NCBI GenBank assembly: GCA_903866825.1
Contig: CAIPPE010000180.1
Location: forward strand, 1 to 64,000
Source: an uncultured Methylococcaceae bacterium
GTDB taxonomy: Bacteria; Pseudomonadota; Gammaproteobacteria; Methylococcales; Methylomonadaceae
DNA length: 64,000 nucleotides
Reading direction: 5' to 3'
In this document: in pieces, positions 1-64,000 of the stretch
Numbering within the stretch: the stretch's first letter is position 1
How the letters are laid out: each line of letters opens with the position of its first letter
Translations under genes and position numbers: made by a program
Notes under the pieces: generated by a model
What the model saw: the letters and a program-made list of their open reading frames with translations, nothing else
The model's database searches: none
What the model was told of the DNA's origin: nothing

Positions 1-292
1 AAGAAATACTTGCAGGGCGCTATTTTAAAGCCACCCGATTTGACTAATAGCGTGTGCTAAATACCATCAATACTTAGAAACATGTTGTCAAGTTTATGCT
101 GAATTTTTTTGGCAGAGTTAGACTCAACTGATTTTTTTAGGATAATGATCTGTGGCTGTTTTTATAGTTGATAGCCTGCAAACGATATAGTCGGCGATTT
201 CTTAAAGCTATCCGTGGACTTCATTTGATCAGAAACCATCAGATAGCCCGAAGAAACACCAGATCTATCTGACAGCTTTAAACAAACGGGGT
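1..292. other. Intergenic stretch, no supported gene
   Basis: I see no open reading frame or RNA gene that I can support here. A short minus-strand stretch in another frame reads like a helix-turn-helix (LSDRSGVSSGYL), but it has no start and no length, so it is not called. Confidence 0.4.
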
Positions 293-988
293 TTAAATAC
301 CTATCAAGGCAGTTTGCACGTTACTCCATTCGCCATGAGGAACTCTATTATCCCACCAGCGTAAACGATACTCCCGAGTTTCGTGGATATTACCTTCAGC
401 AAGAGGGCGTTCATCGTAATAGGGCTTGAGGGTATCAATAGCAAGAAAAGTCCACTCCCCACCATTAATACGACATTCTATCCAAACCCCGTCATGACCA
501 TACAGATTAAAACTTATCACGGCACGTTGACCCGAATTACCCAGTTCTACTAACACATCAGGAATGGGGACTAAATGTTCTGTTGTATTCATTGAAGAAA
601 TAATACCTAAATCATAACCCATCGCATCAGTGTAGCCAAGGCTCACTTTAATACGGTTAATCTGACTTGTTAAACGGTTTTTAATGCCCGGCTTAGGTGC
701 TGCCGGAGCATTAGGAAATACAGAAGGTAGAGGGTAATTAATCGTCTCATTACCAGAACCTGATACCATCAGGGTTTTATAAACGGTGGAGTCCTTAGCG
801 TCACGTTGAACGCTCGGATGCCAGTGTTGCAGCATCCAGATGTAATAAGTAAGATCCGTTTGCGATTGTTGAATTTCCTGATCACTAATGCCGCAAACAG
901 CCCCGTATACCGGTAATTTTAAACTGTAGTGCGAAAGCCAGACAATTTGTTGGTCATGCGTTGTTGGAAAATAAGAATTTATAGTCAT
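293..988 (-). CDS. Conserved hypothetical protein, about 231 aa
   Basis: I do not recognise a function. The protein has no signal peptide or membrane segment. The N-terminal half carries a motif reading YYIWMLQHWHPSVQRDA. The C-terminal half (from about residue 150) looks like a beta-rich, fibronectin/purple-acid-phosphatase-like repeat with GHDGVWIECRINGGEW and EYRLRWWDNRVPHGEWS. This two-part pattern resembles uncharacterised proteins I associate with methanotrophs and cyanobacteria (from memory). The start at the second methionine (MTINSYFP) is preferred because the 15 upstream residues of the longest ORF look non-conserved; no strong ribosome binding site decides it. It stands alone, with no operon partner. 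Confidence 0.6.
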   Translation of the reverse strand: MTINSYFPTTHDQQIVWLSHYSLKLPVYGAVCGISDQEIQQSQTDLTYYIWMLQHWHPSVQRDAKDSTVYKTLMVSGSGNETINYPLPSVFPNAPAAPKPGIKNRLTSQINRIKVSLGYTDAMGYDLGIISSMNTTEHLVPIPDVLVELGNSGQRAVISFNLYGHDGVWIECRINGGEWTFLAIDTLKPYYDERPLAEGNIHETREYRLRWWDNRVPHGEWSNVQTALIGI

Positions 989-1195
989 AATAAGAAGAGC
1001 TTCGGCTAGGTTAAGTTGCCCGCACAACATCATGAGTAATCAATGCTGCGATGAGTTGGCAGAAAATATAAGCTATTAACCGATAAGTTCTAATCCATAA
1101 GCTACTCGCCCAATTGAATGACTGTCAACATAAATATAATTTAATTGGAGCAATGTTAAATTCCAAACTCTAAGACTCAATAAGCCTGTTGGACG

Positions 1196-1417
1196 CGGTC
1201 GCTAACACCGATGACTAGCTCACTATCTCCGGCAGCGAGGTCGCTAGCACTGATGACTAGCTCAATATCCCCGGCAGCGAGGTCGCTAGCACTGATGACT
1301 AGCTCAATATCCCCGGCAGCGAGGTCGCTAGTACTGATGACTAGCTTAATATTCTCGGCAGCGAGGTCGCTAACACCGATGACTAGCTCGCTATCTCCGG
1401 CTGAGAATTCGCTATCA
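1196..1417. repeat. 42-bp tandem repeat (minisatellite), five units
   Basis: The unit GATGACTAGCTCAATATCCC... begins at 1210, 1252, 1294, 1336 and 1378, exactly 42 bp apart. The two middle units are nearly identical and the outer ones diverge. Because 42 is divisible by three, the plus frame stays open and reads a 14-residue repeat (MTSSISPAARSLAL). That ORF has no convincing start context, so I treat it as a by-product of the repeat. Copy number probably varies between strains (inference). Confidence 0.85.
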
Positions 1418-1489
1418 ACCCTATTTTTGTCAATATAGTCGGCAACGACAATAGCAAAGGTATATCAATCATGCTTTGAAGCAATGTTT

Positions 1490-1648
1490 TTAAACAGCCC
1501 AATCTTCTATTCTCAAATCAGTAATGCGTTCAAATTTACGTACATTATGCGTAATGATTGTCGCGTTTATCGATAATGCCTGGTAGGCAATCCAAAGATC
1601 ATTGCATCCAATAGGTGTTCCAGCAGTTTTTTTTATCAACTTACAAGT
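1490..1648 (-). pseudogene. C-terminal fragment of a VapC-like PIN-domain toxin
   Basis: The minus strand reads KKTAGTPIGCNDLWIAYQALSINATIITHNVRKFERITDLRIEDWAV then stop. This matches the end of VapC/PIN RNases, where the usual form is GTPIGPxDLxIAA...ATLVTxNxREFxRVxGLxxExW. The conserved Asp of the NDLWIA segment and the T-x-N-like site (THNVRKF) are visible. The N-terminal half with the first catalytic Asp and any VapB antitoxin are missing, so this is a relic of a toxin-antitoxin locus. It is too short for the ORF track. Confidence 0.65.
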
Positions 1649-1773
1649 TATCATTAATCCGCTTAAACAGGTATGACTTTATCCCTCAGTTCAGTTACTC
1701 TATATCCGGTTATAGTTTTTCGCTTTACATTATTAATCTATGCATTTAGCAACCACTTAATGACTATCCCAAA

Positions 1774-3321
1774 ATGCCACTGAAAAGTGCTTGCCCTCTG
1801 ATTACTGCTTTAACCAGTGCTGAAGCCTATCAACATCCGGTTAAATCTGTCAGTCTTGTTGAGACTCATATTTCCTGGGTGTTATTGACAGGCGATTACG
1901 CCTATAAAATCAAAAAGCCGGTCAACTTTGGTTTTCTGGACTTCTCCACTTTAGACAAACGTGCATTTTTTTGTCATGAAGAAATAAGGCTTAATCAACG
2001 TTTCTCACCTGACTTGTATCTTGAGGTCGTCGCCATTACAGGGACGCTAGACAAACCCCAAATGGGTGGAAGCGGAGATGTTCTAGATTACGCGGTTAAG
2101 ATGCTTCAGTTTCCTGGCGGACAGACACTCAGTGAACGCGCTGAACAGGGACAGTTAGCTGTTGATGAAATTGATCAACTGGCTAAGAGTGTTGCAGATT
2201 TTCATCTTACTATAGGAAACGCCACAGAAATATCTGCTTATGGACAGAGTACAGAAATTAAATATTGGTTTGATGAGAATTTTACTCAGATCAACCCTAT
2301 ATTGATCGAGGCAAAACACAAAACGCAATTGCAAAAGATCCAGCTTTGGGGGGACCATGAATGGAGCAACAAAGCGGATTTAATGCAACTGAGAAGGGAG
2401 CAAGGTTATATCCGTGATTGTCACGGCGATTTGCATTTAAGTAATATAACCCTAATCAATAACAAAGTCAGATTGTTTGATTGTATTGAATTTAATCCCA
2501 TGTTTCGTTGGATAGATGTCATCAGTGAAGTGGCCTTTTTAATGATTGACCTACTACATTTGGGCTATGAAAATTACGCGCACCGTTTTCTTAATCATTA
2601 TTTGCAAGTGACTGGCGATTATAAAAGCGTTGCCTTGTTAAGATACTATCTCGTTTACCGTGCACTGGTCTTTGCTAAAATCGCTTTATTGCGGGATACG
2701 CAACTATCCAATACTGACGACTCCAATAAACTCCGCTATAGCAGCTTTGCTAATCTGGCTGAACGTTACACCGAAGTCACAACACCTAAATTAATCATTA
2801 CGCATGGCTTTTCTGGTTCCGGTAAATCAACCTTTTCACAAAAACTGGCAGAAAAAATCGGTGCCCTGCAGATACGTTCAGATATAGAACGTAAACGACT
2901 GTTTTGTCATCAGGCAACTAAAAATGAGGATAGTAAAGTGGGGGCAGGACTTTATACACCACAAATAACACAAGAACTTTATCGCTATCTTGCCCAGTGT
3001 GGGAAAACAATAATGCTGGCAGGATTTTCTGTCATTATTGATGCAAGCTTTCTTAAAAGAGAACAAAGAGACCAGTTTCAACAACTGGCTATTGAGTGTA
3101 ATGCACAATTAATAATTCTTGATGTTCAAGCGTCTAATGAAGAATTATGTCGTCGCATAGTCAATCGCCAAAATGACTCATCAGAAGCGACTATTGACGT
3201 TTTGCATCATCAGTTACAATCAGTAGAACCCCTATCTATTGAAGAACACCCCTATGTTATTGCGATTGATACCGAAGCCAACAACACATTCGAAACACTC
3301 ATAGGCCAGTTGATAAAATAA
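1774..3321 (+). CDS. Fused APH-like kinase and P-loop (AAA_33) kinase
   Basis: A 515-aa two-domain protein. Residues about 1-320 form an aminoglycoside-phosphotransferase-like kinase with the catalytic loop CHGDLHLSN and the metal-binding segment FDCIEFN (the COG2187 family). Residues about 335-515 form a zeta-toxin/AAA_33-like P-loop kinase with Walker A GFSGSGKST and a following RSDIERKR helix. The fusion is a known family of unknown substrate; resistance to aminoglycosides should not be assumed. The next gene starts 24 bp downstream, so the two are probably co-transcribed. The ATG start follows a short A-rich leader without a strong ribosome binding site. Confidence 0.85.
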   Translation: MPLKSACPLITALTSAEAYQHPVKSVSLVETHISWVLLTGDYAYKIKKPVNFGFLDFSTLDKRAFFCHEEIRLNQRFSPDLYLEVVAITGTLDKPQMGGSGDVLDYAVKMLQFPGGQTLSERAEQGQLAVDEIDQLAKSVADFHLTIGNATEISAYGQSTEIKYWFDENFTQINPILIEAKHKTQLQKIQLWGDHEWSNKADLMQLRREQGYIRDCHGDLHLSNITLINNKVRLFDCIEFNPMFRWIDVISEVAFLMIDLLHLGYENYAHRFLNHYLQVTGDYKSVALLRYYLVYRALVFAKIALLRDTQLSNTDDSNKLRYSSFANLAERYTEVTTPKLIITHGFSGSGKSTFSQKLAEKIGALQIRSDIERKRLFCHQATKNEDSKVGAGLYTPQITQELYRYLAQCGKTIMLAGFSVIIDASFLKREQRDQFQQLAIECNAQLIILDVQASNEELCRRIVNRQNDSSEATIDVLHHQLQSVEPLSIEEHPYVIAIDTEANNTFETLIGQLIK

Positions 3322-3345
3322 TCAATTTAACTTCGGGAATACCTA

Positions 3346-4305
3346 ATGCATATTGATGTCTTTAATGGTGATGCCGATGGAATTTGTGCCCTTATTCAAT
3401 TACGATTGGCAGAACCCGTCATTAACGCAACGCTTGTTTCAGGCGTAAAAAGAGAGACAGCGCTTTTAAACAAGGTATCAGTACAAGCCAATGATTTTGT
3501 CACAGTGCTCGATGTTTCTTTAAAAAAGAATCGCCTTGCTCTTGATACTATTTTGCAACAGGGTGCTTTTGTGTTTTATGTTGACCATCATGAAACAGGA
3601 GAAATCCCGGCATATCCCAACCTTAAAATGATTATCAACACGGCAGAAGACACCTGCACCAGCCTGCTAGTTGATCATTACTTATCAGGGAAGTATCGAG
3701 CGTGGGCATTAACGGGAGCTTTTGGTGATAACTTACTGGCTAAGGCCGAGGAGCTTGCTAAAATATTATCATTAACTACAAAACAATTTGAGCAATTAAA
3801 GTCATTAGGTACTTGCCTTAATTATAATAGCTACGGAAGTTCTATCGCTGATCTCCATTTTGCGCCTGATAGACTATACCAGTCATTAGCCATCTATAAA
3901 TCGCCCTTTGAATTTATCAATGACAACCCAGTGATTTATGAAAAACTATTATGTAGCTACTATGATGATATGACCCAAGCCCAACGTATTCTCCCTGAAT
4001 ACCTAACAAATAAAGTAAGTGTCACTATACTGCCAGATGACGCCTGGGCAAGACGTGTGAGTGGCGTACTAGGCAATCATTTAGCTAATCTTTATCCTGA
4101 ACAAGCTCATGCTGTTATGAGCGTAAATTCCCAAGGGGGGTATCTAGTCAGTGTTAGAGCGCCTTTAATAAATCCGGTTGGTGCTGATGAACTGTGTTCG
4201 TTATTCAGTACTGGAGGCGGTAGAAAAAGAGCGGCTGGCATCAATCATTTACCTTCTGATCAACTGGCATTTTTTATGAGTACTTTCTCGGCTAAATACA
4301 AATAA
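3346..4305 (+). CDS. DHH-family phosphoesterase
   Basis: A 319-aa protein with the DHH superfamily motifs in order: FNGDADGI near the N-terminus, LDVS, YVDHHETG, and a C-terminal DHHA1-like glycine motif STGGGRKRAAGI. The family hydrolyses phosphodiester bonds in small nucleotides or short oligonucleotides using Mn2+; which substrate applies here cannot be read from the sequence. It lies 24 bp after the APH/P-loop kinase gene in the same direction. A putative shared operon suggests a joint role in nucleotide or phosphate-ester turnover, but that is inference. Confidence 0.85.
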   Translation: MHIDVFNGDADGICALIQLRLAEPVINATLVSGVKRETALLNKVSVQANDFVTVLDVSLKKNRLALDTILQQGAFVFYVDHHETGEIPAYPNLKMIINTAEDTCTSLLVDHYLSGKYRAWALTGAFGDNLLAKAEELAKILSLTTKQFEQLKSLGTCLNYNSYGSSIADLHFAPDRLYQSLAIYKSPFEFINDNPVIYEKLLCSYYDDMTQAQRILPEYLTNKVSVTILPDDAWARRVSGVLGNHLANLYPEQAHAVMSVNSQGGYLVSVRAPLINPVGADELCSLFSTGGGRKRAAGINHLPSDQLAFFMSTFSAKYK

Positions 4306-4418
4306 GGGGTGGCTTATCCTAGCCCACGCTATCCAGTTTGACAATCGCTCGAAATCAGCTACCTTGTTTAATTAAAGCATCAATAACTACTATAACAACA
4401 ATACGCTGAGGACTCCTG

Positions 4419-4805
4419 ATGAAACGATATAATTACTTTTGGATTTTTGTTTTAATGCTGGCTTCCAGCACTTCCTGGGCTTACGGTGGCGGCAGTAGCA
4501 GCTCAAAAGCCTGTGCCAAACCCACCTTTAGTGATTTTGTTCCTGCAGAAAATGCCGAAGTTGCGGCGGGTGCAGAGTTCTCATTTACGGCATCTGCAAA
4601 CACTCACCCCGAGAGCATTAAGGTGTCCGTAAAAGGACAGCCAACTGATATCAAGGTATCACCCAAAAATGGGGGCAGTGCTTTTGAGGTCAGCGGAACG
4701 TTACCCGCTTCATTAAAAGCCACTTACGCCAGAATTGCCATTGAAGCGGATGCCCAAAGCAATTGCAATGGCGGAGGTGGTTGGCTGGTGAAAATTAAAG
4801 ACTGA
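4419..4805 (+). CDS. Secreted protein of unknown function, 128 aa
   Basis: It begins with a clear Sec signal peptide (MKRYNYFWIFVLMLASSTSWA), followed by a glycine/serine patch and one beta-sandwich-like domain of about 100 residues. Two cysteines (KACAKP and QSNCNG) could form a disulphide. The FSDFVPAENAEVAAGAEFSF start resembles copper-resistance/Ig-like periplasmic domains, but I see no metal ligands that would prove this. The start has a good ribosome binding site (GAGGA, 8 bp upstream). It is monocistronic, with a possible hairpin about 50 bp after the stop. Confidence 0.7.
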   Translation: MKRYNYFWIFVLMLASSTSWAYGGGSSSSKACAKPTFSDFVPAENAEVAAGAEFSFTASANTHPESIKVSVKGQPTDIKVSPKNGGSAFEVSGTLPASLKATYARIAIEADAQSNCNGGGGWLVKIKD

Positions 4806-4855
4806 CTTTTTTGAAGCATCTGGGGGGTTGTTGGTTCAACGTCGACTTTTCCCTA

Positions 4856-4877
4856 GCATTTCGGCATAAGGAAATGC
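4856..4877 (+). terminator. Possible terminator hairpin
   Basis: GCATTTC and GAAATGC form a 7-bp stem around an 8-nt loop, about 50 bp after the secreted-protein gene. There is only a short A/T tract after it, so it is a weak candidate. Confidence 0.3.
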
Positions 4878-5042
4878 CATAAAAACCCGCAAGATGTTTT
4901 ATTCATTGATGCCAGTCAGTATTCAGAGTCAGCTATTGATCGAGAAGTTCTTAAGTAAGGCGAACCTCAAATTCGCATTTAAATATGCAGAATAAGATTC
5001 TGATCATTGATGTTTGGGGGCAGGGGGTACCTGGTCTGTTGT

Positions 5043-5420
5043 TCACAAATGCCATAGCACCACTGTATGTTCCTGGCAGATTTTTTCACTATCATTTTGG
5101 GAGAGCAGTTCTTTGGTTACACCACATAAAAAACTGTCATCCATGGTCGTAAAATAATGGCAAGTCTTGCATAGACCAAACGATTGTGACTGATTAGCTT
5201 TCTCCAATAACGACAAGCTCTGAGAAACCGTGCCTTTGGTCATACCTAGATAATTTGTCAGTGCTGCTGGAGTATCGCTGTATTTATTGCAACGCGATAA
5301 GTAGTTTAGGGCTTGTAAATGCACTGTTTGCAAACCAACTGCCGTACATTTTTTTCGTTCTTCTGAACGAATTAAAGCCGCAATACGCTCAATCAAATCG
5401 AACAAGTCTACTTTTTCCAT
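5043..5420 (-). CDS. MarR-like regulator with Cys-rich tail, probably internally deleted
   Basis: A 125-aa protein. Residues about 1-75 form a MarR-type helix-turn-helix (TPAALTNYLGMTKGTVSQSLSLLEK). The recognition helix runs straight into ANQSQSFGLCKTCHYF and a cysteine tail (CxxC, then two more Cys: LCGVT and KICQEH). In full-length relatives as I recall them, a winged beta-hairpin and dimerisation helices of about 60 residues lie between these parts. Here they are absent, so an in-frame deletion is likely and DNA binding may be altered. The four Cys could bind metal or sense redox state. It is divergent from the 5851 gene, whose promoter region carries palindromes. Confidence 0.65.
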   Translation of the reverse strand: MEKVDLFDLIERIAALIRSEERKKCTAVGLQTVHLQALNYLSRCNKYSDTPAALTNYLGMTKGTVSQSLSLLEKANQSQSFGLCKTCHYFTTMDDSFLCGVTKELLSQNDSEKICQEHTVVLWHL

Positions 5421-5491
5421 AGCGGCTATAGCTTATATAATTAGCGAAACGGCTTAGTTAGAACGCTTGCCTTGGCCCGTTGTTTCTCCTC

Positions 5492-5506
5492 GTCAATTTA
5501 ATTGAC
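5492..5506. promoter_or_regulatory. 15-bp palindrome upstream of the MarR-like gene
   Basis: GTCAATT-T-AATTGAC is a palindrome with perfect 7-bp arms, 72 bp upstream of the MarR-like start. Size and symmetry fit a MarR-family operator, so autoregulation is plausible. A similar half site (AATTGAC) recurs at the -35 of the divergent gene. Confidence 0.45.
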
Positions 5507-5752
5507 AAGATTTGCAACATTATAGCAAATCCATTTTTTCTGGTGAAATATTGCAACGGTCAGTACTGTTACTAGATGCGCTTTAAATGTTCACCCTTTG
5601 CTTCTGGTAAATAAAAAAGCTACATTCCACTATCACAACGCTTTTCTTATTTGCATTATTTGAATCGCAGTCATAGGCTTTGGCTATTGCAACTCCATTG
5701 AAACCGCCTACAGAGTAGAGTTGATCCCAGACTATGTAAAGTACCGAACCAT

Positions 5753-5776
5753 ATTCGATATTTATTAGTATCGAAT
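5753..5776. promoter_or_regulatory. Inverted-repeat operator ATTCGATA-N8-TATCGAAT
   Basis: Perfect 8-bp arms with an 8-bp spacer, ending 10 bp upstream of the -35 hexamer of the 5851 gene. A related copy, TAGTATCGACTCGAAA, covers the -10/+1 region. The same arms, with a 9-bp spacer, occur upstream of the bufferin gene at 29601-29625. Confidence 0.65.
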
Positions 5777-5786
5777 CAAAAATTAA

Positions 5787-5816
5787 TTGACATTGCCTTT
5801 AGATTATCTATATAGT
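5787..5816 (+). promoter_or_regulatory. Sigma-70 promoter of the truncated thioredoxin-like gene
   Basis: TTGACA (5787-5792), 18-bp spacer, TATAGT (5811-5816). A partial repeat of the upstream operator overlaps the -10 and predicted start of transcription. The start codon is 35 bp downstream with an AAGAGG ribosome binding site. Confidence 0.6.
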
Positions 5817-5850
5817 ATCGACTCGAAATAAATATTAAGAGGTAATTAAT

Positions 5851-6021
5851 ATGAGTACTGCAATTTTTTATCATCCGGGTTGCCGTGTTTGTTTAGAGGC
5901 GGAGCAAAGGGTAGTCGAAGCTATTGATCGTTCAAAATATCAGGTTGAAATAGTGGAAAGAAAAAGTGCCATCTTGAAGATGTGGTTGTTACCTGCAAAC
6001 GCATTAAACCGGGATCGGTAG
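5851..6021 (+). CDS. Truncated thioredoxin-like protein, 56 aa
   Basis: The N-terminus MSTAIFYHPGCRVCLEAEQRV has the first strand and CxxC site of a small thioredoxin/glutaredoxin-fold protein. After about residue 40 the sequence departs from the fold (KMWLLPANALNRDR, then stop). The cis-Pro loop and last strands are missing. Another frame stays open a little longer (EDVVVTCKRIKPGSVGMLPGKS) without restoring a recognisable fold. The promoter, operator and ribosome binding site are intact, so a short product may still be made, but I regard this as a broken gene. Confidence 0.5.
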   Translation: MSTAIFYHPGCRVCLEAEQRVVEAIDRSKYQVEIVERKSAILKMWLLPANALNRDR

Positions 6022-6149
6022 GGATGTTGCCAGGTAAAAGCTAACCAAACCTTTTTAACATTTGACTCCTATCTTTAGGGTCGATAAAAACAATCAATAA
6101 TAGCGAATCAATACCTGTAGCGACTTATCAAACTGCGAGGAAGTAAATA

Positions 6150-6470
6150 ATGAAAATAAAAAAAATCGCAATCTGCATCTGCATATCAGCATTCCTTTTC
6201 TCACTTAATGCCTTTGGACTTGAAAACCAGGAGCACACCAGAAATGGTAACCCAAATCAAATGCCTGTGAACAATCAGGTCGCCTTTAATCCAGTAAATA
6301 AAGAGGGTACAAGATTAGTAGGTACAGATACTGCTCAACATAAAATATTAAATGAATCACCCATTAAAACTCAAGATGTCGATTTTTTTACTAAATTTTG
6401 TATCCTTTTGGGTATCACGATGTTTTATTGGATACATTGGCTAATAAGCACTAAGCCTCATAAAAATTAG
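6150..6470 (+). CDS. Small exported or membrane protein, unknown function
   Basis: A 106-aa protein with an N-terminal signal sequence or membrane anchor (KKIAICICISAFLFSLNAFG), a polar 60-residue linker rich in Asn and Gln, and a C-terminal membrane segment (FFTKFCILLGITMFYWIHWLI). The start has a strong ribosome binding site (GCGAGGAAG). I do not recognise the family. It sits between two decayed genes, in a region that has accumulated debris. Confidence 0.5.
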   Translation: MKIKKIAICICISAFLFSLNAFGLENQEHTRNGNPNQMPVNNQVAFNPVNKEGTRLVGTDTAQHKILNESPIKTQDVDFFTKFCILLGITMFYWIHWLISTKPHKN

Positions 6471-6471
6471 C

Positions 6472-6669
6472 CTAAAATAACAAGAAATCGTTCATGCCCG
6501 ATTCAAAACAATTTCTCTTGTCTTCCACAAAAGCGTTGGCGGTCATCGCCAAAATGGGAATATCCATGCCGTCAACCAGAAAGTACTACCCCAACATCCA
6601 GAGCTTCTTGAAGTTTCTGACGCTGAATGATTTCTTGGGTCAGTTGCACGGTGCGTTGCGCGAGCTTAT
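6472..6669 (-). pseudogene. Remnant of a hybrid histidine kinase/response regulator
   Basis: Two minus-strand pieces survive in different frames. One reads KLAQRTVQLTQEIIQRQKLQEAL, typical of the linker before a sensor-kinase domain. The other reads MDIPILAMTANAFVEDKRNCFESGMNDFL, the alpha4-beta5 segment of a receiver domain (consensus IPIxAMTANAFxEDxxxCxxAGMNDFL). The kinase core between them is gone. Below ORF-track length; clearly a relic. Confidence 0.65.
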
Positions 6670-7025
6670 CTGACTACGTTACACTGCCACTCCTTAAAAT
6701 ATCTATTATTTCAGGGTGGATAAAAATAAATCAGATAGTTATATATACGAAAGACACCGGTTTAGATATCTTATCCGTTCGTCCTGGTATCAAAAACTGC
6801 CTTATTAAGACCTTAAGCGGTTCTTTTAATATCCAAATTTTGTATACTGTTAACAAAATTATTGATATTTGCCAAGCGGGACATGTTAAATCAGGTTTCA
6901 AGGATTATCAGGTGTTTGACTTTAATGGCACTGAAGCCATTAAACATAAATTGAATGAAGTACAGCTAGCAGAAGCCATAGCACAGTGTAATGCTAAGTC
7001 GGCAATGACTACACTGTTACTTTAA
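6627..7025 (+). CDS. Unrecognised ORF, 132 aa
   Basis: The first 15 codons overlap the kinase remnant on the other strand, and no good ribosome binding site precedes the ATG, so the annotated start is doubtful. The C-terminal 60 residues (YQVFDFNGTEAIKHKLNEVQLAEAIAQCNAK) look protein-like and helical. It is not recognisable as a kleisin or kite subunit, although its position just upstream of the SMC/Toprim pair made me look for one. It may be a fragment. Confidence 0.3.
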   Translation: MISWVSCTVRCASLSDYVTLPLLKISIISGWIKINQIVIYTKDTGLDILSVRPGIKNCLIKTLSGSFNIQILYTVNKIIDICQAGHVKSGFKDYQVFDFNGTEAIKHKLNEVQLAEAIAQCNAKSAMTTLLL

Positions 7026-7174
7026 AAAGAGGATATTAGTTGCCAAATACCATAAGCTGAAACTTAAGAAATTCAGGTGTTCCGGATCCTTGGTTTAAAA
7101 TTTCAACAGCAGGTAAGCCCTATCAACAGAACACAAATTATCAAATCAATATCTTTATCAATCTTGAAGCAGGA

Positions 7175-10000
7175 ATGACAGTGAGTCTTATTCAATATGG
7201 CTTTCAAAAGCTAGTCTTACTTAATAGTGCGGGTTATAGTCGTGCCGAATTACCGCTGGATGATTCGGTATCTATTATTGCCCCCAATAACACTGGCAAA
7301 ACCAGCTTGATTAATGCCTTACAATTTCTGTTAATCCTTAACAAGCAGCACATGGACTTTGGGGCGCATAGTTTTGAAAACACCAAGCGCTTTTATTTTC
7401 CGGATAACAGCGCTTATATCTTATTAGAGATATTATTGCCCTCTGGTATGGCAGTGATTGGTTGTGTGGGTAAAGGGTTAAGCCATGATTATGAATACTT
7501 TGCTTATCAAGGCAGTCTTGACTTAGACGATTATCGTTTAGACGATGGCAAATTAGTCGCACAACCTAAATTAATGGCCCGTTTATTTGAACGCGGTAAA
7601 CCCGCCAAGATTTATCCACAGGCAGAGTTACGTGCCTTACTTTATGGAAATAAACAAAAACAACGTTCCGATGAACCCGATTTAACGATATTCCCTTTAG
7701 AGTTCACCTCGCAAGCGGCCACTTACCAACGCATCTTAACGCGCACTTTACGCCTGGATCGTTTAGACAGTCGAGAAGTTAAAAACTACTTACTAGAGAT
7801 CTTTAAAAACGACTTACAGGATCGTAATGTTGATTTTAAGAACGAGTGGGATAAATCCTTTGCCGATGTAAATTATGATAAATCCCAGTATGATGTGGTG
7901 TTTCGCAATCAAGGACGTATTGCGAACATGGAAGACAGCCAGCAACAGCAACGCGGTTTAAGAGGTAAATTAATTGCCTGGCGTCCCACCCTAGAACAAG
8001 GCCTTAATGAGTGGGAAGCGTACTATCATAAAGAGAATGACCAATTCACTCAGCAACAACAGGCTTTAACACTGACTGTTCAAAACCTGGAAAGCCGTCA
8101 AAAAGCCATTTACAAAGAACAAGCCGGGGTAGATGCTACTTTAAAAGAACAACAGAAAATTGCTCAGCAGCATCAAGAACTCAGTATTCGTTTTGAGTTT
8201 GTGAGTGACTTAAAACAACTGCAAACTCAACGCGAACTATTGCAAGAGCAACGCGATGAGCTAGTTAGAGTAATTAAAAATGCCGAACAACAAACCTCCA
8301 CCGACGCGATTAAACGTACGATTGCAAAACTGGAACAAGAGCAACAGGCGCTTAAACGCCAATTAGCCAGTCTGCATAATAATTTGTATCTACAACTGCA
8401 AAACTTATTACCGGCTCATCAGTTTGAGTTACTGACCCGTTTATTAGCTAAATCGGTTTTAAGCTTGCCTGTAGGGACAGATACTGCCGCGCAATTAACG
8501 GATAGCTCTGCCTTCAAAGAGTTTGCTGCTTTGCTAGGCAAACACTTAACAGCAGAACAGTTAATATTACCGGGCTTATCCTTAAATTTATCGTCCTTAG
8601 AACCCAATCTACTGATTAAAACCGCGCAAGAACTGGAAACAGAGCTTGATGATATCGCGCGTCAATTAGCCGAGTCTCAACAGTTACTGCAAACGCTGGA
8701 AACCTTAGCGAAACAAAAAGCCGAACAAACTCGCTTAGAACAACAAATAAACCTGTTAGATACCGATATAAAAGACTATCAACTCTGGCTATCTTTACAA
8801 GAATCAGCTTCAGCCAGACAGCAGCAACTCACCGACTGCACAGCAAAGCTTGCAGAATTAACAGACGAAGAAGCCAACCTGGCTGATCAGAAGAAACTTC
8901 TAACTCAGCAACAAGAACACAGTAAAGGCGGCCAAAAAGAGCTACTTAATCAGCACCAACGTATTCATCAAGCTCGGCAACAACGCTTGGATCAGCAAGC
9001 GCCGTTTACATTTCTGAAACAACTCCCCTTTATACCCTACATGGAAACCGCCACGTGGGTGATGTCTAGCTTAGCGGATCATATTGAGATTTATAATAAA
9101 GATTGCCGCCGCCTCAGAGATTTAGATGATGTACTGCATCGTCAATTGAGTGATTTACATATCGACGGCGTGAATAAGTTTCAAAACCAGGATTCTATTG
9201 AACAAGAGCTAGAAGCCTTATTTGCCTACACCGCTAATTTAAGTAAAGAACAAGCGGCCATAGAACGTAAAGCCCGTTCTGCCGTGGTACAAGTGGCGGC
9301 TATTTTACGTGATTTACGGGACAGCCTGGAAACCCTTAAACGTCGGATGCGCGAGTTTAATCATAAGATCAACAAACGTCAGTTGTCTGATTTAAAGGTG
9401 TTTAAAATAGAACCCAGAGAAGAAGAATCGCTGGTTAAAGCCATACAAATTTTAATCTCCACCTCTGAATTAGTCGAGTCGGGAGATTCATTTGATTTAT
9501 TTGACCAAAACACCGTACTGGATGATAAAGAGCTGAATCGCGCTAAAGATATTCTAATTAAAGAAGGTGAAGCACGAGGCGGCTTGCGGGTAGAGCATTT
9601 ATTCAGGTTGGTGTTTATTATTGCCAAAGAAAATCAAGCCCCCGCAGAATTTGAAGATATGGACAGTGCCGCGTCCAATGGAACCGTATTAATGGCAAAA
9701 CTCATCACCGGCTTAGCGATGTTGAACCAAATGCAAGATCCTCGTAAAGCTATTAAGACGGCTTGTTATCTGGATGAGGCGGCCTCATTGGATCAACATA
9801 ATCAGCGCAATCTGATAGAAATTGCCACTGAGTTTGGTTTTACGCTTATCTTCGCTTCACCTGAACCCCAAATCACTGCACGTTATTGTGTGCCGATTGG
9901 CACTACAAACGGTAAGAACTATATTAGCCGCATCAATTGGCAAATTTTAGAACCCCTGAGTAATGAAGCGCTCGATGAACTGGTTAATGAACCAGCATGA
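7175..10000 (+). CDS. SMC-like ATPase (JetC/MukB-like), 941 aa
   Basis: The N-terminal head has Walker A APNNTGKT at residues 36-43. Long Gln/Glu/Leu-rich coiled coils fill about residues 250-430 and 500-760, with a hinge-like break between them. The C-terminal head has a signature-like SAASNGT and Walker B ACYLDEAASLD (near 866). This is the layout of SMC/MukB/JetC ATPases that reel or cleave DNA in Wadjet and Mks systems, although at 941 aa it is shorter than usual JetC. Its stop overlaps the start of the Toprim gene by 4 bp, so the two are translationally coupled. No JetA (kleisin) or JetB (kite) gene precedes it. An ATG with AAGCAGGA upstream supports the start. Confidence 0.75.
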   Translation: MTVSLIQYGFQKLVLLNSAGYSRAELPLDDSVSIIAPNNTGKTSLINALQFLLILNKQHMDFGAHSFENTKRFYFPDNSAYILLEILLPSGMAVIGCVGKGLSHDYEYFAYQGSLDLDDYRLDDGKLVAQPKLMARLFERGKPAKIYPQAELRALLYGNKQKQRSDEPDLTIFPLEFTSQAATYQRILTRTLRLDRLDSREVKNYLLEIFKNDLQDRNVDFKNEWDKSFADVNYDKSQYDVVFRNQGRIANMEDSQQQQRGLRGKLIAWRPTLEQGLNEWEAYYHKENDQFTQQQQALTLTVQNLESRQKAIYKEQAGVDATLKEQQKIAQQHQELSIRFEFVSDLKQLQTQRELLQEQRDELVRVIKNAEQQTSTDAIKRTIAKLEQEQQALKRQLASLHNNLYLQLQNLLPAHQFELLTRLLAKSVLSLPVGTDTAAQLTDSSAFKEFAALLGKHLTAEQLILPGLSLNLSSLEPNLLIKTAQELETELDDIARQLAESQQLLQTLETLAKQKAEQTRLEQQINLLDTDIKDYQLWLSLQESASARQQQLTDCTAKLAELTDEEANLADQKKLLTQQQEHSKGGQKELLNQHQRIHQARQQRLDQQAPFTFLKQLPFIPYMETATWVMSSLADHIEIYNKDCRRLRDLDDVLHRQLSDLHIDGVNKFQNQDSIEQELEALFAYTANLSKEQAAIERKARSAVVQVAAILRDLRDSLETLKRRMREFNHKINKRQLSDLKVFKIEPREEESLVKAIQILISTSELVESGDSFDLFDQNTVLDDKELNRAKDILIKEGEARGGLRVEHLFRLVFIIAKENQAPAEFEDMDSAASNGTVLMAKLITGLAMLNQMQDPRKAIKTACYLDEAASLDQHNQRNLIEIATEFGFTLIFASPEPQITARYCVPIGTTNGKNYISRINWQILEPLSNEALDELVNEPA

Positions 10001-10875
10001 GTATGCTTACAGAAGCTTTAAGGCGTCTGATAGCGGAGGATGAGTTCTCTTTAACAACGTCTGCTTTTACAAAAAAGCAACGTCAAGCCTTAGAGCAATT
10101 TGCTCGGGATACCCGGTTACTAGAGCTGGTTAAACAAGGTAGAAGTACGGTTTATAAAGTGCTTAATCGCCAAAGTATACTCAACTATCTACAACAACAG
10201 CACCCGATAGCTGCGAGTGACTTACCGGCTGATATTCCAGAACGCAGTCGTAATATAGGCTTGGATAGAAATAGTAAAACCGGAAAGACCCGACACGCTT
10301 GTTACTATCTGCTTATGAAAGCGTGGGATGCCAAGGTCGTTTGGCAAGATAACACCCACTGCTTACAAGTGGCGGATTTAACCGAACGCTTTGGGGTAGC
10401 CAGCCTGCAAATTAAAGCCGAGTCAACGTGGCAGTGTACCGGCGCCCCAATCCTCTTAGTCGAAAATCAGGCTTTGTTTGATCAATGTGACTGGTTGCCT
10501 GCCGACTTTAGCGGTTGCCTTATTTACTACGGCGGACAATTATCCGACTTATTATTACACTGGTTCTCAAGCTACAAACGTGCAGATACTGTGATCTTAT
10601 TCCCTGATTATGATGGTGTGGGGTTAAGTAACTATGTACGCTTAAAACAAGCGCTATCTCCTGAGACGACTTTACAGTTTTATTGGCTATCGGATTGGGA
10701 AGATAAATTACAACGCTACGGTAATGCAGAAGTGTGGTTAAACACCCGTCAGGTCTTTGAAAACGCCTTTCAAAAACTCACCACGTTGCAACTCTTAACT
10801 GAAGACTTTATTAAGCTGGGACAGTTATCCCAACGCTACGGTAAAGTGTTAGAACAAGAAGCGATCTGGTTATAA
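9997..10875 (+). CDS. JetD-like Toprim nuclease subunit
   Basis: A 292-aa protein. The N-terminal part (1-130) is helical and wHTH-like. The C-terminal part is a Toprim fold like that of JetD/DUF2220 proteins: ILLVEN at 152-157 (catalytic Glu), YYGGQLSD at 177-184, and the acidic motif LFPDYDGVGL at 201-210. In Wadjet, JetD is the topoisomerase-VI-like nuclease that cuts DNA captured by the SMC complex. It overlaps the SMC-like gene by 4 bp, and priA starts 5 bp after it, so an accessory module is co-transcribed with a replication-restart gene. Anti-plasmid defence is the best guess, by family only. Confidence 0.7.
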   Translation: MSMLTEALRRLIAEDEFSLTTSAFTKKQRQALEQFARDTRLLELVKQGRSTVYKVLNRQSILNYLQQQHPIAASDLPADIPERSRNIGLDRNSKTGKTRHACYYLLMKAWDAKVVWQDNTHCLQVADLTERFGVASLQIKAESTWQCTGAPILLVENQALFDQCDWLPADFSGCLIYYGGQLSDLLLHWFSSYKRADTVILFPDYDGVGLSNYVRLKQALSPETTLQFYWLSDWEDKLQRYGNAEVWLNTRQVFENAFQKLTTLQLLTEDFIKLGQLSQRYGKVLEQEAIWL

Positions 10876-10880
10876 AGATA

Positions 10881-13091
10881 ATGAAACCGCTGATTTTTAA
10901 AGTCGCCCTTCCGGTGCCTCTTTACCGATTATTTGATTACCTTCCCCCTGAAGGCGTTGATGGTGCTTTGATTAAACCAGGGGTTCGCTTAGAAGTGCCT
11001 TTTGGAAAAGATACTAAGACAGCTGTGCTGATTGAAATTTGTGAGCACAGTGAGTTAAGCACGGATAAATTAAAGCATGTGCTGAGTGTGTTAGATGATA
11101 AGCCGTTGTTGTCAGCCAAAGATTTACAGCTATTGCAATGGGCGAGCCATTATTATCATCATCCCTTAGGTGAGGTGATTAGTACGGCTATTCCCAATGC
11201 ACTTCGTCAAGGCAAAGCGATGACGATCAAGGCAGAAAAGCATTATGCCTTGACTGAGTTAGGGCGAACAACTGATAGCAATACTTTAAAGCGCAGCCCT
11301 AAACAAAAATGTGTCCTGGATAAGTTTCAATCTAGTACGCTTGACTTATCAGAGGCTGAGTTAACCGCGTGGAATAATCACTGGCGTCCTGCTGTGACGG
11401 CATTAATCCGTAAAGAGTTAGTAAGTATTGAACTGACCGAGTCGGTGTCTGCTGAGTCTAAAGCAATTATTCGTAATCCTCCACTGAATTGTAATTCTCA
11501 GCAACAGCAGGCGATTGATAGCGTTTGTCAAAAGCTGGGGCAGTTTGGGGTATTTCTATTAGAAGGAGTAACGGGCAGCGGTAAGACTGAGGTTTATTTA
11601 CAGATTATCCAGTCGGTATTAGCGCGAGGGCAACAAGTATTAATTCTGGTGCCAGAAATTACCTTAACCCCTCAACTCGAAGATCGTTTTAAACAACGTT
11701 TTGCTGTTGATATCGCGCTATCACATTCCAATCTGACCGATAAGCAACGACAAGCAGCATGGGTGCAAATGAAACAAGGCACTTGTTCAATTATGTTAGG
11801 CACCCGTTCGGCTTTATTTACACCGTTAAAAAACCCAGGCTTAATTATCTTAGATGAGGAGCATGATGCTTCTTTTAAACAGCAAGAGGGTTTTCGATTT
11901 TCTGCGCGGGATATTGCTGTGGTCAGGGCAAAACAGTTACATATTCCTGTTCTGTTAGGTTCGGCGACACCGTCTCTGGAAAGTTTGTATAACGTCGATA
12001 AGCAACGCTATCAATTATTGCATTTGCCCGAACGGGCAGGTACCGCACTGGCCCCCGTCTTACAATTAATGGATATTCGCAATAAGAGAATTCAGGAAGG
12101 CTTGTCTGAAGCGTTGGTAGTGGAGATGCATAAAACCCTCGCGAAAAATGAACAGGTCTTACTGTTTTTAAATCGACGGGGGTTTGCACCGACGTTAATT
12201 TGTCATAGTTGTGGTTGGGTGGCCCGTTGCCAGCGCTGTGATGCTAATATGGTGATCCATTTCGATGAAGCGCATTTAAAATGCCATCATTGTGGTCAAG
12301 AACAGGCTTTGCTTAAACAATGTCCGGCGTGTAAGGCGGGTGAGTTAATTCCATTAGGACTTGGAACTGAGCGAGTTGAAAAAGCACTTGCAGACATTTT
12401 TAAAGATAAGGTGACTGTTCGATTAGATCGTGATTCCACGCAACGAAAAGGCTCCTTAGAGAATTACTTACAACAAATTAATGTCGGGCAAGTTGATATT
12501 ATTTTAGGCACTCAAATGTTAGCTAAGGGGCATCATTTTCCTAATGTGACCCTGGTCGCTATTCTGGATGTGGATAGTGGCCTGTTTAGTATTGATTTTC
12601 ATGTGGCTGAAAAACTGGCCCAAATGATTGTGCAGGTGTCTGGGCGTGCAGGCAGAGCCGAGAAGCCAGGAAAAGTCATTATGCAGACCCGACAACCTGA
12701 TCATCCGCTGTTGGTGACGTTAATACAACAAGGTTACCGTAGTTTTGCTAAATCAGCTTTACAGGAAAGAAAAGCAGCGGCCTTACCGCCTTTTAGTTAT
12801 CAGGCTTTGTTAAGAGTACAATCGGTAGATATCAAGATGCCACAAGATTTTTTTAAAGCATTGGCTGGTTTGATAGAAAAACATAATACCGGACAGACTC
12901 AGATACTAGGTCCTGTCTTTGCTCCTATGGCCCGGCGTGCTGGTCTTTACCGATATCAATTGTTGTTTCAAAACGTAAGGCGTCAGGAGTTGCATGTTTT
13001 GCTTGATGCCTTAATAACAGAAATTGCGAAGCTTAAACAGGCAAAAAAAGTACGCTGGTCTTTAGATGTTGATCCTGTCGATTTATATTGA
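10881..13091 (+). CDS. priA: Primosomal replication restart helicase PriA
   Basis: A 736-aa superfamily 2 helicase of normal length. Visible are the 3'-DNA-binding domain (residues 1-105), Walker A GVTGSGKTEVY, DEEH box (ILDEEHDASFKQ), helicase motif III (LLGSATPS), and the zinc-binding insertion with eight cysteines (CHSCGWVARCQRC ... CHHCGQ ... CPACK). Motifs GTQMLAKGHHFP and QVSGRAGRAE close the helicase core. It reloads the replisome at stalled forks. It starts 5 bp after the JetD-like gene and is followed by argS and an ftsN-like gene, so at least part of this string is probably one transcript. Confidence 0.95.
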   Translation: MKPLIFKVALPVPLYRLFDYLPPEGVDGALIKPGVRLEVPFGKDTKTAVLIEICEHSELSTDKLKHVLSVLDDKPLLSAKDLQLLQWASHYYHHPLGEVISTAIPNALRQGKAMTIKAEKHYALTELGRTTDSNTLKRSPKQKCVLDKFQSSTLDLSEAELTAWNNHWRPAVTALIRKELVSIELTESVSAESKAIIRNPPLNCNSQQQQAIDSVCQKLGQFGVFLLEGVTGSGKTEVYLQIIQSVLARGQQVLILVPEITLTPQLEDRFKQRFAVDIALSHSNLTDKQRQAAWVQMKQGTCSIMLGTRSALFTPLKNPGLIILDEEHDASFKQQEGFRFSARDIAVVRAKQLHIPVLLGSATPSLESLYNVDKQRYQLLHLPERAGTALAPVLQLMDIRNKRIQEGLSEALVVEMHKTLAKNEQVLLFLNRRGFAPTLICHSCGWVARCQRCDANMVIHFDEAHLKCHHCGQEQALLKQCPACKAGELIPLGLGTERVEKALADIFKDKVTVRLDRDSTQRKGSLENYLQQINVGQVDIILGTQMLAKGHHFPNVTLVAILDVDSGLFSIDFHVAEKLAQMIVQVSGRAGRAEKPGKVIMQTRQPDHPLLVTLIQQGYRSFAKSALQERKAAALPPFSYQALLRVQSVDIKMPQDFFKALAGLIEKHNTGQTQILGPVFAPMARRAGLYRYQLLFQNVRRQELHVLLDALITEIAKLKQAKKVRWSLDVDPVDLY

Positions 13092-13169
13092 GATTGATTG
13101 AATGGATAATCCGCTTATTTTAATGGATAATGTGCAAATATTTATCCGATTTAACTACGCAGTGAAGCA

Positions 13170-14930
13170 ATGAAAAAGAAATTAGAAGAACTCATTCTGC
13201 AAGCCATTGAAAGTCTTAAAGCAGAAGGCGTTCTGGATATAGAAACTATTCCACAAATAACCATAGACCGCACTCGTGACGCTTCGCATGGAGACTTTGC
13301 TTCAAATCTGGCTTTGTTGTTGGCAAAACCAGCAAAATCAAATCCAAGAGAGCTTGCTGCCAGGATTATCGCGGCATTACCGGCCCATGATGCGGTTACA
13401 AAAGTAGAGTTGGCAGGCCCAGGCTTTATTAATTTCTTTATTAATCCGAATACTCAGTACCAGGTTGTTAGTCAGATTCATGCTCAAGGTTCTGAGTATG
13501 GATTAAGCAAAGTGGGTGCGGGTAAAAAGGTTCAGGTCGAATTTGTTTCTGCCAATCCTACCGGACCTTTACATGTAGGACATGGTCGAGGGGCCGCTTA
13601 TGGTTCTGCTGTTGCTGATTTGCTGCAAGCCGTTGGTTTTGATGTCAGTCGTGAGTACTATGTTAATGATGCTGGTCGCCAGATGGATATCTTGGCAACG
13701 AGTGTTTGGCTACGGTATCTTGAAGAATGTGGTGAAGAAGTTGTTTTTCCTAGCAATGGCTATCGAGGTGTGTATGTGCGTGATATTGCTAGAGACATTT
13801 ACCAAAATGCGAGCAATGATTATCGTAGACCCATTGAGTTAGTCTTTGAAAACATAACGCCTGATGAGCCACAAGGTGGTGATAAAGATTTGCATATTGA
13901 TGCGCTTATTCATCGCACCAAGACATTGCTTGGAGCCTTGCAATACCGCGATTTCTTTCAGATTGGCTTAGATAGTATTCTGGATGATATTAAAGTTGAT
14001 TTAAAAGAATTCGGTGTTGAATATCAGGAATGGTTTTCAGAGCGTCACTTAATGGATGATGGTTCTGTTGAAAAGGCGTTGACCCGTCTCCGTGAGAAAG
14101 GCCATCTTTATGATCGGGATGGTGCTATCTGGTTTGCTTCTAGTCAATTGGGCGATGAAAAGGATCGGGTCGTCGTTAGAGAAAATGGGCAATATACATA
14201 TTTTGCTTCAGATATCGCTTACCATATGAATAAACTCGATCGGGGTTTTGATCAGATTATTGATATCTGGGGTGCGGATCATCATGGTTACGTGCCCAGA
14301 GTAAGAGCCGCCATTCAGGCCTTAGGAGCTGATGAATCCAAGTTAAAAGTGTTATTGGTTCAATTTGCTGTGCTTTATCGTGGCGAAGAAAGAGTGCAAA
14401 TGTCTACCCGTTCGGGCGAGTTTGTGACATTACGGGAATTAAGGGATGAGGTGGGTAAAGACGCTGCACGCTTTTTTTATGTGATGCGCCGATCAGAACA
14501 GCATATGGATTTCGATTTGAAATTAGCGACATCTAGGTCTAATGAAAATCCGGTGTTTTATGTGCAATATGCGCATGCACGGGTATGTAGTGTATTACGC
14601 CAATTAGAAGAGAAAGGGCTGGAAAGAAATGTTGAGCAGGGAATGGAACATTTAAATAAATTGACCGAAGAGCATGAAAATGCTCTATTAGTAAGCTTGG
14701 CGCGTTACCCTGAAGTTCTTGAAAAAGCCGCGTTGCAATATGAGCCGCATCAATTAGTGCTTTATTTGCGTGAGTTGTCGCATGAGTTTCATACTTATTA
14801 CAATGCTCATCAGTTTCTAGTTGATGATGGGAGTATTCGTAATGCCAGATTAAACCTAATCTGTGCAGTGAGACAAGTGTTGGCTAATGGCCTGGGTATT
14901 TTGAATATTAACACACCTGAATCCATGTAA
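13170..14930 (+). CDS. argS: Arginyl-tRNA synthetase
   Basis: A 586-aa class I synthetase that charges tRNA-Arg. The N-terminal Add-1 domain (1-110) precedes [15 protein letters not shown], the HIGH-type motif. The second signature is degenerate, [10 protein letters not shown], as is normal in ArgRS. The C-terminal anticodon-binding domain has the DALR features ([12 protein letters not shown]). Its stop TAA shares bases with the next gene's ATG (TAATG), which implies coupling to the SPOR protein. Confidence 0.95.
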
Positions 14931-15511
14931 TGTCCAGAGACTATAAACCAAGAAATCTAGATAAAAATACAGGGCGACGTCGTCAGGAGTTTGATGATAA
15001 GCCACGTATTGGTTTGTGGAAATGGATGTTGATTACCGCGATCATTATTTTATTTGCGGTTTTTTTAGTGTATTTACGTAGTAATGGAGCGAAGCACGCT
15101 TCGGAGGTTGCGAATACTGAAAAGCAGAATGCACCAAAAGAAGCGCCAAAGCCAGAAGTTAAGGCGGGGCCACAATTTGATTTTTACACCATACTTCCTG
15201 AAAAAGAAGTAGTGGTGCCTGAATATGAGATTAAAACGCGGGCAAGGGAAGAACGGGTTGGTAAGGCAAAAGCCACGCACTATATTATACAAGCCGGTAG
15301 TACCTTCAATTCATTTAAAGAAGCTGACCAGTTAAGAGTTAAACTGGCTGCAATGGGTCTGGAGTCGAAAGTCGAGAAGGGCAAAGTCGGCACAGTAAAT
15401 TGGTATCGGGTTAAAATGGGCCCCTACGCCAAGACTGATAGTATGAATACTATCAGTGCCAGATTAAAACAACGCGGAATTACTGCTATTATTACAGAAG
15501 TTAACGACTGA
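14930..15511 (+). CDS. SPOR-domain membrane protein, FtsN-like
   Basis: A 193-aa inner-membrane protein with a short cytoplasmic tail rich in Arg/Lys, one transmembrane helix (WMLITAIIILFAVFLVYL, about 32-49), a charged periplasmic linker, and a C-terminal SPOR domain (about 115-190; YIIQAGSTFNSFKEADQLRVKLAAMG). SPOR domains bind denuded septal peptidoglycan. Topology, size and the argS neighbour match FtsN-like division proteins of gammaproteobacteria; the essential FtsN helix is not obvious, so I leave the symbol blank. Confidence 0.85.
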   Translation: MSRDYKPRNLDKNTGRRRQEFDDKPRIGLWKWMLITAIIILFAVFLVYLRSNGAKHASEVANTEKQNAPKEAPKPEVKAGPQFDFYTILPEKEVVVPEYEIKTRAREERVGKAKATHYIIQAGSTFNSFKEADQLRVKLAAMGLESKVEKGKVGTVNWYRVKMGPYAKTDSMNTISARLKQRGITAIITEVND

Positions 15512-15518
15512 TTTTCTA

Positions 15519-17906
15519 TTAACCGTCTTCCTCTTTATCATCATCTGTCGCCATATCAGAAATTTCTTTTAGGCGGGATATGGCTTTAAAGTTGATACTG
15601 TTTTCCGGGTATTGGCCTTCTTCGTTTACTTCACCGGCAAGGTGCCCGGTTAACAATTCTAACGTTTCATTAACACTTGCTACTGCATAGACAGTAAATA
15701 AGCCCTTAGCAACTGCATCAATGACTTCCTGCTTTAACATCAGGTTGCGCTTATTGGCCGCTGGAATAATAACCGCGTGTTGACCCTCTAAGCCTCTGGC
15801 TTGGCACAGTCTAAAATATCCCTCTATTTTTTCATTAATACCGCCAACTGCCTGAACTTCACCGTATTGATTAACCGAGCCGGTAACCGCAAACGATTGC
15901 TTAACAGGCGTGCGTGTTAAGGCAGAAATTAGGCAACACAGCTCGGCTAGTGATGCGCTATCACCATCGATATAACCATAAGATTGTTCAATCGCAATAC
16001 TTGCAGATATCGCTAGTGGGAATTGTTGTGCATAAGAATGTCCCAGATAGCCTGTTAAAATCATCACGCCTTTGGAATGAATCGCTTGACCCAGTTCAGC
16101 TTCACGTTCAATATCCACAATACCTCGGGAGCCTGGGTAGACCGTGGTGGTAATTCTTGCTGGCGCACCAAAGCTACTGCCACCAATTTCTAGCACTGTT
16201 AAGCCATTGATTTTTCCAATGGCTTCTCCTTGAGTATCAATCAGGATAGTGCCGTCCAGCATTTCTTCAAGAATAGCTTGAGATAAGCGGCCATTCCGGT
16301 GTTCTCTGGCACTTAAGGCTTGTTCAATATGATGCCGGTCAATATGATGATGCTGCGCTTGCTTACAAAACAAATTAGCTTCTGCAATAATGTCTAAAGA
16401 ATCTTTAATATGAGCGGAAAAATGATGCTGATTTTCTGCCAGGCGACAGCTATGCTCAATTAAACTTTCAATAGCTGCATGTGACAAGGGTTTTGCGCCT
16501 GAATCGGCGGCTTGTTTCTGCATCAGTAGGGCAAAGCCTTGCATTGATTCATCAGTACGTGGAATGTAATTATCAAAATCAGCCAGGATTCTGAACATTT
16601 CATTAAACTCACTATCCATCTCTTCCAAGAGATAATAAATATCGCGTGAGCCCACGAGGATTACTTTTACATTAAGTGGAATGACTTCAGGCTTTAAGGT
16701 AATGGTATTGACACCTAACTCCGAATACGGTGATTCAATTTCAATACGACTGGATTGTAATGCACGTTTAAGCCCTTCCCAGACAAAGGGATAAGTGAGT
16801 AGCTTTTCAGCATCAAGAATTAAATAGCCACCATTGGCTCTATGCAATGAACCCGCACAAATTTTTTGATAATTAGTGACTAAGGTGCCTTGATCACTGA
16901 CATACTCAATTCGACCAAACAGGTTTTGATAGATGGGATGGGGTTCATAAATAACAGGCGCTCCGTTTTCCAGTTTATTATCAACCAGAATGTTGGGTGC
17001 GTAGAGTTCGTTAAGAGCAAGACGTCTGGTCGCTGTCTCCCGGGGTTCAAGTGTACGCCCTGGCATTAAATAATCAGAAATGGTCAGACTTAAGTTCTTT
17101 TTAACTTCTGCTAAATAGGTAATAATGTCATCTATATTTTGATATTTCTCATTCAGTTCAGAGAACAAGGGATCAATCGCCAGACTAATGGTGTCATTAT
17201 CTAGCTGTTTTATCTTTTCGACCATGGTTCGGCGCCATTGGGGTAATTCCAATAACACGTCACTTAAGTATTCTTCCAAGGCCTCAACATGACTATGAAA
17301 AGTCTCACGTTCAGTTTGCGGCAATTGGGTGAATTGTTCTTCATTCAGCGACTTGTTGTCTCTGATGGGCGCAAAAGTAATAGATTCGCTTTCTCTGAAT
17401 AAGGCAATGTTTTCACTTTGAGCTTTTTTATCAACCAGATCAATCGCAGCATTATAACACTGACTAAATTGTCGTTCGATAGCGGATTTCTTTTGCTGAT
17501 AAGTTGGACTTTCAAAAGCCGCTGGAAAAGTAGCCAATAAGTTATCTAATAACTTTTCAATATCTTTACAAAGCACCTGGCCATATTCAGCCGGTAATTC
17601 TATGGCTACAGGCTCTCTGGCATTTTCAAAGTTATCAACATAGGCATAAGACGAGGGTGCTGGCTGTAAGTGAGCCAATAGATCCAAATGATTGGTAATC
17701 ATTGAAAGACGACCCAAACCAGGCTCACCCATTACAAAAATATTGTAGCCAGGGTTTGGCATGGCAATGCCAAATTCTAAGGCGGACTGCGCTCTGGGTT
17801 GTCCTAAAATTCCGCTTTGTGAGCGGGGAGCTTCCGGGAAGTCAATGCCTGTTAAATCGACACTCAGTTTCAGTGACTCGATGGGAAGCTTTAAAGTAGT
17901 CGTCAT
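15519..17906 (-). CDS. Lon-related ATP-dependent protease (LonB/YcbZ-like)
   Basis: A 795-aa protein in the AAA_32/Lon_C family. The N-terminal ATPase has an atypical Walker A (MGEPGLGRLS) and a Walker-B-like segment (GGYLILDAEKLL). The C-terminal Lon protease domain contains the catalytic Ser in GDSASLAELCCLISAL and the Lys in GGINEKIEGYFRLC. It is a soluble protease of the YcbZ type, distinct from housekeeping Lon; in Wadjet-free contexts such proteins degrade misfolded or regulatory substrates. It converges on the SPOR gene with only 7 bp between the stops and no visible terminator. Confidence 0.9.
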   Translation of the reverse strand: MTTTLKLPIESLKLSVDLTGIDFPEAPRSQSGILGQPRAQSALEFGIAMPNPGYNIFVMGEPGLGRLSMITNHLDLLAHLQPAPSSYAYVDNFENAREPVAIELPAEYGQVLCKDIEKLLDNLLATFPAAFESPTYQQKKSAIERQFSQCYNAAIDLVDKKAQSENIALFRESESITFAPIRDNKSLNEEQFTQLPQTERETFHSHVEALEEYLSDVLLELPQWRRTMVEKIKQLDNDTISLAIDPLFSELNEKYQNIDDIITYLAEVKKNLSLTISDYLMPGRTLEPRETATRRLALNELYAPNILVDNKLENGAPVIYEPHPIYQNLFGRIEYVSDQGTLVTNYQKICAGSLHRANGGYLILDAEKLLTYPFVWEGLKRALQSSRIEIESPYSELGVNTITLKPEVIPLNVKVILVGSRDIYYLLEEMDSEFNEMFRILADFDNYIPRTDESMQGFALLMQKQAADSGAKPLSHAAIESLIEHSCRLAENQHHFSAHIKDSLDIIAEANLFCKQAQHHHIDRHHIEQALSAREHRNGRLSQAILEEMLDGTILIDTQGEAIGKINGLTVLEIGGSSFGAPARITTTVYPGSRGIVDIEREAELGQAIHSKGVMILTGYLGHSYAQQFPLAISASIAIEQSYGYIDGDSASLAELCCLISALTRTPVKQSFAVTGSVNQYGEVQAVGGINEKIEGYFRLCQARGLEGQHAVIIPAANKRNLMLKQEVIDAVAKGLFTVYAVASVNETLELLTGHLAGEVNEEGQYPENSINFKAISRLKEISDMATDDDKEEDG

Positions 17907-17984
17907 GGATAATTTTGCAGGTGTTCATAATGTAAATAACCGTGCATTCTAACATTTATTCTCTTCAATAACCGACCCTAGTTT

Positions 17985-19505
17985 TTAGTTTTCAGATCCG
18001 TTTTTAGCCAGATATGAAAATAGACTATTGGGTAGTAACAGAATTAAAAATAATATCATTAAGAAGATTAAGACAGGTTTTTCTCCTAAGCGGGCATAAG
18101 GCGTTAAACCTTGCATGGGGGTTATTCTATCTGTGAGTGCAGTCGCTTCGAATAAAGGGATTTGACTGAGTATTTTGCCCTTGGGGTCTACTATCGCAGT
18201 GGCACCGGTATTGGTAGCTCGTAACAAATAACGTCCTGTTTCTAATGCTCGCATTCTGGCAATTTGTAAATGTTGATACGGTTCAATGGACCGACCAAAC
18301 CAACCATCATTTGTAACATTAATCAGGAAGGCTGCTGAGGATAATTGGTTAAGTACTAACTCGTCAAAGGCATCTTCGTAACAAATCGTCGTGATAACGG
18401 GATAGCCAGCAGCTTTTAAAAGGGGTTGATCAATCGAGCCTTCGGTAAACAGGCCTAACCTCATGCCGAGATTATTTAAGATTAAACCAGAGATGGGTTG
18501 CCAAGGCAAGTACTCACCAAAGGGAAGTAAATGGGTTTTTTTATAGCTGCCTGTCTCTTTCCCTAAGGTCATAACCGCATTGTATTTTTCATTCAGCTCA
18601 GTATTTTTTATCGGCAGACTGACGATGATACTGGTGTTATGCTCTTCAGCGGCTTTGTTTAAGGGACGTAAGAACCAATCATTAACGTCTGATAGATAAG
18701 CGGGTATGGACGTTTCAGGCCATACAATAATAGCTGAATCCCAATGTGCCTCAGTCATGCTTTGATACCACCGTAAGGTATTAAGCATATTTTCAGGTCG
18801 CCATTTTTGATCTTGGGACAGATTACCTTGTAGTAAAGAGACCTTGATGGGTTCACCGATTGTTTGAGTCCATGAGATAGATTGCAAATAACTTCCTACT
18901 CCCCAGATGCTTAATAAGGCAAACATCAGAAAGTATCTAAAACGGGATTTTTGAACAATAGCCAGTAATCCTGATGCGGTCAAGGCAACTAAAAGCCCGG
19001 TACCGTAACCACCAACAAGTGGAATATAACCAGCCAAGGGGGTATCTAATTGAGAATAGGCACTTTGCAGCCAAGGAAAGCCATTAAGGATGAGTTTTCC
19101 CCGTAAGTATTCAACGAGTATCCACACGACGGGCATTTCAAGATATGAACGGTTATTAATGTTAAGTGGTTGTATTTTCACTGAGAGATAACTAGCAAGT
19201 GCTGGGAATAAAGCCCAGAAACCGACAAATAATAAAGTAAGTGAAGCAGCAATCAGTGGACTGCTGCCACCAAAATCATGAATACTGATATAGACCCAGG
19301 AAACTCCCAAGCCAAAAGATCCCAGGCCAAATAAATAACCTCTGAGCAAAGCCTGTTTAGGATTTGCATTTTGCCAGGCAGCAAACAGTAAACTCAGTGC
19401 TAAGGGGGCTAAGTAAGGGAAATTAAAAGGCGCGAAGGCGAGGGTGAATAAAATACCCGAAAATACTGAAAGCAACCCCAAAAATATATTTATGTTCCGT
19501 TGCAT
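17985..19505 (-). CDS. lnt: Apolipoprotein N-acyltransferase
   Basis: A 506-aa inner-membrane enzyme that adds the third acyl chain to lipoproteins. About six hydrophobic segments in the first 200 residues are followed by a periplasmic nitrilase-fold domain with the Glu-Lys-Cys triad in VVWPETSIPAY, KKTHLLPFGEYLP and TTICYEDAFDE, and a last membrane helix (KPVLIFLMILFLILLLP). Length and motifs are normal. It is usually paired with a corC-like gene; here it follows its own promoter after a 175-bp gap. Confidence 0.95.
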   Translation of the reverse strand: MQRNINIFLGLLSVFSGILFTLAFAPFNFPYLAPLALSLLFAAWQNANPKQALLRGYLFGLGSFGLGVSWVYISIHDFGGSSPLIAASLTLLFVGFWALFPALASYLSVKIQPLNINNRSYLEMPVVWILVEYLRGKLILNGFPWLQSAYSQLDTPLAGYIPLVGGYGTGLLVALTASGLLAIVQKSRFRYFLMFALLSIWGVGSYLQSISWTQTIGEPIKVSLLQGNLSQDQKWRPENMLNTLRWYQSMTEAHWDSAIIVWPETSIPAYLSDVNDWFLRPLNKAAEEHNTSIIVSLPIKNTELNEKYNAVMTLGKETGSYKKTHLLPFGEYLPWQPISGLILNNLGMRLGLFTEGSIDQPLLKAAGYPVITTICYEDAFDELVLNQLSSAAFLINVTNDGWFGRSIEPYQHLQIARMRALETGRYLLRATNTGATAIVDPKGKILSQIPLFEATALTDRITPMQGLTPYARLGEKPVLIFLMILFLILLLPNSLFSYLAKNGSEN

Positions 19506-19633
19506 AAATTACAGTGACCGGTTAGAAGAAGTTTTTAACATTATCTTTATGATTTCTTAACAAAAACTGATATTTTAAAGCAACTGACTAAACATTAACC
19601 CAAAACCCGTTGAACATAAAGCACCAAAAGCGT

Positions 19634-19650
19634 CTGGCTCTTAGAGCCAG
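19634..19650 (+). promoter_or_regulatory. Hairpin in the leader of the symporter gene
   Basis: CTGGCTC-TTA-GAGCCAG is a perfect 7-bp stem 30 bp upstream of the symporter start. No U-run follows, so it is not a standard terminator; a role in mRNA stability or regulation is possible. Confidence 0.3.
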
Positions 19651-19680
19651 GTAATACTATCACTTTAAAGAGACACTTTT

Positions 19681-20946
19681 ATGATGGCTCAAACTCAAAC
19701 TGCACCACCCAATCGTCAAACGCTTTATGTTGCAATTGCTTTGGTATCAGGAATCATTGTGGGGGAGCTTCTTAATGTAACGTTGGGTAGTACTGATACG
19801 GTGCAGACACAGTCGTTATTCAAGCAAATTATCGAAATCTTTTCTGTTTTAACGGATATTTTTTTAAGACTGATAAAAATGATTATCGCCCCGCTGGTGT
19901 TTTCAACATTGGTAGTGGGTATGGCTAAGATGGGTGATATTCAGACTGTAGGGCGCATTGGCATAAAAGCGCTTACCTGGTTTTTCTCTGCATCTGTGGT
20001 CAGTTTATTATTAGGATTGCTGTTGGTGAATCTGTTTGAGCCGGGCCAATCTTTACACATTGCCTTGCCAGCCATAGGAACGGAAACAGGGCTTCCGCAG
20101 GTTAAGCCAACCTTAGGCAATTTTATCGCTCATATCTTTCCAAAAAGCATCACTGAAGCAATGGCGACCAATGAAATTTTACAAATTGTAGTGTTTTCCA
20201 TGTTCTTTGGTATAGCGTGCGCTGCCATAGGTGATGTAGCCAAGCCAACGGTTAAACTGCTGGATTCATTAGCGCACATTATGCTAAAAATCACCAGCTA
20301 TGTGATGCATTATGCACCGGTTGCAGTATTTTCGGCGATAGCTTCGGTAGTTGCGCAGCAGGGTATTGGTGTTTTGTTGTCCTACAGTAAATTTATTGGG
20401 GAGTTTTATTTAGGGCTTTTGTTATTATGTCTTTTACTGGGTTGCGTTAGCTTTTTATTTTTAGGGCGCAGGACTGTCTCTTTGCTAGGATATATCCGTG
20501 AGCCTATGCTATTGGCTTTCGGAACTGCTAGTAGTGAGAGTGCTTACCCTAAGTTACTACAGCAACTTGAGCGTTTTGGTTGTGATGAAAAGGTATGCGG
20601 GCTGGTCTTGCCTTTGGGGTATTCATTTAACCTGGATGGCAGCATGATGTATATGACCTTTGCCGTCTTATTTATCGCTCAAGCCTACGGTATCGACATG
20701 CCTGTAGCCGATCAACTGATTATGTTATTTGTCCTGTTATTTACCAGTAAAGGTGTTGCAGGTGTGCCAAGAGCCTCATTAATTGTAATTGCAGCAACCC
20801 TGTCCATGTTCAAAATCCCGGAGGCGGGATTATTGCTGTTATTGGGTATTGACCAAATTCTGGATATGGGCCGGAGTGCGACCAATGTATTTGGTAACAG
20901 TATGGCATCAGCATTGGTCAGTAAGTGGGAAAAAGCCTTACGATAG
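19681..20946 (+). CDS. Dicarboxylate/amino acid:cation symporter
   Basis: A 421-aa polytopic transporter of the DAACS family (GltP/DctA/SdcS). The HP1-type segment and TM7 are visible in LAFGTASSESAYPKLL and GYSFNLDGSMMYMTFAVLFIAQ, and the substrate site in DQILDMGRSATNVFGNSMAS. Transport of C4-dicarboxylates or acidic amino acids with Na+ or H+ is established for the family; the exact substrate is not readable. A good ribosome binding site (AAAGAGAC) lies before the second of two possible ATG codons. Confidence 0.9.
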   Translation: MMAQTQTAPPNRQTLYVAIALVSGIIVGELLNVTLGSTDTVQTQSLFKQIIEIFSVLTDIFLRLIKMIIAPLVFSTLVVGMAKMGDIQTVGRIGIKALTWFFSASVVSLLLGLLLVNLFEPGQSLHIALPAIGTETGLPQVKPTLGNFIAHIFPKSITEAMATNEILQIVVFSMFFGIACAAIGDVAKPTVKLLDSLAHIMLKITSYVMHYAPVAVFSAIASVVAQQGIGVLLSYSKFIGEFYLGLLLLCLLLGCVSFLFLGRRTVSLLGYIREPMLLAFGTASSESAYPKLLQQLERFGCDEKVCGLVLPLGYSFNLDGSMMYMTFAVLFIAQAYGIDMPVADQLIMLFVLLFTSKGVAGVPRASLIVIAATLSMFKIPEAGLLLLLGIDQILDMGRSATNVFGNSMASALVSKWEKALR

Positions 20947-21066
20947 GGAATCGAACGATACCTTGATAAATTTAATGTTACTGTTATAGTAATTCCTTTT
21001 ACCGACTTAATGGCATGGGAAAAATATTAAAAAACATCAAGCTATCGATGAACGAAGGAATTTGCA

Positions 21067-23793
21067 ATGGTAATCCTTAAAAAACCGCTAAGGATCACAC
21101 TGTCGGTTCTTCTACCGTTTTTGGCGTGCGAACTCCAGATTTTGCTCTGGGATGTAGTTCGGCCCTATGCATGGTTCTTTTTCTATCCTGCTGTATTTTT
21201 CAGTGCCTGGTTGAGTGGTTTACGCGGAGGCCTGATGGCGACGCTGATTTCAATCTTATTGGTAGATTGGTTTTTTCTGGAACCTATTCACTCTTTTGCA
21301 CTGTCAGATAATAGCAAAGGTCTTTCGATAGTCTTGTTTGGTATTATGGGGGTGGTATTTTCTTTATTGGTGAGTAAACACAGAAACTTCTCAATGATTG
21401 AGGATATCACAGAACGTTTCCGCAGAGAAAAGCAAGAGCTGGAAGTCAGTGAGCAACGCTTCAATCTGGCGACTAATGCCGCAAAGCTGGGTGTTTGGGA
21501 TTGGAACCTTACTTCCAACATTATTATCTGGTCGGACTTTATGTACAGGCTTTTCGGCTTGCCTATCGGTACGCCGATGAATTATGAGACCTTTTTGGCT
21601 ACGTTACATCCTGATGATCGGAAGCCTGTTGAGCTAGCGCTTCGTAAAGCGATGGATGAAAGAAATGATTACGTCAAGGAATACCGGGTTATTTGGCCTG
21701 ATGGCTCAGAACATTGGATAGTCGGTATAGGCCGAGTTTTTTGGGGGACGGATGGAAAACCCAAAAACATGGAAGGGGTTGTTTATGATGTGACTGAGCA
21801 TAAGCAAATGGAGTTAAAATTACAGGAAAGCGAACAGCGTCACCGACTTGCGCTGGAAATTATGGATATCGGCGAGTGGCAGCTTAATCAGATTGAGCTT
21901 GTCTCGTTTCAATCAGTGATTAATGCAAGCATTTTTGGTTATAACGGGCAGTTGCCAGACTGGGGGCATGAGATTTTCCTGAAACATGTAATTCCCGAAG
22001 ATCGTGAATATGTAGATAGTATTTTTCTTAACCCGAGTACAGATCATGCTGTCAGGAAAGCTGAGTTCCGCATCAGGCGTAAGGATGGAGAAATACGCTG
22101 GGTTCAGGGTGCTGCGTTACCTTATATCAATGCCAGCGGGCAGAAGATGCTTGTCGGTATCACCATCGATATCAACGAACGGAAGGAAAACGAGCTTCGA
22201 CTCATTGAAAGTGAGGGGCGTTTCCGTGAGTTGTTTGAACACTTACCGATTGCTTATCAATCTCTGGACATAGACGGGCGTTGGTTAGATGCTAACCAGA
22301 AACTGGCAGATCTTTTAGGGTTTAAGGAACCAGAAGCAATGTTGGGATTGGATTTTGCCGACTATTGGGATGATTCGAACTACACTAAATTCAACGATCA
22401 CTATGGTGACTTTAAGCGAACTCATAACATTGATAAGGATTTAGTCTTACGGCGTAGGGATGGGTTGTTAATTGCAGTGCAGGTTTCTGGTTGTATACAG
22501 CGTGATGCGCAAGGATGTTTTGTTCGGAGTCATTGTATTCTGTTTGATGTGACAGAACGTCGCTTATTGGAAAAGGAAATACGTGCCCTGAATGCCGGGT
22601 TGGAACAGAAAGTTGAAGAACGAACCGAGCAGTTAGTCGCTGCCAATGCAGCTAAGAGCGAGTTCCTTGCCAATATGAGTCATGAAATCCGTACGCCAAT
22701 GAATGCAGTATTAGGGTTGACCCAACTTTTAGAGAAAGAAACACTGTCAGCTGATCAATTGAATATTGTGCGTCGAATTAGTTCGGCAGGTCGTTCCTTG
22801 CTCAATATTATCAATGACATTCTGGATTACTCTAAGATAGAGGCAGGCCAATTAGCCATTGTAAGGCAGCCATTTACGCTAAGGGAATTACTTAGCCACA
22901 TTGAGTCTTTGATAGGTAGTATTGCCCACGAAAAAGGTTTAACACTGAGGATATATGAGCCTTCACCTGTTAGTGGGCGATTAATAGGTGATGACAGTCG
23001 ATTAGAACAAGTGTTTATTAACCTGATCGGAAATGCCATTAAATTTACTCAACAGGGTGAAATTCTGATTCGGGTTTTACCGCTTTCAGTAACGGAATTA
23101 TACACTCGTTTAAGATTTGAAATTAAGGACCCAGGTATTGGTATCGCCGAAGAGGTGATGTCTACGTTGTTTACACCTTTTACTCAAGCCGATGGCAGTA
23201 TTACTCGACGCTTTGGTGGTACAGGATTGGGGTTATCTATTAGTAAACGGCTAGTGGAACTGATGGGGGGGGAGATTGGTGTGGATAGCAAAGTAGGCGT
23301 GGGAAGTACCTTCTGGTTCGAATTACCGTTTGATCGTATTGAAAGTGACGTGAATACTTCAGATGGGAGCAATACCAAAGATAAAGTCATTGGACCCCGA
23401 CTGACCGGTATTAGAGTTTTGGTGGCCGATGATAATCAACTGAATCTGTTTGTTGCTGATCGAATTTTACAGAGAGAAGGTGCAATCACTACGCTAGTCA
23501 AAGATGGTCAACAGGCAGTTGATTGTCTGACGGCTAATCCACATGGCTTTGATGCTGTGTTGATGGATGTGCATATGCCAATCCTGGATGGACTTACTGC
23601 CACACGCCTTATTCGTAAAGAACTCATGTTGGACAAGCTACCCATTATTGCGCTGACAGCTGGCGTTTTCCCTGATGAACAACAGAATGCACTGGATGCA
23701 GGGATTAACGGTTTTTTGAGTAAGCCGATGAATGTGGATAAGTTGACTACAATGATCCGAGATCATCACGACTTATTATTTGCTGGTGGCTGA
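21067..23793 (+). CDS. Membrane hybrid sensor histidine kinase (DUF4118, PAS x3, HisKA, HATPase, REC)
   Basis: A 908-aa protein. The N-terminus (about 10-105) is a KdpD-type DUF4118 four-helix membrane domain (YAWFFFYPAVFFSAWLSGLRGG). Three PAS/PAC repeats follow (about 120-245, 255-375, 380-500), then a short coiled coil and HisKA with the phospho-acceptor His in FLANMSHEIRTPMNAVLG. The HATPase has NLIGNAIKF and GTGLGLSI. The C-terminal receiver has its phospho-Asp in DAVLMDVHMPILDG and ends normally. No dedicated response regulator follows; instead a broken GGDEF gene abuts the stop codon. The signal is unknown. Confidence 0.92.
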   Translation: MVILKKPLRITLSVLLPFLACELQILLWDVVRPYAWFFFYPAVFFSAWLSGLRGGLMATLISILLVDWFFLEPIHSFALSDNSKGLSIVLFGIMGVVFSLLVSKHRNFSMIEDITERFRREKQELEVSEQRFNLATNAAKLGVWDWNLTSNIIIWSDFMYRLFGLPIGTPMNYETFLATLHPDDRKPVELALRKAMDERNDYVKEYRVIWPDGSEHWIVGIGRVFWGTDGKPKNMEGVVYDVTEHKQMELKLQESEQRHRLALEIMDIGEWQLNQIELVSFQSVINASIFGYNGQLPDWGHEIFLKHVIPEDREYVDSIFLNPSTDHAVRKAEFRIRRKDGEIRWVQGAALPYINASGQKMLVGITIDINERKENELRLIESEGRFRELFEHLPIAYQSLDIDGRWLDANQKLADLLGFKEPEAMLGLDFADYWDDSNYTKFNDHYGDFKRTHNIDKDLVLRRRDGLLIAVQVSGCIQRDAQGCFVRSHCILFDVTERRLLEKEIRALNAGLEQKVEERTEQLVAANAAKSEFLANMSHEIRTPMNAVLGLTQLLEKETLSADQLNIVRRISSAGRSLLNIINDILDYSKIEAGQLAIVRQPFTLRELLSHIESLIGSIAHEKGLTLRIYEPSPVSGRLIGDDSRLEQVFINLIGNAIKFTQQGEILIRVLPLSVTELYTRLRFEIKDPGIGIAEEVMSTLFTPFTQADGSITRRFGGTGLGLSISKRLVELMGGEIGVDSKVGVGSTFWFELPFDRIESDVNTSDGSNTKDKVIGPRLTGIRVLVADDNQLNLFVADRILQREGAITTLVKDGQQAVDCLTANPHGFDAVLMDVHMPILDGLTATRLIRKELMLDKLPIIALTAGVFPDEQQNALDAGINGFLSKPMNVDKLTTMIRDHHDLLFAGG

Positions 23794-24356
23794 TCGATTA
23801 AAACAAACATTAGCTCAAGCAGAACGAGCTAATGGTATGTTATCTCGACCTCGATGGATTTAAACCGGTTGTTAATGATAAATACGGACATGCCGCTGGC
23901 GATAAATTGTTGATAGAAATTGCCCATAGAATGCAAAAGTTAGTGCGGGCAAATGATACGGTGGGTCGTTTAGGCGGTGATGAGTTTGTACTGCTTTTAA
24001 CAAATCTTGAAACAACTGACGAATATCGCCTCGTATTGAATCGATTGATAGAGGTAATAAATGCTCCCTTTGCTATTGATATTTCAACAATGGTCTCCGT
24101 GGGTGTCAGTATTGGAGTTATGTTGTTTCCCAATGTTAGTGATGACCCAGATATTTTATTACGTCACGCCGATCAAGCCATGTATCAGGCAAAAAACTTG
24201 GGACTAAACCGCATTTGCGAATACCTTGGTAAAAGCATCGGGTTTGCTGTTAGCAAGAAATGGGATGCTCTCAGGGGAATAAGATTTGGAATTAAGGTAA
24301 TGCTGTTTAGAGTTAACGAATCTATGTTTAGAGTGGGAAGGATACGATTGTTGTAA
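23792..24356 (+). pseudogene. Broken diguanylate cyclase (GGDEF) gene
   Basis: The ORF from 23832 encodes most of a GGDEF domain (CYLDLDGFKPVVNDKYGHAAGD ... RLGGDEFVLLL ... HADQAMYQAK). Directly upstream, in another frame, the DNA reads ADRLKQTLAQAERANGML, which is the normal start of this domain after TGLPNRxLL. So a small deletion has shifted the frame between NGML and VCYLD, and the first signature (LTGLPNR) is lost. An extra Val (KPVVND) and an unrelated 30-residue tail are further signs of decay. Any EAL domain downstream is gone. The active-site residues GGDEF remain, but a working start is doubtful. Confidence 0.7.
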
Positions 24357-24379
24357 AGTAGACCTTTTTTGGAGCATTC

Positions 24380-25120
24380 TTAAACCTTAACTGCAATCAT
24401 GCAAGCAAAGTTAAACCACTGAAAGTAAGTGCCAATCCTGCCAAAGCCGGCTCTTTCTAATAACTCGTAGTTTTCATCGAGGCGATAAGGGATTAAAACA
24501 TTCTCTAGTGCTTCACGTTTTCTCTGATTTTCAATATCCGTGTAATGACTTTGAGACACTTTAAACTGTAGATAATGATCGATGTACAAGCGATTTAAGA
24601 CCGGATCATTGACCAGAATCTTTTCAGACAATAAGACGATACCACCGGGTTTAAGCGCTTGATAAAGAGCCTTAAGCAATTGTTCTCTGCCAATGGGTCT
24701 GACAAATTGTAACGTCCAGTTAAGAATGACAATATCGCAGGCAGGTAAAGGCGGAAGGGCACTCAGGTCAGCAGTAATGAGAGTGACCTTACCTGTATTA
24801 ATCTGTGAAGATAATTTCTCTCTGGCTTTATCCAGCATCGATTCTGAATTGTCATACCCTATAAATTGGGTGCTGGCGGGGCATTTTGGATGCTGGGTTA
24901 AATACGCTAAGGAAGTGCCTGTTGAACAGCCTAAGTCACAAACAATCCCGTTTTCTTCAGGTAAAAAATCCATAATGAGATCCGACTGAATACGCTGAAT
25001 CTCATTATAAAAAGGGACACTCCTTGATACCATGTTATCAAAAACTTTAGCCACCTTTTCATCAAAAGCAAAGTCTTCTATACGAGCGACTTGCTGAAAT
25101 ACTCTATCTTGTTCGGTCAT
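24380..25120 (-). CDS. cmoA: Carboxy-S-adenosyl-L-methionine synthase
   Basis: A 246-aa class I methyltransferase-fold enzyme. It begins with the CmoA-typical DRVFQ...FAFDEKVAKVFDNMVSRSVPFYNEIQ and has the SAM motif CDLGCSTGTSLAYL. CmoA makes carboxy-SAM from SAM and prephenate for cmo5U34 tRNA wobble modification by CmoB. cmoB is not in this window. The gene lies 27 bp from purK in the same direction and could be on its transcript. Confidence 0.93.
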   Translation of the reverse strand: MTEQDRVFQQVARIEDFAFDEKVAKVFDNMVSRSVPFYNEIQRIQSDLIMDFLPEENGIVCDLGCSTGTSLAYLTQHPKCPASTQFIGYDNSESMLDKAREKLSSQINTGKVTLITADLSALPPLPACDIVILNWTLQFVRPIGREQLLKALYQALKPGGIVLLSEKILVNDPVLNRLYIDHYLQFKVSQSHYTDIENQRKREALENVLIPYRLDENYELLERAGFGRIGTYFQWFNFACMIAVKV

Positions 25121-25147
25121 AGCGTGTGCAAATTGATGGGGTAAAAA

Positions 25148-26242
25148 CTAAGAATCATCAACCTGATCAGCCAGTGCTGCTAATTGTTTAACAAGAGAAT
25201 CCAGTTGCTCTGTGGTTTCTGCTCTTACCGTGGCATGCGCTACTTTACGACCTTTGCGGGGGGCTTTATCGTAAAGATGGACATGCACATTAGGGATAGC
25301 TAGGATTTCTTCAGTCGTTGGAACATTACCAATAAAATTAACCATGGCTGCTTTACCCACCGCAGATGTTGAGCCCAAAGGTAAATCCAGGATAGCCCGT
25401 AAATGATTTTCAAACTGGCTGGTTTCTGCACCTTCAATAGTCCAGTGTCCCGAATTATGAACCCGAGGCGCAAACTCATTAGCAACAAGCTTGCCTTCAA
25501 CATCAAATAATTCAAGTGCTAAGGTGCCCACGTAGTTCAACTCATTCATTAAACGTGAAACATACACTTCAGCTTGTTGTTGCAGGGGATCATCTTCCCG
25601 GCAAGTAGCAATGCGAAGAATGCCACCACGATGGACGTTTTCTGAAAGAGGATAAAAAACAATGGCGCCAGTAACACTCCGAGCGGCCACGATAGAGACT
25701 TCACGATTAAACGGCACAAAACCTTCTAAAACACCCGGTGCTCCAGCTAATTGTTCCCACGCGGGTGCTAAGTCTTCAATGGATCTAACGAGTGATTGGC
25801 CTTTACCGTCATAGCCCATGGTGCAGCTTTTTAATATTGCAGGAAAACCAATGTGTGAGATGGCTAGTTCCAGACCTTCTAAGCTGTCTACGGGTGCGTA
25901 AGGCGCGGTAGGAATGCCCAATTCTTTAAAATAAGCTTTTTCGACCAAGCGATCCTGAGCAACGGCTAACGCTTCGGGTGCAGGATGAACCTGGGTATGT
26001 GATGCTAAAAATTCAGCGACATCCGCCGGTACGTTTTCAAATTCGTAGGTGACAACATCTGCTCGCGCGGCAAGTTCGGCGAGTAAACGTGGATCATTAT
26101 AATCACCCAGTAAGTGTTCACCTAAAGGGTTAGCGCAAGCATCCGCAGAGGGGTCAAGAAATACAAAATTTACGCCTAAAGGGTAGCCGGCCAAGGCAAT
26201 CATTCTGGCCAGTTGTCCGGCGCCAAGTATGCCGACTTTCAT
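25148..26242 (-). CDS. purK: N5-carboxyaminoimidazole ribonucleotide synthase
   Basis: A 364-aa ATP-grasp enzyme of purine synthesis that carboxylates AIR with bicarbonate and ATP. It starts with [18 protein letters not shown]; the ATP-grasp core is visible at [17 protein letters not shown] and the catalytic loop at [14 protein letters not shown]. It overlaps purE by 4 bp (ATGA), the usual purEK operon, and product flows directly to PurE. Confidence 0.96.
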
Positions 26243-26736
26243 AATACTTCCTCACGAGGGTCTGGGTGTGCAAGCACTGCTTCGGTTTGATCGTTTCTAA
26301 AAGTATTGAGTGCGCTACGGTATTGCGTGTGTTTATTACTGATAATCGCGGCGGCTAATAAAGCCGCATTAATAGCGCCTGCTTTGCCTATGGCCAGCGT
26401 ACCAACGGGTATTCCAGCGGGCATTTGTACGATCGATAAGAGTGAGTCCATGCCATTAAGGGCTTTGGATTGCACCGGTACGCCTAATACAGGGAGTGCT
26501 GTCTTGGCTGCAGTCATGCCCGGAAGATGCGCAGCACCACCCGCTCCTGCAATGATCACTTCTAAGCCTTTTGATTCAGCGGTTTCCGCGTACTGGAAAA
26601 GTTTATCTGGCGTTCTGTGCGCTGATACGACTTCAACTTGATGAGGGATACCCAGGCGCTCAAGTGTTTCAACTGCAAAACGCATGGTTTCCCAGTCAGA
26701 GGTTGAACCCATAATGATGCCAACCAGTGCGGTCAT
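26239..26736 (-). CDS. purE: N5-CAIR mutase
   Basis: A 165-aa class I PurE that moves the carboxyl group of N5-CAIR to C4. The signature [13 protein letters not shown] and the active-site segments SAHRTPDKL and [12 protein letters not shown] are intact. A strong ribosome binding site (AAGGAG) precedes the start. It is the promoter-proximal gene of purEK, transcribed away from the lipoprotein gene at 26917. Confidence 0.96.
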
Positions 26737-26916
26737 GTATTACTCCTTAAAAGATACTATCAGTACAATCTGGACTATTTAAAAGCTGCGTAGTATCGCA
26801 TAAATGACGAGAGGATGTTTTCAATTATGACGTTTTCAAATGGAAGATAACTAGAACTAGTCCTTATTAAATGATAAAGTTACCGCAATTTTACCAGTAA
26901 CAATTTAACCTTTGCG

Positions 26917-27426
26917 ATGCAGCTTATGAAAATACACAGCTTAACAAAAAACTTATTTCTTGCCGCTTTGACCAGTTCAATTTTTGCACTCTCTGTTACT
27001 GGTTGTTCTGATACCGATAAAGAACAGAAAAAGGCTTCTGCTACTCCAGCTAAAACTGTTTTTAATCCCTTTGATCATTCTCAGGATGCGCCTGTCACTG
27101 TGGCTGAAAAGCATAAGTTTCATGATGCGTTTGCTGCACAATGCGTCACCAGAGAACTTAAAAATTCGGTTAACGTAGAAGAAGATAAGGTGCGTTTTAC
27201 TAAATCATGTGAATGCGTTACTACATTTATGCTTAAAGATTTAACGGATGAAGAGGTTGAGAAATATTTGGATGAACATGAAAATCCACGTTCCTTACAA
27301 ATCAAGTTTAATAGTGCGGCTTATCATTGCGCACAGCAGCAACCTATAGATAAAGGCTTTAAGACCTATCAAGCGCCCCAAGCTCCTGAAGCCAAGAAAG
27401 AAGGCTTCTTTAGCAAAATATTTTAA
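26917..27426 (+). CDS. Lipoprotein of unknown function
   Basis: A 169-aa protein with a lipoprotein signal peptide ending in a lipobox (LSVTGC). After a Lys-rich linker comes a helical domain with four cysteines (QCVTREL, KSCECV, YHCAQQ) that may pair as disulphides; the AFAAQCVTRE...SCECVTTFML pattern is seen in small periplasmic proteins of this group. No function can be assigned. A second Met three codons downstream may be the true start. A strong terminator closes the gene. Confidence 0.65.
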   Translation: MQLMKIHSLTKNLFLAALTSSIFALSVTGCSDTDKEQKKASATPAKTVFNPFDHSQDAPVTVAEKHKFHDAFAAQCVTRELKNSVNVEEDKVRFTKSCECVTTFMLKDLTDEEVEKYLDEHENPRSLQIKFNSAAYHCAQQQPIDKGFKTYQAPQAPEAKKEGFFSKIF

Positions 27427-27447
27427 CGCTTGATTTGAAGCTGGTCA

Positions 27448-27488
27448 GTGTCGGGTTGGAGCATTAACCCGACACGGCAAGTTTTTTC
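27448..27488 (+). terminator. Rho-independent terminator
   Basis: GTGTCGGGTT-N8-AACCCGACAC is a perfect 10-bp stem, followed by GGCAAGTTTTTT. It lies just after the lipoprotein gene and also ends near the converging bufC fragment. Confidence 0.85.
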
Positions 27489-27498
27489 CAGTTGACCT

Positions 27499-27897
27499 TT
27501 ACCTGAGATAAACAATATTTTTTTCAGCTAAGTCCGTAATAATTTGTAGGCCCCCTGCAATCACTGTGTCCGGTTTAGGGTGATTCATTTCCTTTGCTAC
27601 TTGTTTTAAACAAGTCTCAAGATCCGCGTGCTCCTGTTCCTGAATGATTTCAAGTAATCGATAGGTCATTGCTGTTATCTCAATAAAATTGACGTCATCT
27701 TCTGTATTTCTATAGACAATTAGAAAAGTGGCTTGTGTGGGTGCTTTTGTAGGTAAAAACTCCGGTGCAATTTTATGGACTGGATATTGATAAGCCAATG
27801 GCCAGGCTAAAGGCGATATGCTGAGTGTTTGCTTAAGCAGGTTATCGAGCTTGGGTGTCACTGGACTGATTTGATCTCTTGAGATAGATAGCGCCAT
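27499..27897 (-). CDS. C-terminal fragment of BufC-like DUF2063 protein
   Basis: This 132-aa ORF is the second half of a DUF2063-type protein. It lies in the same frame as the upstream ORF: codons run HY-TAA-WVE-MALSIS, so only one stop codon (TAA, where GAA is the likely ancestor) separates them. Its own ATG is the internal Met of WVEMALS and has no ribosome binding site. Translation would need re-initiation or readthrough. The fragment holds the DUF2063 C-terminal RRM-like/winged part (FLIVYRNTEDDVNFIEITAMTYRLLEIIQ). Confidence 0.7.
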   Translation of the reverse strand: MALSISRDQISPVTPKLDNLLKQTLSISPLAWPLAYQYPVHKIAPEFLPTKAPTQATFLIVYRNTEDDVNFIEITAMTYRLLEIIQEQEHADLETCLKQVAKEMNHPKPDTVIAGGLQIITDLAEKNIVYLR

Positions 27898-27906
27898 TTC
27901 TACCCA

Positions 27907-28272
27907 TTAATAATGCGCAAGCTCTAACATAAAAGGATAGTCTTCCGAGCTATTACATTCATTTTGTAGATAGTCTAGAAATTCTTCTGGAATCTCCGAA
28001 AAATGGGGTGTTTGACATTGGTGTTTAGCGAAGAAATCTTCAGCCAATGTTAACCATTGCGATTCACCGAGTATCTTTTTTAAAACTGGAAAGTTGCCAG
28101 ATAGAAAGCCTTCAATATTGTTAAAGAACAGTTCTCTATACATCTGTACGCGTTGTTCTTTAACATCCGCAGGAGGCGGATTTTTATCAGGGTCTCTGAT
28201 ATAGGCGGCAAATTCTGCTTGTTTAGCTTTAAAGTCAACAGGCTCTAGCGTTTTATGCATAGCGTTTTTCAT
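27907..28272 (-). CDS. N-terminal part of BufC-like DUF2063 protein, cut by a stop codon
   Basis: A 121-aa product with the DUF2063 N-terminal domain (FAAYIRDPDKNPPPADVKEQRVQMYRELFFNNIEGFLSGNFPVLKKIL). Family members of about 250 aa are the partner of the MNIO enzyme and recruit the precursor peptide. Here the gene ends at LELAHY, where relatives continue with EW...M. The start overlaps the bufB end by up to 20 bp; the ATG at 28260 overlaps less. Whether the half protein still works as partner is unknown. Confidence 0.8.
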   Translation of the reverse strand: MKNAMHKTLEPVDFKAKQAEFAAYIRDPDKNPPPADVKEQRVQMYRELFFNNIEGFLSGNFPVLKKILGESQWLTLAEDFFAKHQCQTPHFSEIPEEFLDYLQNECNSSEDYPFMLELAHY

Positions 28273-29104
28273 GCTGGGTTTGCCAAGTACTTTGCATCGA
28301 TCTGATGATATTAACTTCTGTTAATAAGTCAGCTAAAGGCGGAAGATTAAAGTCTCGCTCTAATAAGGTAGGAAAAACACCATAGAGTTCGTAAGCTTTG
28401 CCTAAAAGCCGCCATACGGGATCAATAATATCAGCGCCGTGGGTATCGACTAAAAAATCCTCGGCAACTTTATAGTGTCCTGCAATATGTGCATAAGCAA
28501 TCCGTTGAGCAGGGATGGCTTTTAAGAAAGTCTCGGCGTCATACTGGTGATTAACGCTGTTGACATAGATGTTATTAATATCGATCAAGATATTGCAGTC
28601 CGCTTCTTCAACGACCGCATTAAAGAAATCAATTTCAGACATCTCTTGGCCAGGTGCTGCATAATAAGAGACATTTTCAACCGCTATCTTTTGCTCCATA
28701 ATCTCTTGAACGCGTTTAATGCGTTCAGCAACATGACTGACAGCTTCTGAGGTAAAGGGGATTGGCATAAGATCATATAAGTGTCCATTTTTGCTACAGT
28801 AACTGAGATGCTCACTGTAAAGTTTAATGTTATGTTCCTTCATAAATTGTTTTACTTCCAGGATGAACGTTTTATCCAGGGGATCGGTGCTGCCCAGTGA
28901 TAAAGATAAACCATGACAAATGAAATTAAAGCGATCGGTCATCGCTCTAAAAGCTTTACCGTATTTACCACCAATGGTGATCCAGTTCTCAGGAGCCACT
29001 TCAAAAAAACTGACTTCTTGGGGTTGTGCTTCGAGAAACTGATGGATAAGCTGTCTTCGAAGACCTAAGCCAGCCCCTTCAAATAAAAATGAGGTTGTGT
29101 CCAT
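28253..29104 (-). CDS. bufB: MNIO (DUF692) bufferin-modifying enzyme
   Basis: A 283-aa TIM-barrel enzyme of the multinuclear non-haem iron oxidative family. Conserved metal-site segments are visible: FFEVAPENW, FICHGLSLSLG, YSEHLSYC, IAVENVSYYA, ILIDINNIYVNSVNH and YAHIAGHY. MNIO enzymes turn Cys residues of a precursor into oxazolone/thioamide or related heterocycles that bind copper. The start at MDTTSFLFEGAGLGLR has the ribosome binding site AAAGGTG; the longer ORF-track start is not needed. It follows the precursor gene by 74 bp and overlaps the DUF2063 gene. Confidence 0.88.
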   Translation of the reverse strand: MDTTSFLFEGAGLGLRRQLIHQFLEAQPQEVSFFEVAPENWITIGGKYGKAFRAMTDRFNFICHGLSLSLGSTDPLDKTFILEVKQFMKEHNIKLYSEHLSYCSKNGHLYDLMPIPFTSEAVSHVAERIKRVQEIMEQKIAVENVSYYAAPGQEMSEIDFFNAVVEEADCNILIDINNIYVNSVNHQYDAETFLKAIPAQRIAYAHIAGHYKVAEDFLVDTHGADIIDPVWRLLGKAYELYGVFPTLLERDFNLPPLADLLTEVNIIRSMQSTWQTQHEKRYA

Positions 29105-29178
29105 ATGAACACCTTTTGAGTGATTAAAATGGGAATTGGAGGGCAAATAATTGCCCTCCGGGGTCAGTATGTCAAAGC

Positions 29179-29574
29179 TTATTTAGCAGGAGTTGCTGGA
29201 GGAGTCTCCATGCCACAAGCACCTTCTTTACCCTTCATCATAGCACCACATACATGTTCCATGCCTGGCTTCATTTTGCCATCTTTCATCATATTGCCAC
29301 AAGACGCTTCGGTCGCTTTTGCATCAGTTGCTTTTTTTGCTGGGGTTACACTACCTGCACAAGCGCCTTCGGGGGTTTTAGGCTTAGCCATGTTCATTGA
29401 TGCGCCACAAGCCATTTCAGCTGTTTTGCCTGCTTCAGCAACTTGCATATAGCCGGTAGATAGTTCAGTCATACCAAAAGGATTTGCTTCTGCATTAGCT
29501 ACATTGACTGACAAAGTAGTAATTAAAGCGGCACCCATAGCCGCAGCTAAAGGTGTTTTGTTGATTTTTTTCAT
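29179..29574 (-). CDS. Bufferin precursor (BufA-like), copper-binding RiPP
   Basis: A 131-aa low-complexity protein. A Sec signal peptide (MKKINKTPLAAAMGAALITTLSVNVANA) is followed by the PFGMTELSTGYMQVAEAG start typical of this family, then Lys/Ala/Met-rich sequence with five Cys, four in Cys-Gly pairs (ACGAS, SCGNM, VCGAM, EGACGM) and one in ACAGS. Bufferins are exported, MNIO-modified peptides that sequester copper in the periplasm. The start has a GGGAG ribosome binding site; an in-frame TTG upstream is not used. It heads the operon, with the shared inverted repeat 27 bp upstream. Confidence 0.82.
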   Translation of the reverse strand: MKKINKTPLAAAMGAALITTLSVNVANAEANPFGMTELSTGYMQVAEAGKTAEMACGASMNMAKPKTPEGACAGSVTPAKKATDAKATEASCGNMMKDGKMKPGMEHVCGAMMKGKEGACGMETPPATPAK

Positions 29575-29600
29575 GTTGGCTCCCAAATATTATTATAAAT

Positions 29601-29625
29601 ATTCGATAAATTATTCCTATCGAAT
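29601..29625. promoter_or_regulatory. Inverted-repeat operator ATTCGATA-N9-TATCGAAT of the bufferin operon
   Basis: Perfect 8-bp arms identical to those at 5753-5776. On the minus strand a TATAAT hexamer follows the repeat within 3-4 bp, so a bound protein would cover the promoter just upstream of the -10. This suggests repression or activation by a dimeric regulator in response to metal or redox stress. Confidence 0.65.
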
Positions 29626-29736
29626 GTAACTATCATACCAAAGACCAAAAAATAAAGAAGGAATATACTTTTATTTTAGAGGTTCTACGGGTATGCTCAC
29701 ATTAACTATTTTTGCAGAATTGGAGTAAGTAATCAT

Positions 29737-30375
29737 TCATTTATCATTGAGTTTTTCTTTAAAATCACACAAGTCTTTGATGATACAACTGTGGCATTTA
29801 GGTTTTCTGGCAAGGCAAGTATATCTGCCATGTAAAATTAGTAAATGGTGAGCATCTTGTTTATGTTGTTTAGGCACCCATTTATTGAGTTTGTGCTCTA
29901 CTTCTAAAACAGTTTTACCTGGGGCTAATCCGGTTCGGTTGGACACTCTAAAGATGTGTGTGTCTACAGCAATAGTCGGTAATCCAAAAGCGGTATTAAG
30001 AATAACGTTGGCGGTTTTTCTGCCGACTCCAGCCAGCGCTTCAAGTTCTTCTCGGGTTTTTGGCACTTCGCCTTGATGGTGTTTCAATAATTGCTGACAA
30101 AGTGTAATAATGTTTGTCCCCTTAGTATTAAATAGGCCAATAGTTTTGATATAGTCTTTTAAGCCTGCTAAGCCGAGTTCTAAAATTGCTTGGGGCGTAT
30201 TGGCAATTGCAAATAGGGCTGAGGTAGCTTTGTTGATACTTTTGTCCGTGGCTTGTGCCGATAAGACTACCGCGATTAATAATTCAAAGGGGCTACTATA
30301 AATAAGCTCTGTTGTGGGTTCTGGAATCGCCAGTGATAGTTTGTCAAAAATGGCTAGGCGCTTTTTTTGATTCAT
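29737..30375 (-). CDS. nth: Endonuclease III
   Basis: A 212-aa bifunctional DNA glycosylase/AP lyase for oxidised pyrimidines. The helix-hairpin-helix and catalytic Lys are in LAGVGRKTANVIL and the catalytic Asp in VDTHIFRVSNR. The C-terminal 4Fe-4S loop C-x6-C-x2-C-x5-C is complete (CLARKPKCHSCIIKDLC). Length is normal. It often follows rnf genes; here it is single and divergent from ppk2. Confidence 0.96.
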   Translation of the reverse strand: MNQKKRLAIFDKLSLAIPEPTTELIYSSPFELLIAVVLSAQATDKSINKATSALFAIANTPQAILELGLAGLKDYIKTIGLFNTKGTNIITLCQQLLKHHQGEVPKTREELEALAGVGRKTANVILNTAFGLPTIAVDTHIFRVSNRTGLAPGKTVLEVEHKLNKWVPKQHKQDAHHLLILHGRYTCLARKPKCHSCIIKDLCDFKEKLNDK

Positions 30376-30486
30376 GTTGAGTAATATGCTGGTATTCGTC
30401 TGGAGTCACTATTATGCCAAAGATTCCATTGAGGGTCTTATTTTGTAGTGTGACATCGTTTACTTCATTACTAACAGGATACATTG

Positions 30487-31383
30487 ATGATTAAACAAAA
30501 ATATATCAATCATTTACGTGTTTCATCAGGTAAAAAGATTCATCTTAAAGATTTTGATACAGGGTGGGATCAGTTTGAAGAGTTTAAAGAATATGGTAAA
30601 GATAAGTTAAAGGAGCATGCAAATATTCTTTTGCAGCAAAATTTAGTGGATTTAACCTCAGCTCAACAGTTGTTGTATGCGGATGATCGTTATTCATTGT
30701 TAATTATTTTTCAGGCAATGGATGCAGCTGGAAAGGATGGCACCATTAAGCATGTGATGTCGGGTGTGAATCCCCAAGGATGCCAGGTTTTTAGTTTTAA
30801 AAAGCCTTCGGAAGAGGAGTTAAGTCATAATTTTCTTTGGCGATATATGAAGAATTTGCCTGAAAGAGGTCGAATTGGTATTTTCAATCGCTCATATTAT
30901 GAAGATGTATTAGTGGTTAAAGTTCATCCTGAGTTAATTAAAAACTTACCGGATGCTAATAGAAATAGTGAGTTTTGGGGGGATCGTTACGAAGATATTA
31001 ATTCCTTTGAGCGTCATTTGGTTCGAAATGGTACAGTTGTTTTAAAGTTTTTTTTGAATGTTTCTAAAGTAGAACAAAAGAAACGATTTATGGAGAGATT
31101 ACTGCGTCCAGAGAAGAATTGGAAGTTTTCTGCTGCTGATCTTTCTGAAAGAGCCTATTGGAGTGATTATATGCATGCTTATGAAGAGGCTATTAGAGCA
31201 ACTAATACTGAGTCGGCACCTTGGTATATTATTCCCGCTGATAATAAATGGGTAACACGAGCTTTAGTAGCAGACATTATATGTTCGACCTTAAGGGGCT
31301 TGGATCTAAAGTTTCCAAAATTGTCCGACGCCCAATTAAAAATATTAGATGAGGCACGCAAAATTCTTGAAGCTGAGGGGTAA
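30487..31383 (+). CDS. ppk2: Polyphosphate:nucleotide phosphotransferase, PPK2 class I
   Basis: A 298-aa enzyme that phosphorylates ADP or GDP with polyphosphate, or the reverse. The PPK2 P-loop AMDAAGKDGTIKHVMSGVNPQGC, the lid motif NRSYYEDVLVVKVHP and the EKNWKFSAADLSER segment are complete. The single-domain length matches class I. ATG at 30487 is preferred to the TTG one codon earlier because AGGA is then 7 bp upstream. A bidirectional terminator follows. Confidence 0.93.
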   Translation: MIKQKYINHLRVSSGKKIHLKDFDTGWDQFEEFKEYGKDKLKEHANILLQQNLVDLTSAQQLLYADDRYSLLIIFQAMDAAGKDGTIKHVMSGVNPQGCQVFSFKKPSEEELSHNFLWRYMKNLPERGRIGIFNRSYYEDVLVVKVHPELIKNLPDANRNSEFWGDRYEDINSFERHLVRNGTVVLKFFLNVSKVEQKKRFMERLLRPEKNWKFSAADLSERAYWSDYMHAYEEAIRATNTESAPWYIIPADNKWVTRALVADIICSTLRGLDLKFPKLSDAQLKILDEARKILEAEG

Positions 31384-31419
31384 AAGTATTTTCAGTAATG
31401 TAGTTCTTTTATAGGGATA

Positions 31420-31476
31420 CCGATATTTACACAAAAAAAATTTGATTTCTGTAAGTTATAAATATCGGTGCTTTTT
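31420..31476. terminator. Bidirectional terminator between converging genes
   Basis: CCGATATTTA ... TAAATATCGG is a perfect 10-bp stem with a 29-nt A-rich loop, followed by TGCTTTTTT on the plus strand. An A8 tract within the loop provides U-runs for minus-strand transcripts. It separates ppk2 and the 31487 gene. Confidence 0.6.
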
Positions 31477-31486
31477 TACACGCAGT

Positions 31487-31858
31487 CTAGATTTTCTTAT
31501 TAATGATTACTTTATCATCGATAATTAATTCTGATATTCCACCTAAAGCAGTTAACAAAGTGCATGAAGCTTTTTTGAAACCACCCGTTTTAGCATTTTC
31601 ACCTAACCAAATTAAAGTAATGTAAGTTTCTCTATCACTTTTTGTTTCTGATGGGAAATATACCTGTTCACCGGTTTCTTTTTTAATCAATACAGGACAT
31701 TTCTCACTCGCCATTGTTTGAATAGCGACGTAGTTTCTTATGCCTGCTGCAGCTTCTTTTTGTGCAATACTGGGCTCATCTTTACTTAAGCCAACCATGA
31801 TAAATCCTATTACAAAAACCCCGATAATAGCGAGTCCGACCTTTGTTGTTTCAGTCAT
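31487..31858 (-). CDS. Small membrane-anchored protein, unknown function
   Basis: A 123-aa protein with one N-terminal transmembrane helix (VGLAIIGVFVIGFIMVGL) and a periplasmic or cytoplasmic domain with two Cys (EKCPVL and KASCTLL). Base composition is A/T-rich like the neighbouring host genes. It is the last gene before the presumed prophage end, and I take it as host. The start has a strong ribosome binding site (AGAGGAAC). Confidence 0.55.
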   Translation of the reverse strand: MTETTKVGLAIIGVFVIGFIMVGLSKDEPSIAQKEAAAGIRNYVAIQTMASEKCPVLIKKETGEQVYFPSETKSDRETYITLIWLGENAKTGGFKKASCTLLTALGGISELIIDDKVIINKKI

Positions 31859-31882
31859 TATATGTTCCTCTTTTTCTCTGTT

Positions 31883-31943
31883 GCACCTAAACTTATGAGA
31901 AGGTGCTTATAACCTGATTGATTTTATGCTAATTAATCAGGTT
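31883..31943. repeat. Two inverted repeats in the intergenic region
   Basis: GCACCT-N12-AGGTGC (31883-31906) and AACCTGATT-N15-AATCAGGTT (31911-31943) lie back to back between the host gene and the presumed prophage end. Neither has a U-run. Their role is unknown; they may be part of the promoter region of the 31487 gene. Confidence 0.4.
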
Positions 31944-32039
31944 CAGCAATGAAAGTTATATGCCGGGACTAATAACCTACCCATAGCTTATAGCTCTATT
32001 AGTTACTGATGTTACGCAGCCTGTAATTGAACAGAGGAG

Positions 32040-32091
32040 TGATAAATAGGCGGGATTTTATGGGATAAATTGATTTTTAGTGGGATAAATT
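32040..32091. repeat. Direct repeats at the prophage left end (possible MuA sites)
   Basis: TGGGATAAATT occurs at 32061 and 32081, 20 bp apart, and a weaker copy (TGATAAATAGG) at 32040. Spaced direct repeats of about 20 bp next to a TG terminus fit transposase-binding sites of a Mu-type end. Confidence 0.5.
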
Positions 32092-32130
32092 TTAATTTTT
32101 ATTTAAACTAAAAAAAATCTATTTTATATA

Positions 32131-32679
32131 TCAAAACAAAGAAATTTGGACAGGTAAGTCAATTTTTGTGTTTTTATCCTTAGTAATCCAGAATGATAAT
32201 CCTGAAAAATCATTAATAATTTTTTGGGCAACTTTCTTAGAAATAACCAGGGAGTATTCTTCGTCTATGCCGTTTTTTTGTAATTCAATAGGGAGATATT
32301 CTTCCAAAACGGTTATCAAGATGGGTTTTAATTTTTCTTTTACTGGTGGAAGAGGAAAAAGATCATTTTGATCATTTTTAACCAAAGATTTACGAATTTT
32401 TTTAGTAATATTGTAAATCTGTTGGACGCTTAAGTTATACTTAATAGCCAGTTCATTTTTATTGTTACCGTCGAAATCTTGCCAGATAAGCTGATGTTTT
32501 TTATCACAGTTATCACGATAAGAGGTAGGAATATAAATGAGCTGACAGTTGAAATTAAGCTGTAAAACATCGAGTAGCGCTTTAGATGCCGCTACAGCTT
32601 TTATTTCAGGATATTTTTTGATTACCTCCTTATATATATACGCTTGCAAATCATGCAAGATATGATCAGTTGATATCAT
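32131..32679 (-). CDS. mor: Mor-family transcriptional activator with duplicated domain
   Basis: A 182-aa protein. Residues about 1-60 match the Mor dimerisation domain (AASKALLDVLQLNFNCQLIYIP), followed by its helix-turn-helix (NNKNELAIKYNLSVQQIYNITKKIRK, about 75-100). Residues 115-182 look like a second dimerisation domain without HTH (LEEYLPIELQ ... SKKVAQKIINDFSGLSFWITK). Mu Mor is about 129 aa. It is the last gene of the leftward early block, next to the prophage end, and A/T-rich. It is the best candidate to bind the TTTAAA-N4-TTTAAA late boxes, since no separate C gene is seen. Confidence 0.75.
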   Translation of the reverse strand: MISTDHILHDLQAYIYKEVIKKYPEIKAVAASKALLDVLQLNFNCQLIYIPTSYRDNCDKKHQLIWQDFDGNNKNELAIKYNLSVQQIYNITKKIRKSLVKNDQNDLFPLPPVKEKLKPILITVLEEYLPIELQKNGIDEEYSLVISKKVAQKIINDFSGLSFWITKDKNTKIDLPVQISLF

Positions 32680-32747
32680 CTAGCTAGCCATCTCTTTAGT
32701 TGCTCGATTAAAATAATTTTTTGTTGCGTATTAAACCATTGCAGTGC

Positions 32748-33173
32748 CTAAATTCCCTGAGTCGTTTTAAATTGTCCTTTCGCCCAATTAATAAGAGCAC
32801 GTTCACTAGGGTCATTGACTTTTTTAGCATCATGTAATTGCAACCATAAAGCCCTTATTTTTTTGCTTTGCCCATCATCAGCCAGTTTTCTAACACTGGC
32901 TGTGGTGTCGACCATATCGGGCTTAGACTTGGGCTTGACATTAAAGCCCAAGTTTTTCATGGTTTGCAATGCAGAGCGTAATTGGGCGTTAGAGAGTGAC
33001 GTTGCCGAATAACGCCCATGCTGATCAGGGACAGCACCCTGACGTGGCAACCAAATACCCCGATAAAACTCATCATCCCAGCCAAGCGCGTTCTTCCCGA
33101 TTTGTAGCAATTGATAATGATGCTTCCGGTCAAAGGGCTTAGCGACCCAGTTGCGTGAGTTACCGTTGCTCAT
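32748..33173 (-). CDS. GemA/gp16-like protein (DUF1018)
   Basis: A 141-aa homologue of Mu gp16/GemA. The DUF1018 segment is visible (YQLLQIGKNALGWDDEFYRGIWL ... LSNAQLRSALQTMKNLGF). In Mu it lies in the semi-essential early region and affects host gene expression and DNA topology. It overlaps the DUF3164 gene by 4 bp. A 68-bp gap separates it from mor, which may have its own promoter. Confidence 0.85.
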   Translation of the reverse strand: MSNGNSRNWVAKPFDRKHHYQLLQIGKNALGWDDEFYRGIWLPRQGAVPDQHGRYSATSLSNAQLRSALQTMKNLGFNVKPKSKPDMVDTTASVRKLADDGQSKKIRALWLQLHDAKKVNDPSERALINWAKGQFKTTQGI

Positions 33174-33874
33174 GACTGACTCGCATCAATCGATAAAAAA
33201 TCAAACTCAAACCCATTGGGAAAATCAACTGCCGATATGGACAGTGGTATTGATACCTTATCCTGATTGTCGTTGATGAAAAATGCCTCTATAAACCAGC
33301 AGGTTCTAACGGGCCGATAGGCATCCATAATGATTTTAACGCCGTCGGTAAAATCAGCATTATGAAAGTCGTCGGACATTTTTGAAAGTTCCAGAACCCG
33401 ACCTGCCCTTAAGTTACCCTTAGCATCTTTTTTAAGTAGCCTGAATATGGTGCGCACCAATTTAGAGGATGATTCGTCCTTAGCTAGAGATTGGATAAAG
33501 GTATTTACCTTGCAAATACCCTCATGTACCGTATCATCCCAGCCGTCATTAGTACGGTACCCGAGGGTAATGGAATATTTATCAGTAGAGAAGGTATGGC
33601 TTTGTTGTGGCGTTTTTTCTTTATCTTTGGTACCAAAGACTTCAGCTTTAAGCTCCAGCACATCTTTAAAATAAGCAAATGTCTCTTTTTTTGTCTGGCT
33701 TAGGCTGTCCGATAGCTGCATCAACTTACCTACAGCATGGGGCACCGTGCTATTGATGAGAGCTTTATAGGCATTACGATTATCTTGCACAGTTTGTTTT
33801 TTTGCGGCCAATAGCTCTATCAACTGTTGTTCAGTGAGACTGCTAGGGTCTATCAAGTTTTTATTTGGCATCAT
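33170..33874 (-). CDS. DUF3164 phage protein
   Basis: A 234-aa protein of the DUF3164 family, common in the early region of Mu-like phages. The helical N-terminus is followed by the typical core HTFSTDKYSITLGYRTNDGWDDTVHEGI and CWFIEAFF. The function is unknown; single-stranded DNA or host-nuclease related roles have been guessed by position only. The start has a ribosome binding site (AAGGATAA). Confidence 0.8.
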   Translation of the reverse strand: MMPNKNLIDPSSLTEQQLIELLAAKKQTVQDNRNAYKALINSTVPHAVGKLMQLSDSLSQTKKETFAYFKDVLELKAEVFGTKDKEKTPQQSHTFSTDKYSITLGYRTNDGWDDTVHEGICKVNTFIQSLAKDESSSKLVRTIFRLLKKDAKGNLRAGRVLELSKMSDDFHNADFTDGVKIIMDAYRPVRTCWFIEAFFINDNQDKVSIPLSISAVDFPNGFEFDFLSIDASQS

Positions 33875-33952
33875 TTATCCTTAATTAATAGGTTCGTTAA
33901 TTTTTTTAGCGCCCATACCACTTATTTAGGATGGGCGTGATCTTGATCAAGA

Positions 33953-34474
33953 TTAATACCTTCTATAGCTCCGAAACCTGGGCGGAAATCGGAACTTCAT
34001 TGGCTGGATATAGCGGTTATCATGCACTGCCGTTAGCGTAGTACCTGACAACTCATCATCTACCCTGTTTTGTAATAGATCGGCATAGTCAGTCATAAAT
34101 TTATTACAGGCCTCAATATTTTCTTTCTGTTCGATATCGGCTTTTACCGCCAACTGCCTATCCATCAATGGATAAAAATTAAAGGTTAATGGGGGCGGCT
34201 CCATAAGTGCCGTTAGAAGCGCCTCAGGGTCATTCCCTAAAAAATGACTTAGCGAAATAGAAGCGTCCGATTTGAGATGAACAAACAGTGTAGGATTATT
34301 AAAATAAATAGGTATGTACTGCTCAAATAGTGCCGCATTATGATAAAAATACATCTTCGATATGCTGTGACTGAAAGCAAGATCATATTTATCATCCAGA
34401 TAGTCATAAATATCGAATCGAGTGAAGCTGAAATTCTTTATGCCCATAAATAGTGCTCTTTTAGAGATTACCAT
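33953..34474 (-). CDS. Early prophage protein, unknown
   Basis: A 173-aa protein with no recognised domain. It is rich in aromatic residues in the first half (FSFTRFDIYDYLDDKYDLAFSHSISKMYFYHNAALFEQYIPIYF) and has a charged helical C-terminus ending in RFRSYRRY. The ribosome binding site GGAGGCG sits within the end of the MuB gene, so it is translated from the same early mRNA. Confidence 0.6.
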   Translation of the reverse strand: MVISKRALFMGIKNFSFTRFDIYDYLDDKYDLAFSHSISKMYFYHNAALFEQYIPIYFNNPTLFVHLKSDASISLSHFLGNDPEALLTALMEPPPLTFNFYPLMDRQLAVKADIEQKENIEACNKFMTDYADLLQNRVDDELSGTTLTAVHDNRYIQPMKFRFPPRFRSYRRY

Positions 34475-34475
34475 C

Positions 34476-35633
34476 TCACGCCTCCAAAATTAGTTCGGAG
34501 CTGACCTTGGGAAAGCCCAGTTCAGATGCGTGATTCATGGCCGTCGAGACTAGATTATTAATCATGAGCGGATACATCAAGCTGATCGTTTCCCGTTTAG
34601 AGCGTTCATTTTTAGAAAAAATGAGCCGGGTACGGATAGCGTCCAGGGCGGATTTATCCAGAATAACATCCAGATCGGATCCGACCCGGGCGAACTTAAA
34701 CCTTAAATAGTCTTCCAGTTGGGTGTCCAAAGGGTTTAGCTTTATGATTTCGCACCGTTGCGACACCTCGCGAACATCACCGGTATGACCGGCCAGTTTA
34801 AGTTGTAGCTCAGGTTGGCCGATCAGCACGATACTGAGTAGCGTTTTAAAACCGTCACGTATTTCATAAAATCGTTTCAAATGTTTTAACGTAGGGATTG
34901 ACAGACTGTGCGCCTCCTCGATAATCAGACAATGCGTGTAGCCCGCACGGCGGCTGTCAGTTAGCAGACGCTGAACTTGTCGCGATTTGGCTTCTGGCGA
35001 TTGTCTAGGGGTGCTGAGTGGATCCAGGCTATAGATAATGGCATCTTCAATCGCAGACGATTTCAGAGTCTTGCCTTTTTTATCATTGTCCTCAGAGCGT
35101 CTTACCGATGGCTCTATAATAATGATGGGAGCATTTTCCCGTGCGATGCGGTCGATCAAATCCATGCGCAACGTCGATTTACCGGATCCAGATTCGCCGA
35201 CCACCGCACCGAAACCACCAAAACGGGCAGTCGACCAAAGCCACTCACGAACATTGCGAATGTCGGGACTGCTGAAGACATCCGCTGCATCATTCAGATC
35301 ATCGGCAAACGGATCGCGAAAAATATTAAAATGTTTTTTTGTAAAAGGGGTAATTCCGGTTTTTTGTAGTAACATAGTTATGACCTCCTCGGTCAGGATC
35401 GGTGTGTTTAAAGTAGCGATGATCGCTGGTTCGAACATCGCCGCGTCAACGGTGATGTCTTTATCTGTCAGAGCCTCGGTGATGAGACCCTTCAGATGTT
35501 TTTGGTTTGGTTCGGTCGGCCACTGCTCATGATTGAGCAGTTGGGCGACTGTTGCAGTACTCAAGTTTATCGCCCGTGATAGCTCAGCTTGACTAATACC
35601 GTTAGCTCGCAGGATAGCTTTTAATGCAAGCAT
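34476..35633 (-). CDS. MuB-like transposition target-selection ATPase
   Basis: A 385-aa AAA+ protein. An N-terminal HTH (ISQAELSRAINLSTATVAQLLN, residues 13-34) resembles that of MuB. The ATPase has Walker A GESGSGKS at 146-153 and Walker B HCLIIEEAHSL near 240, followed by the sensor segment LSIVLIGQPELQ. MuB-type proteins coat target DNA and activate the transposase, and confer target immunity. It overlaps the DUF2786 gene by 13 bp. The domain order also resembles TnsC/ExeA-type ATPases. Confidence 0.87.
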   Translation of the reverse strand: MLALKAILRANGISQAELSRAINLSTATVAQLLNHEQWPTEPNQKHLKGLITEALTDKDITVDAAMFEPAIIATLNTPILTEEVITMLLQKTGITPFTKKHFNIFRDPFADDLNDAADVFSSPDIRNVREWLWSTARFGGFGAVVGESGSGKSTLRMDLIDRIARENAPIIIIEPSVRRSEDNDKKGKTLKSSAIEDAIIYSLDPLSTPRQSPEAKSRQVQRLLTDSRRAGYTHCLIIEEAHSLSIPTLKHLKRFYEIRDGFKTLLSIVLIGQPELQLKLAGHTGDVREVSQRCEIIKLNPLDTQLEDYLRFKFARVGSDLDVILDKSALDAIRTRLIFSKNERSKRETISLMYPLMINNLVSTAMNHASELGFPKVSSELILEA

Positions 35634-36349
35634 GATTTTTCGCCTTTTATTTTCTTTACCTTAGCGGCATCACCGCCCATACCACGATTTAGCGTAGCCG
35701 ACTTGCCGTCTAAAAAACCCGCTTCAGCATCTTTATAGGTCAGGTTGCGGCGGAGAGGAGCTTTATTAGAGCGCGGCGTTAGAGGAGTTAAATAACTGTA
35801 ATTTTTATCGATATAGGCAGCAATCGCGCTTGTGGTGGCTTCATCTGGAACCATTGCAGATATTTTTTTAGTTGCCGCAACTACCCAACTGCAGCAATAT
35901 AAATTGGTGCGAGTTTTTTGGGTCGCCGGTTTACAGCGTTTCAGATGTATTTTTGTATACACAGAACGACATTTTTTAAGCTGACGACTCAATACCTGAT
36001 ACGTATAACAGGCCAGCTCTGGCGAGGACCCCACACCGATAAACAGCCATGATCCGGGTTTCCCAAACCAGTCTATGTTAAATAAAACCTCACAGCCGAA
36101 CGCTTTGGCCACCGCTTTGGCCAGATACGATTCCCAGTCTGACGGATTGGTTTTTACGCTGGATTTTGCGTAAGAGCTACTGACCTCTGCGGCGATCACA
36201 TCGTCCATACTGATGTTGTACTCAGCCATCATCGCTTGTGCCTGGCGGAGTGCTATTGCAGCTTCATTAGCGTTGCTACTGGCCGATAGTTTTAAGCATT
36301 TTTTTATTTTTACCAGAACACGAGCCTGGCTAGTTATTTTCGAGACCAT
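35621..36349 (-). CDS. DUF2786-type phage protein
   Basis: A 242-aa protein whose N-terminus matches DUF2786 (KIKKCLKLSASSNANEAAIALRQAQAMMAEYNI). The middle reads SWLFIGVGSSPELACYTYQVLSRQLKKCR, as in the DUF7168-like second domain found with it. These proteins are common between MuA and MuB in this phage group; function unknown. ATG with AAGGAAAA upstream; it lies 9 bp after the transposase stop. Confidence 0.75.
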   Translation of the reverse strand: MVSKITSQARVLVKIKKCLKLSASSNANEAAIALRQAQAMMAEYNISMDDVIAAEVSSSYAKSSVKTNPSDWESYLAKAVAKAFGCEVLFNIDWFGKPGSWLFIGVGSSPELACYTYQVLSRQLKKCRSVYTKIHLKRCKPATQKTRTNLYCCSWVVAATKKISAMVPDEATTSAIAAYIDKNYSYLTPLTPRSNKAPLRRNLTYKDAEAGFLDGKSATLNRGMGGDAAKVKKIKGEKSCLH

Positions 36350-36358
36350 GATTTTTCC

Positions 36359-38197
36359 TTAATTAACAGTTTTTAAGCGGGCCGTTCCGGCAACGGTTCT
36401 GCCTGCGTTAAGATCGGCCAGCACACCAGCCAATTCCGGTTCAGTCGGTCCGTCTGGGTATCTTTTTTGCAACTCGGCGAGCAACGTGTGGCGGTAATCA
36501 TCGCCTAGACTGTCGCGCAGCCACTTGGCAGCGGTGACCAGCGACATCCGTTGTAACTCAACCGGTGTTGTGGCGGCGATCGTGATAGCAGACGTTTCCA
36601 GGTCTTTTCCGACTGGGACTAGGCGAGTCGGCAGGTCTTTTTTACCCAAATGGGTATGGGAGACGATGCCCTTGCCGTCGTTCATAGCCTGGAAGGGTCG
36701 AACGTTTTTACGTAATAGCTCTTCAGCGGCTTCCAAAGACACATCACCGAAGGCGGTCTTTGCGATTTGTTTAGCCGCGCGTTCAGCAACTGTGTCTTTA
36801 GCCCGGTCAAAGCCCTCACCGATCACCTGCGCTTCAAGTTGACGACCAAAAGCATCAAAATCAACAGCAGGCATTACCTGGATAGTCAGCGGGGCTTTGC
36901 CAAATTGATCAATTTCTACGCGGATAGCGCCTTCTGCCAGCAATAGGGGGCTAACCTTGACCTTATCGTTTTGGCTATAAAATTCGGCCCACTGGCGTAG
37001 ATTGTATTTTTGACTTTTGCCCATTTCAGGATGCACATAACTAATCAGATTGTCACGAATGTGACGGGTTTCATCCTTTCCGGTGAGAAACCATTTGCAA
37101 ACGTGCGCTTCCGGCATTTTTATTAAATTCTCTGGGGTACGTAGTATCAGTTGCCAAAGCTCATCACGAATTAACTTGTCGCCGCTAGCGCGTTGGATGC
37201 GACTGTCCACATGTGTAATAGCATTCGCGTTATAGTCACGTACCCATCGCTCAGCACTGGCATTGAGCTGCTCAACGTTATCGACCGGTTGATCACGTAA
37301 TCGGCTTTCAAAGTGCATTTCGATAATCCTATTACCGTTTTCTACGCCGCCTTTAGCCCAGGCATGATGGGTGGCATGGACCTGGTGATCAACGCCTAGG
37401 GCATCCAGCAGGCGCACAATAGCGGCACTGGTATTTGCGCTGCCCTTATCCCAGAGTAGAATTTTTGGGACGCCATGACTGAGTCGATGGGGTTGCTCGC
37501 CCCAGGTATAGAGCAAAAAATCAAACAGGCTGCGCTGGTTTTCGCCTGCAGCTTCGTAATACCTAACATCCAGTGTGCCGCTAGCATGGTCATAGCGGAC
37601 ATAGCGCCATACTTTCAGTTTAACCTTGTCATGACTGGCAGGCTTGTTTTTATTAAACTCAGCCTCTGTCATCAGCATTTGTTTTTTGCCCAGGTAATAG
37701 ACCAGACAGAGAGATGGATCTATCTCATGGACATGGTTAGGAAATATGCTACGCATCGGGATATGATTGCGGGCGTTGGCCTGGGTTGGGGTATCGAGTT
37801 TTCGGCTCCGAAGCATACGATTAATCTGGCTGGCGGTGATGGGTATTTCGATACCATTGGCATCGGCGATATTCATCGCGACGCCGGTGGGTTTAGTCGC
37901 GATACCATTAGCACGCACACTGACCGATTTGGTGGCAGCGATAAATCCGAGCGCCTCATCTGATAGACTGCTTTTACCGGCGTCATTGCGTTTTTTACGC
38001 TTGGAGTCAAAACCTGCAAACGCCGTCAACCAGCGCCATATGGTTTGTTTACTTTTGCCATGCAAATCAGCAAACGCCGTAATCAGTGCGCCACCATGGC
38101 CGTGTTGTGCAGCATCAAGCTGATGGCGTAAGGCCATGAGCAGCTCAAGCATATCGGCGTTGGGTTTATTCATAGCGATCCAGTCTATATAATTCAT
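36359..38197 (-). CDS. Mu-type DDE transposase (MuA-like)
   Basis: A 612-aa transposase. An N-terminal HTH (ITAFADLHGKSKQTIWRWL, about 39-57) precedes a DNA-binding stretch and the retroviral-integrase core with the catalytic triad D160 (HEIDPS), D250 (LLWDKGS) and E286 (GGVENGNR). The beta-barrel and C-terminal MuB-interacting domains follow. It carries out strand transfer during lysogenisation and lytic replication. The start overlaps the 38194 gene by 4 bp. All key residues are intact, so transposition may be possible. Confidence 0.93.
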   Translation of the reverse strand: MNYIDWIAMNKPNADMLELLMALRHQLDAAQHGHGGALITAFADLHGKSKQTIWRWLTAFAGFDSKRKKRNDAGKSSLSDEALGFIAATKSVSVRANGIATKPTGVAMNIADANGIEIPITASQINRMLRSRKLDTPTQANARNHIPMRSIFPNHVHEIDPSLCLVYYLGKKQMLMTEAEFNKNKPASHDKVKLKVWRYVRYDHASGTLDVRYYEAAGENQRSLFDFLLYTWGEQPHRLSHGVPKILLWDKGSANTSAAIVRLLDALGVDHQVHATHHAWAKGGVENGNRIIEMHFESRLRDQPVDNVEQLNASAERWVRDYNANAITHVDSRIQRASGDKLIRDELWQLILRTPENLIKMPEAHVCKWFLTGKDETRHIRDNLISYVHPEMGKSQKYNLRQWAEFYSQNDKVKVSPLLLAEGAIRVEIDQFGKAPLTIQVMPAVDFDAFGRQLEAQVIGEGFDRAKDTVAERAAKQIAKTAFGDVSLEAAEELLRKNVRPFQAMNDGKGIVSHTHLGKKDLPTRLVPVGKDLETSAITIAATTPVELQRMSLVTAAKWLRDSLGDDYRHTLLAELQKRYPDGPTEPELAGVLADLNAGRTVAGTARLKTVN

Positions 38198-39168
38198 ACG
38201 TTCAGGAGCTTTAAACGGGTTTCAGTGTACGCGCCCAGGGTTTTGTCAAAGGTCAGGCCGATGGCAGTGAGAATTTCAGCGGTCTCATTATGGATACCAA
38301 CCAGCTCCTGAGCCAGTAATTCACGGGCCGAGGTTAATGCATCCTCTTCGGCTTCTGATTCCGCTGTAATTTTCATAGCGCTGCTACGAATAACGTCCAG
38401 TGACCCCAGCGCGTGTTTAAGATTTTTGCGCGTGATGGCAAGCTGAGTCAGATAGCCCTCAAACGCCACTGGCCAATTCACATGTGCGCTGACCGGTCTA
38501 TCCAGTTTTAACGATTCCAACTGAAGATCTAGTTCGTTTAGTTTTTCATCTTTTTTAGCAATAACCGAGTCTCTGGCAGTCAGTGTCTTGGTTAATTCAT
38601 CGGCATGTGATTTCAGTATTAGCTTTTCGTTTTGATGCTTGGCGGCGAGTTGCTGCATTAGATCCAGAGCATTCTCAAGGCTTTCTGACTCGATGGCCTG
38701 GGCTATCAGGGCTTTATCGTCGGCAGGTAACGACTTAAGGGCGTTGTAATCGCGTTGTCGGAAGCCCAGCTTTTCAGATTGCTCGTAGAGTTCTGGGCCG
38801 AGTTGGTTGTAATTACTCATCAACTCTTGGACTCGCCGAGCTGATTTACCTAAAAATTCTATGCAAAACTCCTCAAAATGCGCGACGTGTCGCGTAATTC
38901 CATTTTCATCTTGGTATGGCAAGCCCTTGTATTTCTTGCCTTCCCTTAAATTTATGGCCGTTTCGGCGATTAGCTTTTCCGCGACCGTCGCGTAAAATTG
39001 TGCTGTTTCAATGCGACCAATCGCCTTGATAGCATCAAAGCTGCCCATAATCACGGCATCCGCTGCCGCTACGTCATTATTCTCTTGCTGTATCAGCTTC
39101 AATTCAGCATTCTCGGTATCGGCGTCGCGGTATTGTTTAATTCCTATCAGGGTTTCTTTACGTGACAT
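38194..39168 (-). CDS. Early phage protein with ParB/KorB-like and coiled-coil regions
   Basis: A 324-aa protein. Residues about 60-170 contain an HTH-like stretch seen in DUF3102-type phage proteins (HFEEFCIEFLGKSARRVQELMSNYNQLGPELYE). A coiled coil (about 185-225) and a helical C-terminus follow. It probably binds DNA, but no function can be assigned. It is translationally coupled to the transposase (4-bp overlap), which suggests a role in early replication or transposition. Confidence 0.65.
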   Translation of the reverse strand: MSRKETLIGIKQYRDADTENAELKLIQQENNDVAAADAVIMGSFDAIKAIGRIETAQFYATVAEKLIAETAINLREGKKYKGLPYQDENGITRHVAHFEEFCIEFLGKSARRVQELMSNYNQLGPELYEQSEKLGFRQRDYNALKSLPADDKALIAQAIESESLENALDLMQQLAAKHQNEKLILKSHADELTKTLTARDSVIAKKDEKLNELDLQLESLKLDRPVSAHVNWPVAFEGYLTQLAITRKNLKHALGSLDVIRSSAMKITAESEAEEDALTSARELLAQELVGIHNETAEILTAIGLTFDKTLGAYTETRLKLLNV

Positions 39169-39171
39169 GGG

Positions 39172-39480
39172 TTAACCTCTATTTAAGTGATCTTGAGATT
39201 CTTTTATCCGGTCAGCTGCGGCTTCCAGTGATTTTGTGATTTGCAATGAAAATTGTGCAAAACGGTGGCTGGGCCTAATGCGGCCTGTTTCCGGGATGCG
39301 CTCAGCAAAGTTGGATTGCACTAGGGTAGCCACATAGCGGGTGATGTCGCTGGCGCTGTAGCCCGTTTCTTTAGCCAATTCAGTCGGGCTAAAGCCGTGG
39401 GCAAAGTTGCGTTGCAGTACATCGAGAACAGCCAGTACCTTAGCGGCGCTGGAGTTAGTTTTTCCAATCATAAATTTCAA
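39172..39480 (-). CDS. Winged-helix DNA-binding protein (IclR-type HTH)
   Basis: A 102-aa protein with an IclR/MarR-like HTH (VLDVLQRNFAHGFSPTELAKETGYSASDITRYVATLVQSNFAERIPETGRIRP). It lacks an effector domain. Small IclR-like HTH proteins are common just upstream of MuA in this phage group and may regulate the early operon. It lies 3 bp before the next gene. Confidence 0.7.
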   Translation of the reverse strand: MKFMIGKTNSSAAKVLAVLDVLQRNFAHGFSPTELAKETGYSASDITRYVATLVQSNFAERIPETGRIRPSHRFAQFSLQITKSLEAAADRIKESQDHLNRG

Positions 39481-39588
39481 ATCTCTAATATCAGTAAGTT
39501 GGTTGAAAATAAAAACACGTTTGCATCATGTAAAAATTTGTTTTAATGTGTAAAAATGTAAGCATCTTTAATTAATAGCGAAAACATC

Positions 39589-39828
39589 ATGAGCAACGAG
39601 CAATACCATGAGCTAAACGGAAAAATACAAGGGCTAATCGATATTGTTTTAACGCTGGTTATAACGTTGGATAAAAAACAAATTATTGATGCCAATGACT
39701 TCACCGATGCATTAGAGCAGGTGTCCATCAAGCGCGATCTGCCTCCTGAACTAAATTCGGGCCTGGAGTTGATCGATCATTTTGTTGAGATGCTGGACAG
39801 TTATGCCGAGCATAACGAATCGAAATAG
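39589..39828 (+). CDS. Small acidic prophage protein
   Basis: A 79-aa protein (MSNEQYHELNGKIQGLIDIVLTL...), helical and acidic, facing against the early operon. The ribosome binding site is weak. Composition and the amphipathic pattern look like a real protein. Its 3' end overlaps the next minus-strand ORF, so at most one of the two is likely to be strongly expressed. Function unknown. Confidence 0.45.
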   Translation: MSNEQYHELNGKIQGLIDIVLTLVITLDKKQIIDANDFTDALEQVSIKRDLPPELNSGLELIDHFVEMLDSYAEHNESK

Positions 39829-39922
39829 GCTTGGTAGACGCAATAAACTGTATCGTTGACTCATCGAGACAGCTTTGGCCGCGTGTTGTAGGGCGTTTGT
39901 GGTTAGGGTGATTACGTTTCAT
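39728..39922 (-). CDS. Possible short early ORF, 64 aa
   Basis: The start has a strong ribosome binding site (TAGGAGCC) and lies 9 bp after the ner-like stop, as expected for the next early gene. The N-terminus MKRNHPNHKRPTTRGQSCLDESTIQF is plausible, but the rest is antisense to the 39589 gene and looks less protein-like. A truncated reading or a spurious ORF are both possible. Confidence 0.3.
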   Translation of the reverse strand: MKRNHPNHKRPTTRGQSCLDESTIQFIASTKPISIRYARHNCPASQQNDRSTPGPNLVQEADRA

Positions 39923-39931
39923 GACAGGCTC

Positions 39932-40129
39932 CTAAGCAGCTTGTTGATTGGGGGATGATTTAAGGCCCAGCGCCACAGCGATAGCATGGCCCTTGCCGTG
40001 ACGACCCTTAATTTGGCCGTTGAGCACTAAGCTGACTTCACGGGGCGTGAAGTGGTGGTCACGCGCCCATTGGCTGATAGTGACGCCATTAGCCAAAAAA
40101 TCGGCTTTGACTTGTTCGGGTGTTTTCAT
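39932..40129 (-). CDS. Ner/Cro-like HTH DNA-binding protein
   Basis: A 65-aa protein made almost entirely of an HTH (GVTISQWARDHHFTPREVSLVLNGQIKGRHGKGHAIAVALGL). It is the first gene of the leftward early operon, opposite the repressor, which is the position of ner in Mu. Ner shuts down early and repressor transcription. The ribosome binding site is AGGAGAC. Confidence 0.75.
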   Translation of the reverse strand: MKTPEQVKADFLANGVTISQWARDHHFTPREVSLVLNGQIKGRHGKGHAIAVALGLKSSPNQQAA

Positions 40130-40145
40130 TGTTGTCTCCTGGCTT

Positions 40146-40167
40146 GTTTAGTCATTGTTTAGTCATT
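40146..40167. promoter_or_regulatory. Tandem 11-bp repeat between ner-like and repressor genes
   Basis: GTTTAGTCATT is present twice in direct succession (40146-40156 and 40157-40167) in the 100-bp divergent control region. Likely an operator for the repressor or the Ner-like protein at the lysis/lysogeny switch. Confidence 0.55.
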
Positions 40168-40230
40168 AAATAATATGTGTTAATTCGGGTTTAATTATGA
40201 GTACGAATGTTCCCATTGTCAAGGATATTT

Positions 40231-40614
40231 ATGAGTAAATTTTTACCCATTGGAGAGCGATTGCGTGAAGAGCGGGAAAGGCTTGGATTGAATCAGGCAG
40301 ATTTTGCAGCTATTGGAGGTTCTACGCGAAAGACACAATATAATTATGAAGCTGGGGAACGTGCGCCAGATGGCGGATTCCTAGCAGCCATCGCCGCAGC
40401 CGGTGCCGACGTACAATACATTCTGACTGGTATACGCTCTGCTGTTGTACCGGGTGCGGTCGTACTTAACCGCGAAGAAGCGGCGTTACTCGACAACTTC
40501 CGTCACATCGCTGACCAGGAGGATAAAAGCGCCGTGACTAAACTGGCGTTACGGAGCGCGGAGGCCGCGACCAGGGAGAAGACGCAACCAAGGACTGAGA
40601 AAAAAATCGGTTGA
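40231..40614 (+). CDS. Phage repressor-like HTH protein
   Basis: A 127-aa protein with an XRE/Cro-CI HTH (IGERLREERERLGLNQADFAAIGGSTRKTQYNYEAGERAPD, residues 6-46) and a short helical tail ending in Lys/Arg. No LexA-like protease domain is present. It diverges from the early operon and is the best candidate for the lysogeny repressor. The ATG at 40231 is preferred over the ORF-track start (40207): AAGGATATTT precedes it and relatives begin near there. Confidence 0.75.
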   Translation: MSKFLPIGERLREERERLGLNQADFAAIGGSTRKTQYNYEAGERAPDGGFLAAIAAAGADVQYILTGIRSAVVPGAVVLNREEAALLDNFRHIADQEDKSAVTKLALRSAEAATREKTQPRTEKKIG

Positions 40615-40639
40615 TTTTTAATTTTAAAAAGGAAAAACT

Positions 40640-40853
40640 ATGAACAAATTGATTTGGCTATTGATTTTATTGGCTCCCCTCCCTGCGATGGCAGTAGAAT
40701 GGACCGGCGCAGTAGTCGGTATTTCTGATGGCGATAGTTGAAAATACATCATCTAACAGCGCTTTTGAATGTGAATTGTATTTAACTAAATGTGATATGG
40801 ATAACCTTGACCGGGATCATGACGGAATACCGTGCGAGTCTATCTGTCAGTAA
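40640..40853 (+). pseudogene. Deleted thermonuclease-like gene with Excalibur remnant
   Basis: A 33-codon ORF reads a signal peptide and the first strand of a micrococcal-nuclease domain (MNKLIWLLILLAPLPAMAVEWTGAVVGISDGDS), then a stop. Shortly downstream in another frame the DNA reads ECELYLTKCDMDNLDRDHDGIPCESICQ, the Ca2+-binding Excalibur domain that ends many such nucleases. The catalytic core between them is missing. So a secreted SNase-Excalibur gene has lost its middle by deletion. Below ORF-track length. Confidence 0.65.
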
Positions 40854-40864
40854 ATGGAGAGCAA

Positions 40865-41254
40865 ATGAAGATTATTTTGGTTTTGTTGTTATCGGGTTGG
40901 ACGTTTTTGGGCGTAGGAAATGTGTTTGCTCAGGAAAATGGGTCGGCTATTTATCAGCAGGCTAGGGATTTATTAAAAAAGGGCTATAGGATGGAGCCGT
41001 TGAGGATGAGCACTCGATTAGAAGACGGTACTCAATGCATGAATCTTATGCATGAATATAGGGAGAAAGCGCAATATTTAAGGCAACAAGCGCAAGATTT
41101 GTTTGATAAAACGCAAGATTTGAATAAACTTCATTTGGGGACGGCTACGGTTAACCTATTGACTTGCGTGACCTGTTCAACCCAGGCGACAGAATATTGT
41201 TTGAGAACCGAGATTGATTTGATTAAATATAGAAATCCGGGGCTAAAAGAATAA
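40865..41254 (+). CDS. Secreted Cys-containing protein, unknown
   Basis: A 129-aa protein with a signal peptide (MKIILVLLLSGWTFLGVGNVFA) and a helical mature part with four Cys (TQCMN, LTCVTCSTQ, EYCLRT). The start at 40865 has GGAGAG upstream; the ORF-track start is earlier and would break the signal peptide. No family is recognised. Its position next to the nuclease remnant suggests an accessory, non-essential prophage segment. It ends at a shared terminator. Confidence 0.6.
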   Translation: MKIILVLLLSGWTFLGVGNVFAQENGSAIYQQARDLLKKGYRMEPLRMSTRLEDGTQCMNLMHEYREKAQYLRQQAQDLFDKTQDLNKLHLGTATVNLLTCVTCSTQATEYCLRTEIDLIKYRNPGLKE

Positions 41255-41272
41255 ATATGCGCATCTGCGCAA

Positions 41273-41303
41273 AAAGGGCCATACACTGCATGGCCCTTTT
41301 TTT
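41273..41303. terminator. Bidirectional terminator
   Basis: AAAGGGCCAT-ACACTGC-ATGGCCCTTT, a perfect 10-bp stem, with T8 on the plus side and A5 on the other. It ends the 40865 gene and the leftward lysis operon. Confidence 0.9.
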
Positions 41304-41307
41304 TGCC

Positions 41308-41901
41308 TTACACCCCGCAAAGCCCCGCATAGTATTGCGCCCGCGCCCAAACATCGTTGGAGTAATCGTTATGAGTTGTACCGATATCGATACCCTCAAC
41401 CGTTTTAATATTGCCACAACCGACATTATAGGCCGCAATGGCACCTTGTAATTGGATAGCTTCGGACCAATTGGGATGATGTTGTCGAATGTAATTTAAA
41501 TTGGAGAACAGAATGGTTGCGACCTGGTTTAGGTGGCATTGGGAATCTGGCGCACCCGTATGGATGGGGTAGGCTCGTTTGTCGATTTGACAGATGCCGT
41601 AGGCATTGCCATTATCTCCATAGCCTTTTTTATCAAGCAATAGCCCACAGTGGGATTCGCGGCTGGCGATGGCGGCAAGTACAGCCGGAGGTAAGGCACT
41701 GATAGCACTAGCGGCTTCAAAGAGGTGTTTGAGCGCTATTATCCGGTTATAGTCACGCTCGGCGAGTAAGGTTGATACATGCGGCCCATGTGCAGAAATG
41801 CCTTCAGCGCTACTGGTTTGATTCGATGCACCTGTAGGCGTGTAGTTTTTCAGAATATCATTTTGTTGTGCTGTGCCGATGAAAATCATGTTAGTGCTCA
41901 C
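41308..41901 (-). CDS. Goose-type lysozyme/transglycosylase (endolysin)
   Basis: A 197-aa protein with a G-type lysozyme domain (about 55-195): catalytic Glu in AAIASRESHCGLLL, the GYGDNGNAYGICQID motif, and AIAAYNVGCGNI. No signal peptide is present, so export through a holin is likely. It is the distal gene of the leftward lysis cassette and overlaps the lipase-like gene by 11 bp. It degrades peptidoglycan at the end of the lytic cycle. Confidence 0.88.
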   Translation of the reverse strand: MSTNMIFIGTAQQNDILKNYTPTGASNQTSSAEGISAHGPHVSTLLAERDYNRIIALKHLFEAASAISALPPAVLAAIASRESHCGLLLDKKGYGDNGNAYGICQIDKRAYPIHTGAPDSQCHLNQVATILFSNLNYIRQHHPNWSEAIQLQGAIAAYNVGCGNIKTVEGIDIGTTHNDYSNDVWARAQYYAGLCGV

Positions 41902-42565
41902 TCAGTCTGTGGTTGTCAAGTTGCGTCTCCCAGTGGGTTACGCCTTCAAGTACGGTAGCCATTAAATGTCGATGTATTCGTTCCAATCCCCAGGGAGCCG
42001 GAGGCTTGGTATTTATATCAATCAATGTGTGTTGCACAAGCTTTTTGTGCCAAGGCAGATAGGGTACTGGATCGCCTTCTAATTTGCTGCCGTTACAAAA
42101 TGCCCTAAAGCGCAGCGTGTTATCTCTAACGAAATCAACTAAATATTGATCTGAATTTAACGGCGGTTCAAAAATATCGATACATGCTATCGATTTTTGT
42201 TCATAAATAACCAGCCCCGCTAAGTCTAATGCCCTAGCACAACCCGCACTATGCGCTGCAAAAGCCACCTGTTGAACCTTGGCAATTAATGGCTTTAAAA
42301 ACGCAAAAGCATCATCTACACCTTCATAAAAGCTTTCAACGATTAAGCCCAGGATTGGATGCTGGTGAAGATTAAACTGCGACTCAAAATCGATTATTAC
42401 ATCGCGTTCTTTTTCAGTGCCTGGCAATACGATATAGAGGGTATCGCCTACCGTCTTTGTACAAACGGTGATCGCCTGATTACGATAGATCGTATCGAAT
42501 ACATCGGGTGGTATTGGGTCATAGGATGCTGCTACGAGTTGAGCAGCATAAGTTGAATTAATCAT
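41891..42565 (-). CDS. Lipase-like alpha/beta hydrolase in the lysis cassette
   Basis: A 224-aa protein resembling class 3 lipases. The nucleophile elbow reads FAAHSAGCARAL (AHSAG, close to GxSxG with Ala in first place), preceded by a strand LYIVLPGTEKERDVIIDFES. It has no signal peptide. Its ATG overlaps the stop of the small lipoprotein gene (ATGA). Some Mu-like and Burkholderia phages carry a lipase beside the lysozyme; a role in outer-membrane disruption is inference. Confidence 0.65.
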   Translation of the reverse strand: MINSTYAAQLVAASYDPIPPDVFDTIYRNQAITVCTKTVGDTLYIVLPGTEKERDVIIDFESQFNLHQHPILGLIVESFYEGVDDAFAFLKPLIAKVQQVAFAAHSAGCARALDLAGLVIYEQKSIACIDIFEPPLNSDQYLVDFVRDNTLRFRAFCNGSKLEGDPVPYLPWHKKLVQHTLIDINTKPPAPWGLERIHRHLMATVLEGVTHWETQLDNHRLSEH

Positions 42566-42720
42566 TCTAAAATTCCTGTACAGCTACATCCAATAACCAT
42601 CCCGTCCAGGCGGGTTTGGTTAATTGGAGTGGATAGGGTTATAAGAGGCTCTAAGGTGGGCTTACAATGGGTGTCCGCACTGCATCCAGACAAAACTAAA
42701 AGGATGAGTGCGAACTTCAT
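42562..42720 (-). CDS. Small lipoprotein, possibly Rz1-like
   Basis: A 52-aa product too short for the ORF track: MKFALILLVLSGC lipobox signal, then SADTHCKPTLEPLITLSTPINQTRLDGMVIGCSCTGILE. The lipobox Cys is residue 13. Size and location in the lysis cassette fit an outer-membrane spanin (Rz1), although Pro content is modest and no separate i-spanin is obvious. Its stop overlaps the lipase start. The start codon lies in the downstream-most copy of the 78-bp duplication. Confidence 0.6.
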   Translation of the reverse strand: MKFALILLVLSGCSADTHCKPTLEPLITLSTPINQTRLDGMVIGCSCTGILE

Positions 42721-42856
42721 TTTCTAAGGGCCTGTGGTAGGAGCACTGGGTGAGTCTATTGCTGTCGCTGGCGGTATTAGGATGAGTGCGAACTTCATTT
42801 TCTAAGGGCCTGTGGTAGGAGCACTGGGTGAGTCTATTGCTGTCGCTGGCGGTATT
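42701..42856. repeat. Perfect 78-bp tandem duplication
   Basis: AGGATGAGTGCGAACTTC...GGCGGTATT occurs at 42701-42778 and again at 42779-42856 with no difference. On the coding strand it contains the last 18 codons of the 42802 lipoprotein gene and the first codons of the small lipoprotein gene. The duplication creates a fused 24-codon ORF (MKFALILIPPATAIDSPSAPTTGP) in between. Perfect identity implies it is recent. Confidence 0.9.
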
Positions 42857-43170
42857 GGCTTGGGTGTAGCAGCTGCTTGACCTCGTTCGATAATCGCGGC
42901 TGCGGTATCGTTGAGCGGCACAAATGCGCCTTTTCCGGTCACGGTAAGCCCTATATCCACTGCCGTGTTGATGGCAGGTGTAGCCTTGACGATGTCGGCC
43001 TGTACAACGGGTGCGGCTTTATCGACATTAGCCTGGATGGCCGCTGCCGTAGTATTGATGTTGGCTTGTGTTGCGGCGATTTTTTGTTGTTGCGCTGGCG
43101 TACAGGCATATAGGAATAAGATCTGTAAGACGAGTGCAAGGATTAGCAGATAGCTAAAGTGTGTTTTCAT
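42802..43170 (-). CDS. Lysis-cassette lipoprotein, Ala-rich
   Basis: A 122-aa protein with a lipoprotein signal (MKTHFSYLLILALVLQILFLYAC), then an Ala/Gln-rich repetitive helix (QQQKIAATQANINTTAAAIQANVDKAAPVVQADI) and a Pro/Thr-rich end. The ORF-track start is further upstream; the ATG at 43170 directly precedes the signal. A helical lipoprotein here could form part of a spanin complex or a u-spanin, but this is a guess from position. Confidence 0.65.
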   Translation of the reverse strand: MKTHFSYLLILALVLQILFLYACTPAQQQKIAATQANINTTAAAIQANVDKAAPVVQADIVKATPAINTAVDIGLTVTGKGAFVPLNDTAAAIIERGQAAATPKPIPPATAIDSPSAPTTGP

Positions 43171-43224
43171 GATGTGTCCTGATTCTAACGTTAATTGGCT
43201 CAAAAATTGAGCGGGTGGGTTGGG

Positions 43225-43512
43225 TTAAGCAATCGCAGCATTGCGTGGCTTTATCCCGATTTTGCAGCTAGTTGCCACGGTTAAGAAGCTGTTGGCACTA
43301 GCAAGGAGTCCCCCCGCTACCGAACCAATCAGCGTAATTTGGCTTTGATCCAGCGGAATGTTGTAACCCAGGCTATGCGCTACAAAAATTAACGCTGCTA
43401 AGAGTGCAGCCAGATGATTGCCTAGCAACTGGCGGTTTTTCCAGGTTGCCGAATTTTCAAGTGCTTTGCCCTCATGAAAAATGGTGAGGGCTGCATCTTT
43501 AATGTCGCTCAT
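43225..43512 (-). CDS. Holin-like membrane protein
   Basis: A 95-aa protein with two transmembrane helices (LAALLAALIFVAHSLGY and ITLIGSVAGGLLASANSFLTVA) separated by a short loop, and short charged ends. Size, topology and position before the lysozyme fit a class II-type holin. It overlaps the 43509 gene by 4 bp. Confidence 0.7.
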   Translation of the reverse strand: MSDIKDAALTIFHEGKALENSATWKNRQLLGNHLAALLAALIFVAHSLGYNIPLDQSQITLIGSVAGGLLASANSFLTVATSCKIGIKPRNAAIA

Positions 43513-44111
43513 GATAGTGTCCTAAGTTGTGAGAGTTTTTCAGTGAGTTTGATGACTTCTTTTATCCAGAACTCATCGGTGGTTTTTTCTGTCATCGATT
43601 TGGCATGGTTTAGATGGCCGGTGATTTGGCGAATTTCATGTTCTTTTGCACTGATCATCTGCCGGGTTTTTTCGGTTTGCGAGGGGCGTTTATCCAGCCA
43701 GCGGCGCTGGCTTAACCAGCCTTGGGCCATAATTGCTACTTGTCCTTCCGGTAACTGTTTTCTATCCAAAGCGGTTTGTTTAGCGGCTTTTAGTATTTCA
43801 TCCAGTTCAGTTTTTTCGATATCGCCGAGTTTCAGCCAGCTTAATGCGGCTTTGTCTTTGCCCTCTTTATAGTCAAATGCCAACCAAAACAGATCGAAAC
43901 CGGTTTTTTGTAGCGGGTTCAGTTTGTCATAGGCTTTTTCCAGTTCTCTGGGACCGTTAGCCTTTATTTCACCGTACCCACGTTCGTTTAAGCGCTTCCA
44001 CAGCTGCTCGGCATAGCTGATCGCCTTGTTTAAATCCCAGCCGGTTTGCGGCAAAAAAGTAATGGCCGCCGTTTGTATAAAGTCTTTTTTTTGCAAAGCT
44101 GCTCCCGCCAA
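43509..44111 (-). CDS. Promoter-proximal protein of the lysis operon, unknown
   Basis: A 200-aa helical protein with a C-terminal coiled coil (about 140-195) and no signal peptide. The middle reads LNPLQKTGFDLFWLAFDYKEGKDKAALSWLKLG. No family recognised. It is the first gene of the leftward lysis operon, 31 bp downstream of the predicted -10 of the divergent late promoter. Confidence 0.55.
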   Translation of the reverse strand: MAGAALQKKDFIQTAAITFLPQTGWDLNKAISYAEQLWKRLNERGYGEIKANGPRELEKAYDKLNPLQKTGFDLFWLAFDYKEGKDKAALSWLKLGDIEKTELDEILKAAKQTALDRKQLPEGQVAIMAQGWLSQRRWLDKRPSQTEKTRQMISAKEHEIRQITGHLNHAKSMTEKTTDEFWIKEVIKLTEKLSQLRTLS

Positions 44112-44141
44112 AAAACCAAGAAGGGGTCTTGGTATGGGGCT

Positions 44142-44213
44142 ATTGTCATAGGGATTTATAGGTTTTTGTTTTAAAGGGATTTAAAGTTAATTAATAGTGA
44201 AGAACGGTAGACT
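44142..44213. promoter_or_regulatory. Divergent late promoter with shared TTTAAA-N4-TTTAAA box
   Basis: Box TTTAAA-GGGA-TTTAAA at 44170-44185. To the left, 22 bp separate it from GACAAT (minus strand, 44147-44142) in front of the lysis operon. To the right, 22 bp separate it from TAGACT (44208-44213) in front of the 44277 gene. Because the arms are symmetric, one site could serve both directions. Confidence 0.65.
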
Positions 44214-44224
44214 TTCCCCAGCTT

Positions 44225-44246
44225 CTCGGCATGGCCGAGGAGTTTT
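44225..44246 (+). promoter_or_regulatory. Leader hairpin before the 44277 gene
   Basis: CTCGGC-ATG-GCCGAG, a tight 6-bp GC stem followed by GAGTTTT. It lies between the predicted promoter and the gene and may act as an attenuator or 5' stabiliser. Confidence 0.35.
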
Positions 44247-44276
44247 AATCCGTTAATTACCTTTTTAGGACATACA

Positions 44277-44687
44277 ATGAACAAAAAAATCTCGATTTTG
44301 CTTTCCGCGATAATTGTCAGTTTTATCGGCTTGACGGTCGATGGCGTTAAAGCTGCTATTGAAGGCGCATTGACTGTTACGTCCAGTAACCCCGGTGTTT
44401 TAAGTGTTGAGGCATTGCCTGATGGCACATATCAAATCACCGTAGTTACCCTGGGTACTGCCGATATTACGGTATCGTCGTTAGATGCAGCCGGTAATCC
44501 GATTACCACTACATTTAATTACGAAGTCTATGATCCGGCTGTGTTGGCCAACCATTTCGACGAAACTATTGTCAGTCAAACTTTACGGGTTACCCCTGCG
44601 TCTGCTGCTGCCGATGCTACTAACACGACTGAAACATCGGGTTCAGCAGTTGGTACAGCTGACCCAGCTAAAGATGCTGCTGCATAA
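44277..44687 (+). CDS. Secreted Ig-like (Big_2-like) prophage protein
   Basis: A 136-aa protein with a signal peptide (MNKKISILLSAIIVSFIGLTVDGVKA), one bacterial Ig-like domain (GALTVTSSNPGVLSVEALPDGTYQITVVTLGTADITVSSLDAAGNPI), and an Ala/Thr-rich tail. It has its own putative late promoter and a terminator after it, so it behaves like a separately transcribed unit ahead of the head operon. A surface or superinfection role, or a decoration protein, is possible; nothing proves it. Confidence 0.65.
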   Translation: MNKKISILLSAIIVSFIGLTVDGVKAAIEGALTVTSSNPGVLSVEALPDGTYQITVVTLGTADITVSSLDAAGNPITTTFNYEVYDPAVLANHFDETIVSQTLRVTPASAAADATNTTETSGSAVGTADPAKDAAA

Positions 44688-44703
44688 AAATTATCGCTCG
44701 TTG

Positions 44704-44731
44704 AAAGGCTGGATTTTTTCAGCCTTTTTAG
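44704..44731 (+). terminator. Rho-independent terminator after the Ig-like gene
   Basis: AAAGGCTG-GATTTTTT-CAGCCTTT followed by TTT. It should end transcripts from the upstream late promoter, at least in part, since no other promoter is obvious before the head genes. Confidence 0.75.
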
Positions 44732-44759
44732 CAGCCTATCCTTGAAGGGGTGCGACATT

Positions 44760-45050
44760 ATGAATAACTCTATATTATTGCCCCCTGAGCGGGAGCTGGA
44801 TGCACTACATGCCCCAGACGGGCATTTGAGCAAAGATGAGCAAGCTTCGGCGGTCGAGGATTTTTACCAAAATTTAGCCCTATTGCAGCATGTCCAGAAA
44901 CAGACTAAGCCCTCCGGCTTAGCATCGGCAGCACAGTGCATAGGCTGTGGCAACGACATTCCAGCAGGGAGAAAGTTAGCGTTGCCAGGCGTACAGTTAT
45001 GCGTAGAGTGTCAAACAGCATACGAATGGTGTGAGAAGGTACATGGGTGA
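44760..45050 (+). CDS. TraR/DksA-type zinc finger protein
   Basis: A 96-aa protein with the C-terminal C4 zinc finger of TraR/DksA proteins (CIGCGNDIPAGRKLALPGVQLCVEC) and a helical N-terminus. TraR-like proteins bind RNA polymerase in the secondary channel and shift host transcription. ATG with GAAGGGG upstream; the TTG start of the ORF track is not needed. It overlaps the DUF2730 gene by 8 bp. Confidence 0.85.
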   Translation: MNNSILLPPERELDALHAPDGHLSKDEQASAVEDFYQNLALLQHVQKQTKPSGLASAAQCIGCGNDIPAGRKLALPGVQLCVECQTAYEWCEKVHG

Positions 45051-45369
45051 TGTGATTAATTGGGTACATATAGCTCTGAGCGTAGGCGCGTTATCGCTAT
45101 CCGGTTTTAGCTTGTTGGACCGGCGGAATCAGGTAGAACAAAAAGACTTTCATCGCAAGTTAAATGAAATGGCAAGGCGAGTGGGAGAGGCTGAAGTCAA
45201 ATTGGCTTCGATGCCGACGCGAAATGAAATTGATAGTAAACATGAGCAGTGGCGTCTGGAAATGGCGCGTATTCATCAACGTATTGACGAAATTAATACA
45301 GGGATTAAAGATTCTCAGCTCATGTTAGGCGAGCTGATCGGTTTAAGCAAAGGAACAAAACATGGCTGA
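45043..45369 (+). CDS. DUF2730 protein (Mu gp25-like)
   Basis: A 108-aa protein with one N-terminal membrane helix (WVHIALSVGALSLSGFSLL) and a long coiled coil, as in Mu gp25/DUF2730. Function unknown; conserved at the start of the Mu-like head operon. The ATG is chosen because it overlaps the zinc-finger gene in the usual way. Confidence 0.8.
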   Translation: MGDVINWVHIALSVGALSLSGFSLLDRRNQVEQKDFHRKLNEMARRVGEAEVKLASMPTRNEIDSKHEQWRLEMARIHQRIDEINTGIKDSQLMLGELIGLSKGTKHG

Positions 45370-45649
45370 TTTAACGATAGAAGCAAGACGGCTGACTATT
45401 TTACAGTTGCTGGCGCAAGACACTAATTACTCAATCAATGATGTCCTGCTAAAAGATCTACTACGAAAATTCGGCTTTAATGTCGCCTTGCATGTTGTCA
45501 AGGCCGATCTGGCGTGGCTGGAGTCCGTAAATCTATTGGCTACTACGGATTTAACGCAGTGTCTGGTTGCTGTGCTTAAATCGGATGGTCTGGATGTATC
45601 CAACGGCGACTTAATCGTGCCGGGTGTGGCACGACCCAGGCCGACCTGA
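45362..45649 (+). CDS. Mu gp26-like phage protein
   Basis: A 95-aa winged-helix-like protein (ARRLTILQLLAQDTNYSINDVLLKDLLRKFGFNVALHVVKADLAWLESVNLL), matching the VpaChn25_0724/gp26 family by position and pattern. It may be the small terminase or a regulator; unproven. It overlaps its neighbours by 8 bp and 1 bp. Confidence 0.75.
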   Translation: MADLTIEARRLTILQLLAQDTNYSINDVLLKDLLRKFGFNVALHVVKADLAWLESVNLLATTDLTQCLVAVLKSDGLDVSNGDLIVPGVARPRPT

Positions 45650-46191
45650 TGGGGTCATCAATTACCGCCTTACCGCCGGACATTTTAGAGCAGTTGCAGG
45701 CCTTACTGCGTGATCCACGTGTTACTCAGTTGGATGCAACGACCCGGATTAATGCCATTTTAGCTGAGCAGGGCGAAGCACCGGTCAGTAAATCGTCGGT
45801 TAACCGTTATGCTATCAAAATGTCAACAATCGGAGCTAAGCTCACCCAATCCCGACAGATTGCCGACATGTGGATTGGAAAACTGGGCAACGAACCGGCT
45901 GGAAAAGTCGGGGCGCTGTTGAATGAAATGATCCGTAACCTGGCATTTGAGTCTGCCATGCATCTGGCCGATGGCGATGAGCCACCTGACCCCAAACTAT
46001 TAAAAGAGCTTTCAGTCGCCGTCGAGCGCCTGGAACGGGCGTCAGCGACCAATGAAAAAACCCAGCGCGATATTGAACAACGTGCTCTGGCTAAGGCCGC
46101 AGAGCGCGTATCACAAGCGGCCAAGGCACAGGGGCTGGATGAGGACCAAGCACAGTTCTGGCGAGAAAAAGTCTTGATGGGCGGTGTTTAA
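45649..46191 (+). CDS. DUF3486 protein (Mu gp27-like, probable small terminase)
   Basis: A 180-aa helical protein. The N-terminus has an HTH-like stretch typical of DUF3486 (LPPDILEQLQALLRDPRVTQLDATTRINAILAEQGEAPVSKSSVNRYAIKM). The location directly before the large terminase gives the likely role in DNA recognition for packaging. It overlaps the terminase gene by 1 bp. Confidence 0.85.
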   Translation: MGSSITALPPDILEQLQALLRDPRVTQLDATTRINAILAEQGEAPVSKSSVNRYAIKMSTIGAKLTQSRQIADMWIGKLGNEPAGKVGALLNEMIRNLAFESAMHLADGDEPPDPKLLKELSVAVERLERASATNEKTQRDIEQRALAKAAERVSQAAKAQGLDEDQAQFWREKVLMGGV

Positions 46192-47843
46192 TGCCTAATT
46201 TAGCACCGCTGGCTGACACGCAGCGGATTGTCGAATGGGATGAACTACCGGAGTCTGTGCGCTCATTACCTGCCAGTTTTAATCCGTTAGCCGAGGGCGT
46301 ATTTATGGCCCATCAAACCGCCTGGGTACGGATAATCCATATCTTTGACTTGGCGATTGCCGAAAAGAACCGGCGCTCCGGCATTACTCTGGCTACCGCA
46401 CTGGACGATACCATTACGGCAGCCTCTAAAAAATCAGCGGGTGGAAGCAACGTTTTTTATATTGGCGACACCCGAGAAAAAGGTCTTGAGTTTATTGGCT
46501 ATGTGGCCAAGTTCGCCAAGTTGATCGTTAAAGCGCAGGGCGATGGTGTCTCATCTATCGAGCAGTTTATTTTTGAAGACCAGGACACGCGCGGCGAGGC
46601 AACCCAGCAAATCACGGCATTCCGCGTGCGGTTTAGCTCCGGTTACCGGATTGTAGCCTTGTCCAGCCGTCCCGAGAATGTCCACGGCTTGCAAGGCATT
46701 GTCAATATCGATGAAGCGGCGTTGCATAAGGATGTTCGCAAAGTCATTGAGTCCGCTACCGCACTGTTAATCTGGGGTGGACGCATTCGCATCATCAGCA
46801 CCCACCGAGGGCTTAAAAACCCTTTTAACGAATTAATTCGCGATGTCCGCCAGGGCTTGTATGGCGCCAAGGCCGGGATATTCAAAATTACTTTTGACGA
46901 ATGTGTCGCCAACGGACTCTATGAGCGCGTGTGTTTTATGTCCGGCAAAACCCCGACGCCAGAAGACAAAAAAGACTGGTATCTACGCATACGTAAAGCC
47001 TATGGGCCGAGAAAATCGGCCATGCTGGAAGAGCTGGATACTATCCCGCGCGATGGCGAAGGCTCGGCGATACCAGGACCCTGGATTGAACGGGCGATGC
47101 GTGAAGTGCGCCCGGTGTTGCGTCTGTCCTTCGATGAAGATTTTAAACATTGGTCTGTGGACGCCAGAACAGCGGAGATTACCGCATTGATAAGTCGGGT
47201 CTTGTTGCCGTTGCTGCTTAAATTGCCAAGGGATTTACGGCATTATTTTGGAATGGACTTTGCGCGTAAAGGCCATTTGACCGTGATTACGCCTATTACG
47301 TTAAAGTTGGATTTGCAGCGCTTTGTGCCATTCGTAATCGAGTTGCATAACTGCCCGATCTTACAGCAACAACAAGTACTGTGGTATTTAATCCCTAAAC
47401 TGCCCCGCTTTTGCGGCGGCGCAATGGATGCCACCGGTCCCGGACAGAATATAGCTGAATTAACCTGGGAAAGTTTTAAAGCGGTAGAGCAGGTCAACCT
47501 ATCGCGACATTGGTACAGGGATAATATGACCGGCTTCGTGCAGGATTTTGAAGATGATATGTTTGATATTCCGCGTGATGCCGAGCATGAATCTGATCTA
47601 CGTGATTTAGAGCGTATCGATGGCATTATCATGCTACCTAAAACGGCGACTGAAAATGAAGAAGGCATTGCCCGGCATGGCGATTATGCCATTTCCCTGG
47701 CGCTTGCCGATTTTGCTGTGCGGACATGCAAGCCGTCACCGATTGAGTTTGAGTCTGATGGTGAGCGGGTGGCAATCGAGTTCGACAAACCGGATGGATT
47801 GGATGATTACAAAGCGGGTACGCCCGATTTTAGAGGTTTTTAA
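46191..47843 (+). CDS. Large terminase subunit (Mu gp28-like)
   Basis: A 550-aa packaging motor. The ATPase half contains an atypical P-loop region (AEKNRRSGITLA), Walker B GIVNIDEAAL and motif III RIISTHRG. The C-terminal nuclease half has the RNase H-like acidic residues in FGMDFARKGHLTVITP and GAMDATGPGQ. It cuts the concatenated or integrated DNA and fills the head. It overlaps the portal gene by 1 bp. Confidence 0.92.
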   Translation: MPNLAPLADTQRIVEWDELPESVRSLPASFNPLAEGVFMAHQTAWVRIIHIFDLAIAEKNRRSGITLATALDDTITAASKKSAGGSNVFYIGDTREKGLEFIGYVAKFAKLIVKAQGDGVSSIEQFIFEDQDTRGEATQQITAFRVRFSSGYRIVALSSRPENVHGLQGIVNIDEAALHKDVRKVIESATALLIWGGRIRIISTHRGLKNPFNELIRDVRQGLYGAKAGIFKITFDECVANGLYERVCFMSGKTPTPEDKKDWYLRIRKAYGPRKSAMLEELDTIPRDGEGSAIPGPWIERAMREVRPVLRLSFDEDFKHWSVDARTAEITALISRVLLPLLLKLPRDLRHYFGMDFARKGHLTVITPITLKLDLQRFVPFVIELHNCPILQQQQVLWYLIPKLPRFCGGAMDATGPGQNIAELTWESFKAVEQVNLSRHWYRDNMTGFVQDFEDDMFDIPRDAEHESDLRDLERIDGIIMLPKTATENEEGIARHGDYAISLALADFAVRTCKPSPIEFESDGERVAIEFDKPDGLDDYKAGTPDFRGF

Positions 47844-49465
47844 TGGCGCAATATATTAAGTTAAGCGATTCTGGTGTAATTATTCCAGAACGCGAATATG
47901 CCGAAATGCAGTCGTTGGGTAAAAAACCGTACCTCGGCGAAATTGCTACCGAGGAAATCGGCATGGACGTGATTAATCCCTGGTTTGTATCGGATATGAT
48001 CAAGCCGCCGAGCGATACAGTGTTGCGTGACAAAGGCAATTATTTTAATTACCGGCTCTATGACGATATTGCCCGCGATGACCAGGTTAAAGCCGCCCGG
48101 CAACAACGCGAGCTGGCGTTAATCAGCAAAGAGTGGGGAGTAACGCCGGGTGATGATAGTAGGACGGCGAAAAAAGCTGCCGACTTGCTGAGCGATGTGC
48201 TCAATAATAATCGGGTAGTATCAGACTGGACGCGGGAAAATATTTTGGGCTGGGATGCGACGACACAAAAAATGTTGGCAGCTGTGCTGTATGGTTATGC
48301 CGTTGCCGAAATTATGTGGGCGACGGATGGTACTAGCATCACTATCAGCGACATTAAAGTGCGCCATCGGGCACGGTTTGGGTTTTGGCCCAATGGCGAA
48401 CTGCGCTTAAAAACCGCTTACAACATCTCCGCTGGTCAAGCGCTGGACCCTGGTAAATTCTGGGCGTTTAGCTGTGGTGCAGATCATGATGATGAGCATT
48501 ACGGCTTGGGTTTGGGGCATTATCTGTATTGGCCGGTATTTTTTAAAAAATCTGGACTGCGCACCTGGCTGACTTTTTTAGATAAGTTCGCACAACCGAC
48601 TACTGTAGGCAAATACCCTGCGTCTGCGACAGATATCGAAAAAACCCGGCTCATGCAGGCGTTAAGAGCAGTACATAGCTCTACCTCGATCCGCATCCCC
48701 GATACTATGTCCGTTGAGCTGATGCAGGCTGCCCGTTCTGGCACGGCAGACTATACCGCGCTGTATGACCGCATGAACGCTGCTATCAGTAAGGTGTACG
48801 TCGGGCATACCGGATCACTGGATGCCACGCCCGGCAAGTTAGGCGGAGAAGATACCGCCGATCAGGTACGCGAGGATTTAATCCGCGCCGATGCGGATTT
48901 GGTTTGTGGATCATTTAACCGCACTGTTGCCCGCTGGCTAACGTATTACAATTTCGGCGCTAATGTTAAGCCGCCGAAAGTCTGGCGAAAAACTGACCCA
49001 CCTGCTGACTTAATGGCGCTGGCGAATAAGGACAAAGTGCTTTTCGATATGGGTTATAAACCCACTCTGAAGTACATTTGCGAAGCCTACGATGGCGATT
49101 ATCAAGAGATAACCCCGCCTGGCACGCCGATTTCTGATGGCACGGCTAACCTCAAAGAGACTGCCAAGGGCACCAATACCCCAGTTTTGTACAGTGAGCC
49201 GACCACAGCAAAGCTCAAGGATATCGACCCAACGCCGGTATCGTCTGAGACTGATATTTTAGCGAATGCTGCAGGCGCACCCGTCCACGCCATAATAAAT
49301 ACCGTGCGCGGCATGTTGGAGTACGCGGAATCATTAGAGGACTTCAGGGACAGGCTATTAAACGGTTATGGCCAGCTGGATAGTACCGAGCTGGAAAAAG
49401 TGATGGCACTGGGCTTTTCGGTAGCTAATTTGGCGGGGCGCTTTGATGTGAGCGAGGGCGGTTAA
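47843..49465 (+). CDS. Portal protein (DUF935, Mu gp29-like)
   Basis: A 540-aa protein with the DUF935 core (WGVTPGDDSRTAKKAADLLSDVLNN ... VLYGYAVAEIMW ... KTAYNISAG). It forms the dodecameric DNA channel of the capsid. The C-terminal part (about 470-540) is a helical extension also seen in Mu gp29. It is followed with 1-bp overlap by the head morphogenesis gene. Confidence 0.92.
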   Translation: MAQYIKLSDSGVIIPEREYAEMQSLGKKPYLGEIATEEIGMDVINPWFVSDMIKPPSDTVLRDKGNYFNYRLYDDIARDDQVKAARQQRELALISKEWGVTPGDDSRTAKKAADLLSDVLNNNRVVSDWTRENILGWDATTQKMLAAVLYGYAVAEIMWATDGTSITISDIKVRHRARFGFWPNGELRLKTAYNISAGQALDPGKFWAFSCGADHDDEHYGLGLGHYLYWPVFFKKSGLRTWLTFLDKFAQPTTVGKYPASATDIEKTRLMQALRAVHSSTSIRIPDTMSVELMQAARSGTADYTALYDRMNAAISKVYVGHTGSLDATPGKLGGEDTADQVREDLIRADADLVCGSFNRTVARWLTYYNFGANVKPPKVWRKTDPPADLMALANKDKVLFDMGYKPTLKYICEAYDGDYQEITPPGTPISDGTANLKETAKGTNTPVLYSEPTTAKLKDIDPTPVSSETDILANAAGAPVHAIINTVRGMLEYAESLEDFRDRLLNGYGQLDSTELEKVMALGFSVANLAGRFDVSEGG

Positions 49466-50655
49466 TGCCGTTAATTTTAAGCCCTACTCAGGTCGGCTTT
49501 AATGCCCGGGAGGACGGCAAGTTTAACCGGACTTTTCCCGAGCAGGCGGTCTTTTTTAAAAATAAGCTGAATATGCCCACCGAGCATTATCAGGATGTGC
49601 TAGCGGCTGGGCATGATCGGGCCTTTATGGTCGCAGGCGCAATGAAAGCAGATCTGTTGACCGATTTGAAGTCAGCAGTGGACAAAGTGATTAGGGATGG
49701 TAAAAGTTTTGGCGCTTTTCAAAAGGACTTCGAGGCTATCGTACAAAAACACGGCTGGGAAGGCTGGACGGGGTCAGACACCCAAGCAGGTAGAGACTGG
49801 CGTGCTCGGGTAATTTACCAAACCAACCTGTCAACCAGCTATTCCGCAGGACGCTATCAGCAAATGATGGATCCCGGTGTATTAGCGGCACTCCCGTACT
49901 GGAAATATCTACATAATGATTCCGTGCATCATCCACGTCCTTTACATGTCGAATGGAACAGCACCGTGTTGCCACATGACGATCCCTGGTGGGATGTTCA
50001 TTTTGCACCCAATGGCTACGGCTGCCGATGCCGAATTATCCCTGTGGATGCTACCGAGTATGAGGGAAAGCCAGCTCCAGATAACGGTACGTATACGTTT
50101 GTCGACAAACAGGGCGTATCGCATCAAGTACCTATGGGCATCGATTACGGCTTTGGTTATACGCCAGGTAAGAGCGTCGCCCAGCAGGATGTGCCGTTAC
50201 GCGAGATGATGCAGACTAAACTGGCAGGCTATGAGCCGCCGATCGGCAAGGGTCTGGCGCAAGCAGTTAACGCCTATCTGGCCGACGAGAAAAAAGGCTC
50301 GGCGATGGCCACGCAGGTTTTAGCGCATAGCGAGACCGATAAAGCCCCTGCCTGGGTGGGTCTAGTAGCGGAGCCTGCCCGGCTACAACGGGTGACCGGT
50401 ATCGATACCAAGGGTTTTGCTATTCTGTTACCTGCCGCTGCTATTCGCCATTCAGCCACGCATGGGGCAACGGCAACCGATTTTGATCAGGTGGCGCACG
50501 TGATAAACACTGGCGAATTGTCGCAGTCCATTGACGAAGCTGCCTTTGTAGCCGTGCTGGCCTTGGGTGATGCCGTGCTGCATGGTGAGTTTACTGTAGA
50601 TACGGCATTGCAGGCCGTGCTATTAAAATCATTATTGAGCCATAAAAAACCATGA
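49465..50655 (+). CDS. Head morphogenesis protein (Mu gp30/gpF), possible C-terminal PBECR remnant
   Basis: A 396-aa protein. Residues about 30-190 carry the phage Mu protein F domain (FGAFQKDFEAIVQKHGWEG ... SYSAGRYQQM ... RPLHVEWNSTVLPHDDPWWDVHFAPNGYGCRCRI). The C-terminus (about 285-390) contains FAILLPAAAIRHSATHG and ATDFDQVAHVINTGE, which resemble the IRH...HG start of PBECR nuclease-like domains found fused to such proteins. The later catalytic residues are not evident, so that part may be degenerate. It overlaps the gpG gene by 4 bp. Confidence 0.85.
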   Translation: MPLILSPTQVGFNAREDGKFNRTFPEQAVFFKNKLNMPTEHYQDVLAAGHDRAFMVAGAMKADLLTDLKSAVDKVIRDGKSFGAFQKDFEAIVQKHGWEGWTGSDTQAGRDWRARVIYQTNLSTSYSAGRYQQMMDPGVLAALPYWKYLHNDSVHHPRPLHVEWNSTVLPHDDPWWDVHFAPNGYGCRCRIIPVDATEYEGKPAPDNGTYTFVDKQGVSHQVPMGIDYGFGYTPGKSVAQQDVPLREMMQTKLAGYEPPIGKGLAQAVNAYLADEKKGSAMATQVLAHSETDKAPAWVGLVAEPARLQRVTGIDTKGFAILLPAAAIRHSATHGATATDFDQVAHVINTGELSQSIDEAAFVAVLALGDAVLHGEFTVDTALQAVLLKSLLSHKKP

Positions 50656-51101
50656 TCGAATTAACTTGGGATGATAGCGGTATTCAACGAGCTTTGCATA
50701 ATCTGCAACAGGCTACCCAACAGTTAAATACGCCCTTGAATGTAATCGGACTGAAACTGGTCGAGTCGACCAAGCAGCGCTTTGAAACCAGTACTGCGCC
50801 CGATGGGACGGAATGGAAGGAAAATAGACCGGTCACAATAGCCCGCAAGGGTACAGGTAAAAAACCATTGATCGGCAAAAACGGTAAGCTGATGGATCAG
50901 ATCAGCTATTCAGTATCAGGCAATGAATTACTGGTGTACTCGACGATGGAGTATGCCGCTATGCAGCAATTCGGCGGCACTAAAGCTGAGTTTAACCATT
51001 TGTGGGGTGACATTCCGGCACGCCCTTATTTAGGGCTATCGAGCGCTGATGAGTTGATGATTCAACGCATTCTGGACAACTATCTAAAAAATGCGTTTTA
51101 A
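50652..51101 (+). CDS. Virion morphogenesis protein (Mu gpG-like)
   Basis: A 149-aa protein of the phage_tail_S/gpG family (VESTKQRFETSTAPDGTEWKENRPVTIARKGTGKKPLIGKNGKLMDQI ... YAAMQQFGGTKA ... DIPARPYLGLSSAD). In Mu it is required for tail/head completion. Normal length. Confidence 0.9.
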   Translation: MIELTWDDSGIQRALHNLQQATQQLNTPLNVIGLKLVESTKQRFETSTAPDGTEWKENRPVTIARKGTGKKPLIGKNGKLMDQISYSVSGNELLVYSTMEYAAMQQFGGTKAEFNHLWGDIPARPYLGLSSADELMIQRILDNYLKNAF

Positions 51102-51199
51102 GGCGCGTTTTTAATACCCTCCGCATAACCACCACACTTTTTATTTAAAAACCCGCAGTAAAATCCATAAACCGTTTATAAACGTACTTCATCACTTGT

Positions 51200-51243
51200 T
51201 TTAAACCCCTTTAAAAGTCTTTTGTCAGGTCGCCGCTTACACT
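51200..51243 (+). promoter_or_regulatory. Late promoter before the protease gene
   Basis: Box TTTAAA-CCCC-TTTAAA at 51200-51215, then 22 bp, then TACACT (51238-51243). The predicted start of transcription is almost at the ATG (51252), so the protease mRNA from this promoter would be nearly leaderless, which fits the lack of a ribosome binding site. Confidence 0.6.
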
Positions 51244-51251
51244 ACGGCCCT

Positions 51252-52274
51252 ATGATGACAAATACAAAACCTTTATCCATTTTTAAACCGGGCACGCATA
51301 TTTCTGCGGCGGGCACGGAGTTGTCTTTTTCAGAAGCGGATTTAGCGGCGACGGCGGCGGCCTATAATTGTGCATTGCATAAAGCACCGTTGGTGCTCGG
51401 TCATCCCAAAGACAATACACCGGCCTACGGCTGGGTTAATACTTTAGCCTTTGCCAACGGGTTTTTGCAGGCGCTGCCAGAAATGGTAACTGCCGAGTTT
51501 TCTAACTGGGTAGCGGCGGGGCATTACAAAAAAATGTCTGCCGCGTTTTATCCGCCCGACAGTCCGGTAAACCCCGTACAGGGTGTTTATTATTTACGCC
51601 ATATCGGTTTTTTAGGCGGTCAACCACCGGCTGTAAAGGGCTTGCCTGAGCCTGAGTTTGCAGTTAGCACCGGCGAAATGACGATGTTTGCGTTTGCGGA
51701 CGGCGACACTGAGTTTATAACCATTGATTTTAGAGAGGATTTACCGGCGATGAGTACACAAACCGAAGAAGATAAAGCAAGGCTGGCTGATGAAAAATCT
51801 CGGCTTGAAATAGAAAAGGCCGCACTGGAACAGAGTAAAGCTGAGTTTAGCGAACAGCAACTGCAATTTAATACCCAAAAGGTAGAGCTGGAAGCGCAAA
51901 AGCGGGTTGCTAAAAAGCGAACGTTAACGGAGTTTACCGAGGCATTGGTTAAACAGGGACGCCTATTACCCAAAGATAAGCTGGGCGTGATTGAGTTTAT
52001 GGATACCTTGAATGACAGTGCTATTGAATTCGGCGAAGGCACCGAGAAAACTAAAACCCAGCCAGTAGACTGGTTTAAAAATTTCCTGTCAGGCTTGCCT
52101 AAGCAAGTGGATTTTACTGAAAAAACCCCAGGTAGCGAGAAATCGCTGGAGTTTACTGAAGATGCCCAGGCTATCGCCCAAGCAGCGTCTGAATATCAGG
52201 AAGCACAAAAGAAGATCGGTCGCATTGTTGATGATGTAACAGCGGTGCAATTCGTTTTAAAAAACACGAGATAA
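51252..52274 (+). CDS. Capsid protease/scaffold (Mu gpI-like)
   Basis: A 340-aa protein. The N-terminal half is the Mu I protease (PLVLGHPKDNTPAYGWVNTLAFANG ... MSAAFYPPDSP). The C-terminal half is a charged coiled coil (about 185-230) as expected for the scaffold that Mu also makes separately from an internal start. The ATG follows directly on the predicted late promoter; no Shine-Dalgarno sequence is seen. The ORF-track TTG start lies upstream of the predicted transcript start for that promoter. Confidence 0.87.
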   Translation: MMTNTKPLSIFKPGTHISAAGTELSFSEADLAATAAAYNCALHKAPLVLGHPKDNTPAYGWVNTLAFANGFLQALPEMVTAEFSNWVAAGHYKKMSAAFYPPDSPVNPVQGVYYLRHIGFLGGQPPAVKGLPEPEFAVSTGEMTMFAFADGDTEFITIDFREDLPAMSTQTEEDKARLADEKSRLEIEKAALEQSKAEFSEQQLQFNTQKVELEAQKRVAKKRTLTEFTEALVKQGRLLPKDKLGVIEFMDTLNDSAIEFGEGTEKTKTQPVDWFKNFLSGLPKQVDFTEKTPGSEKSLEFTEDAQAIAQAASEYQEAQKKIGRIVDDVTAVQFVLKNTR

Positions 52275-52277
52275 GTC

Positions 52278-52676
52278 ATGTATCAAAAACATTTGCTCAA
52301 TAAATCGTATTATTCGAATTACGTAATTCCCCCCTATACCGCTGTCAAATTCGATACCTCGCAAGCTGCGGATTATGTCATGCCAGCTGTGGCCGCTACT
52401 GATCTGATAATCGGCGTCGTTAATGAGTTGGGGTTTACCGCTCTGGATGTTACCAACGGTAGCAATGTAGATGTAGTGCTGGATGGCATTGTCCAGCTGT
52501 CGATTGGTGCAGCTGTTATTGAAGGCCAGCGGTTGACTATCAATGCGAGCGGTCAGGGCATTCTGGCTGCTCCAGCGGCTGGTGCTAATGCGCAAGTGAT
52601 CGGGATTGCTCTGTCTTCGGGTAGTGCAAACGATGTGATCCCTGTGCTGCTGAGACAGTCGGTGATGCAGGGCTAA
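52278..52676 (+). CDS. Capsid decoration (cement) protein, DUF2190-like
   Basis: A 132-aa beta-rich protein (YSNYVIPPYTAVKFDTSQAADYVMPAVAATDLIIGVV ... GAAVIEGQRLTINASGQGILAAPAAGANAQVIGIAL). The pattern matches DUF2190 capsid-stabilising proteins. It lies 3 bp after the protease gene and before the major capsid gene. Start without a strong ribosome binding site; coupled to the upstream stop. Confidence 0.8.
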   Translation: MYQKHLLNKSYYSNYVIPPYTAVKFDTSQAADYVMPAVAATDLIIGVVNELGFTALDVTNGSNVDVVLDGIVQLSIGAAVIEGQRLTINASGQGILAAPAAGANAQVIGIALSSGSANDVIPVLLRQSVMQG

Positions 52677-52716
52677 TCTGCCGCTATTACATTTTTTATT
52701 TTAAGAGGATTTTTTT

Positions 52717-53652
52717 ATGGCTGACGCTAATAGTCCATTATTTATCAGACCGGATTTAATCGCAATTGCGATTAAATTCCGGCAAGACGACATGATCGCG
52801 GATGAGGTTTTACCGCGCATTCCTACAGACAAGCAAGAATTTATATACCTAAAAGACCGTATCCAGGATTGGATTACGCCGGTAGACACCGAAGTAGGCC
52901 GCACCGGGGCTGTCAATGTGTTGTCCAATGACTTTCAGGATCCGGTTTATCTGGCGACGCGCAACCAGGGGTTGGATGAAGTAGTGCCGAATCAGGATCA
53001 AATGAATGGCCCGACCGAATCTGCATTGATGCGAGCGACTCAAAAGGTGATGTCACTGGTTGAGCTGAAGCGTGAAATGCGGGCTTCGGCTATTTTTATG
53101 AATGCCAATAATTTCGGATTTTCGGTGGCTTTGACTGGCACTGCGTTATTTTCTGTGTATGCGGGATATGTTTCGCCGCTAATCACCCTGAAATATTATC
53201 TGGATCAATGTTTCAAGCGCCCTAACAGGCTAGTGATGGGGCGTGCAGTATGGACACAGTTGAGTCAGCATCCGGCGATTTTGACAGCGGCCTTTGGTGG
53301 TGTTAATCCCCAGGGGGGGCAAAGTGTCTCCAAGCAACGGCTCGCTGATATTTTAGAAATTAAGGATATTGTGGTCGGTGATGGCTGGATCAATATTGCT
53401 AATAAAGGTCAGCCCGTTAACATGCAGCGGATCTGGGGCAATATGTTGGCCGGTATTTACCAGGGCGATGCCGCGACGCGTGAAAGCGGCAATACCTGGG
53501 GCTATACCGCCCAATTCGGTGACCGCATAGCCGGTACGATTCCAACCATGGATGTAGGTCTGTTCGGTGGTGTTAAGGTGCGGGCAGGCGAATCAGTGAT
53601 TGAGGTGGTATCTGCACCACAATTCGGTTTTCAGCTTGCACCGTGTATTTAA
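52717..53652 (+). CDS. Major capsid protein
   Basis: A 311-aa protein with HK97-fold type features (DMIADEVLPRIPTDKQEFIYLKDR ... NRLVMGRAVWTQLSQHPAI ... ISKQRLADILEIKDIVVGDGW-like segment ... GNTWGYTAQFGDRIAGTI). It resembles capsids of B3/BcepMu-type Mu-like phages more than Mu gpT by my reading. A strong ribosome binding site (AAGAGGA) precedes it, as suits a highly expressed product. Confidence 0.87.
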   Translation: MADANSPLFIRPDLIAIAIKFRQDDMIADEVLPRIPTDKQEFIYLKDRIQDWITPVDTEVGRTGAVNVLSNDFQDPVYLATRNQGLDEVVPNQDQMNGPTESALMRATQKVMSLVELKREMRASAIFMNANNFGFSVALTGTALFSVYAGYVSPLITLKYYLDQCFKRPNRLVMGRAVWTQLSQHPAILTAAFGGVNPQGGQSVSKQRLADILEIKDIVVGDGWINIANKGQPVNMQRIWGNMLAGIYQGDAATRESGNTWGYTAQFGDRIAGTIPTMDVGLFGGVKVRAGESVIEVVSAPQFGFQLAPCI

Positions 53653-53666
53653 TTAAGGAAATTGTC

Positions 53667-53915
53667 ATGTTCTTAAAATTACTTAAAGATTTAATGCATC
53701 AAGATGGTTTGTTTAAATCCGGAAATGTTGTAGATACAGATGAGTTGCAGATATCGGATAAAGAATTAGCCACTTTGCGTGAGCATAATGTGTTTATTGA
53801 ACTCACCGAGGATGAGACAGAGTTCCACTCGTTTAAAATACTGAGTGGCTACTCGGAAGCGGATGATAAAATCGTTGGCGGTGCAACCAGTCAAGACGGC
53901 GGCGCTAATAAGTAA
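53667..53915 (+). CDS. Small head-region protein
   Basis: An 82-aa acidic protein (MFLKLLKDLMHQDGLFKSGNVVDTDELQ...). It lies between the capsid gene and gp36, where Mu has gp35. ATG at 53667 with TAAGGAAA upstream; the ORF-track start overlaps the capsid gene and is not needed. Function unknown. Confidence 0.7.
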   Translation: MFLKLLKDLMHQDGLFKSGNVVDTDELQISDKELATLREHNVFIELTEDETEFHSFKILSGYSEADDKIVGGATSQDGGANK

Positions 53916-53936
53916 GATCGGTAAAAAGGAGGATTG

Positions 53937-54398
53937 ATGAGTTATTGTACGCAAAATGATTTAGTGCTTCGGTTTGGAATCGATGAGATGGTGCGCTTAA
54001 CCAACATTGATAACCCGTCGGCAACGACGATAAATACTACCGTACTGGCCGTAATGCTGACTGATAGCGATGCCTTGATCAATGACTTCTTGTGCAATTA
54101 CTTGCCATTACCCGCGATACCGGCACGCCTGGTGCGTGCCGCTTGTGATATTGTCCGCTACTATTTATACAAAGATACGCCCACAGAGCATGTTATTAGT
54201 CGTTATGATGAGGCCTGCCATTATCTCAAGCACATTGATCTGGATCAGATGGGTATAGGCGCAGATGATAACGGCGTAGCAGTACTCGATATTAGCGATT
54301 CAATTGCTATCGATCAGGGGCAGACGCTTTTTGGTCAGCGCCAGATGCGTGATTACCTGTATGATGATGACGAGCCTTTCAGGCTCGGCAATCTTTAG
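53937..54398 (+). CDS. DUF1320 protein (Mu gp36-like)
   Basis: A 153-aa protein of the gp36/DUF1320 family (YCTQNDLVLRFGIDEMVRLTNID ... LTDSDALINDFLCNYLPLP ... RLVRAACDIVRYYLYKDTP). It is a head-to-tail connector component in Mu-like phages. ATG is chosen over the TTG one codon earlier; AGGAGG is 6 bp upstream. A strong terminator follows. Confidence 0.88.
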   Translation: MSYCTQNDLVLRFGIDEMVRLTNIDNPSATTINTTVLAVMLTDSDALINDFLCNYLPLPAIPARLVRAACDIVRYYLYKDTPTEHVISRYDEACHYLKHIDLDQMGIGADDNGVAVLDISDSIAIDQGQTLFGQRQMRDYLYDDDEPFRLGNL

Positions 54399-54403
54399 TT
54401 TTT

Positions 54404-54423
54404 GGCCCTTCGGGGCCTTTTTT
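54404..54423 (+). terminator. UUCG-tetraloop terminator inside the late region
   Basis: GGCCC-TTCG-GGGCC followed by T6. It ends the head operon directly before a new late promoter. Confidence 0.88.
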
Positions 54424-54426
54424 GTT

Positions 54427-54470
54427 TTTAAATCCCTTTAAAGCATTCCATCCTTAACGCCTTGTAACAT
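54427..54470 (+). promoter_or_regulatory. Late promoter of the tail operon
   Basis: Box TTTAAA-TCCC-TTTAAA at 54427-54442, then 22 bp, then TAACAT (54465-54470). It starts 4 bp after the U-run of the terminator, and the gp37 gene begins 25 bp downstream with AAAGGAGG. Confidence 0.7.
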
Positions 54471-54494
54471 AGCCTCATCATTAAAGGAGGGCGT

Positions 54495-55061
54495 ATGTCG
54501 AGTGTGATTGCCAATGTAGAAGATACCATCCTGGCTGCGGTTCAGTCCGGGTTGCCGGGATTGCTACGTGATACCGGCTCTTTGCCTGGATCTTGGTCGA
54601 TTGATCTGTTAAAGCTTTTGCTGCAAAGAGCGCCTGCGGTCTATGTAGCTTTCAACGGCGGTGATCTCGAATCATCTACGTTAACCCTGCTCAATGCCCG
54701 CTTTGATGTTTATGCTGTAGTCAAAGAGCCGACCGATTTTACCCGTCGTCGTGGTACGGCTACAACGATCGGCGCGTATGAAATCATTGAAGCGGTGATG
54801 CCATTGTTGAACGGCCTGACCATTACAGACTGTGGCAGTCTGCGTGGCAAAGCGATTACCAATTTATTTTCTAACGTACTGACCGATCTCGGCGGTACTG
54901 TTTACGCTATGCAATTACTGTTGCCACGCCTGCCGATCGCTGCAGCGATCGACGCTACAGCCCTCGCTAAATTTGAAATACTCTCTATCGACTCTTCGCT
55001 CACTGTTCCGGGCGCGGATGATTTTTCAACGCTTATCAATCTTCCCCAGGAGGGCGCTTAA
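54495..55061 (+). CDS. DUF1834 protein (Mu gp37-like)
   Basis: A 188-aa protein of the gp37/DUF1834 family (PAVYVAFNGGDLESSTLTLLNARFDVYAVVKEPTDFTRRRG ... GAYEIIEAVMPLLNGLTI). A tail completion/terminator role is likely by analogy. First gene of the tail operon. Confidence 0.87.
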   Translation: MSSVIANVEDTILAAVQSGLPGLLRDTGSLPGSWSIDLLKLLLQRAPAVYVAFNGGDLESSTLTLLNARFDVYAVVKEPTDFTRRRGTATTIGAYEIIEAVMPLLNGLTITDCGSLRGKAITNLFSNVLTDLGGTVYAMQLLLPRLPIAAAIDATALAKFEILSIDSSLTVPGADDFSTLINLPQEGA

Positions 55062-55283
55062 ATGTACTTGAAACCTGCTATTAATCCCGATACCGGCCAG
55101 CCGTATGTGATACGCCAGCCGGAACGACGATATCGGCGCATGCCTGATGAGGGCGATGAAATTCGATCCCTCAGTCATTATTACCGTCGACACATTAACG
55201 ATGGATCGTTAATTGTCGGATCCCCCGTTGCCAACGCCAGAACCCTGGATGTTGAAATCTTATCTGAAAAGGTCCGCGTATGA
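55062..55283 (+). CDS. DUF2635 protein (Mu gp38-like)
   Basis: A 73-aa protein matching DUF2635 (KPAINPDTGQPYVIRQPERRYRRMPDEGDEIRSLSHYYRRHINDGSL). Function unknown; always placed before the sheath gene in Mu-like phages. It starts directly at the upstream stop and overlaps the sheath gene by 4 bp. Confidence 0.88.
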   Translation: MYLKPAINPDTGQPYVIRQPERRYRRMPDEGDEIRSLSHYYRRHINDGSLIVGSPVANARTLDVEILSEKVRV

Positions 55284-56752
55284 GCATAGCGTTTGATTCA
55301 ATTCCAGGCCAAAATCTGCGGCTCCCAGGCGTTTATATCGAGTTTTCTGGAAACAACGCGGGCAGCTCAGGATTTCAGGGTAAAGCGCTGCTGATCGGCC
55401 AGTCATTTAATAATGGATCAGTTACCCCGGGCGTTATCACTAACATCAGCGGCACCAGCGCTTCGCCGGATAGTTTGTATGGCGCAGGCTCTATGTTGTC
55501 TGAAATGGTTAAAGCCGCCCAGAATGCTAGTCCCTGGCTACAACTCTATGCGGTTGCACTAGCTGATAATCCGGCAGGCATTCAGGCGGTCAAGTCTATT
55601 TTATGGGCTGGCACGGCTTTAAATCCAGGTACACTCAACTGCTATATCGCAGGCTATCAAGTGCAGATTGCCGTACTACAGGGTGATACAGCGGTAAACG
55701 TAGTCAGCCATCTGGTAGCGGCCATTAATGCTCTAACGGCGGTACCTGTAGTAGCATCAATCCATGCGGGTGTCCCAGCTCAAATTGATTTAACGTGCAA
55801 ATGGAAAGGTGCGACCGGAACGGCTATTGATGTACGTTTTACTTATTTTGTTGGTGATTTAATCCCTACTGGACTGACGTACACTATCACCCAAACTGTA
55901 GCCGGTTCGGGTGATCCAGATATTGCGGCGGCATTAGCCGCTATGGGCAGTCAATGGTACAACTGGATTGGGTGCCCATACTCCGGCTCATCCGATTTAG
56001 CAGAATTAAACACGATGCTGGGTGCGGCTTTCGGACCGATGGAAGCTATCGGCGGCACGGCGTTTGGAGCGTTTACCGGAAACCTGGCGCAAACCAGTTC
56101 TTTTGGTGCGACTGTCAATCTGGTCAACATGACTATTATCTCGACTGGTTTAAGCCCGACGGCCCCCTGGTTGTGGAGTGCGGTGTATACGGCCATTGCG
56201 GGGCAAGCGTTATCAAATGACCCGTCGCGACAATTACGCGGGGCGATACTGCCAGGCATATTGGCACCCGATGCGGGTGACCAATTTGGTAAATCTGCAC
56301 GCAACAGCCTGCTGTTTGACGGCATTGCAACCCATACCGTTGATGCAGCCGGTAATGTGGTGATCGAGTGCGAAATCAGTACCTATCAAACTAATGCTCT
56401 TGGTGTGCAGGACAGCACCTGGCTGTATATCCAGACTGCTGAAACACTGTCGCGCATCCGCCTGGCACAAGTAGAGTTTTTTACCCAACACTACCCTAAT
56501 TGGAAGTTGGCAGACGATAGCTATGTAGTGCCTACCGGTCAACCGATCATGCAGCCCAAGAAAGTCATTGCCGAGATGCTAGTGCTCTATATTTACTTTA
56601 TGGATTTGGGCTGGGTTCAGGATTATGACGTCTATAAAGCGGGTATTGCGGCGCAAATCAATAGCAGTAACGCTAATCGGTGCGATGTGCTTGACGATCC
56701 TATTTTAATCAAAAATATGCGCATCCTTGCGGTGCATAGCGAGTTTCAATAA
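55280..56752 (+). CDS. Contractile tail sheath protein (Mu gpL-like)
   Basis: A 490-aa sheath subunit. The N-terminus (FDSIPGQNLRLPGVYIEFSGNNAG) and the C-terminal handshake region (PKKVIAEMLVLYIYFMDLGWVQDYDVYKAG ... RCDVLDDPILIKNMRILAVHSEFQ) match gpL. It shows that the phage is a myovirus. It overlaps the tube gene by 1 bp. Confidence 0.93.
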   Translation: MSIAFDSIPGQNLRLPGVYIEFSGNNAGSSGFQGKALLIGQSFNNGSVTPGVITNISGTSASPDSLYGAGSMLSEMVKAAQNASPWLQLYAVALADNPAGIQAVKSILWAGTALNPGTLNCYIAGYQVQIAVLQGDTAVNVVSHLVAAINALTAVPVVASIHAGVPAQIDLTCKWKGATGTAIDVRFTYFVGDLIPTGLTYTITQTVAGSGDPDIAAALAAMGSQWYNWIGCPYSGSSDLAELNTMLGAAFGPMEAIGGTAFGAFTGNLAQTSSFGATVNLVNMTIISTGLSPTAPWLWSAVYTAIAGQALSNDPSRQLRGAILPGILAPDAGDQFGKSARNSLLFDGIATHTVDAAGNVVIECEISTYQTNALGVQDSTWLYIQTAETLSRIRLAQVEFFTQHYPNWKLADDSYVVPTGQPIMQPKKVIAEMLVLYIYFMDLGWVQDYDVYKAGIAAQINSSNANRCDVLDDPILIKNMRILAVHSEFQ

Positions 56753-57117
56753 TGGCTGGTAATAATCAAATAGTCGGCATGGCTAAAATATCCCTTGGTG
56801 CGTTAGGTATCATGGCAACGGAGCATGGAGCGACCCTCGACCCAGGCGGCATTAAACGCACGCCAAAACCCGCCGACGACGGCAAAGTCTATTTTACGGC
56901 GGAAACGGGCACTCCGATGCTGGAATGCAAAGTCATGGCGACGGCAGATGTCAATGCGAAGTTGCTTAATTTCGACAGCGCGACGGTAACATTTGAGACC
57001 GATACCGGTCAGACTTACTTACTGGTCAACGCGTTTACTACCGACCCAGCACCACTGGATGCCGGTTCTGGCACCTATGATTGCAAAATATCCGCACAAT
57101 CGTGCACGCCGATCTGA
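56752..57117 (+). CDS. Tail tube protein (Mu gpM-like)
   Basis: A 121-aa protein (GMAKISLGALGIMATEHGATLDPGGIKRTPKPADDGKVYFTAETGTPMLECKVMATADVNAKLL). Normal length for gpM. Its stop shares one base with the ATG of the chaperone gene (TGATG). Confidence 0.9.
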   Translation: MAGNNQIVGMAKISLGALGIMATEHGATLDPGGIKRTPKPADDGKVYFTAETGTPMLECKVMATADVNAKLLNFDSATVTFETDTGQTYLLVNAFTTDPAPLDAGSGTYDCKISAQSCTPI

Positions 57118-57494
57118 TGGCCATCCACGAATTCGATCTGATTAATGGGCTGTCAGTTGGCGACGACGATGCTAAGATCGTGCATAAGCACGTGAAGCTG
57201 AGAACGTTGACCGCAGGCGATCTGGAAGATGCAGCGTTGGTATCAGAACAAATGCTTAGGATTGGCAGCGAGGCTATTTTAGTGATGTCACCTACCCGCA
57301 TGGCGAATGCTATTTTAAAACGACAGATTTTACAGATCGGCGACATTAATGGCCCGTTGCAGGATGTATTTTTTAGACGTTTATCGGCTGCAGATTTAGA
57401 ACTTTTACAGGCTGAAGCCGATATTTTAGATTCGGCGGCACGGGCAGCGGTGGAGGCTGCTTTAACGCGGGGGCGATCTACTGAGCCAACATAG
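57117..57494 (+). CDS. Tail assembly chaperone, short (zero-frame) product (Mu gp41-like)
   Basis: A 125-aa protein from the ATG at 57117 (MAIHEFDLINGLSVGDDDAKIVHKHVKLRTLTAGDLEDA...), coupled to the tube stop. The ORF-track start (TTG 57081) lies inside the tube gene. Near its 3' end is CGGGGGCGA; a shift there gives the longer product listed separately. These chaperones bind the tape measure protein during tail assembly. Confidence 0.85.
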   Translation: MAIHEFDLINGLSVGDDDAKIVHKHVKLRTLTAGDLEDAALVSEQMLRIGSEAILVMSPTRMANAILKRQILQIGDINGPLQDVFFRRLSAADLELLQAEADILDSAARAAVEAALTRGRSTEPT

Positions 57495-57612
57495 GGAATT
57501 GCCCAATTTGTTGGCTCGGTTATCGGGTTTGTCGCATTGGACACGTACAGAAATTTTGCAACTCAGTCTGTTGCAGATTATCAAAATGATTTTTACTTTT
57601 AGGGCGTTGTGA
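57117..57612 (+). CDS. Tail assembly chaperone, frameshifted long product
   Basis: Zero-frame reading to CGG GGG (57468-57473), then a -2 shift (equal to +1 in frame) at CGGGGGCGA enters an open frame: GDLLSQHRELPNLLARLSGLSHWTRTEILQLSLLQIIKMIFTFRAL, ending at the TGA 57610-57612. The extension reads like the C-terminal part of gp41-prime of Mu-like phages (P/L-rich helix with conserved Trp). Mu is reported to use a -2 shift at the same type of G-rich site. The -1 frame is closed after four codons, which rules out the common lambda-type shift. Confidence 0.75.
57468..57476 (+). promoter_or_regulatory. Programmed frameshift site CGGGGGCGA
   Basis: A run of five G within CGG-GGG-CGA located 18 nt before the zero-frame stop. 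It matches the Mu-type slippery site for the tail chaperone. Confidence 0.75.
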
Positions 57613-57616
57613 GCGT

Positions 57617-59449
57617 GTGACGAATATTAAAGCCAAACTTAGTGTTGATCTGGGCGGGGATTTTATCCCTCAGGCACAACGCGTGGCCGAACGTATGAAC
57701 CGTTTTTCGCTGTCAATGACGCGCAGTATGCGGGTGTTACGTGCCGAGGCGCATCTGACGACAGCCGCACTAGGTGCGCCTATCGGCCACCTTGATACGG
57801 GTGCGGTACGGACAGATCTCACCGCGCTGGACCATGCCGTTCATACGTTGACCTCTGAATTGAGGCACATGCATGAACAGATGCATGTGAGTAGCTTTAA
57901 TCCTGGTGCGGCACGGGTGGAAATTACCGCGATTGATCATGCGGTGCATTCGTTGACATCGGGGCTAGGGCGTATGGATAGCCAGTTGCATTTGAATACT
58001 CAGGCCTTATCGCAGTTTCGGCGCGAAGCTACTCAAACTGGTACTGCCGCAGTGCAATTGCAAGGCCGTATGTCGAGGATGGGTGCCCGCATGGGCATGA
58101 TGGCAGCGGGAACGGCGGCTATAGCGACCACTGCTTTTTTACGTAAAGACATCCAGCTCGAAGATGCCATGCTGCAAGTTAAATCAAATCTGGTTAGCGG
58201 TGCTAAAGATGCACCTGACCTCAATAGGAAACTAAAAGAGGTTCGCGATACCGCACGGGATTTGTCTGAGATGACGACGTTCAGCGACGCTGAAATGATA
58301 CAGTTAACCAATCAATTATTAAAATCCGGGGTCAATCCAGAATTTATTTCCGGAAAGCAAGGGGCCGCAGCTGGGACGGCGGCCTTAGCACAACTTAATG
58401 GCTTAGATCCGGTGACAGCAGCGGAGTATATGGGCGCATTAGGGAATGCATTTTCGTTTAAATCAAAAAAAGAATATATGGATTTGGCAAATTATATCGG
58501 TAAAGCCGATGACGCTTCGGCAATGAATAGTACTAGTATTTTATATAACGTTAAGCAAGGATCTGCTAATGCAGCTGCATTGCATATCGATCCTCGAAAA
58601 CTGGTAGCTATGAATGCGTATATGGATTCACTCGGCGATGAGGCGGGCACGTCTATTAATCGGTTTTTGGAATCATTGGCCGGGGTTTCTAAGATCAAGC
58701 GTAAAGAAATCGCTAAATCAGGGATGGATTTCTGGGATGAGGGAAAAAATGGAGTCGTTACGATGAAACCGATTGATAAAATTGTTGATATTGTGCGTGA
58801 CCATTTCAGGCCGATGAAAAACGAGCAACAAAAAATAAATCAAAGTCATCAGATATTTGGGGAAGAAGGCGCACGCGCAGCGCTTTTATTTTCGTCAAAA
58901 GATCAATCATTTACAGATTTTCAAGCCTCCGTCGACCAATCGACTGGATCCTTCGATAAGCTTGAGATACAAATGGGCGGCCTAGGTTCTGCGGCTAGCC
59001 GCTTAGGTAATACAGTGCTGTCATTAGCTGATGAACAGTTCGCAGGGCTGCGTGTTGCGATTACAGACGTGATCAATTACACCAACGAAAACTTGCAGGG
59101 TAAAAAATCTGCCTGGCAAGACACGAAAGAGTTTGCTATCAAGAACGGTGCAGGTATTTGGGAAGCGACTAAAGAAGGCTCGTCGTCACTGTTTAACGGC
59201 TTGTCGTCAACCCTGGGCTTAAGCGATGAGCGGTTATTATTTCCGAGTTCTACATCTGGATTAAGCGATAAGCAGATTTTGCCTCAGGGTGCAGCACCCG
59301 TGTCGCCCCCGCAAAAAATCGAGGTGACGCTGAAAAATTTAAGCGATACGCCGTTAAAGTTGCAAAGCACGGCCACTTTTCCCAATAGTGATGTCTCGCT
59401 TAAAAATACCAATAACCAAACTAGCAAACGCGCCGGGGCACATTACTGA
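57617..59449 (+). CDS. Tail tape measure protein (Mu gp42-like)
   Basis: A 610-aa protein with a GTG start. The N-terminal region has internal repeats (DLTALDHAVHTLTSELRHMHEQMHVSS / EITAIDHAVHSLTSGLGRMDSQLHLNT), then the TP901-type tape measure core (LQVKSNLVSGAKDAPDLNRKLKEVRDTARDLSEMTTFSDAEM). Only one modest hydrophobic patch (MGMMAAGTAAIATTAFL). Length predicts a tail somewhat shorter than or near that of Mu. It overlaps the gp43 gene by 1 bp. Confidence 0.88.
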   Translation: MTNIKAKLSVDLGGDFIPQAQRVAERMNRFSLSMTRSMRVLRAEAHLTTAALGAPIGHLDTGAVRTDLTALDHAVHTLTSELRHMHEQMHVSSFNPGAARVEITAIDHAVHSLTSGLGRMDSQLHLNTQALSQFRREATQTGTAAVQLQGRMSRMGARMGMMAAGTAAIATTAFLRKDIQLEDAMLQVKSNLVSGAKDAPDLNRKLKEVRDTARDLSEMTTFSDAEMIQLTNQLLKSGVNPEFISGKQGAAAGTAALAQLNGLDPVTAAEYMGALGNAFSFKSKKEYMDLANYIGKADDASAMNSTSILYNVKQGSANAAALHIDPRKLVAMNAYMDSLGDEAGTSINRFLESLAGVSKIKRKEIAKSGMDFWDEGKNGVVTMKPIDKIVDIVRDHFRPMKNEQQKINQSHQIFGEEGARAALLFSSKDQSFTDFQASVDQSTGSFDKLEIQMGGLGSAASRLGNTVLSLADEQFAGLRVAITDVINYTNENLQGKKSAWQDTKEFAIKNGAGIWEATKEGSSSLFNGLSSTLGLSDERLLFPSSTSGLSDKQILPQGAAPVSPPQKIEVTLKNLSDTPLKLQSTATFPNSDVSLKNTNNQTSKRAGAHY

Positions 59450-60882
59450 TGGCAAGCGTACCGCCTATCTTGTCGGGGTTATTACCGCATGCTACGCCAT
59501 CGACCAAGCTGCCTGCCCCACCGGCTTGGCTAGCTAAGATGCATACGCAACCAGGCTCCCTTAACGGTGTAAAATTCTTTGTCGAGTCGGGCGCTGGAAA
59601 ATTTGGCCGCCGGACGGTGATACATGAGTTTCCCGGTCGGGATATGCCGTATATTGAGGATATGGGCCGCAAAGGCCGACATTTAACATTACAGTTGTTT
59701 GTAATTGGTGCAGATTATATGACTGGCCGAGATGCATTGATTGCTGAGATCGAAAAACCGGGGCTTAAACGCATCGTACACCCCTGGCTAGGCCGCATGA
59801 ACATGATAGTGCTGGAATTCGAACTGTCGGAGTCCACGCGGGAGGGCGGTGTAGCCATCTTTACAGTGGTGATGTCCGAATCGGTGGGAGAGGTGTTGCC
59901 TGCAGCTGTCGTTAATACCCAAAGCGCAACGCTGGCTGCTGTTAAAACGGCACATTTATCCGTAATCGCTAATATGAGCGCAACGGTAATGAGTGCCGCA
60001 ACCTACGTGCAAACGACGCTGGGTAATGCTATCGATGATTTAAACATCGGTTATCAAAATATGATAGCAGGTTTGCCAATTCCAGCGGGGGCATTGACCG
60101 CTGTAGTTTCCGGGGCTGAAGCTGCGATTCGTGGACAAAATCCATTGTCTGCGATTCTGGGTCAATGGTCTACGCCTGCGGGCATCGTGTCGTCGGTTGT
60201 GAGCTTAGCGTCAGGGAGTACAGGCTTGCTCTGTAACCTTGTGCAGCTGTCCTATTCAGGGCTATTACGGGGCGGCGCGTTGACTAATTTAGGCGTGTCT
60301 ACTAATTATTTTGGTGGCTCTCCCGTTACGCCACCCAATTTAGTGCGTGCTGTGCAACCGGCCCCGATAATGCCGTTGCCTTATACGGTAAGGCCATTGA
60401 CGCCTTTGAGACTAGTCCAGGCGCTAAACCCGCAGATTATTTGGCCGCTATTACCCCAAAATACCCCAACCCAGATCCAGGCGGCCACTCATGTGTCGGC
60501 ACTTCAAACTGCTGTCGCACAAGTGGCTGCGATTGAGCAGGCACGACTTTCATCGGCTCTGGCCTATGCGCGTCGCCAGGATGCATTTGCGGTGCGCGAT
60601 TATGTCTGCGGCCAGTTGGCGAAGATCGTACTGACGGCTGATAATAACGTATATAGTCCGATTAAATTATTGCAAGCGGCGGTGTATGCTGATCTGACAG
60701 CCATCGGTAACAGTGATCCACAAGTCAATTTGTTTACACCGTCATCGACGTTACCTGCGCTTGTGATTGCCTATGGATTATATGGCGATGCATCGCGAGA
60801 AGTAGATATTTTGGCACGCAATCCCGGTATTGATCCGGTATTTGTACCGGGTGGCCTGCCACTGGAGGTATTGAGTGTCTAA
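59449..60882 (+). CDS. DNA circularisation/tail protein (Mu gp43, gpN-like)
   Basis: A 477-aa protein with the DNA_circ_N domain at residues about 20-120 (AWLAKMHTQPGSLNGVKFFVESGAGKFGRRTVIHEFPGRDMPYIEDMGRKGRHLTLQLFVIG). The rest is Ala/Pro-rich. In Mu it is a tail/baseplate component needed for infection. It overlaps gp44 by 8 bp. Confidence 0.88.
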   Translation: MASVPPILSGLLPHATPSTKLPAPPAWLAKMHTQPGSLNGVKFFVESGAGKFGRRTVIHEFPGRDMPYIEDMGRKGRHLTLQLFVIGADYMTGRDALIAEIEKPGLKRIVHPWLGRMNMIVLEFELSESTREGGVAIFTVVMSESVGEVLPAAVVNTQSATLAAVKTAHLSVIANMSATVMSAATYVQTTLGNAIDDLNIGYQNMIAGLPIPAGALTAVVSGAEAAIRGQNPLSAILGQWSTPAGIVSSVVSLASGSTGLLCNLVQLSYSGLLRGGALTNLGVSTNYFGGSPVTPPNLVRAVQPAPIMPLPYTVRPLTPLRLVQALNPQIIWPLLPQNTPTQIQAATHVSALQTAVAQVAAIEQARLSSALAYARRQDAFAVRDYVCGQLAKIVLTADNNVYSPIKLLQAAVYADLTAIGNSDPQVNLFTPSSTLPALVIAYGLYGDASREVDILARNPGIDPVFVPGGLPLEVLSV

Positions 60883-61936
60883 CGTACAGTTGTTGATAAA
60901 CGGGCAGTTGTGGGGCGGCTGGAAAAAGGTAAAAGTCGTGCAATCGATTAAAACTGCCTCTAATTGGTTTGATTTTAGTCTGGCAGATCGGTGGATATCC
61001 GACGTTACGCCGATGCCGATTTTAAAAGGCCAGCCATGCCAGGTGTTGATTGATTCTATACCCGTAATTACCGGTTATGTCATGGATGTGTTGCCCTCGT
61101 ATGATGCCGAATCACATACTATCAATATTGGCGGTTTAAGCAAAGCAGTCGATTTGGTAGATTGCTCAACCAGCGGTTTACAGTTTAGCGGTCGTACCTT
61201 ATTGCAAATCGCGCAGGCGCTTGGTGCTCCTTTCGGCATTGCAGTAACCTCTGCAGCCGATGTCGGTGCGCCGTTCCCCGCTGTTGCGCTGGAACCTGGC
61301 CAATCGATATTCGATTTTTTAAATGAATTGTCGCGGGTGCGCGGTGTACGCCTGATTAGTTTGCCCGACGGCTCTATCAGTTTTGTTAATACCGGTACCC
61401 TGGTGTCACCGACGCCCTTAATCTATGGCGATAACATTCTTCGGGCTAGCGCAAGATTTTCAGCCGAGGGAGATTTTAGTCAGGTTACTGTGGTCTCTCA
61501 GACGCGGGGTACTGATACTGATTTTGGGGCGGCTGTTTCGCTAAACGGGGCGACCGCTTTCAGCTCTGGAAGCCGCTATAGGCCTTTGACAGTGATTGCC
61601 GACGGTCCAGCCAATACGGCAGATTGCAAAGTGCGATCACGGGCAGAATTAAATCGGCGTAGTGGTGAAGGGCAACTGATTTCATATACCGTTCAAGGCT
61701 GGTATAACGCCGGTGGGTTATGGACACCGAATACGCTAGTAGATATATTCGACCCCATTTTAAATATTAATGATCGACTATTGATTACGCAAATTGGATT
61801 TGAAGTAGATGATCAAAGCGGCTTTACTTGTACTCTGGAAGTACAGCCGTCTGCTGCATTTGATCTGTTGCCGTTAGAGATCGCTGCTATCCCGGACGCT
61901 GTCAAAATCAACACCAAACGGAGTAAGCGAGCATGA
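60875..61936 (+). CDS. Baseplate hub protein (Mu gp44, gpP-like)
   Basis: A 353-aa protein of the gpP/gp44 family, related to T4 gp27 (VQLLINGQLWGGWKKVKVVQSIKTASNWFDFSL ... GRTLLQIAQALGAPFGIAV ... FLNELSRVRGVRLISLPDGSISF). It forms the central baseplate hub. It starts with ATT/TTG-context but the ORF-track start overlaps gp43 suitably. It overlaps the gp45 gene by 4 bp. Confidence 0.9.
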   Translation: MSNVQLLINGQLWGGWKKVKVVQSIKTASNWFDFSLADRWISDVTPMPILKGQPCQVLIDSIPVITGYVMDVLPSYDAESHTINIGGLSKAVDLVDCSTSGLQFSGRTLLQIAQALGAPFGIAVTSAADVGAPFPAVALEPGQSIFDFLNELSRVRGVRLISLPDGSISFVNTGTLVSPTPLIYGDNILRASARFSAEGDFSQVTVVSQTRGTDTDFGAAVSLNGATAFSSGSRYRPLTVIADGPANTADCKVRSRAELNRRSGEGQLISYTVQGWYNAGGLWTPNTLVDIFDPILNINDRLLITQIGFEVDDQSGFTCTLEVQPSAAFDLLPLEIAAIPDAVKINTKRSKRA

Positions 61937-62442
61937 TGCGTATGGTTAAGGGCATGATTATGCGGGGGTTGGTCACGCTGGTAAATTCATCGCTTAAAAT
62001 GCAGGCCATGCAGTTGCAGGGATTAGGCGCAATGACGCTAGATAGTGTAGAAAATTTTGAACCCTATGGGTTTACTGCTGCCGCTTTGCCAGGTGCTGAG
62101 GGCATTATTTTGAATGTGGGTGCGCATGCCGGTAATGCAGTGGTTATTTGCGTTGCGGATCGACGCTATCGATTGTCCGGTTTGGCTGGAGGCGAGGTGG
62201 CTGTCTATGATAATCAGGGGCAATCGGTAGTGTTATATGCCGATCATATCGGGATTACCAGTCCTTATAAAGTGGTCGTTTCTGCGCCGGAAACCGACAT
62301 CGACTGCCCCATTGTCAACATTAACTCATCAACTATTAATCTGGGCGGAGCCGACGGTCATCCTGTAGCGCGGGTGGGTGATTCAGTAGATCCGACGACA
62401 ATGAAAATTGTTAGCGGCTCAACAGTTGTCAGCGCTCTCTAA
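61933..62442 (+). CDS. Baseplate spike protein (Mu gp45-like)
   Basis: A 169-aa protein with the gp45 OB-fold (LVTLVNSSLKMQAMQLQGLGAMTLDSVENFEPYGFTAAALPGAEGIIL) and a C-terminal beta-helix-like stretch (APETDIDCPIVNINSSTINLGGADGHPVARVGDSV). It is the central membrane-piercing spike. In Mu gp46-48 would follow; here a separate unit begins instead. Confidence 0.9.
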   Translation: MMRMVKGMIMRGLVTLVNSSLKMQAMQLQGLGAMTLDSVENFEPYGFTAAALPGAEGIILNVGAHAGNAVVICVADRRYRLSGLAGGEVAVYDNQGQSVVLYADHIGITSPYKVVVSAPETDIDCPIVNINSSTINLGGADGHPVARVGDSVDPTTMKIVSGSTVVSAL

Positions 62443-62452
62443 CGAGTGTGAT

Positions 62453-62496
62453 TTTAAATTGATTTAAATTAAAATCATGATCATCCATTGTTTAAT
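62453..62496 (+). promoter_or_regulatory. Late promoter before the signal-peptide phage gene
   Basis: Box TTTAAA-TTGA-TTTAAA at 62453-62468, then 22 bp, then TTTAAT (62491-62496). The arms and spacing equal the other late boxes although the centre differs (TTGA rather than CCC). Confidence 0.6.
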
Positions 62497-62520
62497 AGTC
62501 AAAACAATTTGGAGAGAATT

Positions 62521-63021
62521 ATGAAGAAAATCACGAAATTATTGATGGCGTTGGTCTTGGTACTCAGCATAGTGCCTGTGCATGCAGCGTCATTATCAAA
62601 TTATGCTCAAAATCTGTTTATCGACCATATCTTGCGAGGAATAACGGCATCAGCAACGACGCCAACCTCGTATTATGTGGCGCTGTATACTACTCCCTGT
62701 ACTCAGGCAGGTCCTGGTACCGAAGTGAGTGGTGGCGCGTATGCAAGGCAACCGATAGCACGCTCGCAGGCAGCGTGGACGAGCACACAAGGTGTGGCGG
62801 GCGTACCCAGCACCGGCACTAGCGGCACTGTGAGCAATGCTAATGCTATTACCTTCCCGACTGCCACTACCAACTGGGGCATAGTGAGTCATTTTGGCAT
62901 TGTGGATACCAGCACGGCAGGCAACATGATTCTCTGCATTCCACTTACTACGCCTATTTCAATTACTATCGGCTCATCTGATTCATTCAGTATAGGTACG
63001 TTAAGTTGGTCTATTAATTAA
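62521..63021 (+). CDS. Phage structural-type protein with a signal peptide
   Basis: A 166-aa protein. The N-terminal signal peptide (MKKITKLLMALVLVLSIVPVHA) is fused to a domain that in other phages starts at the first residue: LSNYAQNLFIDHILRGITASATTPTSYYVALYTTPCTQAGPGTEVSGGAYARQPIARS ... NAITFPTATTNWGIVSHFGIVDTSTAGNMILC. I recall that domain from virion/tail-tip proteins of many phages. A Sec signal on it is odd and suggests export of the free protein. The ATG has GGAGAG upstream and its own late promoter. The ORF-track start is 33 bp too early. Confidence 0.7.
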   Translation: MKKITKLLMALVLVLSIVPVHAASLSNYAQNLFIDHILRGITASATTPTSYYVALYTTPCTQAGPGTEVSGGAYARQPIARSQAAWTSTQGVAGVPSTGTSGTVSNANAITFPTATTNWGIVSHFGIVDTSTAGNMILCIPLTTPISITIGSSDSFSIGTLSWSIN

Positions 63022-63033
63022 AAGGATCCTATC

Positions 63034-64000
63034 ATGGCTTTTATAAAAACCTGGACTACATCGGTTAATCAGGCCCCGCAATCTGCAGCGAGTTTAACAA
63101 CAGTCAGTCAGTCGTTTGTGGTGCAGCTGATTGCGTTTTTAGTGGCGAACGGCTGGACGATGGTGCAGTATACCAACGGCACGGGGGCGGTGGTCACTGG
63201 CAGTGAAGTACCGACGCTGGCGAATGTTATCTGGGCGGCTGCGGGTACGAATCACTCGTGGTTTGTACTGGTATCTCCGGTGGGGATGGTGCCGGGGCCA
63301 AATGGTCTGGGTACCGGAGCGCAATCACAGACCTGGTTTGTAATTGACTGTAACAGTGCGGCAGTCAATACTTTATCGTTCTCCTTTCATAATACTTTGC
63401 CGGCGTATGGGACAGCGACAGCAGCGCCCTATACACCCAACCAGAACCTGTATGCCGCTCAACAGTTTATCGCCGCCGCGTTTACGTTAACATTCCCGTT
63501 TTTTCATTTTCTGGCGAATAGCCAGGGCGGATTTATGGCTATGGTAACGTTAAACGGCTCTGGCTATGTGCCGTTTTTGCTTGGTCATTTGCTGACAGTA
63601 GGCTCACCTGTTTTAGCCGCCAGTGGCCTGGCCTATCCCTATCCAGTGGTGCAGTTCTGCAGTTATATAGCCGCTAGTGGGGGGGTATTCGGGTTTGATG
63701 CCATCGCGATAATCCAAACATCAAATATTGCTGATACTGTCACTAATAATATTGGGCATTTTATTGCAAGTTATAACGTGTGGGTTGCTACCGCTGGCAA
63801 CCCTACGTTACCCAGCAATTATAATGCTTTCAAAGGCTGGAATAGCGATGGTACGTCTGCCAGTATATTGCCACAGTATGTTGGGTCTTTTATAAATTAT
63901 CAGTTTACTGAAAACTGGGGTCAAAATTTCTCATCACCTGCTGTGCAAACGCAAATAGCCGGTGCAGGTATGCCTTTGGTGGGCGATAGTGCAGCTGCAG
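63034..64000 (+). CDS. Unknown prophage protein, runs off the window
   Basis: An open frame of 322 codons with no stop before the window edge, so it is not in the ORF track. It begins MAFIKTWTTSVNQAPQSAASLTTVSQSFVVQLIAFLVANGWTMVQYTNGTGAVV after AAAGGATCC, 12 bp after the previous stop. The sequence is rich in Gly, Asn and aromatic residues and beta-prone, like a virion or tail-fibre-associated protein. No family can be named. It is probably co-transcribed with the 62521 gene. Confidence 0.7.
   Translation, partial: MAFIKTWTTSVNQAPQSAASLTTVSQSFVVQLIAFLVANGWTMVQYTNGTGAVVTGSEVPTLANVIWAAAGTNHSWFVLVSPVGMVPGPNGLGTGAQSQTWFVIDCNSAAVNTLSFSFHNTLPAYGTATAAPYTPNQNLYAAQQFIAAAFTLTFPFFHFLANSQGGFMAMVTLNGSGYVPFLLGHLLTVGSPVLAASGLAYPYPVVQFCSYIAASGGVFGFDAIAIIQTSNIADTVTNNIGHFIASYNVWVATAGNPTLPSNYNAFKGWNSDGTSASILPQYVGSFINYQFTENWGQNFSSPAVQTQIAGAGMPLVGDSAAA

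Follow-up and report, generated by a model that had tools for sequence, protein, structure and literature searches.

To our knowledge, experimental work on the phage activators Mor and C has been almost entirely confined to Mu. At the Mu middle promoter Pm, footprinting placed a Mor dimer on a 16-bp element at -51 to -36 in a promoter that has no -35, and this element consists of 5-bp inverted repeats around a GC-rich 6-bp centre (PMC4390567, PMC4287176). In the Mu genome (AF083977), Pm reads AGTAAAGCCGGTTAAT-N22-TATCCT, with the hexamer at -13 to -8 as read here. Pm is a single middle promoter that makes C, and the four promoters Plys, PI, PP and Pmom, located at the lysis, protease and other late genes, are activated by a protein of the Mor/C family at C sites of the CATAACCCC type.

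The window, by which we mean the whole 64-kb stretch of DNA that was analysed, comes from a methane-oxidising bacterium and contains a Mu-like prophage. Profile searches identified in its leftward early operon a transposase (a weak integrase-core match), an AAA ATPase, DUF3164, GemA and a Mor-family protein. Rightward from 44.2 kb, a gene labelled Ig-like in an earlier sequence-only reading, for which no Pfam match was found, is followed by genes for a DksA-like protein, the small and large terminase, portal, F, G and the protease, and then by those for the major capsid, connector, a Mu gp37-like protein, sheath, tube, tape measure, baseplate and a Gp80-like virion protein. The contig stops at 64358 and may therefore not include the right end of the prophage.

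Boxes and hexamers in front of the late operons

The sequence-only reading had described four TTTAAA-N4-TTTAAA boxes, each 22 bp from a -10-like hexamer in promoters without a -35. A motif scan of the window confirmed all four exact boxes together with their spacing and hexamers. Box 1 (TTTAAAGGGATTTAAA, 44170-44185) lies between the leftward lysis-side and the rightward packaging-side operons. TAGACT (44208-44213, plus strand) is located 22 bp to its right, and GACAAT (44142-44147, minus strand) is located 22 bp to its left, facing the gene at 43509-44111; the genes that run leftward from this box (41308-44111) include one for a candidate SLT-domain endolysin. Because of this second hexamer, the box 1 dyad faces two divergent operons, and it is a predicted bidirectional Mor operator. 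The remaining boxes and their hexamers are on the plus strand. Box 2 (TTTAAACCCCTTTAAA, 51200-51215) precedes the head maturation protease gene, with TACACT at 51238-51243 and a predicted transcription start near 51250. Since the mechanical ORF start of the protease, 51222, lies upstream of this hexamer, the start was corrected to 51252 (51252-52274, plus strand). Box 3 (TTTAAATCCCTTTAAA, 54427-54442), with TAACAT at 54465-54470, precedes the tail operon (Mu gp37-like gene, 54495), and the stem of a clear intrinsic terminator (54404-54417, plus strand) is located directly upstream of it. Box 4 (TTTAAATTGATTTAAA, 62453-62468) precedes the Gp80-like virion gene. Its hexamer, TTTAAT (62491-62496), is the weakest of the set and has no A at position 2, and we regard this site as the weakest and least certain of the four. 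The lack of a -35 was borne out at all sites, where the best candidate at a distance of 15-19 bp shares only 2-4 of six positions with TTGACA. In addition, no extended -10 was found at the prophage promoters, two of which read TTG, not TGN, before the hexamer.

To evaluate how often such boxes arise by chance, the 32.6-kb prophage interval (31401-64000) was subjected to 1000 dinucleotide shuffles, which gave a mean of 0.012 and a maximum of 1 exact box, against the four observed. The search of the full prophage for box, N22 and hexamer that had been proposed earlier returned four boxes with chance excluded by the shuffles. In the whole 4.28-Mb genome, boxes followed by exactly N22-TANNNT comprise three of the prophage boxes only; other genome-wide box matches were set aside, their spacing to the hexamer being 23 or 24 bp, not 22. 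Upstream of the prophage, at 9391, there is a fifth exact box; neither strand shows a convincing -10 at N22 from it, which makes it a useful internal negative.

The boxes share with Mu Pm a 16-bp dyad with 5-bp inverted repeats and a GC-rich centre, the half-site NTTAA, the 16+22+6 geometry and the lack of a -35, and they are centred near -43.5 as Pm-type sites if transcription starts 7 nt after the hexamer. As in Mu, a Mor-family activator is encoded at the end of the early operon, and the four promoters are found at lysis, protease and other late genes, as are those activated by a Mor/C-family protein in Mu. In contrast to the single Pm, the prophage has four copies of the Pm-type site, located directly at its late promoters, and one copy faces both ways. 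When compared with Mu Plys, PI, PP and Pmom, the window boxes differ in sequence from the C sites, and none is a C box of the CATAACCCC type. The analogy with Mu Mor and C drawn in the earlier reading holds for the Mor site at Pm, whose half-site and geometry match, but not for the late-promoter sites of Mu C; the closest analogue of the boxes is Mor's Pm site.

Conservation of the layout in related phages

Single-protein queries with Mor or the window protease in viral contigs, and with Mor in genome contigs, gave no matches, and relatives were found with alignments of portal, Mor and protease as queries. The strict TTTAAA-N4-TTTAAA box was absent from the first distant relatives, and matches appeared when the core was relaxed to TTAAA-N4-TTTAA. 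This is the essential core of the box, the outermost base pair being variable among relatives, and the conserved form in relatives is NTTAAA-N4-TTTAAN followed by exactly 22 bp and a -10.

The prophage of Methylomonas sp. SURF-1 (NZ_JANIBM010000017; G147) has the same gene set as the window, boxes at the protease and at the lysis/packaging divergence, and a Mor with the C-terminal unit described below. In this prophage, GTTAAAGCCCTTTAAC-N22-TACGAT precedes the protease, and GTTAAAGCGGTTTAAC, flanked on either side by a hexamer at N22, separates the lysis operon from the packaging operon. It differs from the window in that the outermost base pair of the dyad is changed symmetrically from T:A to G:C, Mor is directly upstream of the protease, and the prophage is split over two contigs. 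The same core and N22 precede protease, tail or lysis genes in viral records G604, G605, G607, G608 and G609, and hexamers in both directions at N21-22 surround the lysis/packaging dyad not only in the window but also in SURF-1, G604 and G605. Counterparts of box 2 were found in SURF-1, in these five records and in Pasteurella phage AFS-2018a, and in G522 with N23. Among 32 directed core boxes, with the window excluded, 15 NANANT hexamers were at spacing 22, versus a mean of 0.54 per other spacing.

AFS-2018a (MH238466), a complete phage with an annotated record, has four boxes of identical type, each with N22, and one Mor gene, like the window. Its hexamers TATACT, TATTCT, TAAACT and TAATAT, before lysis, protease, tail and baseplate genes, are near-consensus; these promoters carry no annotation in the record. 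Unlike in the window, its genes are on one strand as in Mu, and its 125-aa Mor has no C-terminal unit. In Pseudomonas phage Komp_PAO1_1, TTTAAACCYGATTAAA-N22 was detected before the protease, in addition to three other sites. The pooled consensus of 26 directed promoters is T-TTAAA-GCGC-TTTAA-A, N22, NANAMT and then a C-rich discriminator. A Mor match was obtained in 43 of 56 records of related phages. No convincing box was found in G050 (portal 57% identical), which counts against control by Mor, or in G064 (Mor 42% identical), a contig without most late genes. Box 4 has no clear counterpart among relatives; a one-mismatch box in G604 (3795) was rejected as its counterpart, since the 61933-like gene has this box at its beginning and not at its end.

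Two positions of the protease module were seen: after gene G in the window, Mu, G522 and G607, and after Mor in G604, G605, G608, G609 and probably, across its two contigs, SURF-1. The operator travels with the protease module.

To relate the boxes to the activator, dyad position 4 in the records of related phages was compared with the Mor recognition-helix residue at the position of Q86 in the window protein. Position 4 was A with Gln, Met or Asn in 9/9 cases, Mu Mor included, and G with Arg in 12/13 (Fisher p = 2e-5, with no correction for common descent and with boxes chosen in part by eye). Across the wider group, Gln goes with TTAAA and Arg with TGAA/TTTGAC, and the Mor proteins of AFS-2018a and Komp_PAO1_1 likewise have Gln at this position. 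These sequence comparisons support the view that, throughout the wider group, box sequence and Mor recognition helix vary together.

Protease starts and predicted leaderless mRNA

The protease ATG of the window (51252 or 51255) is 8 or 11 nt from the -10, so that its leader is predicted to be about 2-5 nt long. Among 80 non-redundant protease starts of relatives, 46 have a NANNNT hexamer whose end lies 6 nt (27 loci) or 7 nt (19 loci) upstream of the ATG, versus about 3 loci for each other distance, and symmetric dyads are concentrated 50-54 nt upstream of it (36 matches). Layouts of this predicted leaderless type include CACAAT-acggcc-ATG (G604), TAAACT-gcagcc-ATG (G605) and AAAACT-ggcggc-ATG (L070). 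Phage B3, like others that fall outside the TTAAA group, has the same layout, and in another clade the protease leader is about 20 nt long and contains a Shine-Dalgarno-like sequence. Since a sigma-70 start falls about 7 nt after the hexamer, translation of the protease would begin at or next to +1, and the late protease mRNA is predicted to be leaderless in many relatives. A partial literature search found no earlier description of Mor operators, and no earlier paper on leaderless mRNA, at the late promoters of Mu-like prophages.

A single Mor-family activator and the proposed late cascade

The Mor-family activator (32131-32679, minus strand, 182 aa) is encoded by the last gene but one of the early operon. 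It matches Pfam Mor (PF08765) with 74.8 bits against a cut-off of 24.9, and its PHROG match is a late transcriptional activator. It is the sole protein of this family in the genome, and no second Mor/C-family protein was found in the whole genome. In an AlphaFold2 model (mean pLDDT 76.5), an N-terminal dimerisation unit is followed by the HTH, whose recognition helix is SVQQIYNI (Q86-Q87), and by a second dimerisation-like unit, the helix-helix-strand unit of residues 4-49 recurring at 120-164. The top Foldseek matches are Mu C (9l0x) and Mu Mor (1rr7), with weak E-values (0.03-0.07) that serve as support only. The C-terminal extension is common to the window Mor and its near relatives, and in G604 and G608 it weakly matches the N-terminal part of the Pfam Mor profile. 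From the model, the C-terminal unit looks like a duplicated dimerisation domain.

We propose, with a probability of nearly nine in ten, that the boxes are operators for a dimer of the single Mor-family activator, which would drive all late promoters directly, without the Pm-to-C step of Mu. The early transposition operon would make Mor near its end, and Mor would therefore switch on all late promoters directly, with the middle step of Mu dropped from the cascade. The two HTHs of the dimer would each recognise one half of the 16-bp dyad, and the dimer, centred near -42.5 to -43.5, would take the place of the -35 and activate host sigma-70 RNA polymerase at the hexamer 22 bp downstream. The promoters at the lysis/packaging divergence, protease/capsid genes, tail operon and Gp80-like virion gene would all start together, and the symmetric dyad of box 1 may serve polymerase on either side. 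The sequence-only reading had assigned the boxes to the Mor-like protein at 32131 and had named conservation in related prophages as a point on which this could fail. The box-N22-(-10) layout recurs at the same kinds of late genes in other genera, and together with the Pm geometry, the sole Mor protein and the co-variation of box and helix, this supports the assignment.

It is improbable that Mor acts elsewhere and that the boxes are bound by another phage regulator, such as the winged-HTH-like protein encoded at 45362, the DksA-like protein or an unrecognised HTH protein. Genes like 45362 and that of the DksA-like protein are also common in related phages, but both are encoded inside the late operon, which itself needs prior activation, and in half-site and geometry the box matches a proven Mor operator, while its sequence follows the Mor HTH. 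We consider it very improbable that the boxes are repressor operators that silence the late genes in the lysogen. Repressors, too, typically have palindromic operators close to promoters, and a Cro/C1-type repressor gene is present in the prophage at 40207; however, the distance from the boxes to the -10 downstream is constant and puts them where a -35 would be contacted, Mu uses this layout as an activator site, and promoters without a -35 that have a box in its place call for an activator. Although TTTAAA palindromes are common in AT-rich intergenic DNA and matches with two mismatches allowed are modestly above expectation (20 vs 11.1), an origin of the boxes by chance or as an AT-rich artefact has next to no credibility, given 4 exact boxes vs 0.012, the unique spacing of 22 and the retention of the box in independent phages of 47-65% GC.

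Control of the late promoters by Mor would be a new variant of the known Mor/C type of phage promoter control. We give even odds to the wider proposal that, in a large Mu-like group, a single Mor drives the late promoters directly while operator and helix co-evolve, many protease mRNAs are leaderless with the AUG at +1, and the Mor of the methanotroph subgroup, with its duplicated dimerisation domain, acts bidirectionally from one dyad. Direct control by Mor would be a simpler, two-step cascade. Since each late module would have its own Mor operator, modules could be reshuffled and stay controlled, which fits the two gene orders seen. The relatives would offer a natural collection of activator-operator pairs whose specificity can be read at one operator position, Gln with A and Arg with G. 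Late structural mRNAs without a 5' leader, as predicted in many of these phages, are unusual, and if the protease mRNAs are indeed leaderless, the switch to late morphogenesis would depend on leaderless translation.

Mor-like proteins

The Mor-like activator of the window (32131-32679, minus strand) has, towards its C-terminus at about residues 118-164, what looks like a duplicate of the helix-helix-strand unit through which Mor dimerises. This second unit was also present in Mor of the Methylomonas sp. SURF-1 prophage and of the related records G064, G604, G605 and G608, and it was missing from the Mor proteins of Mu, Pasteurella phage AFS-2018a and G609. SURF-1 (L060, 13619-14062) and G605 (L228, 26691-27125) also encode, close to the repressor region, Mor-like proteins that consist of the HTH part only, without an N-terminal dimerisation unit; these proteins could possibly compete with Mor for the same boxes.

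Placement of the protease-to-tail module, the far late region and the left flank of the prophage

The protease-to-tail module is placed after gene G in the window (50652-52274) and after Mor in G604, G605, G608 and G609, and the box travels together with the module between the two placements. The structural gene at 62488-63021, which lies at the distal end of the late region, has a box to itself; its product begins with a signal-peptide-like stretch and continues with a virion domain of the Gp80 type (podophage GP4 fibre/head protein). On its left side the prophage adjoins a polyphosphate kinase 2 (PPK2) gene (30484-31383), which probably belongs to the host and sits at the insertion site.

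Protease start and late mRNA leader

In Komp_PAO1_1 (L346), a Pseudomonas phage, the annotation of the protease region (5112-7241) shows a hypothetical protein encoded on the opposite strand, although the protease match lies on the plus strand. In phage B3 (L340, AF232233; 344), the annotated protease start, a CTG, is located upstream of the predicted promoter, and the real start looks like the ATG 7 nt past CACTCT. The protease start codon lies 6-8 nt past the -10 in many Mu-like phages (window, 51238-51257; relatives L050, G604, G605 and L070; B3). This spacing predicts that the late mRNA would be leaderless.
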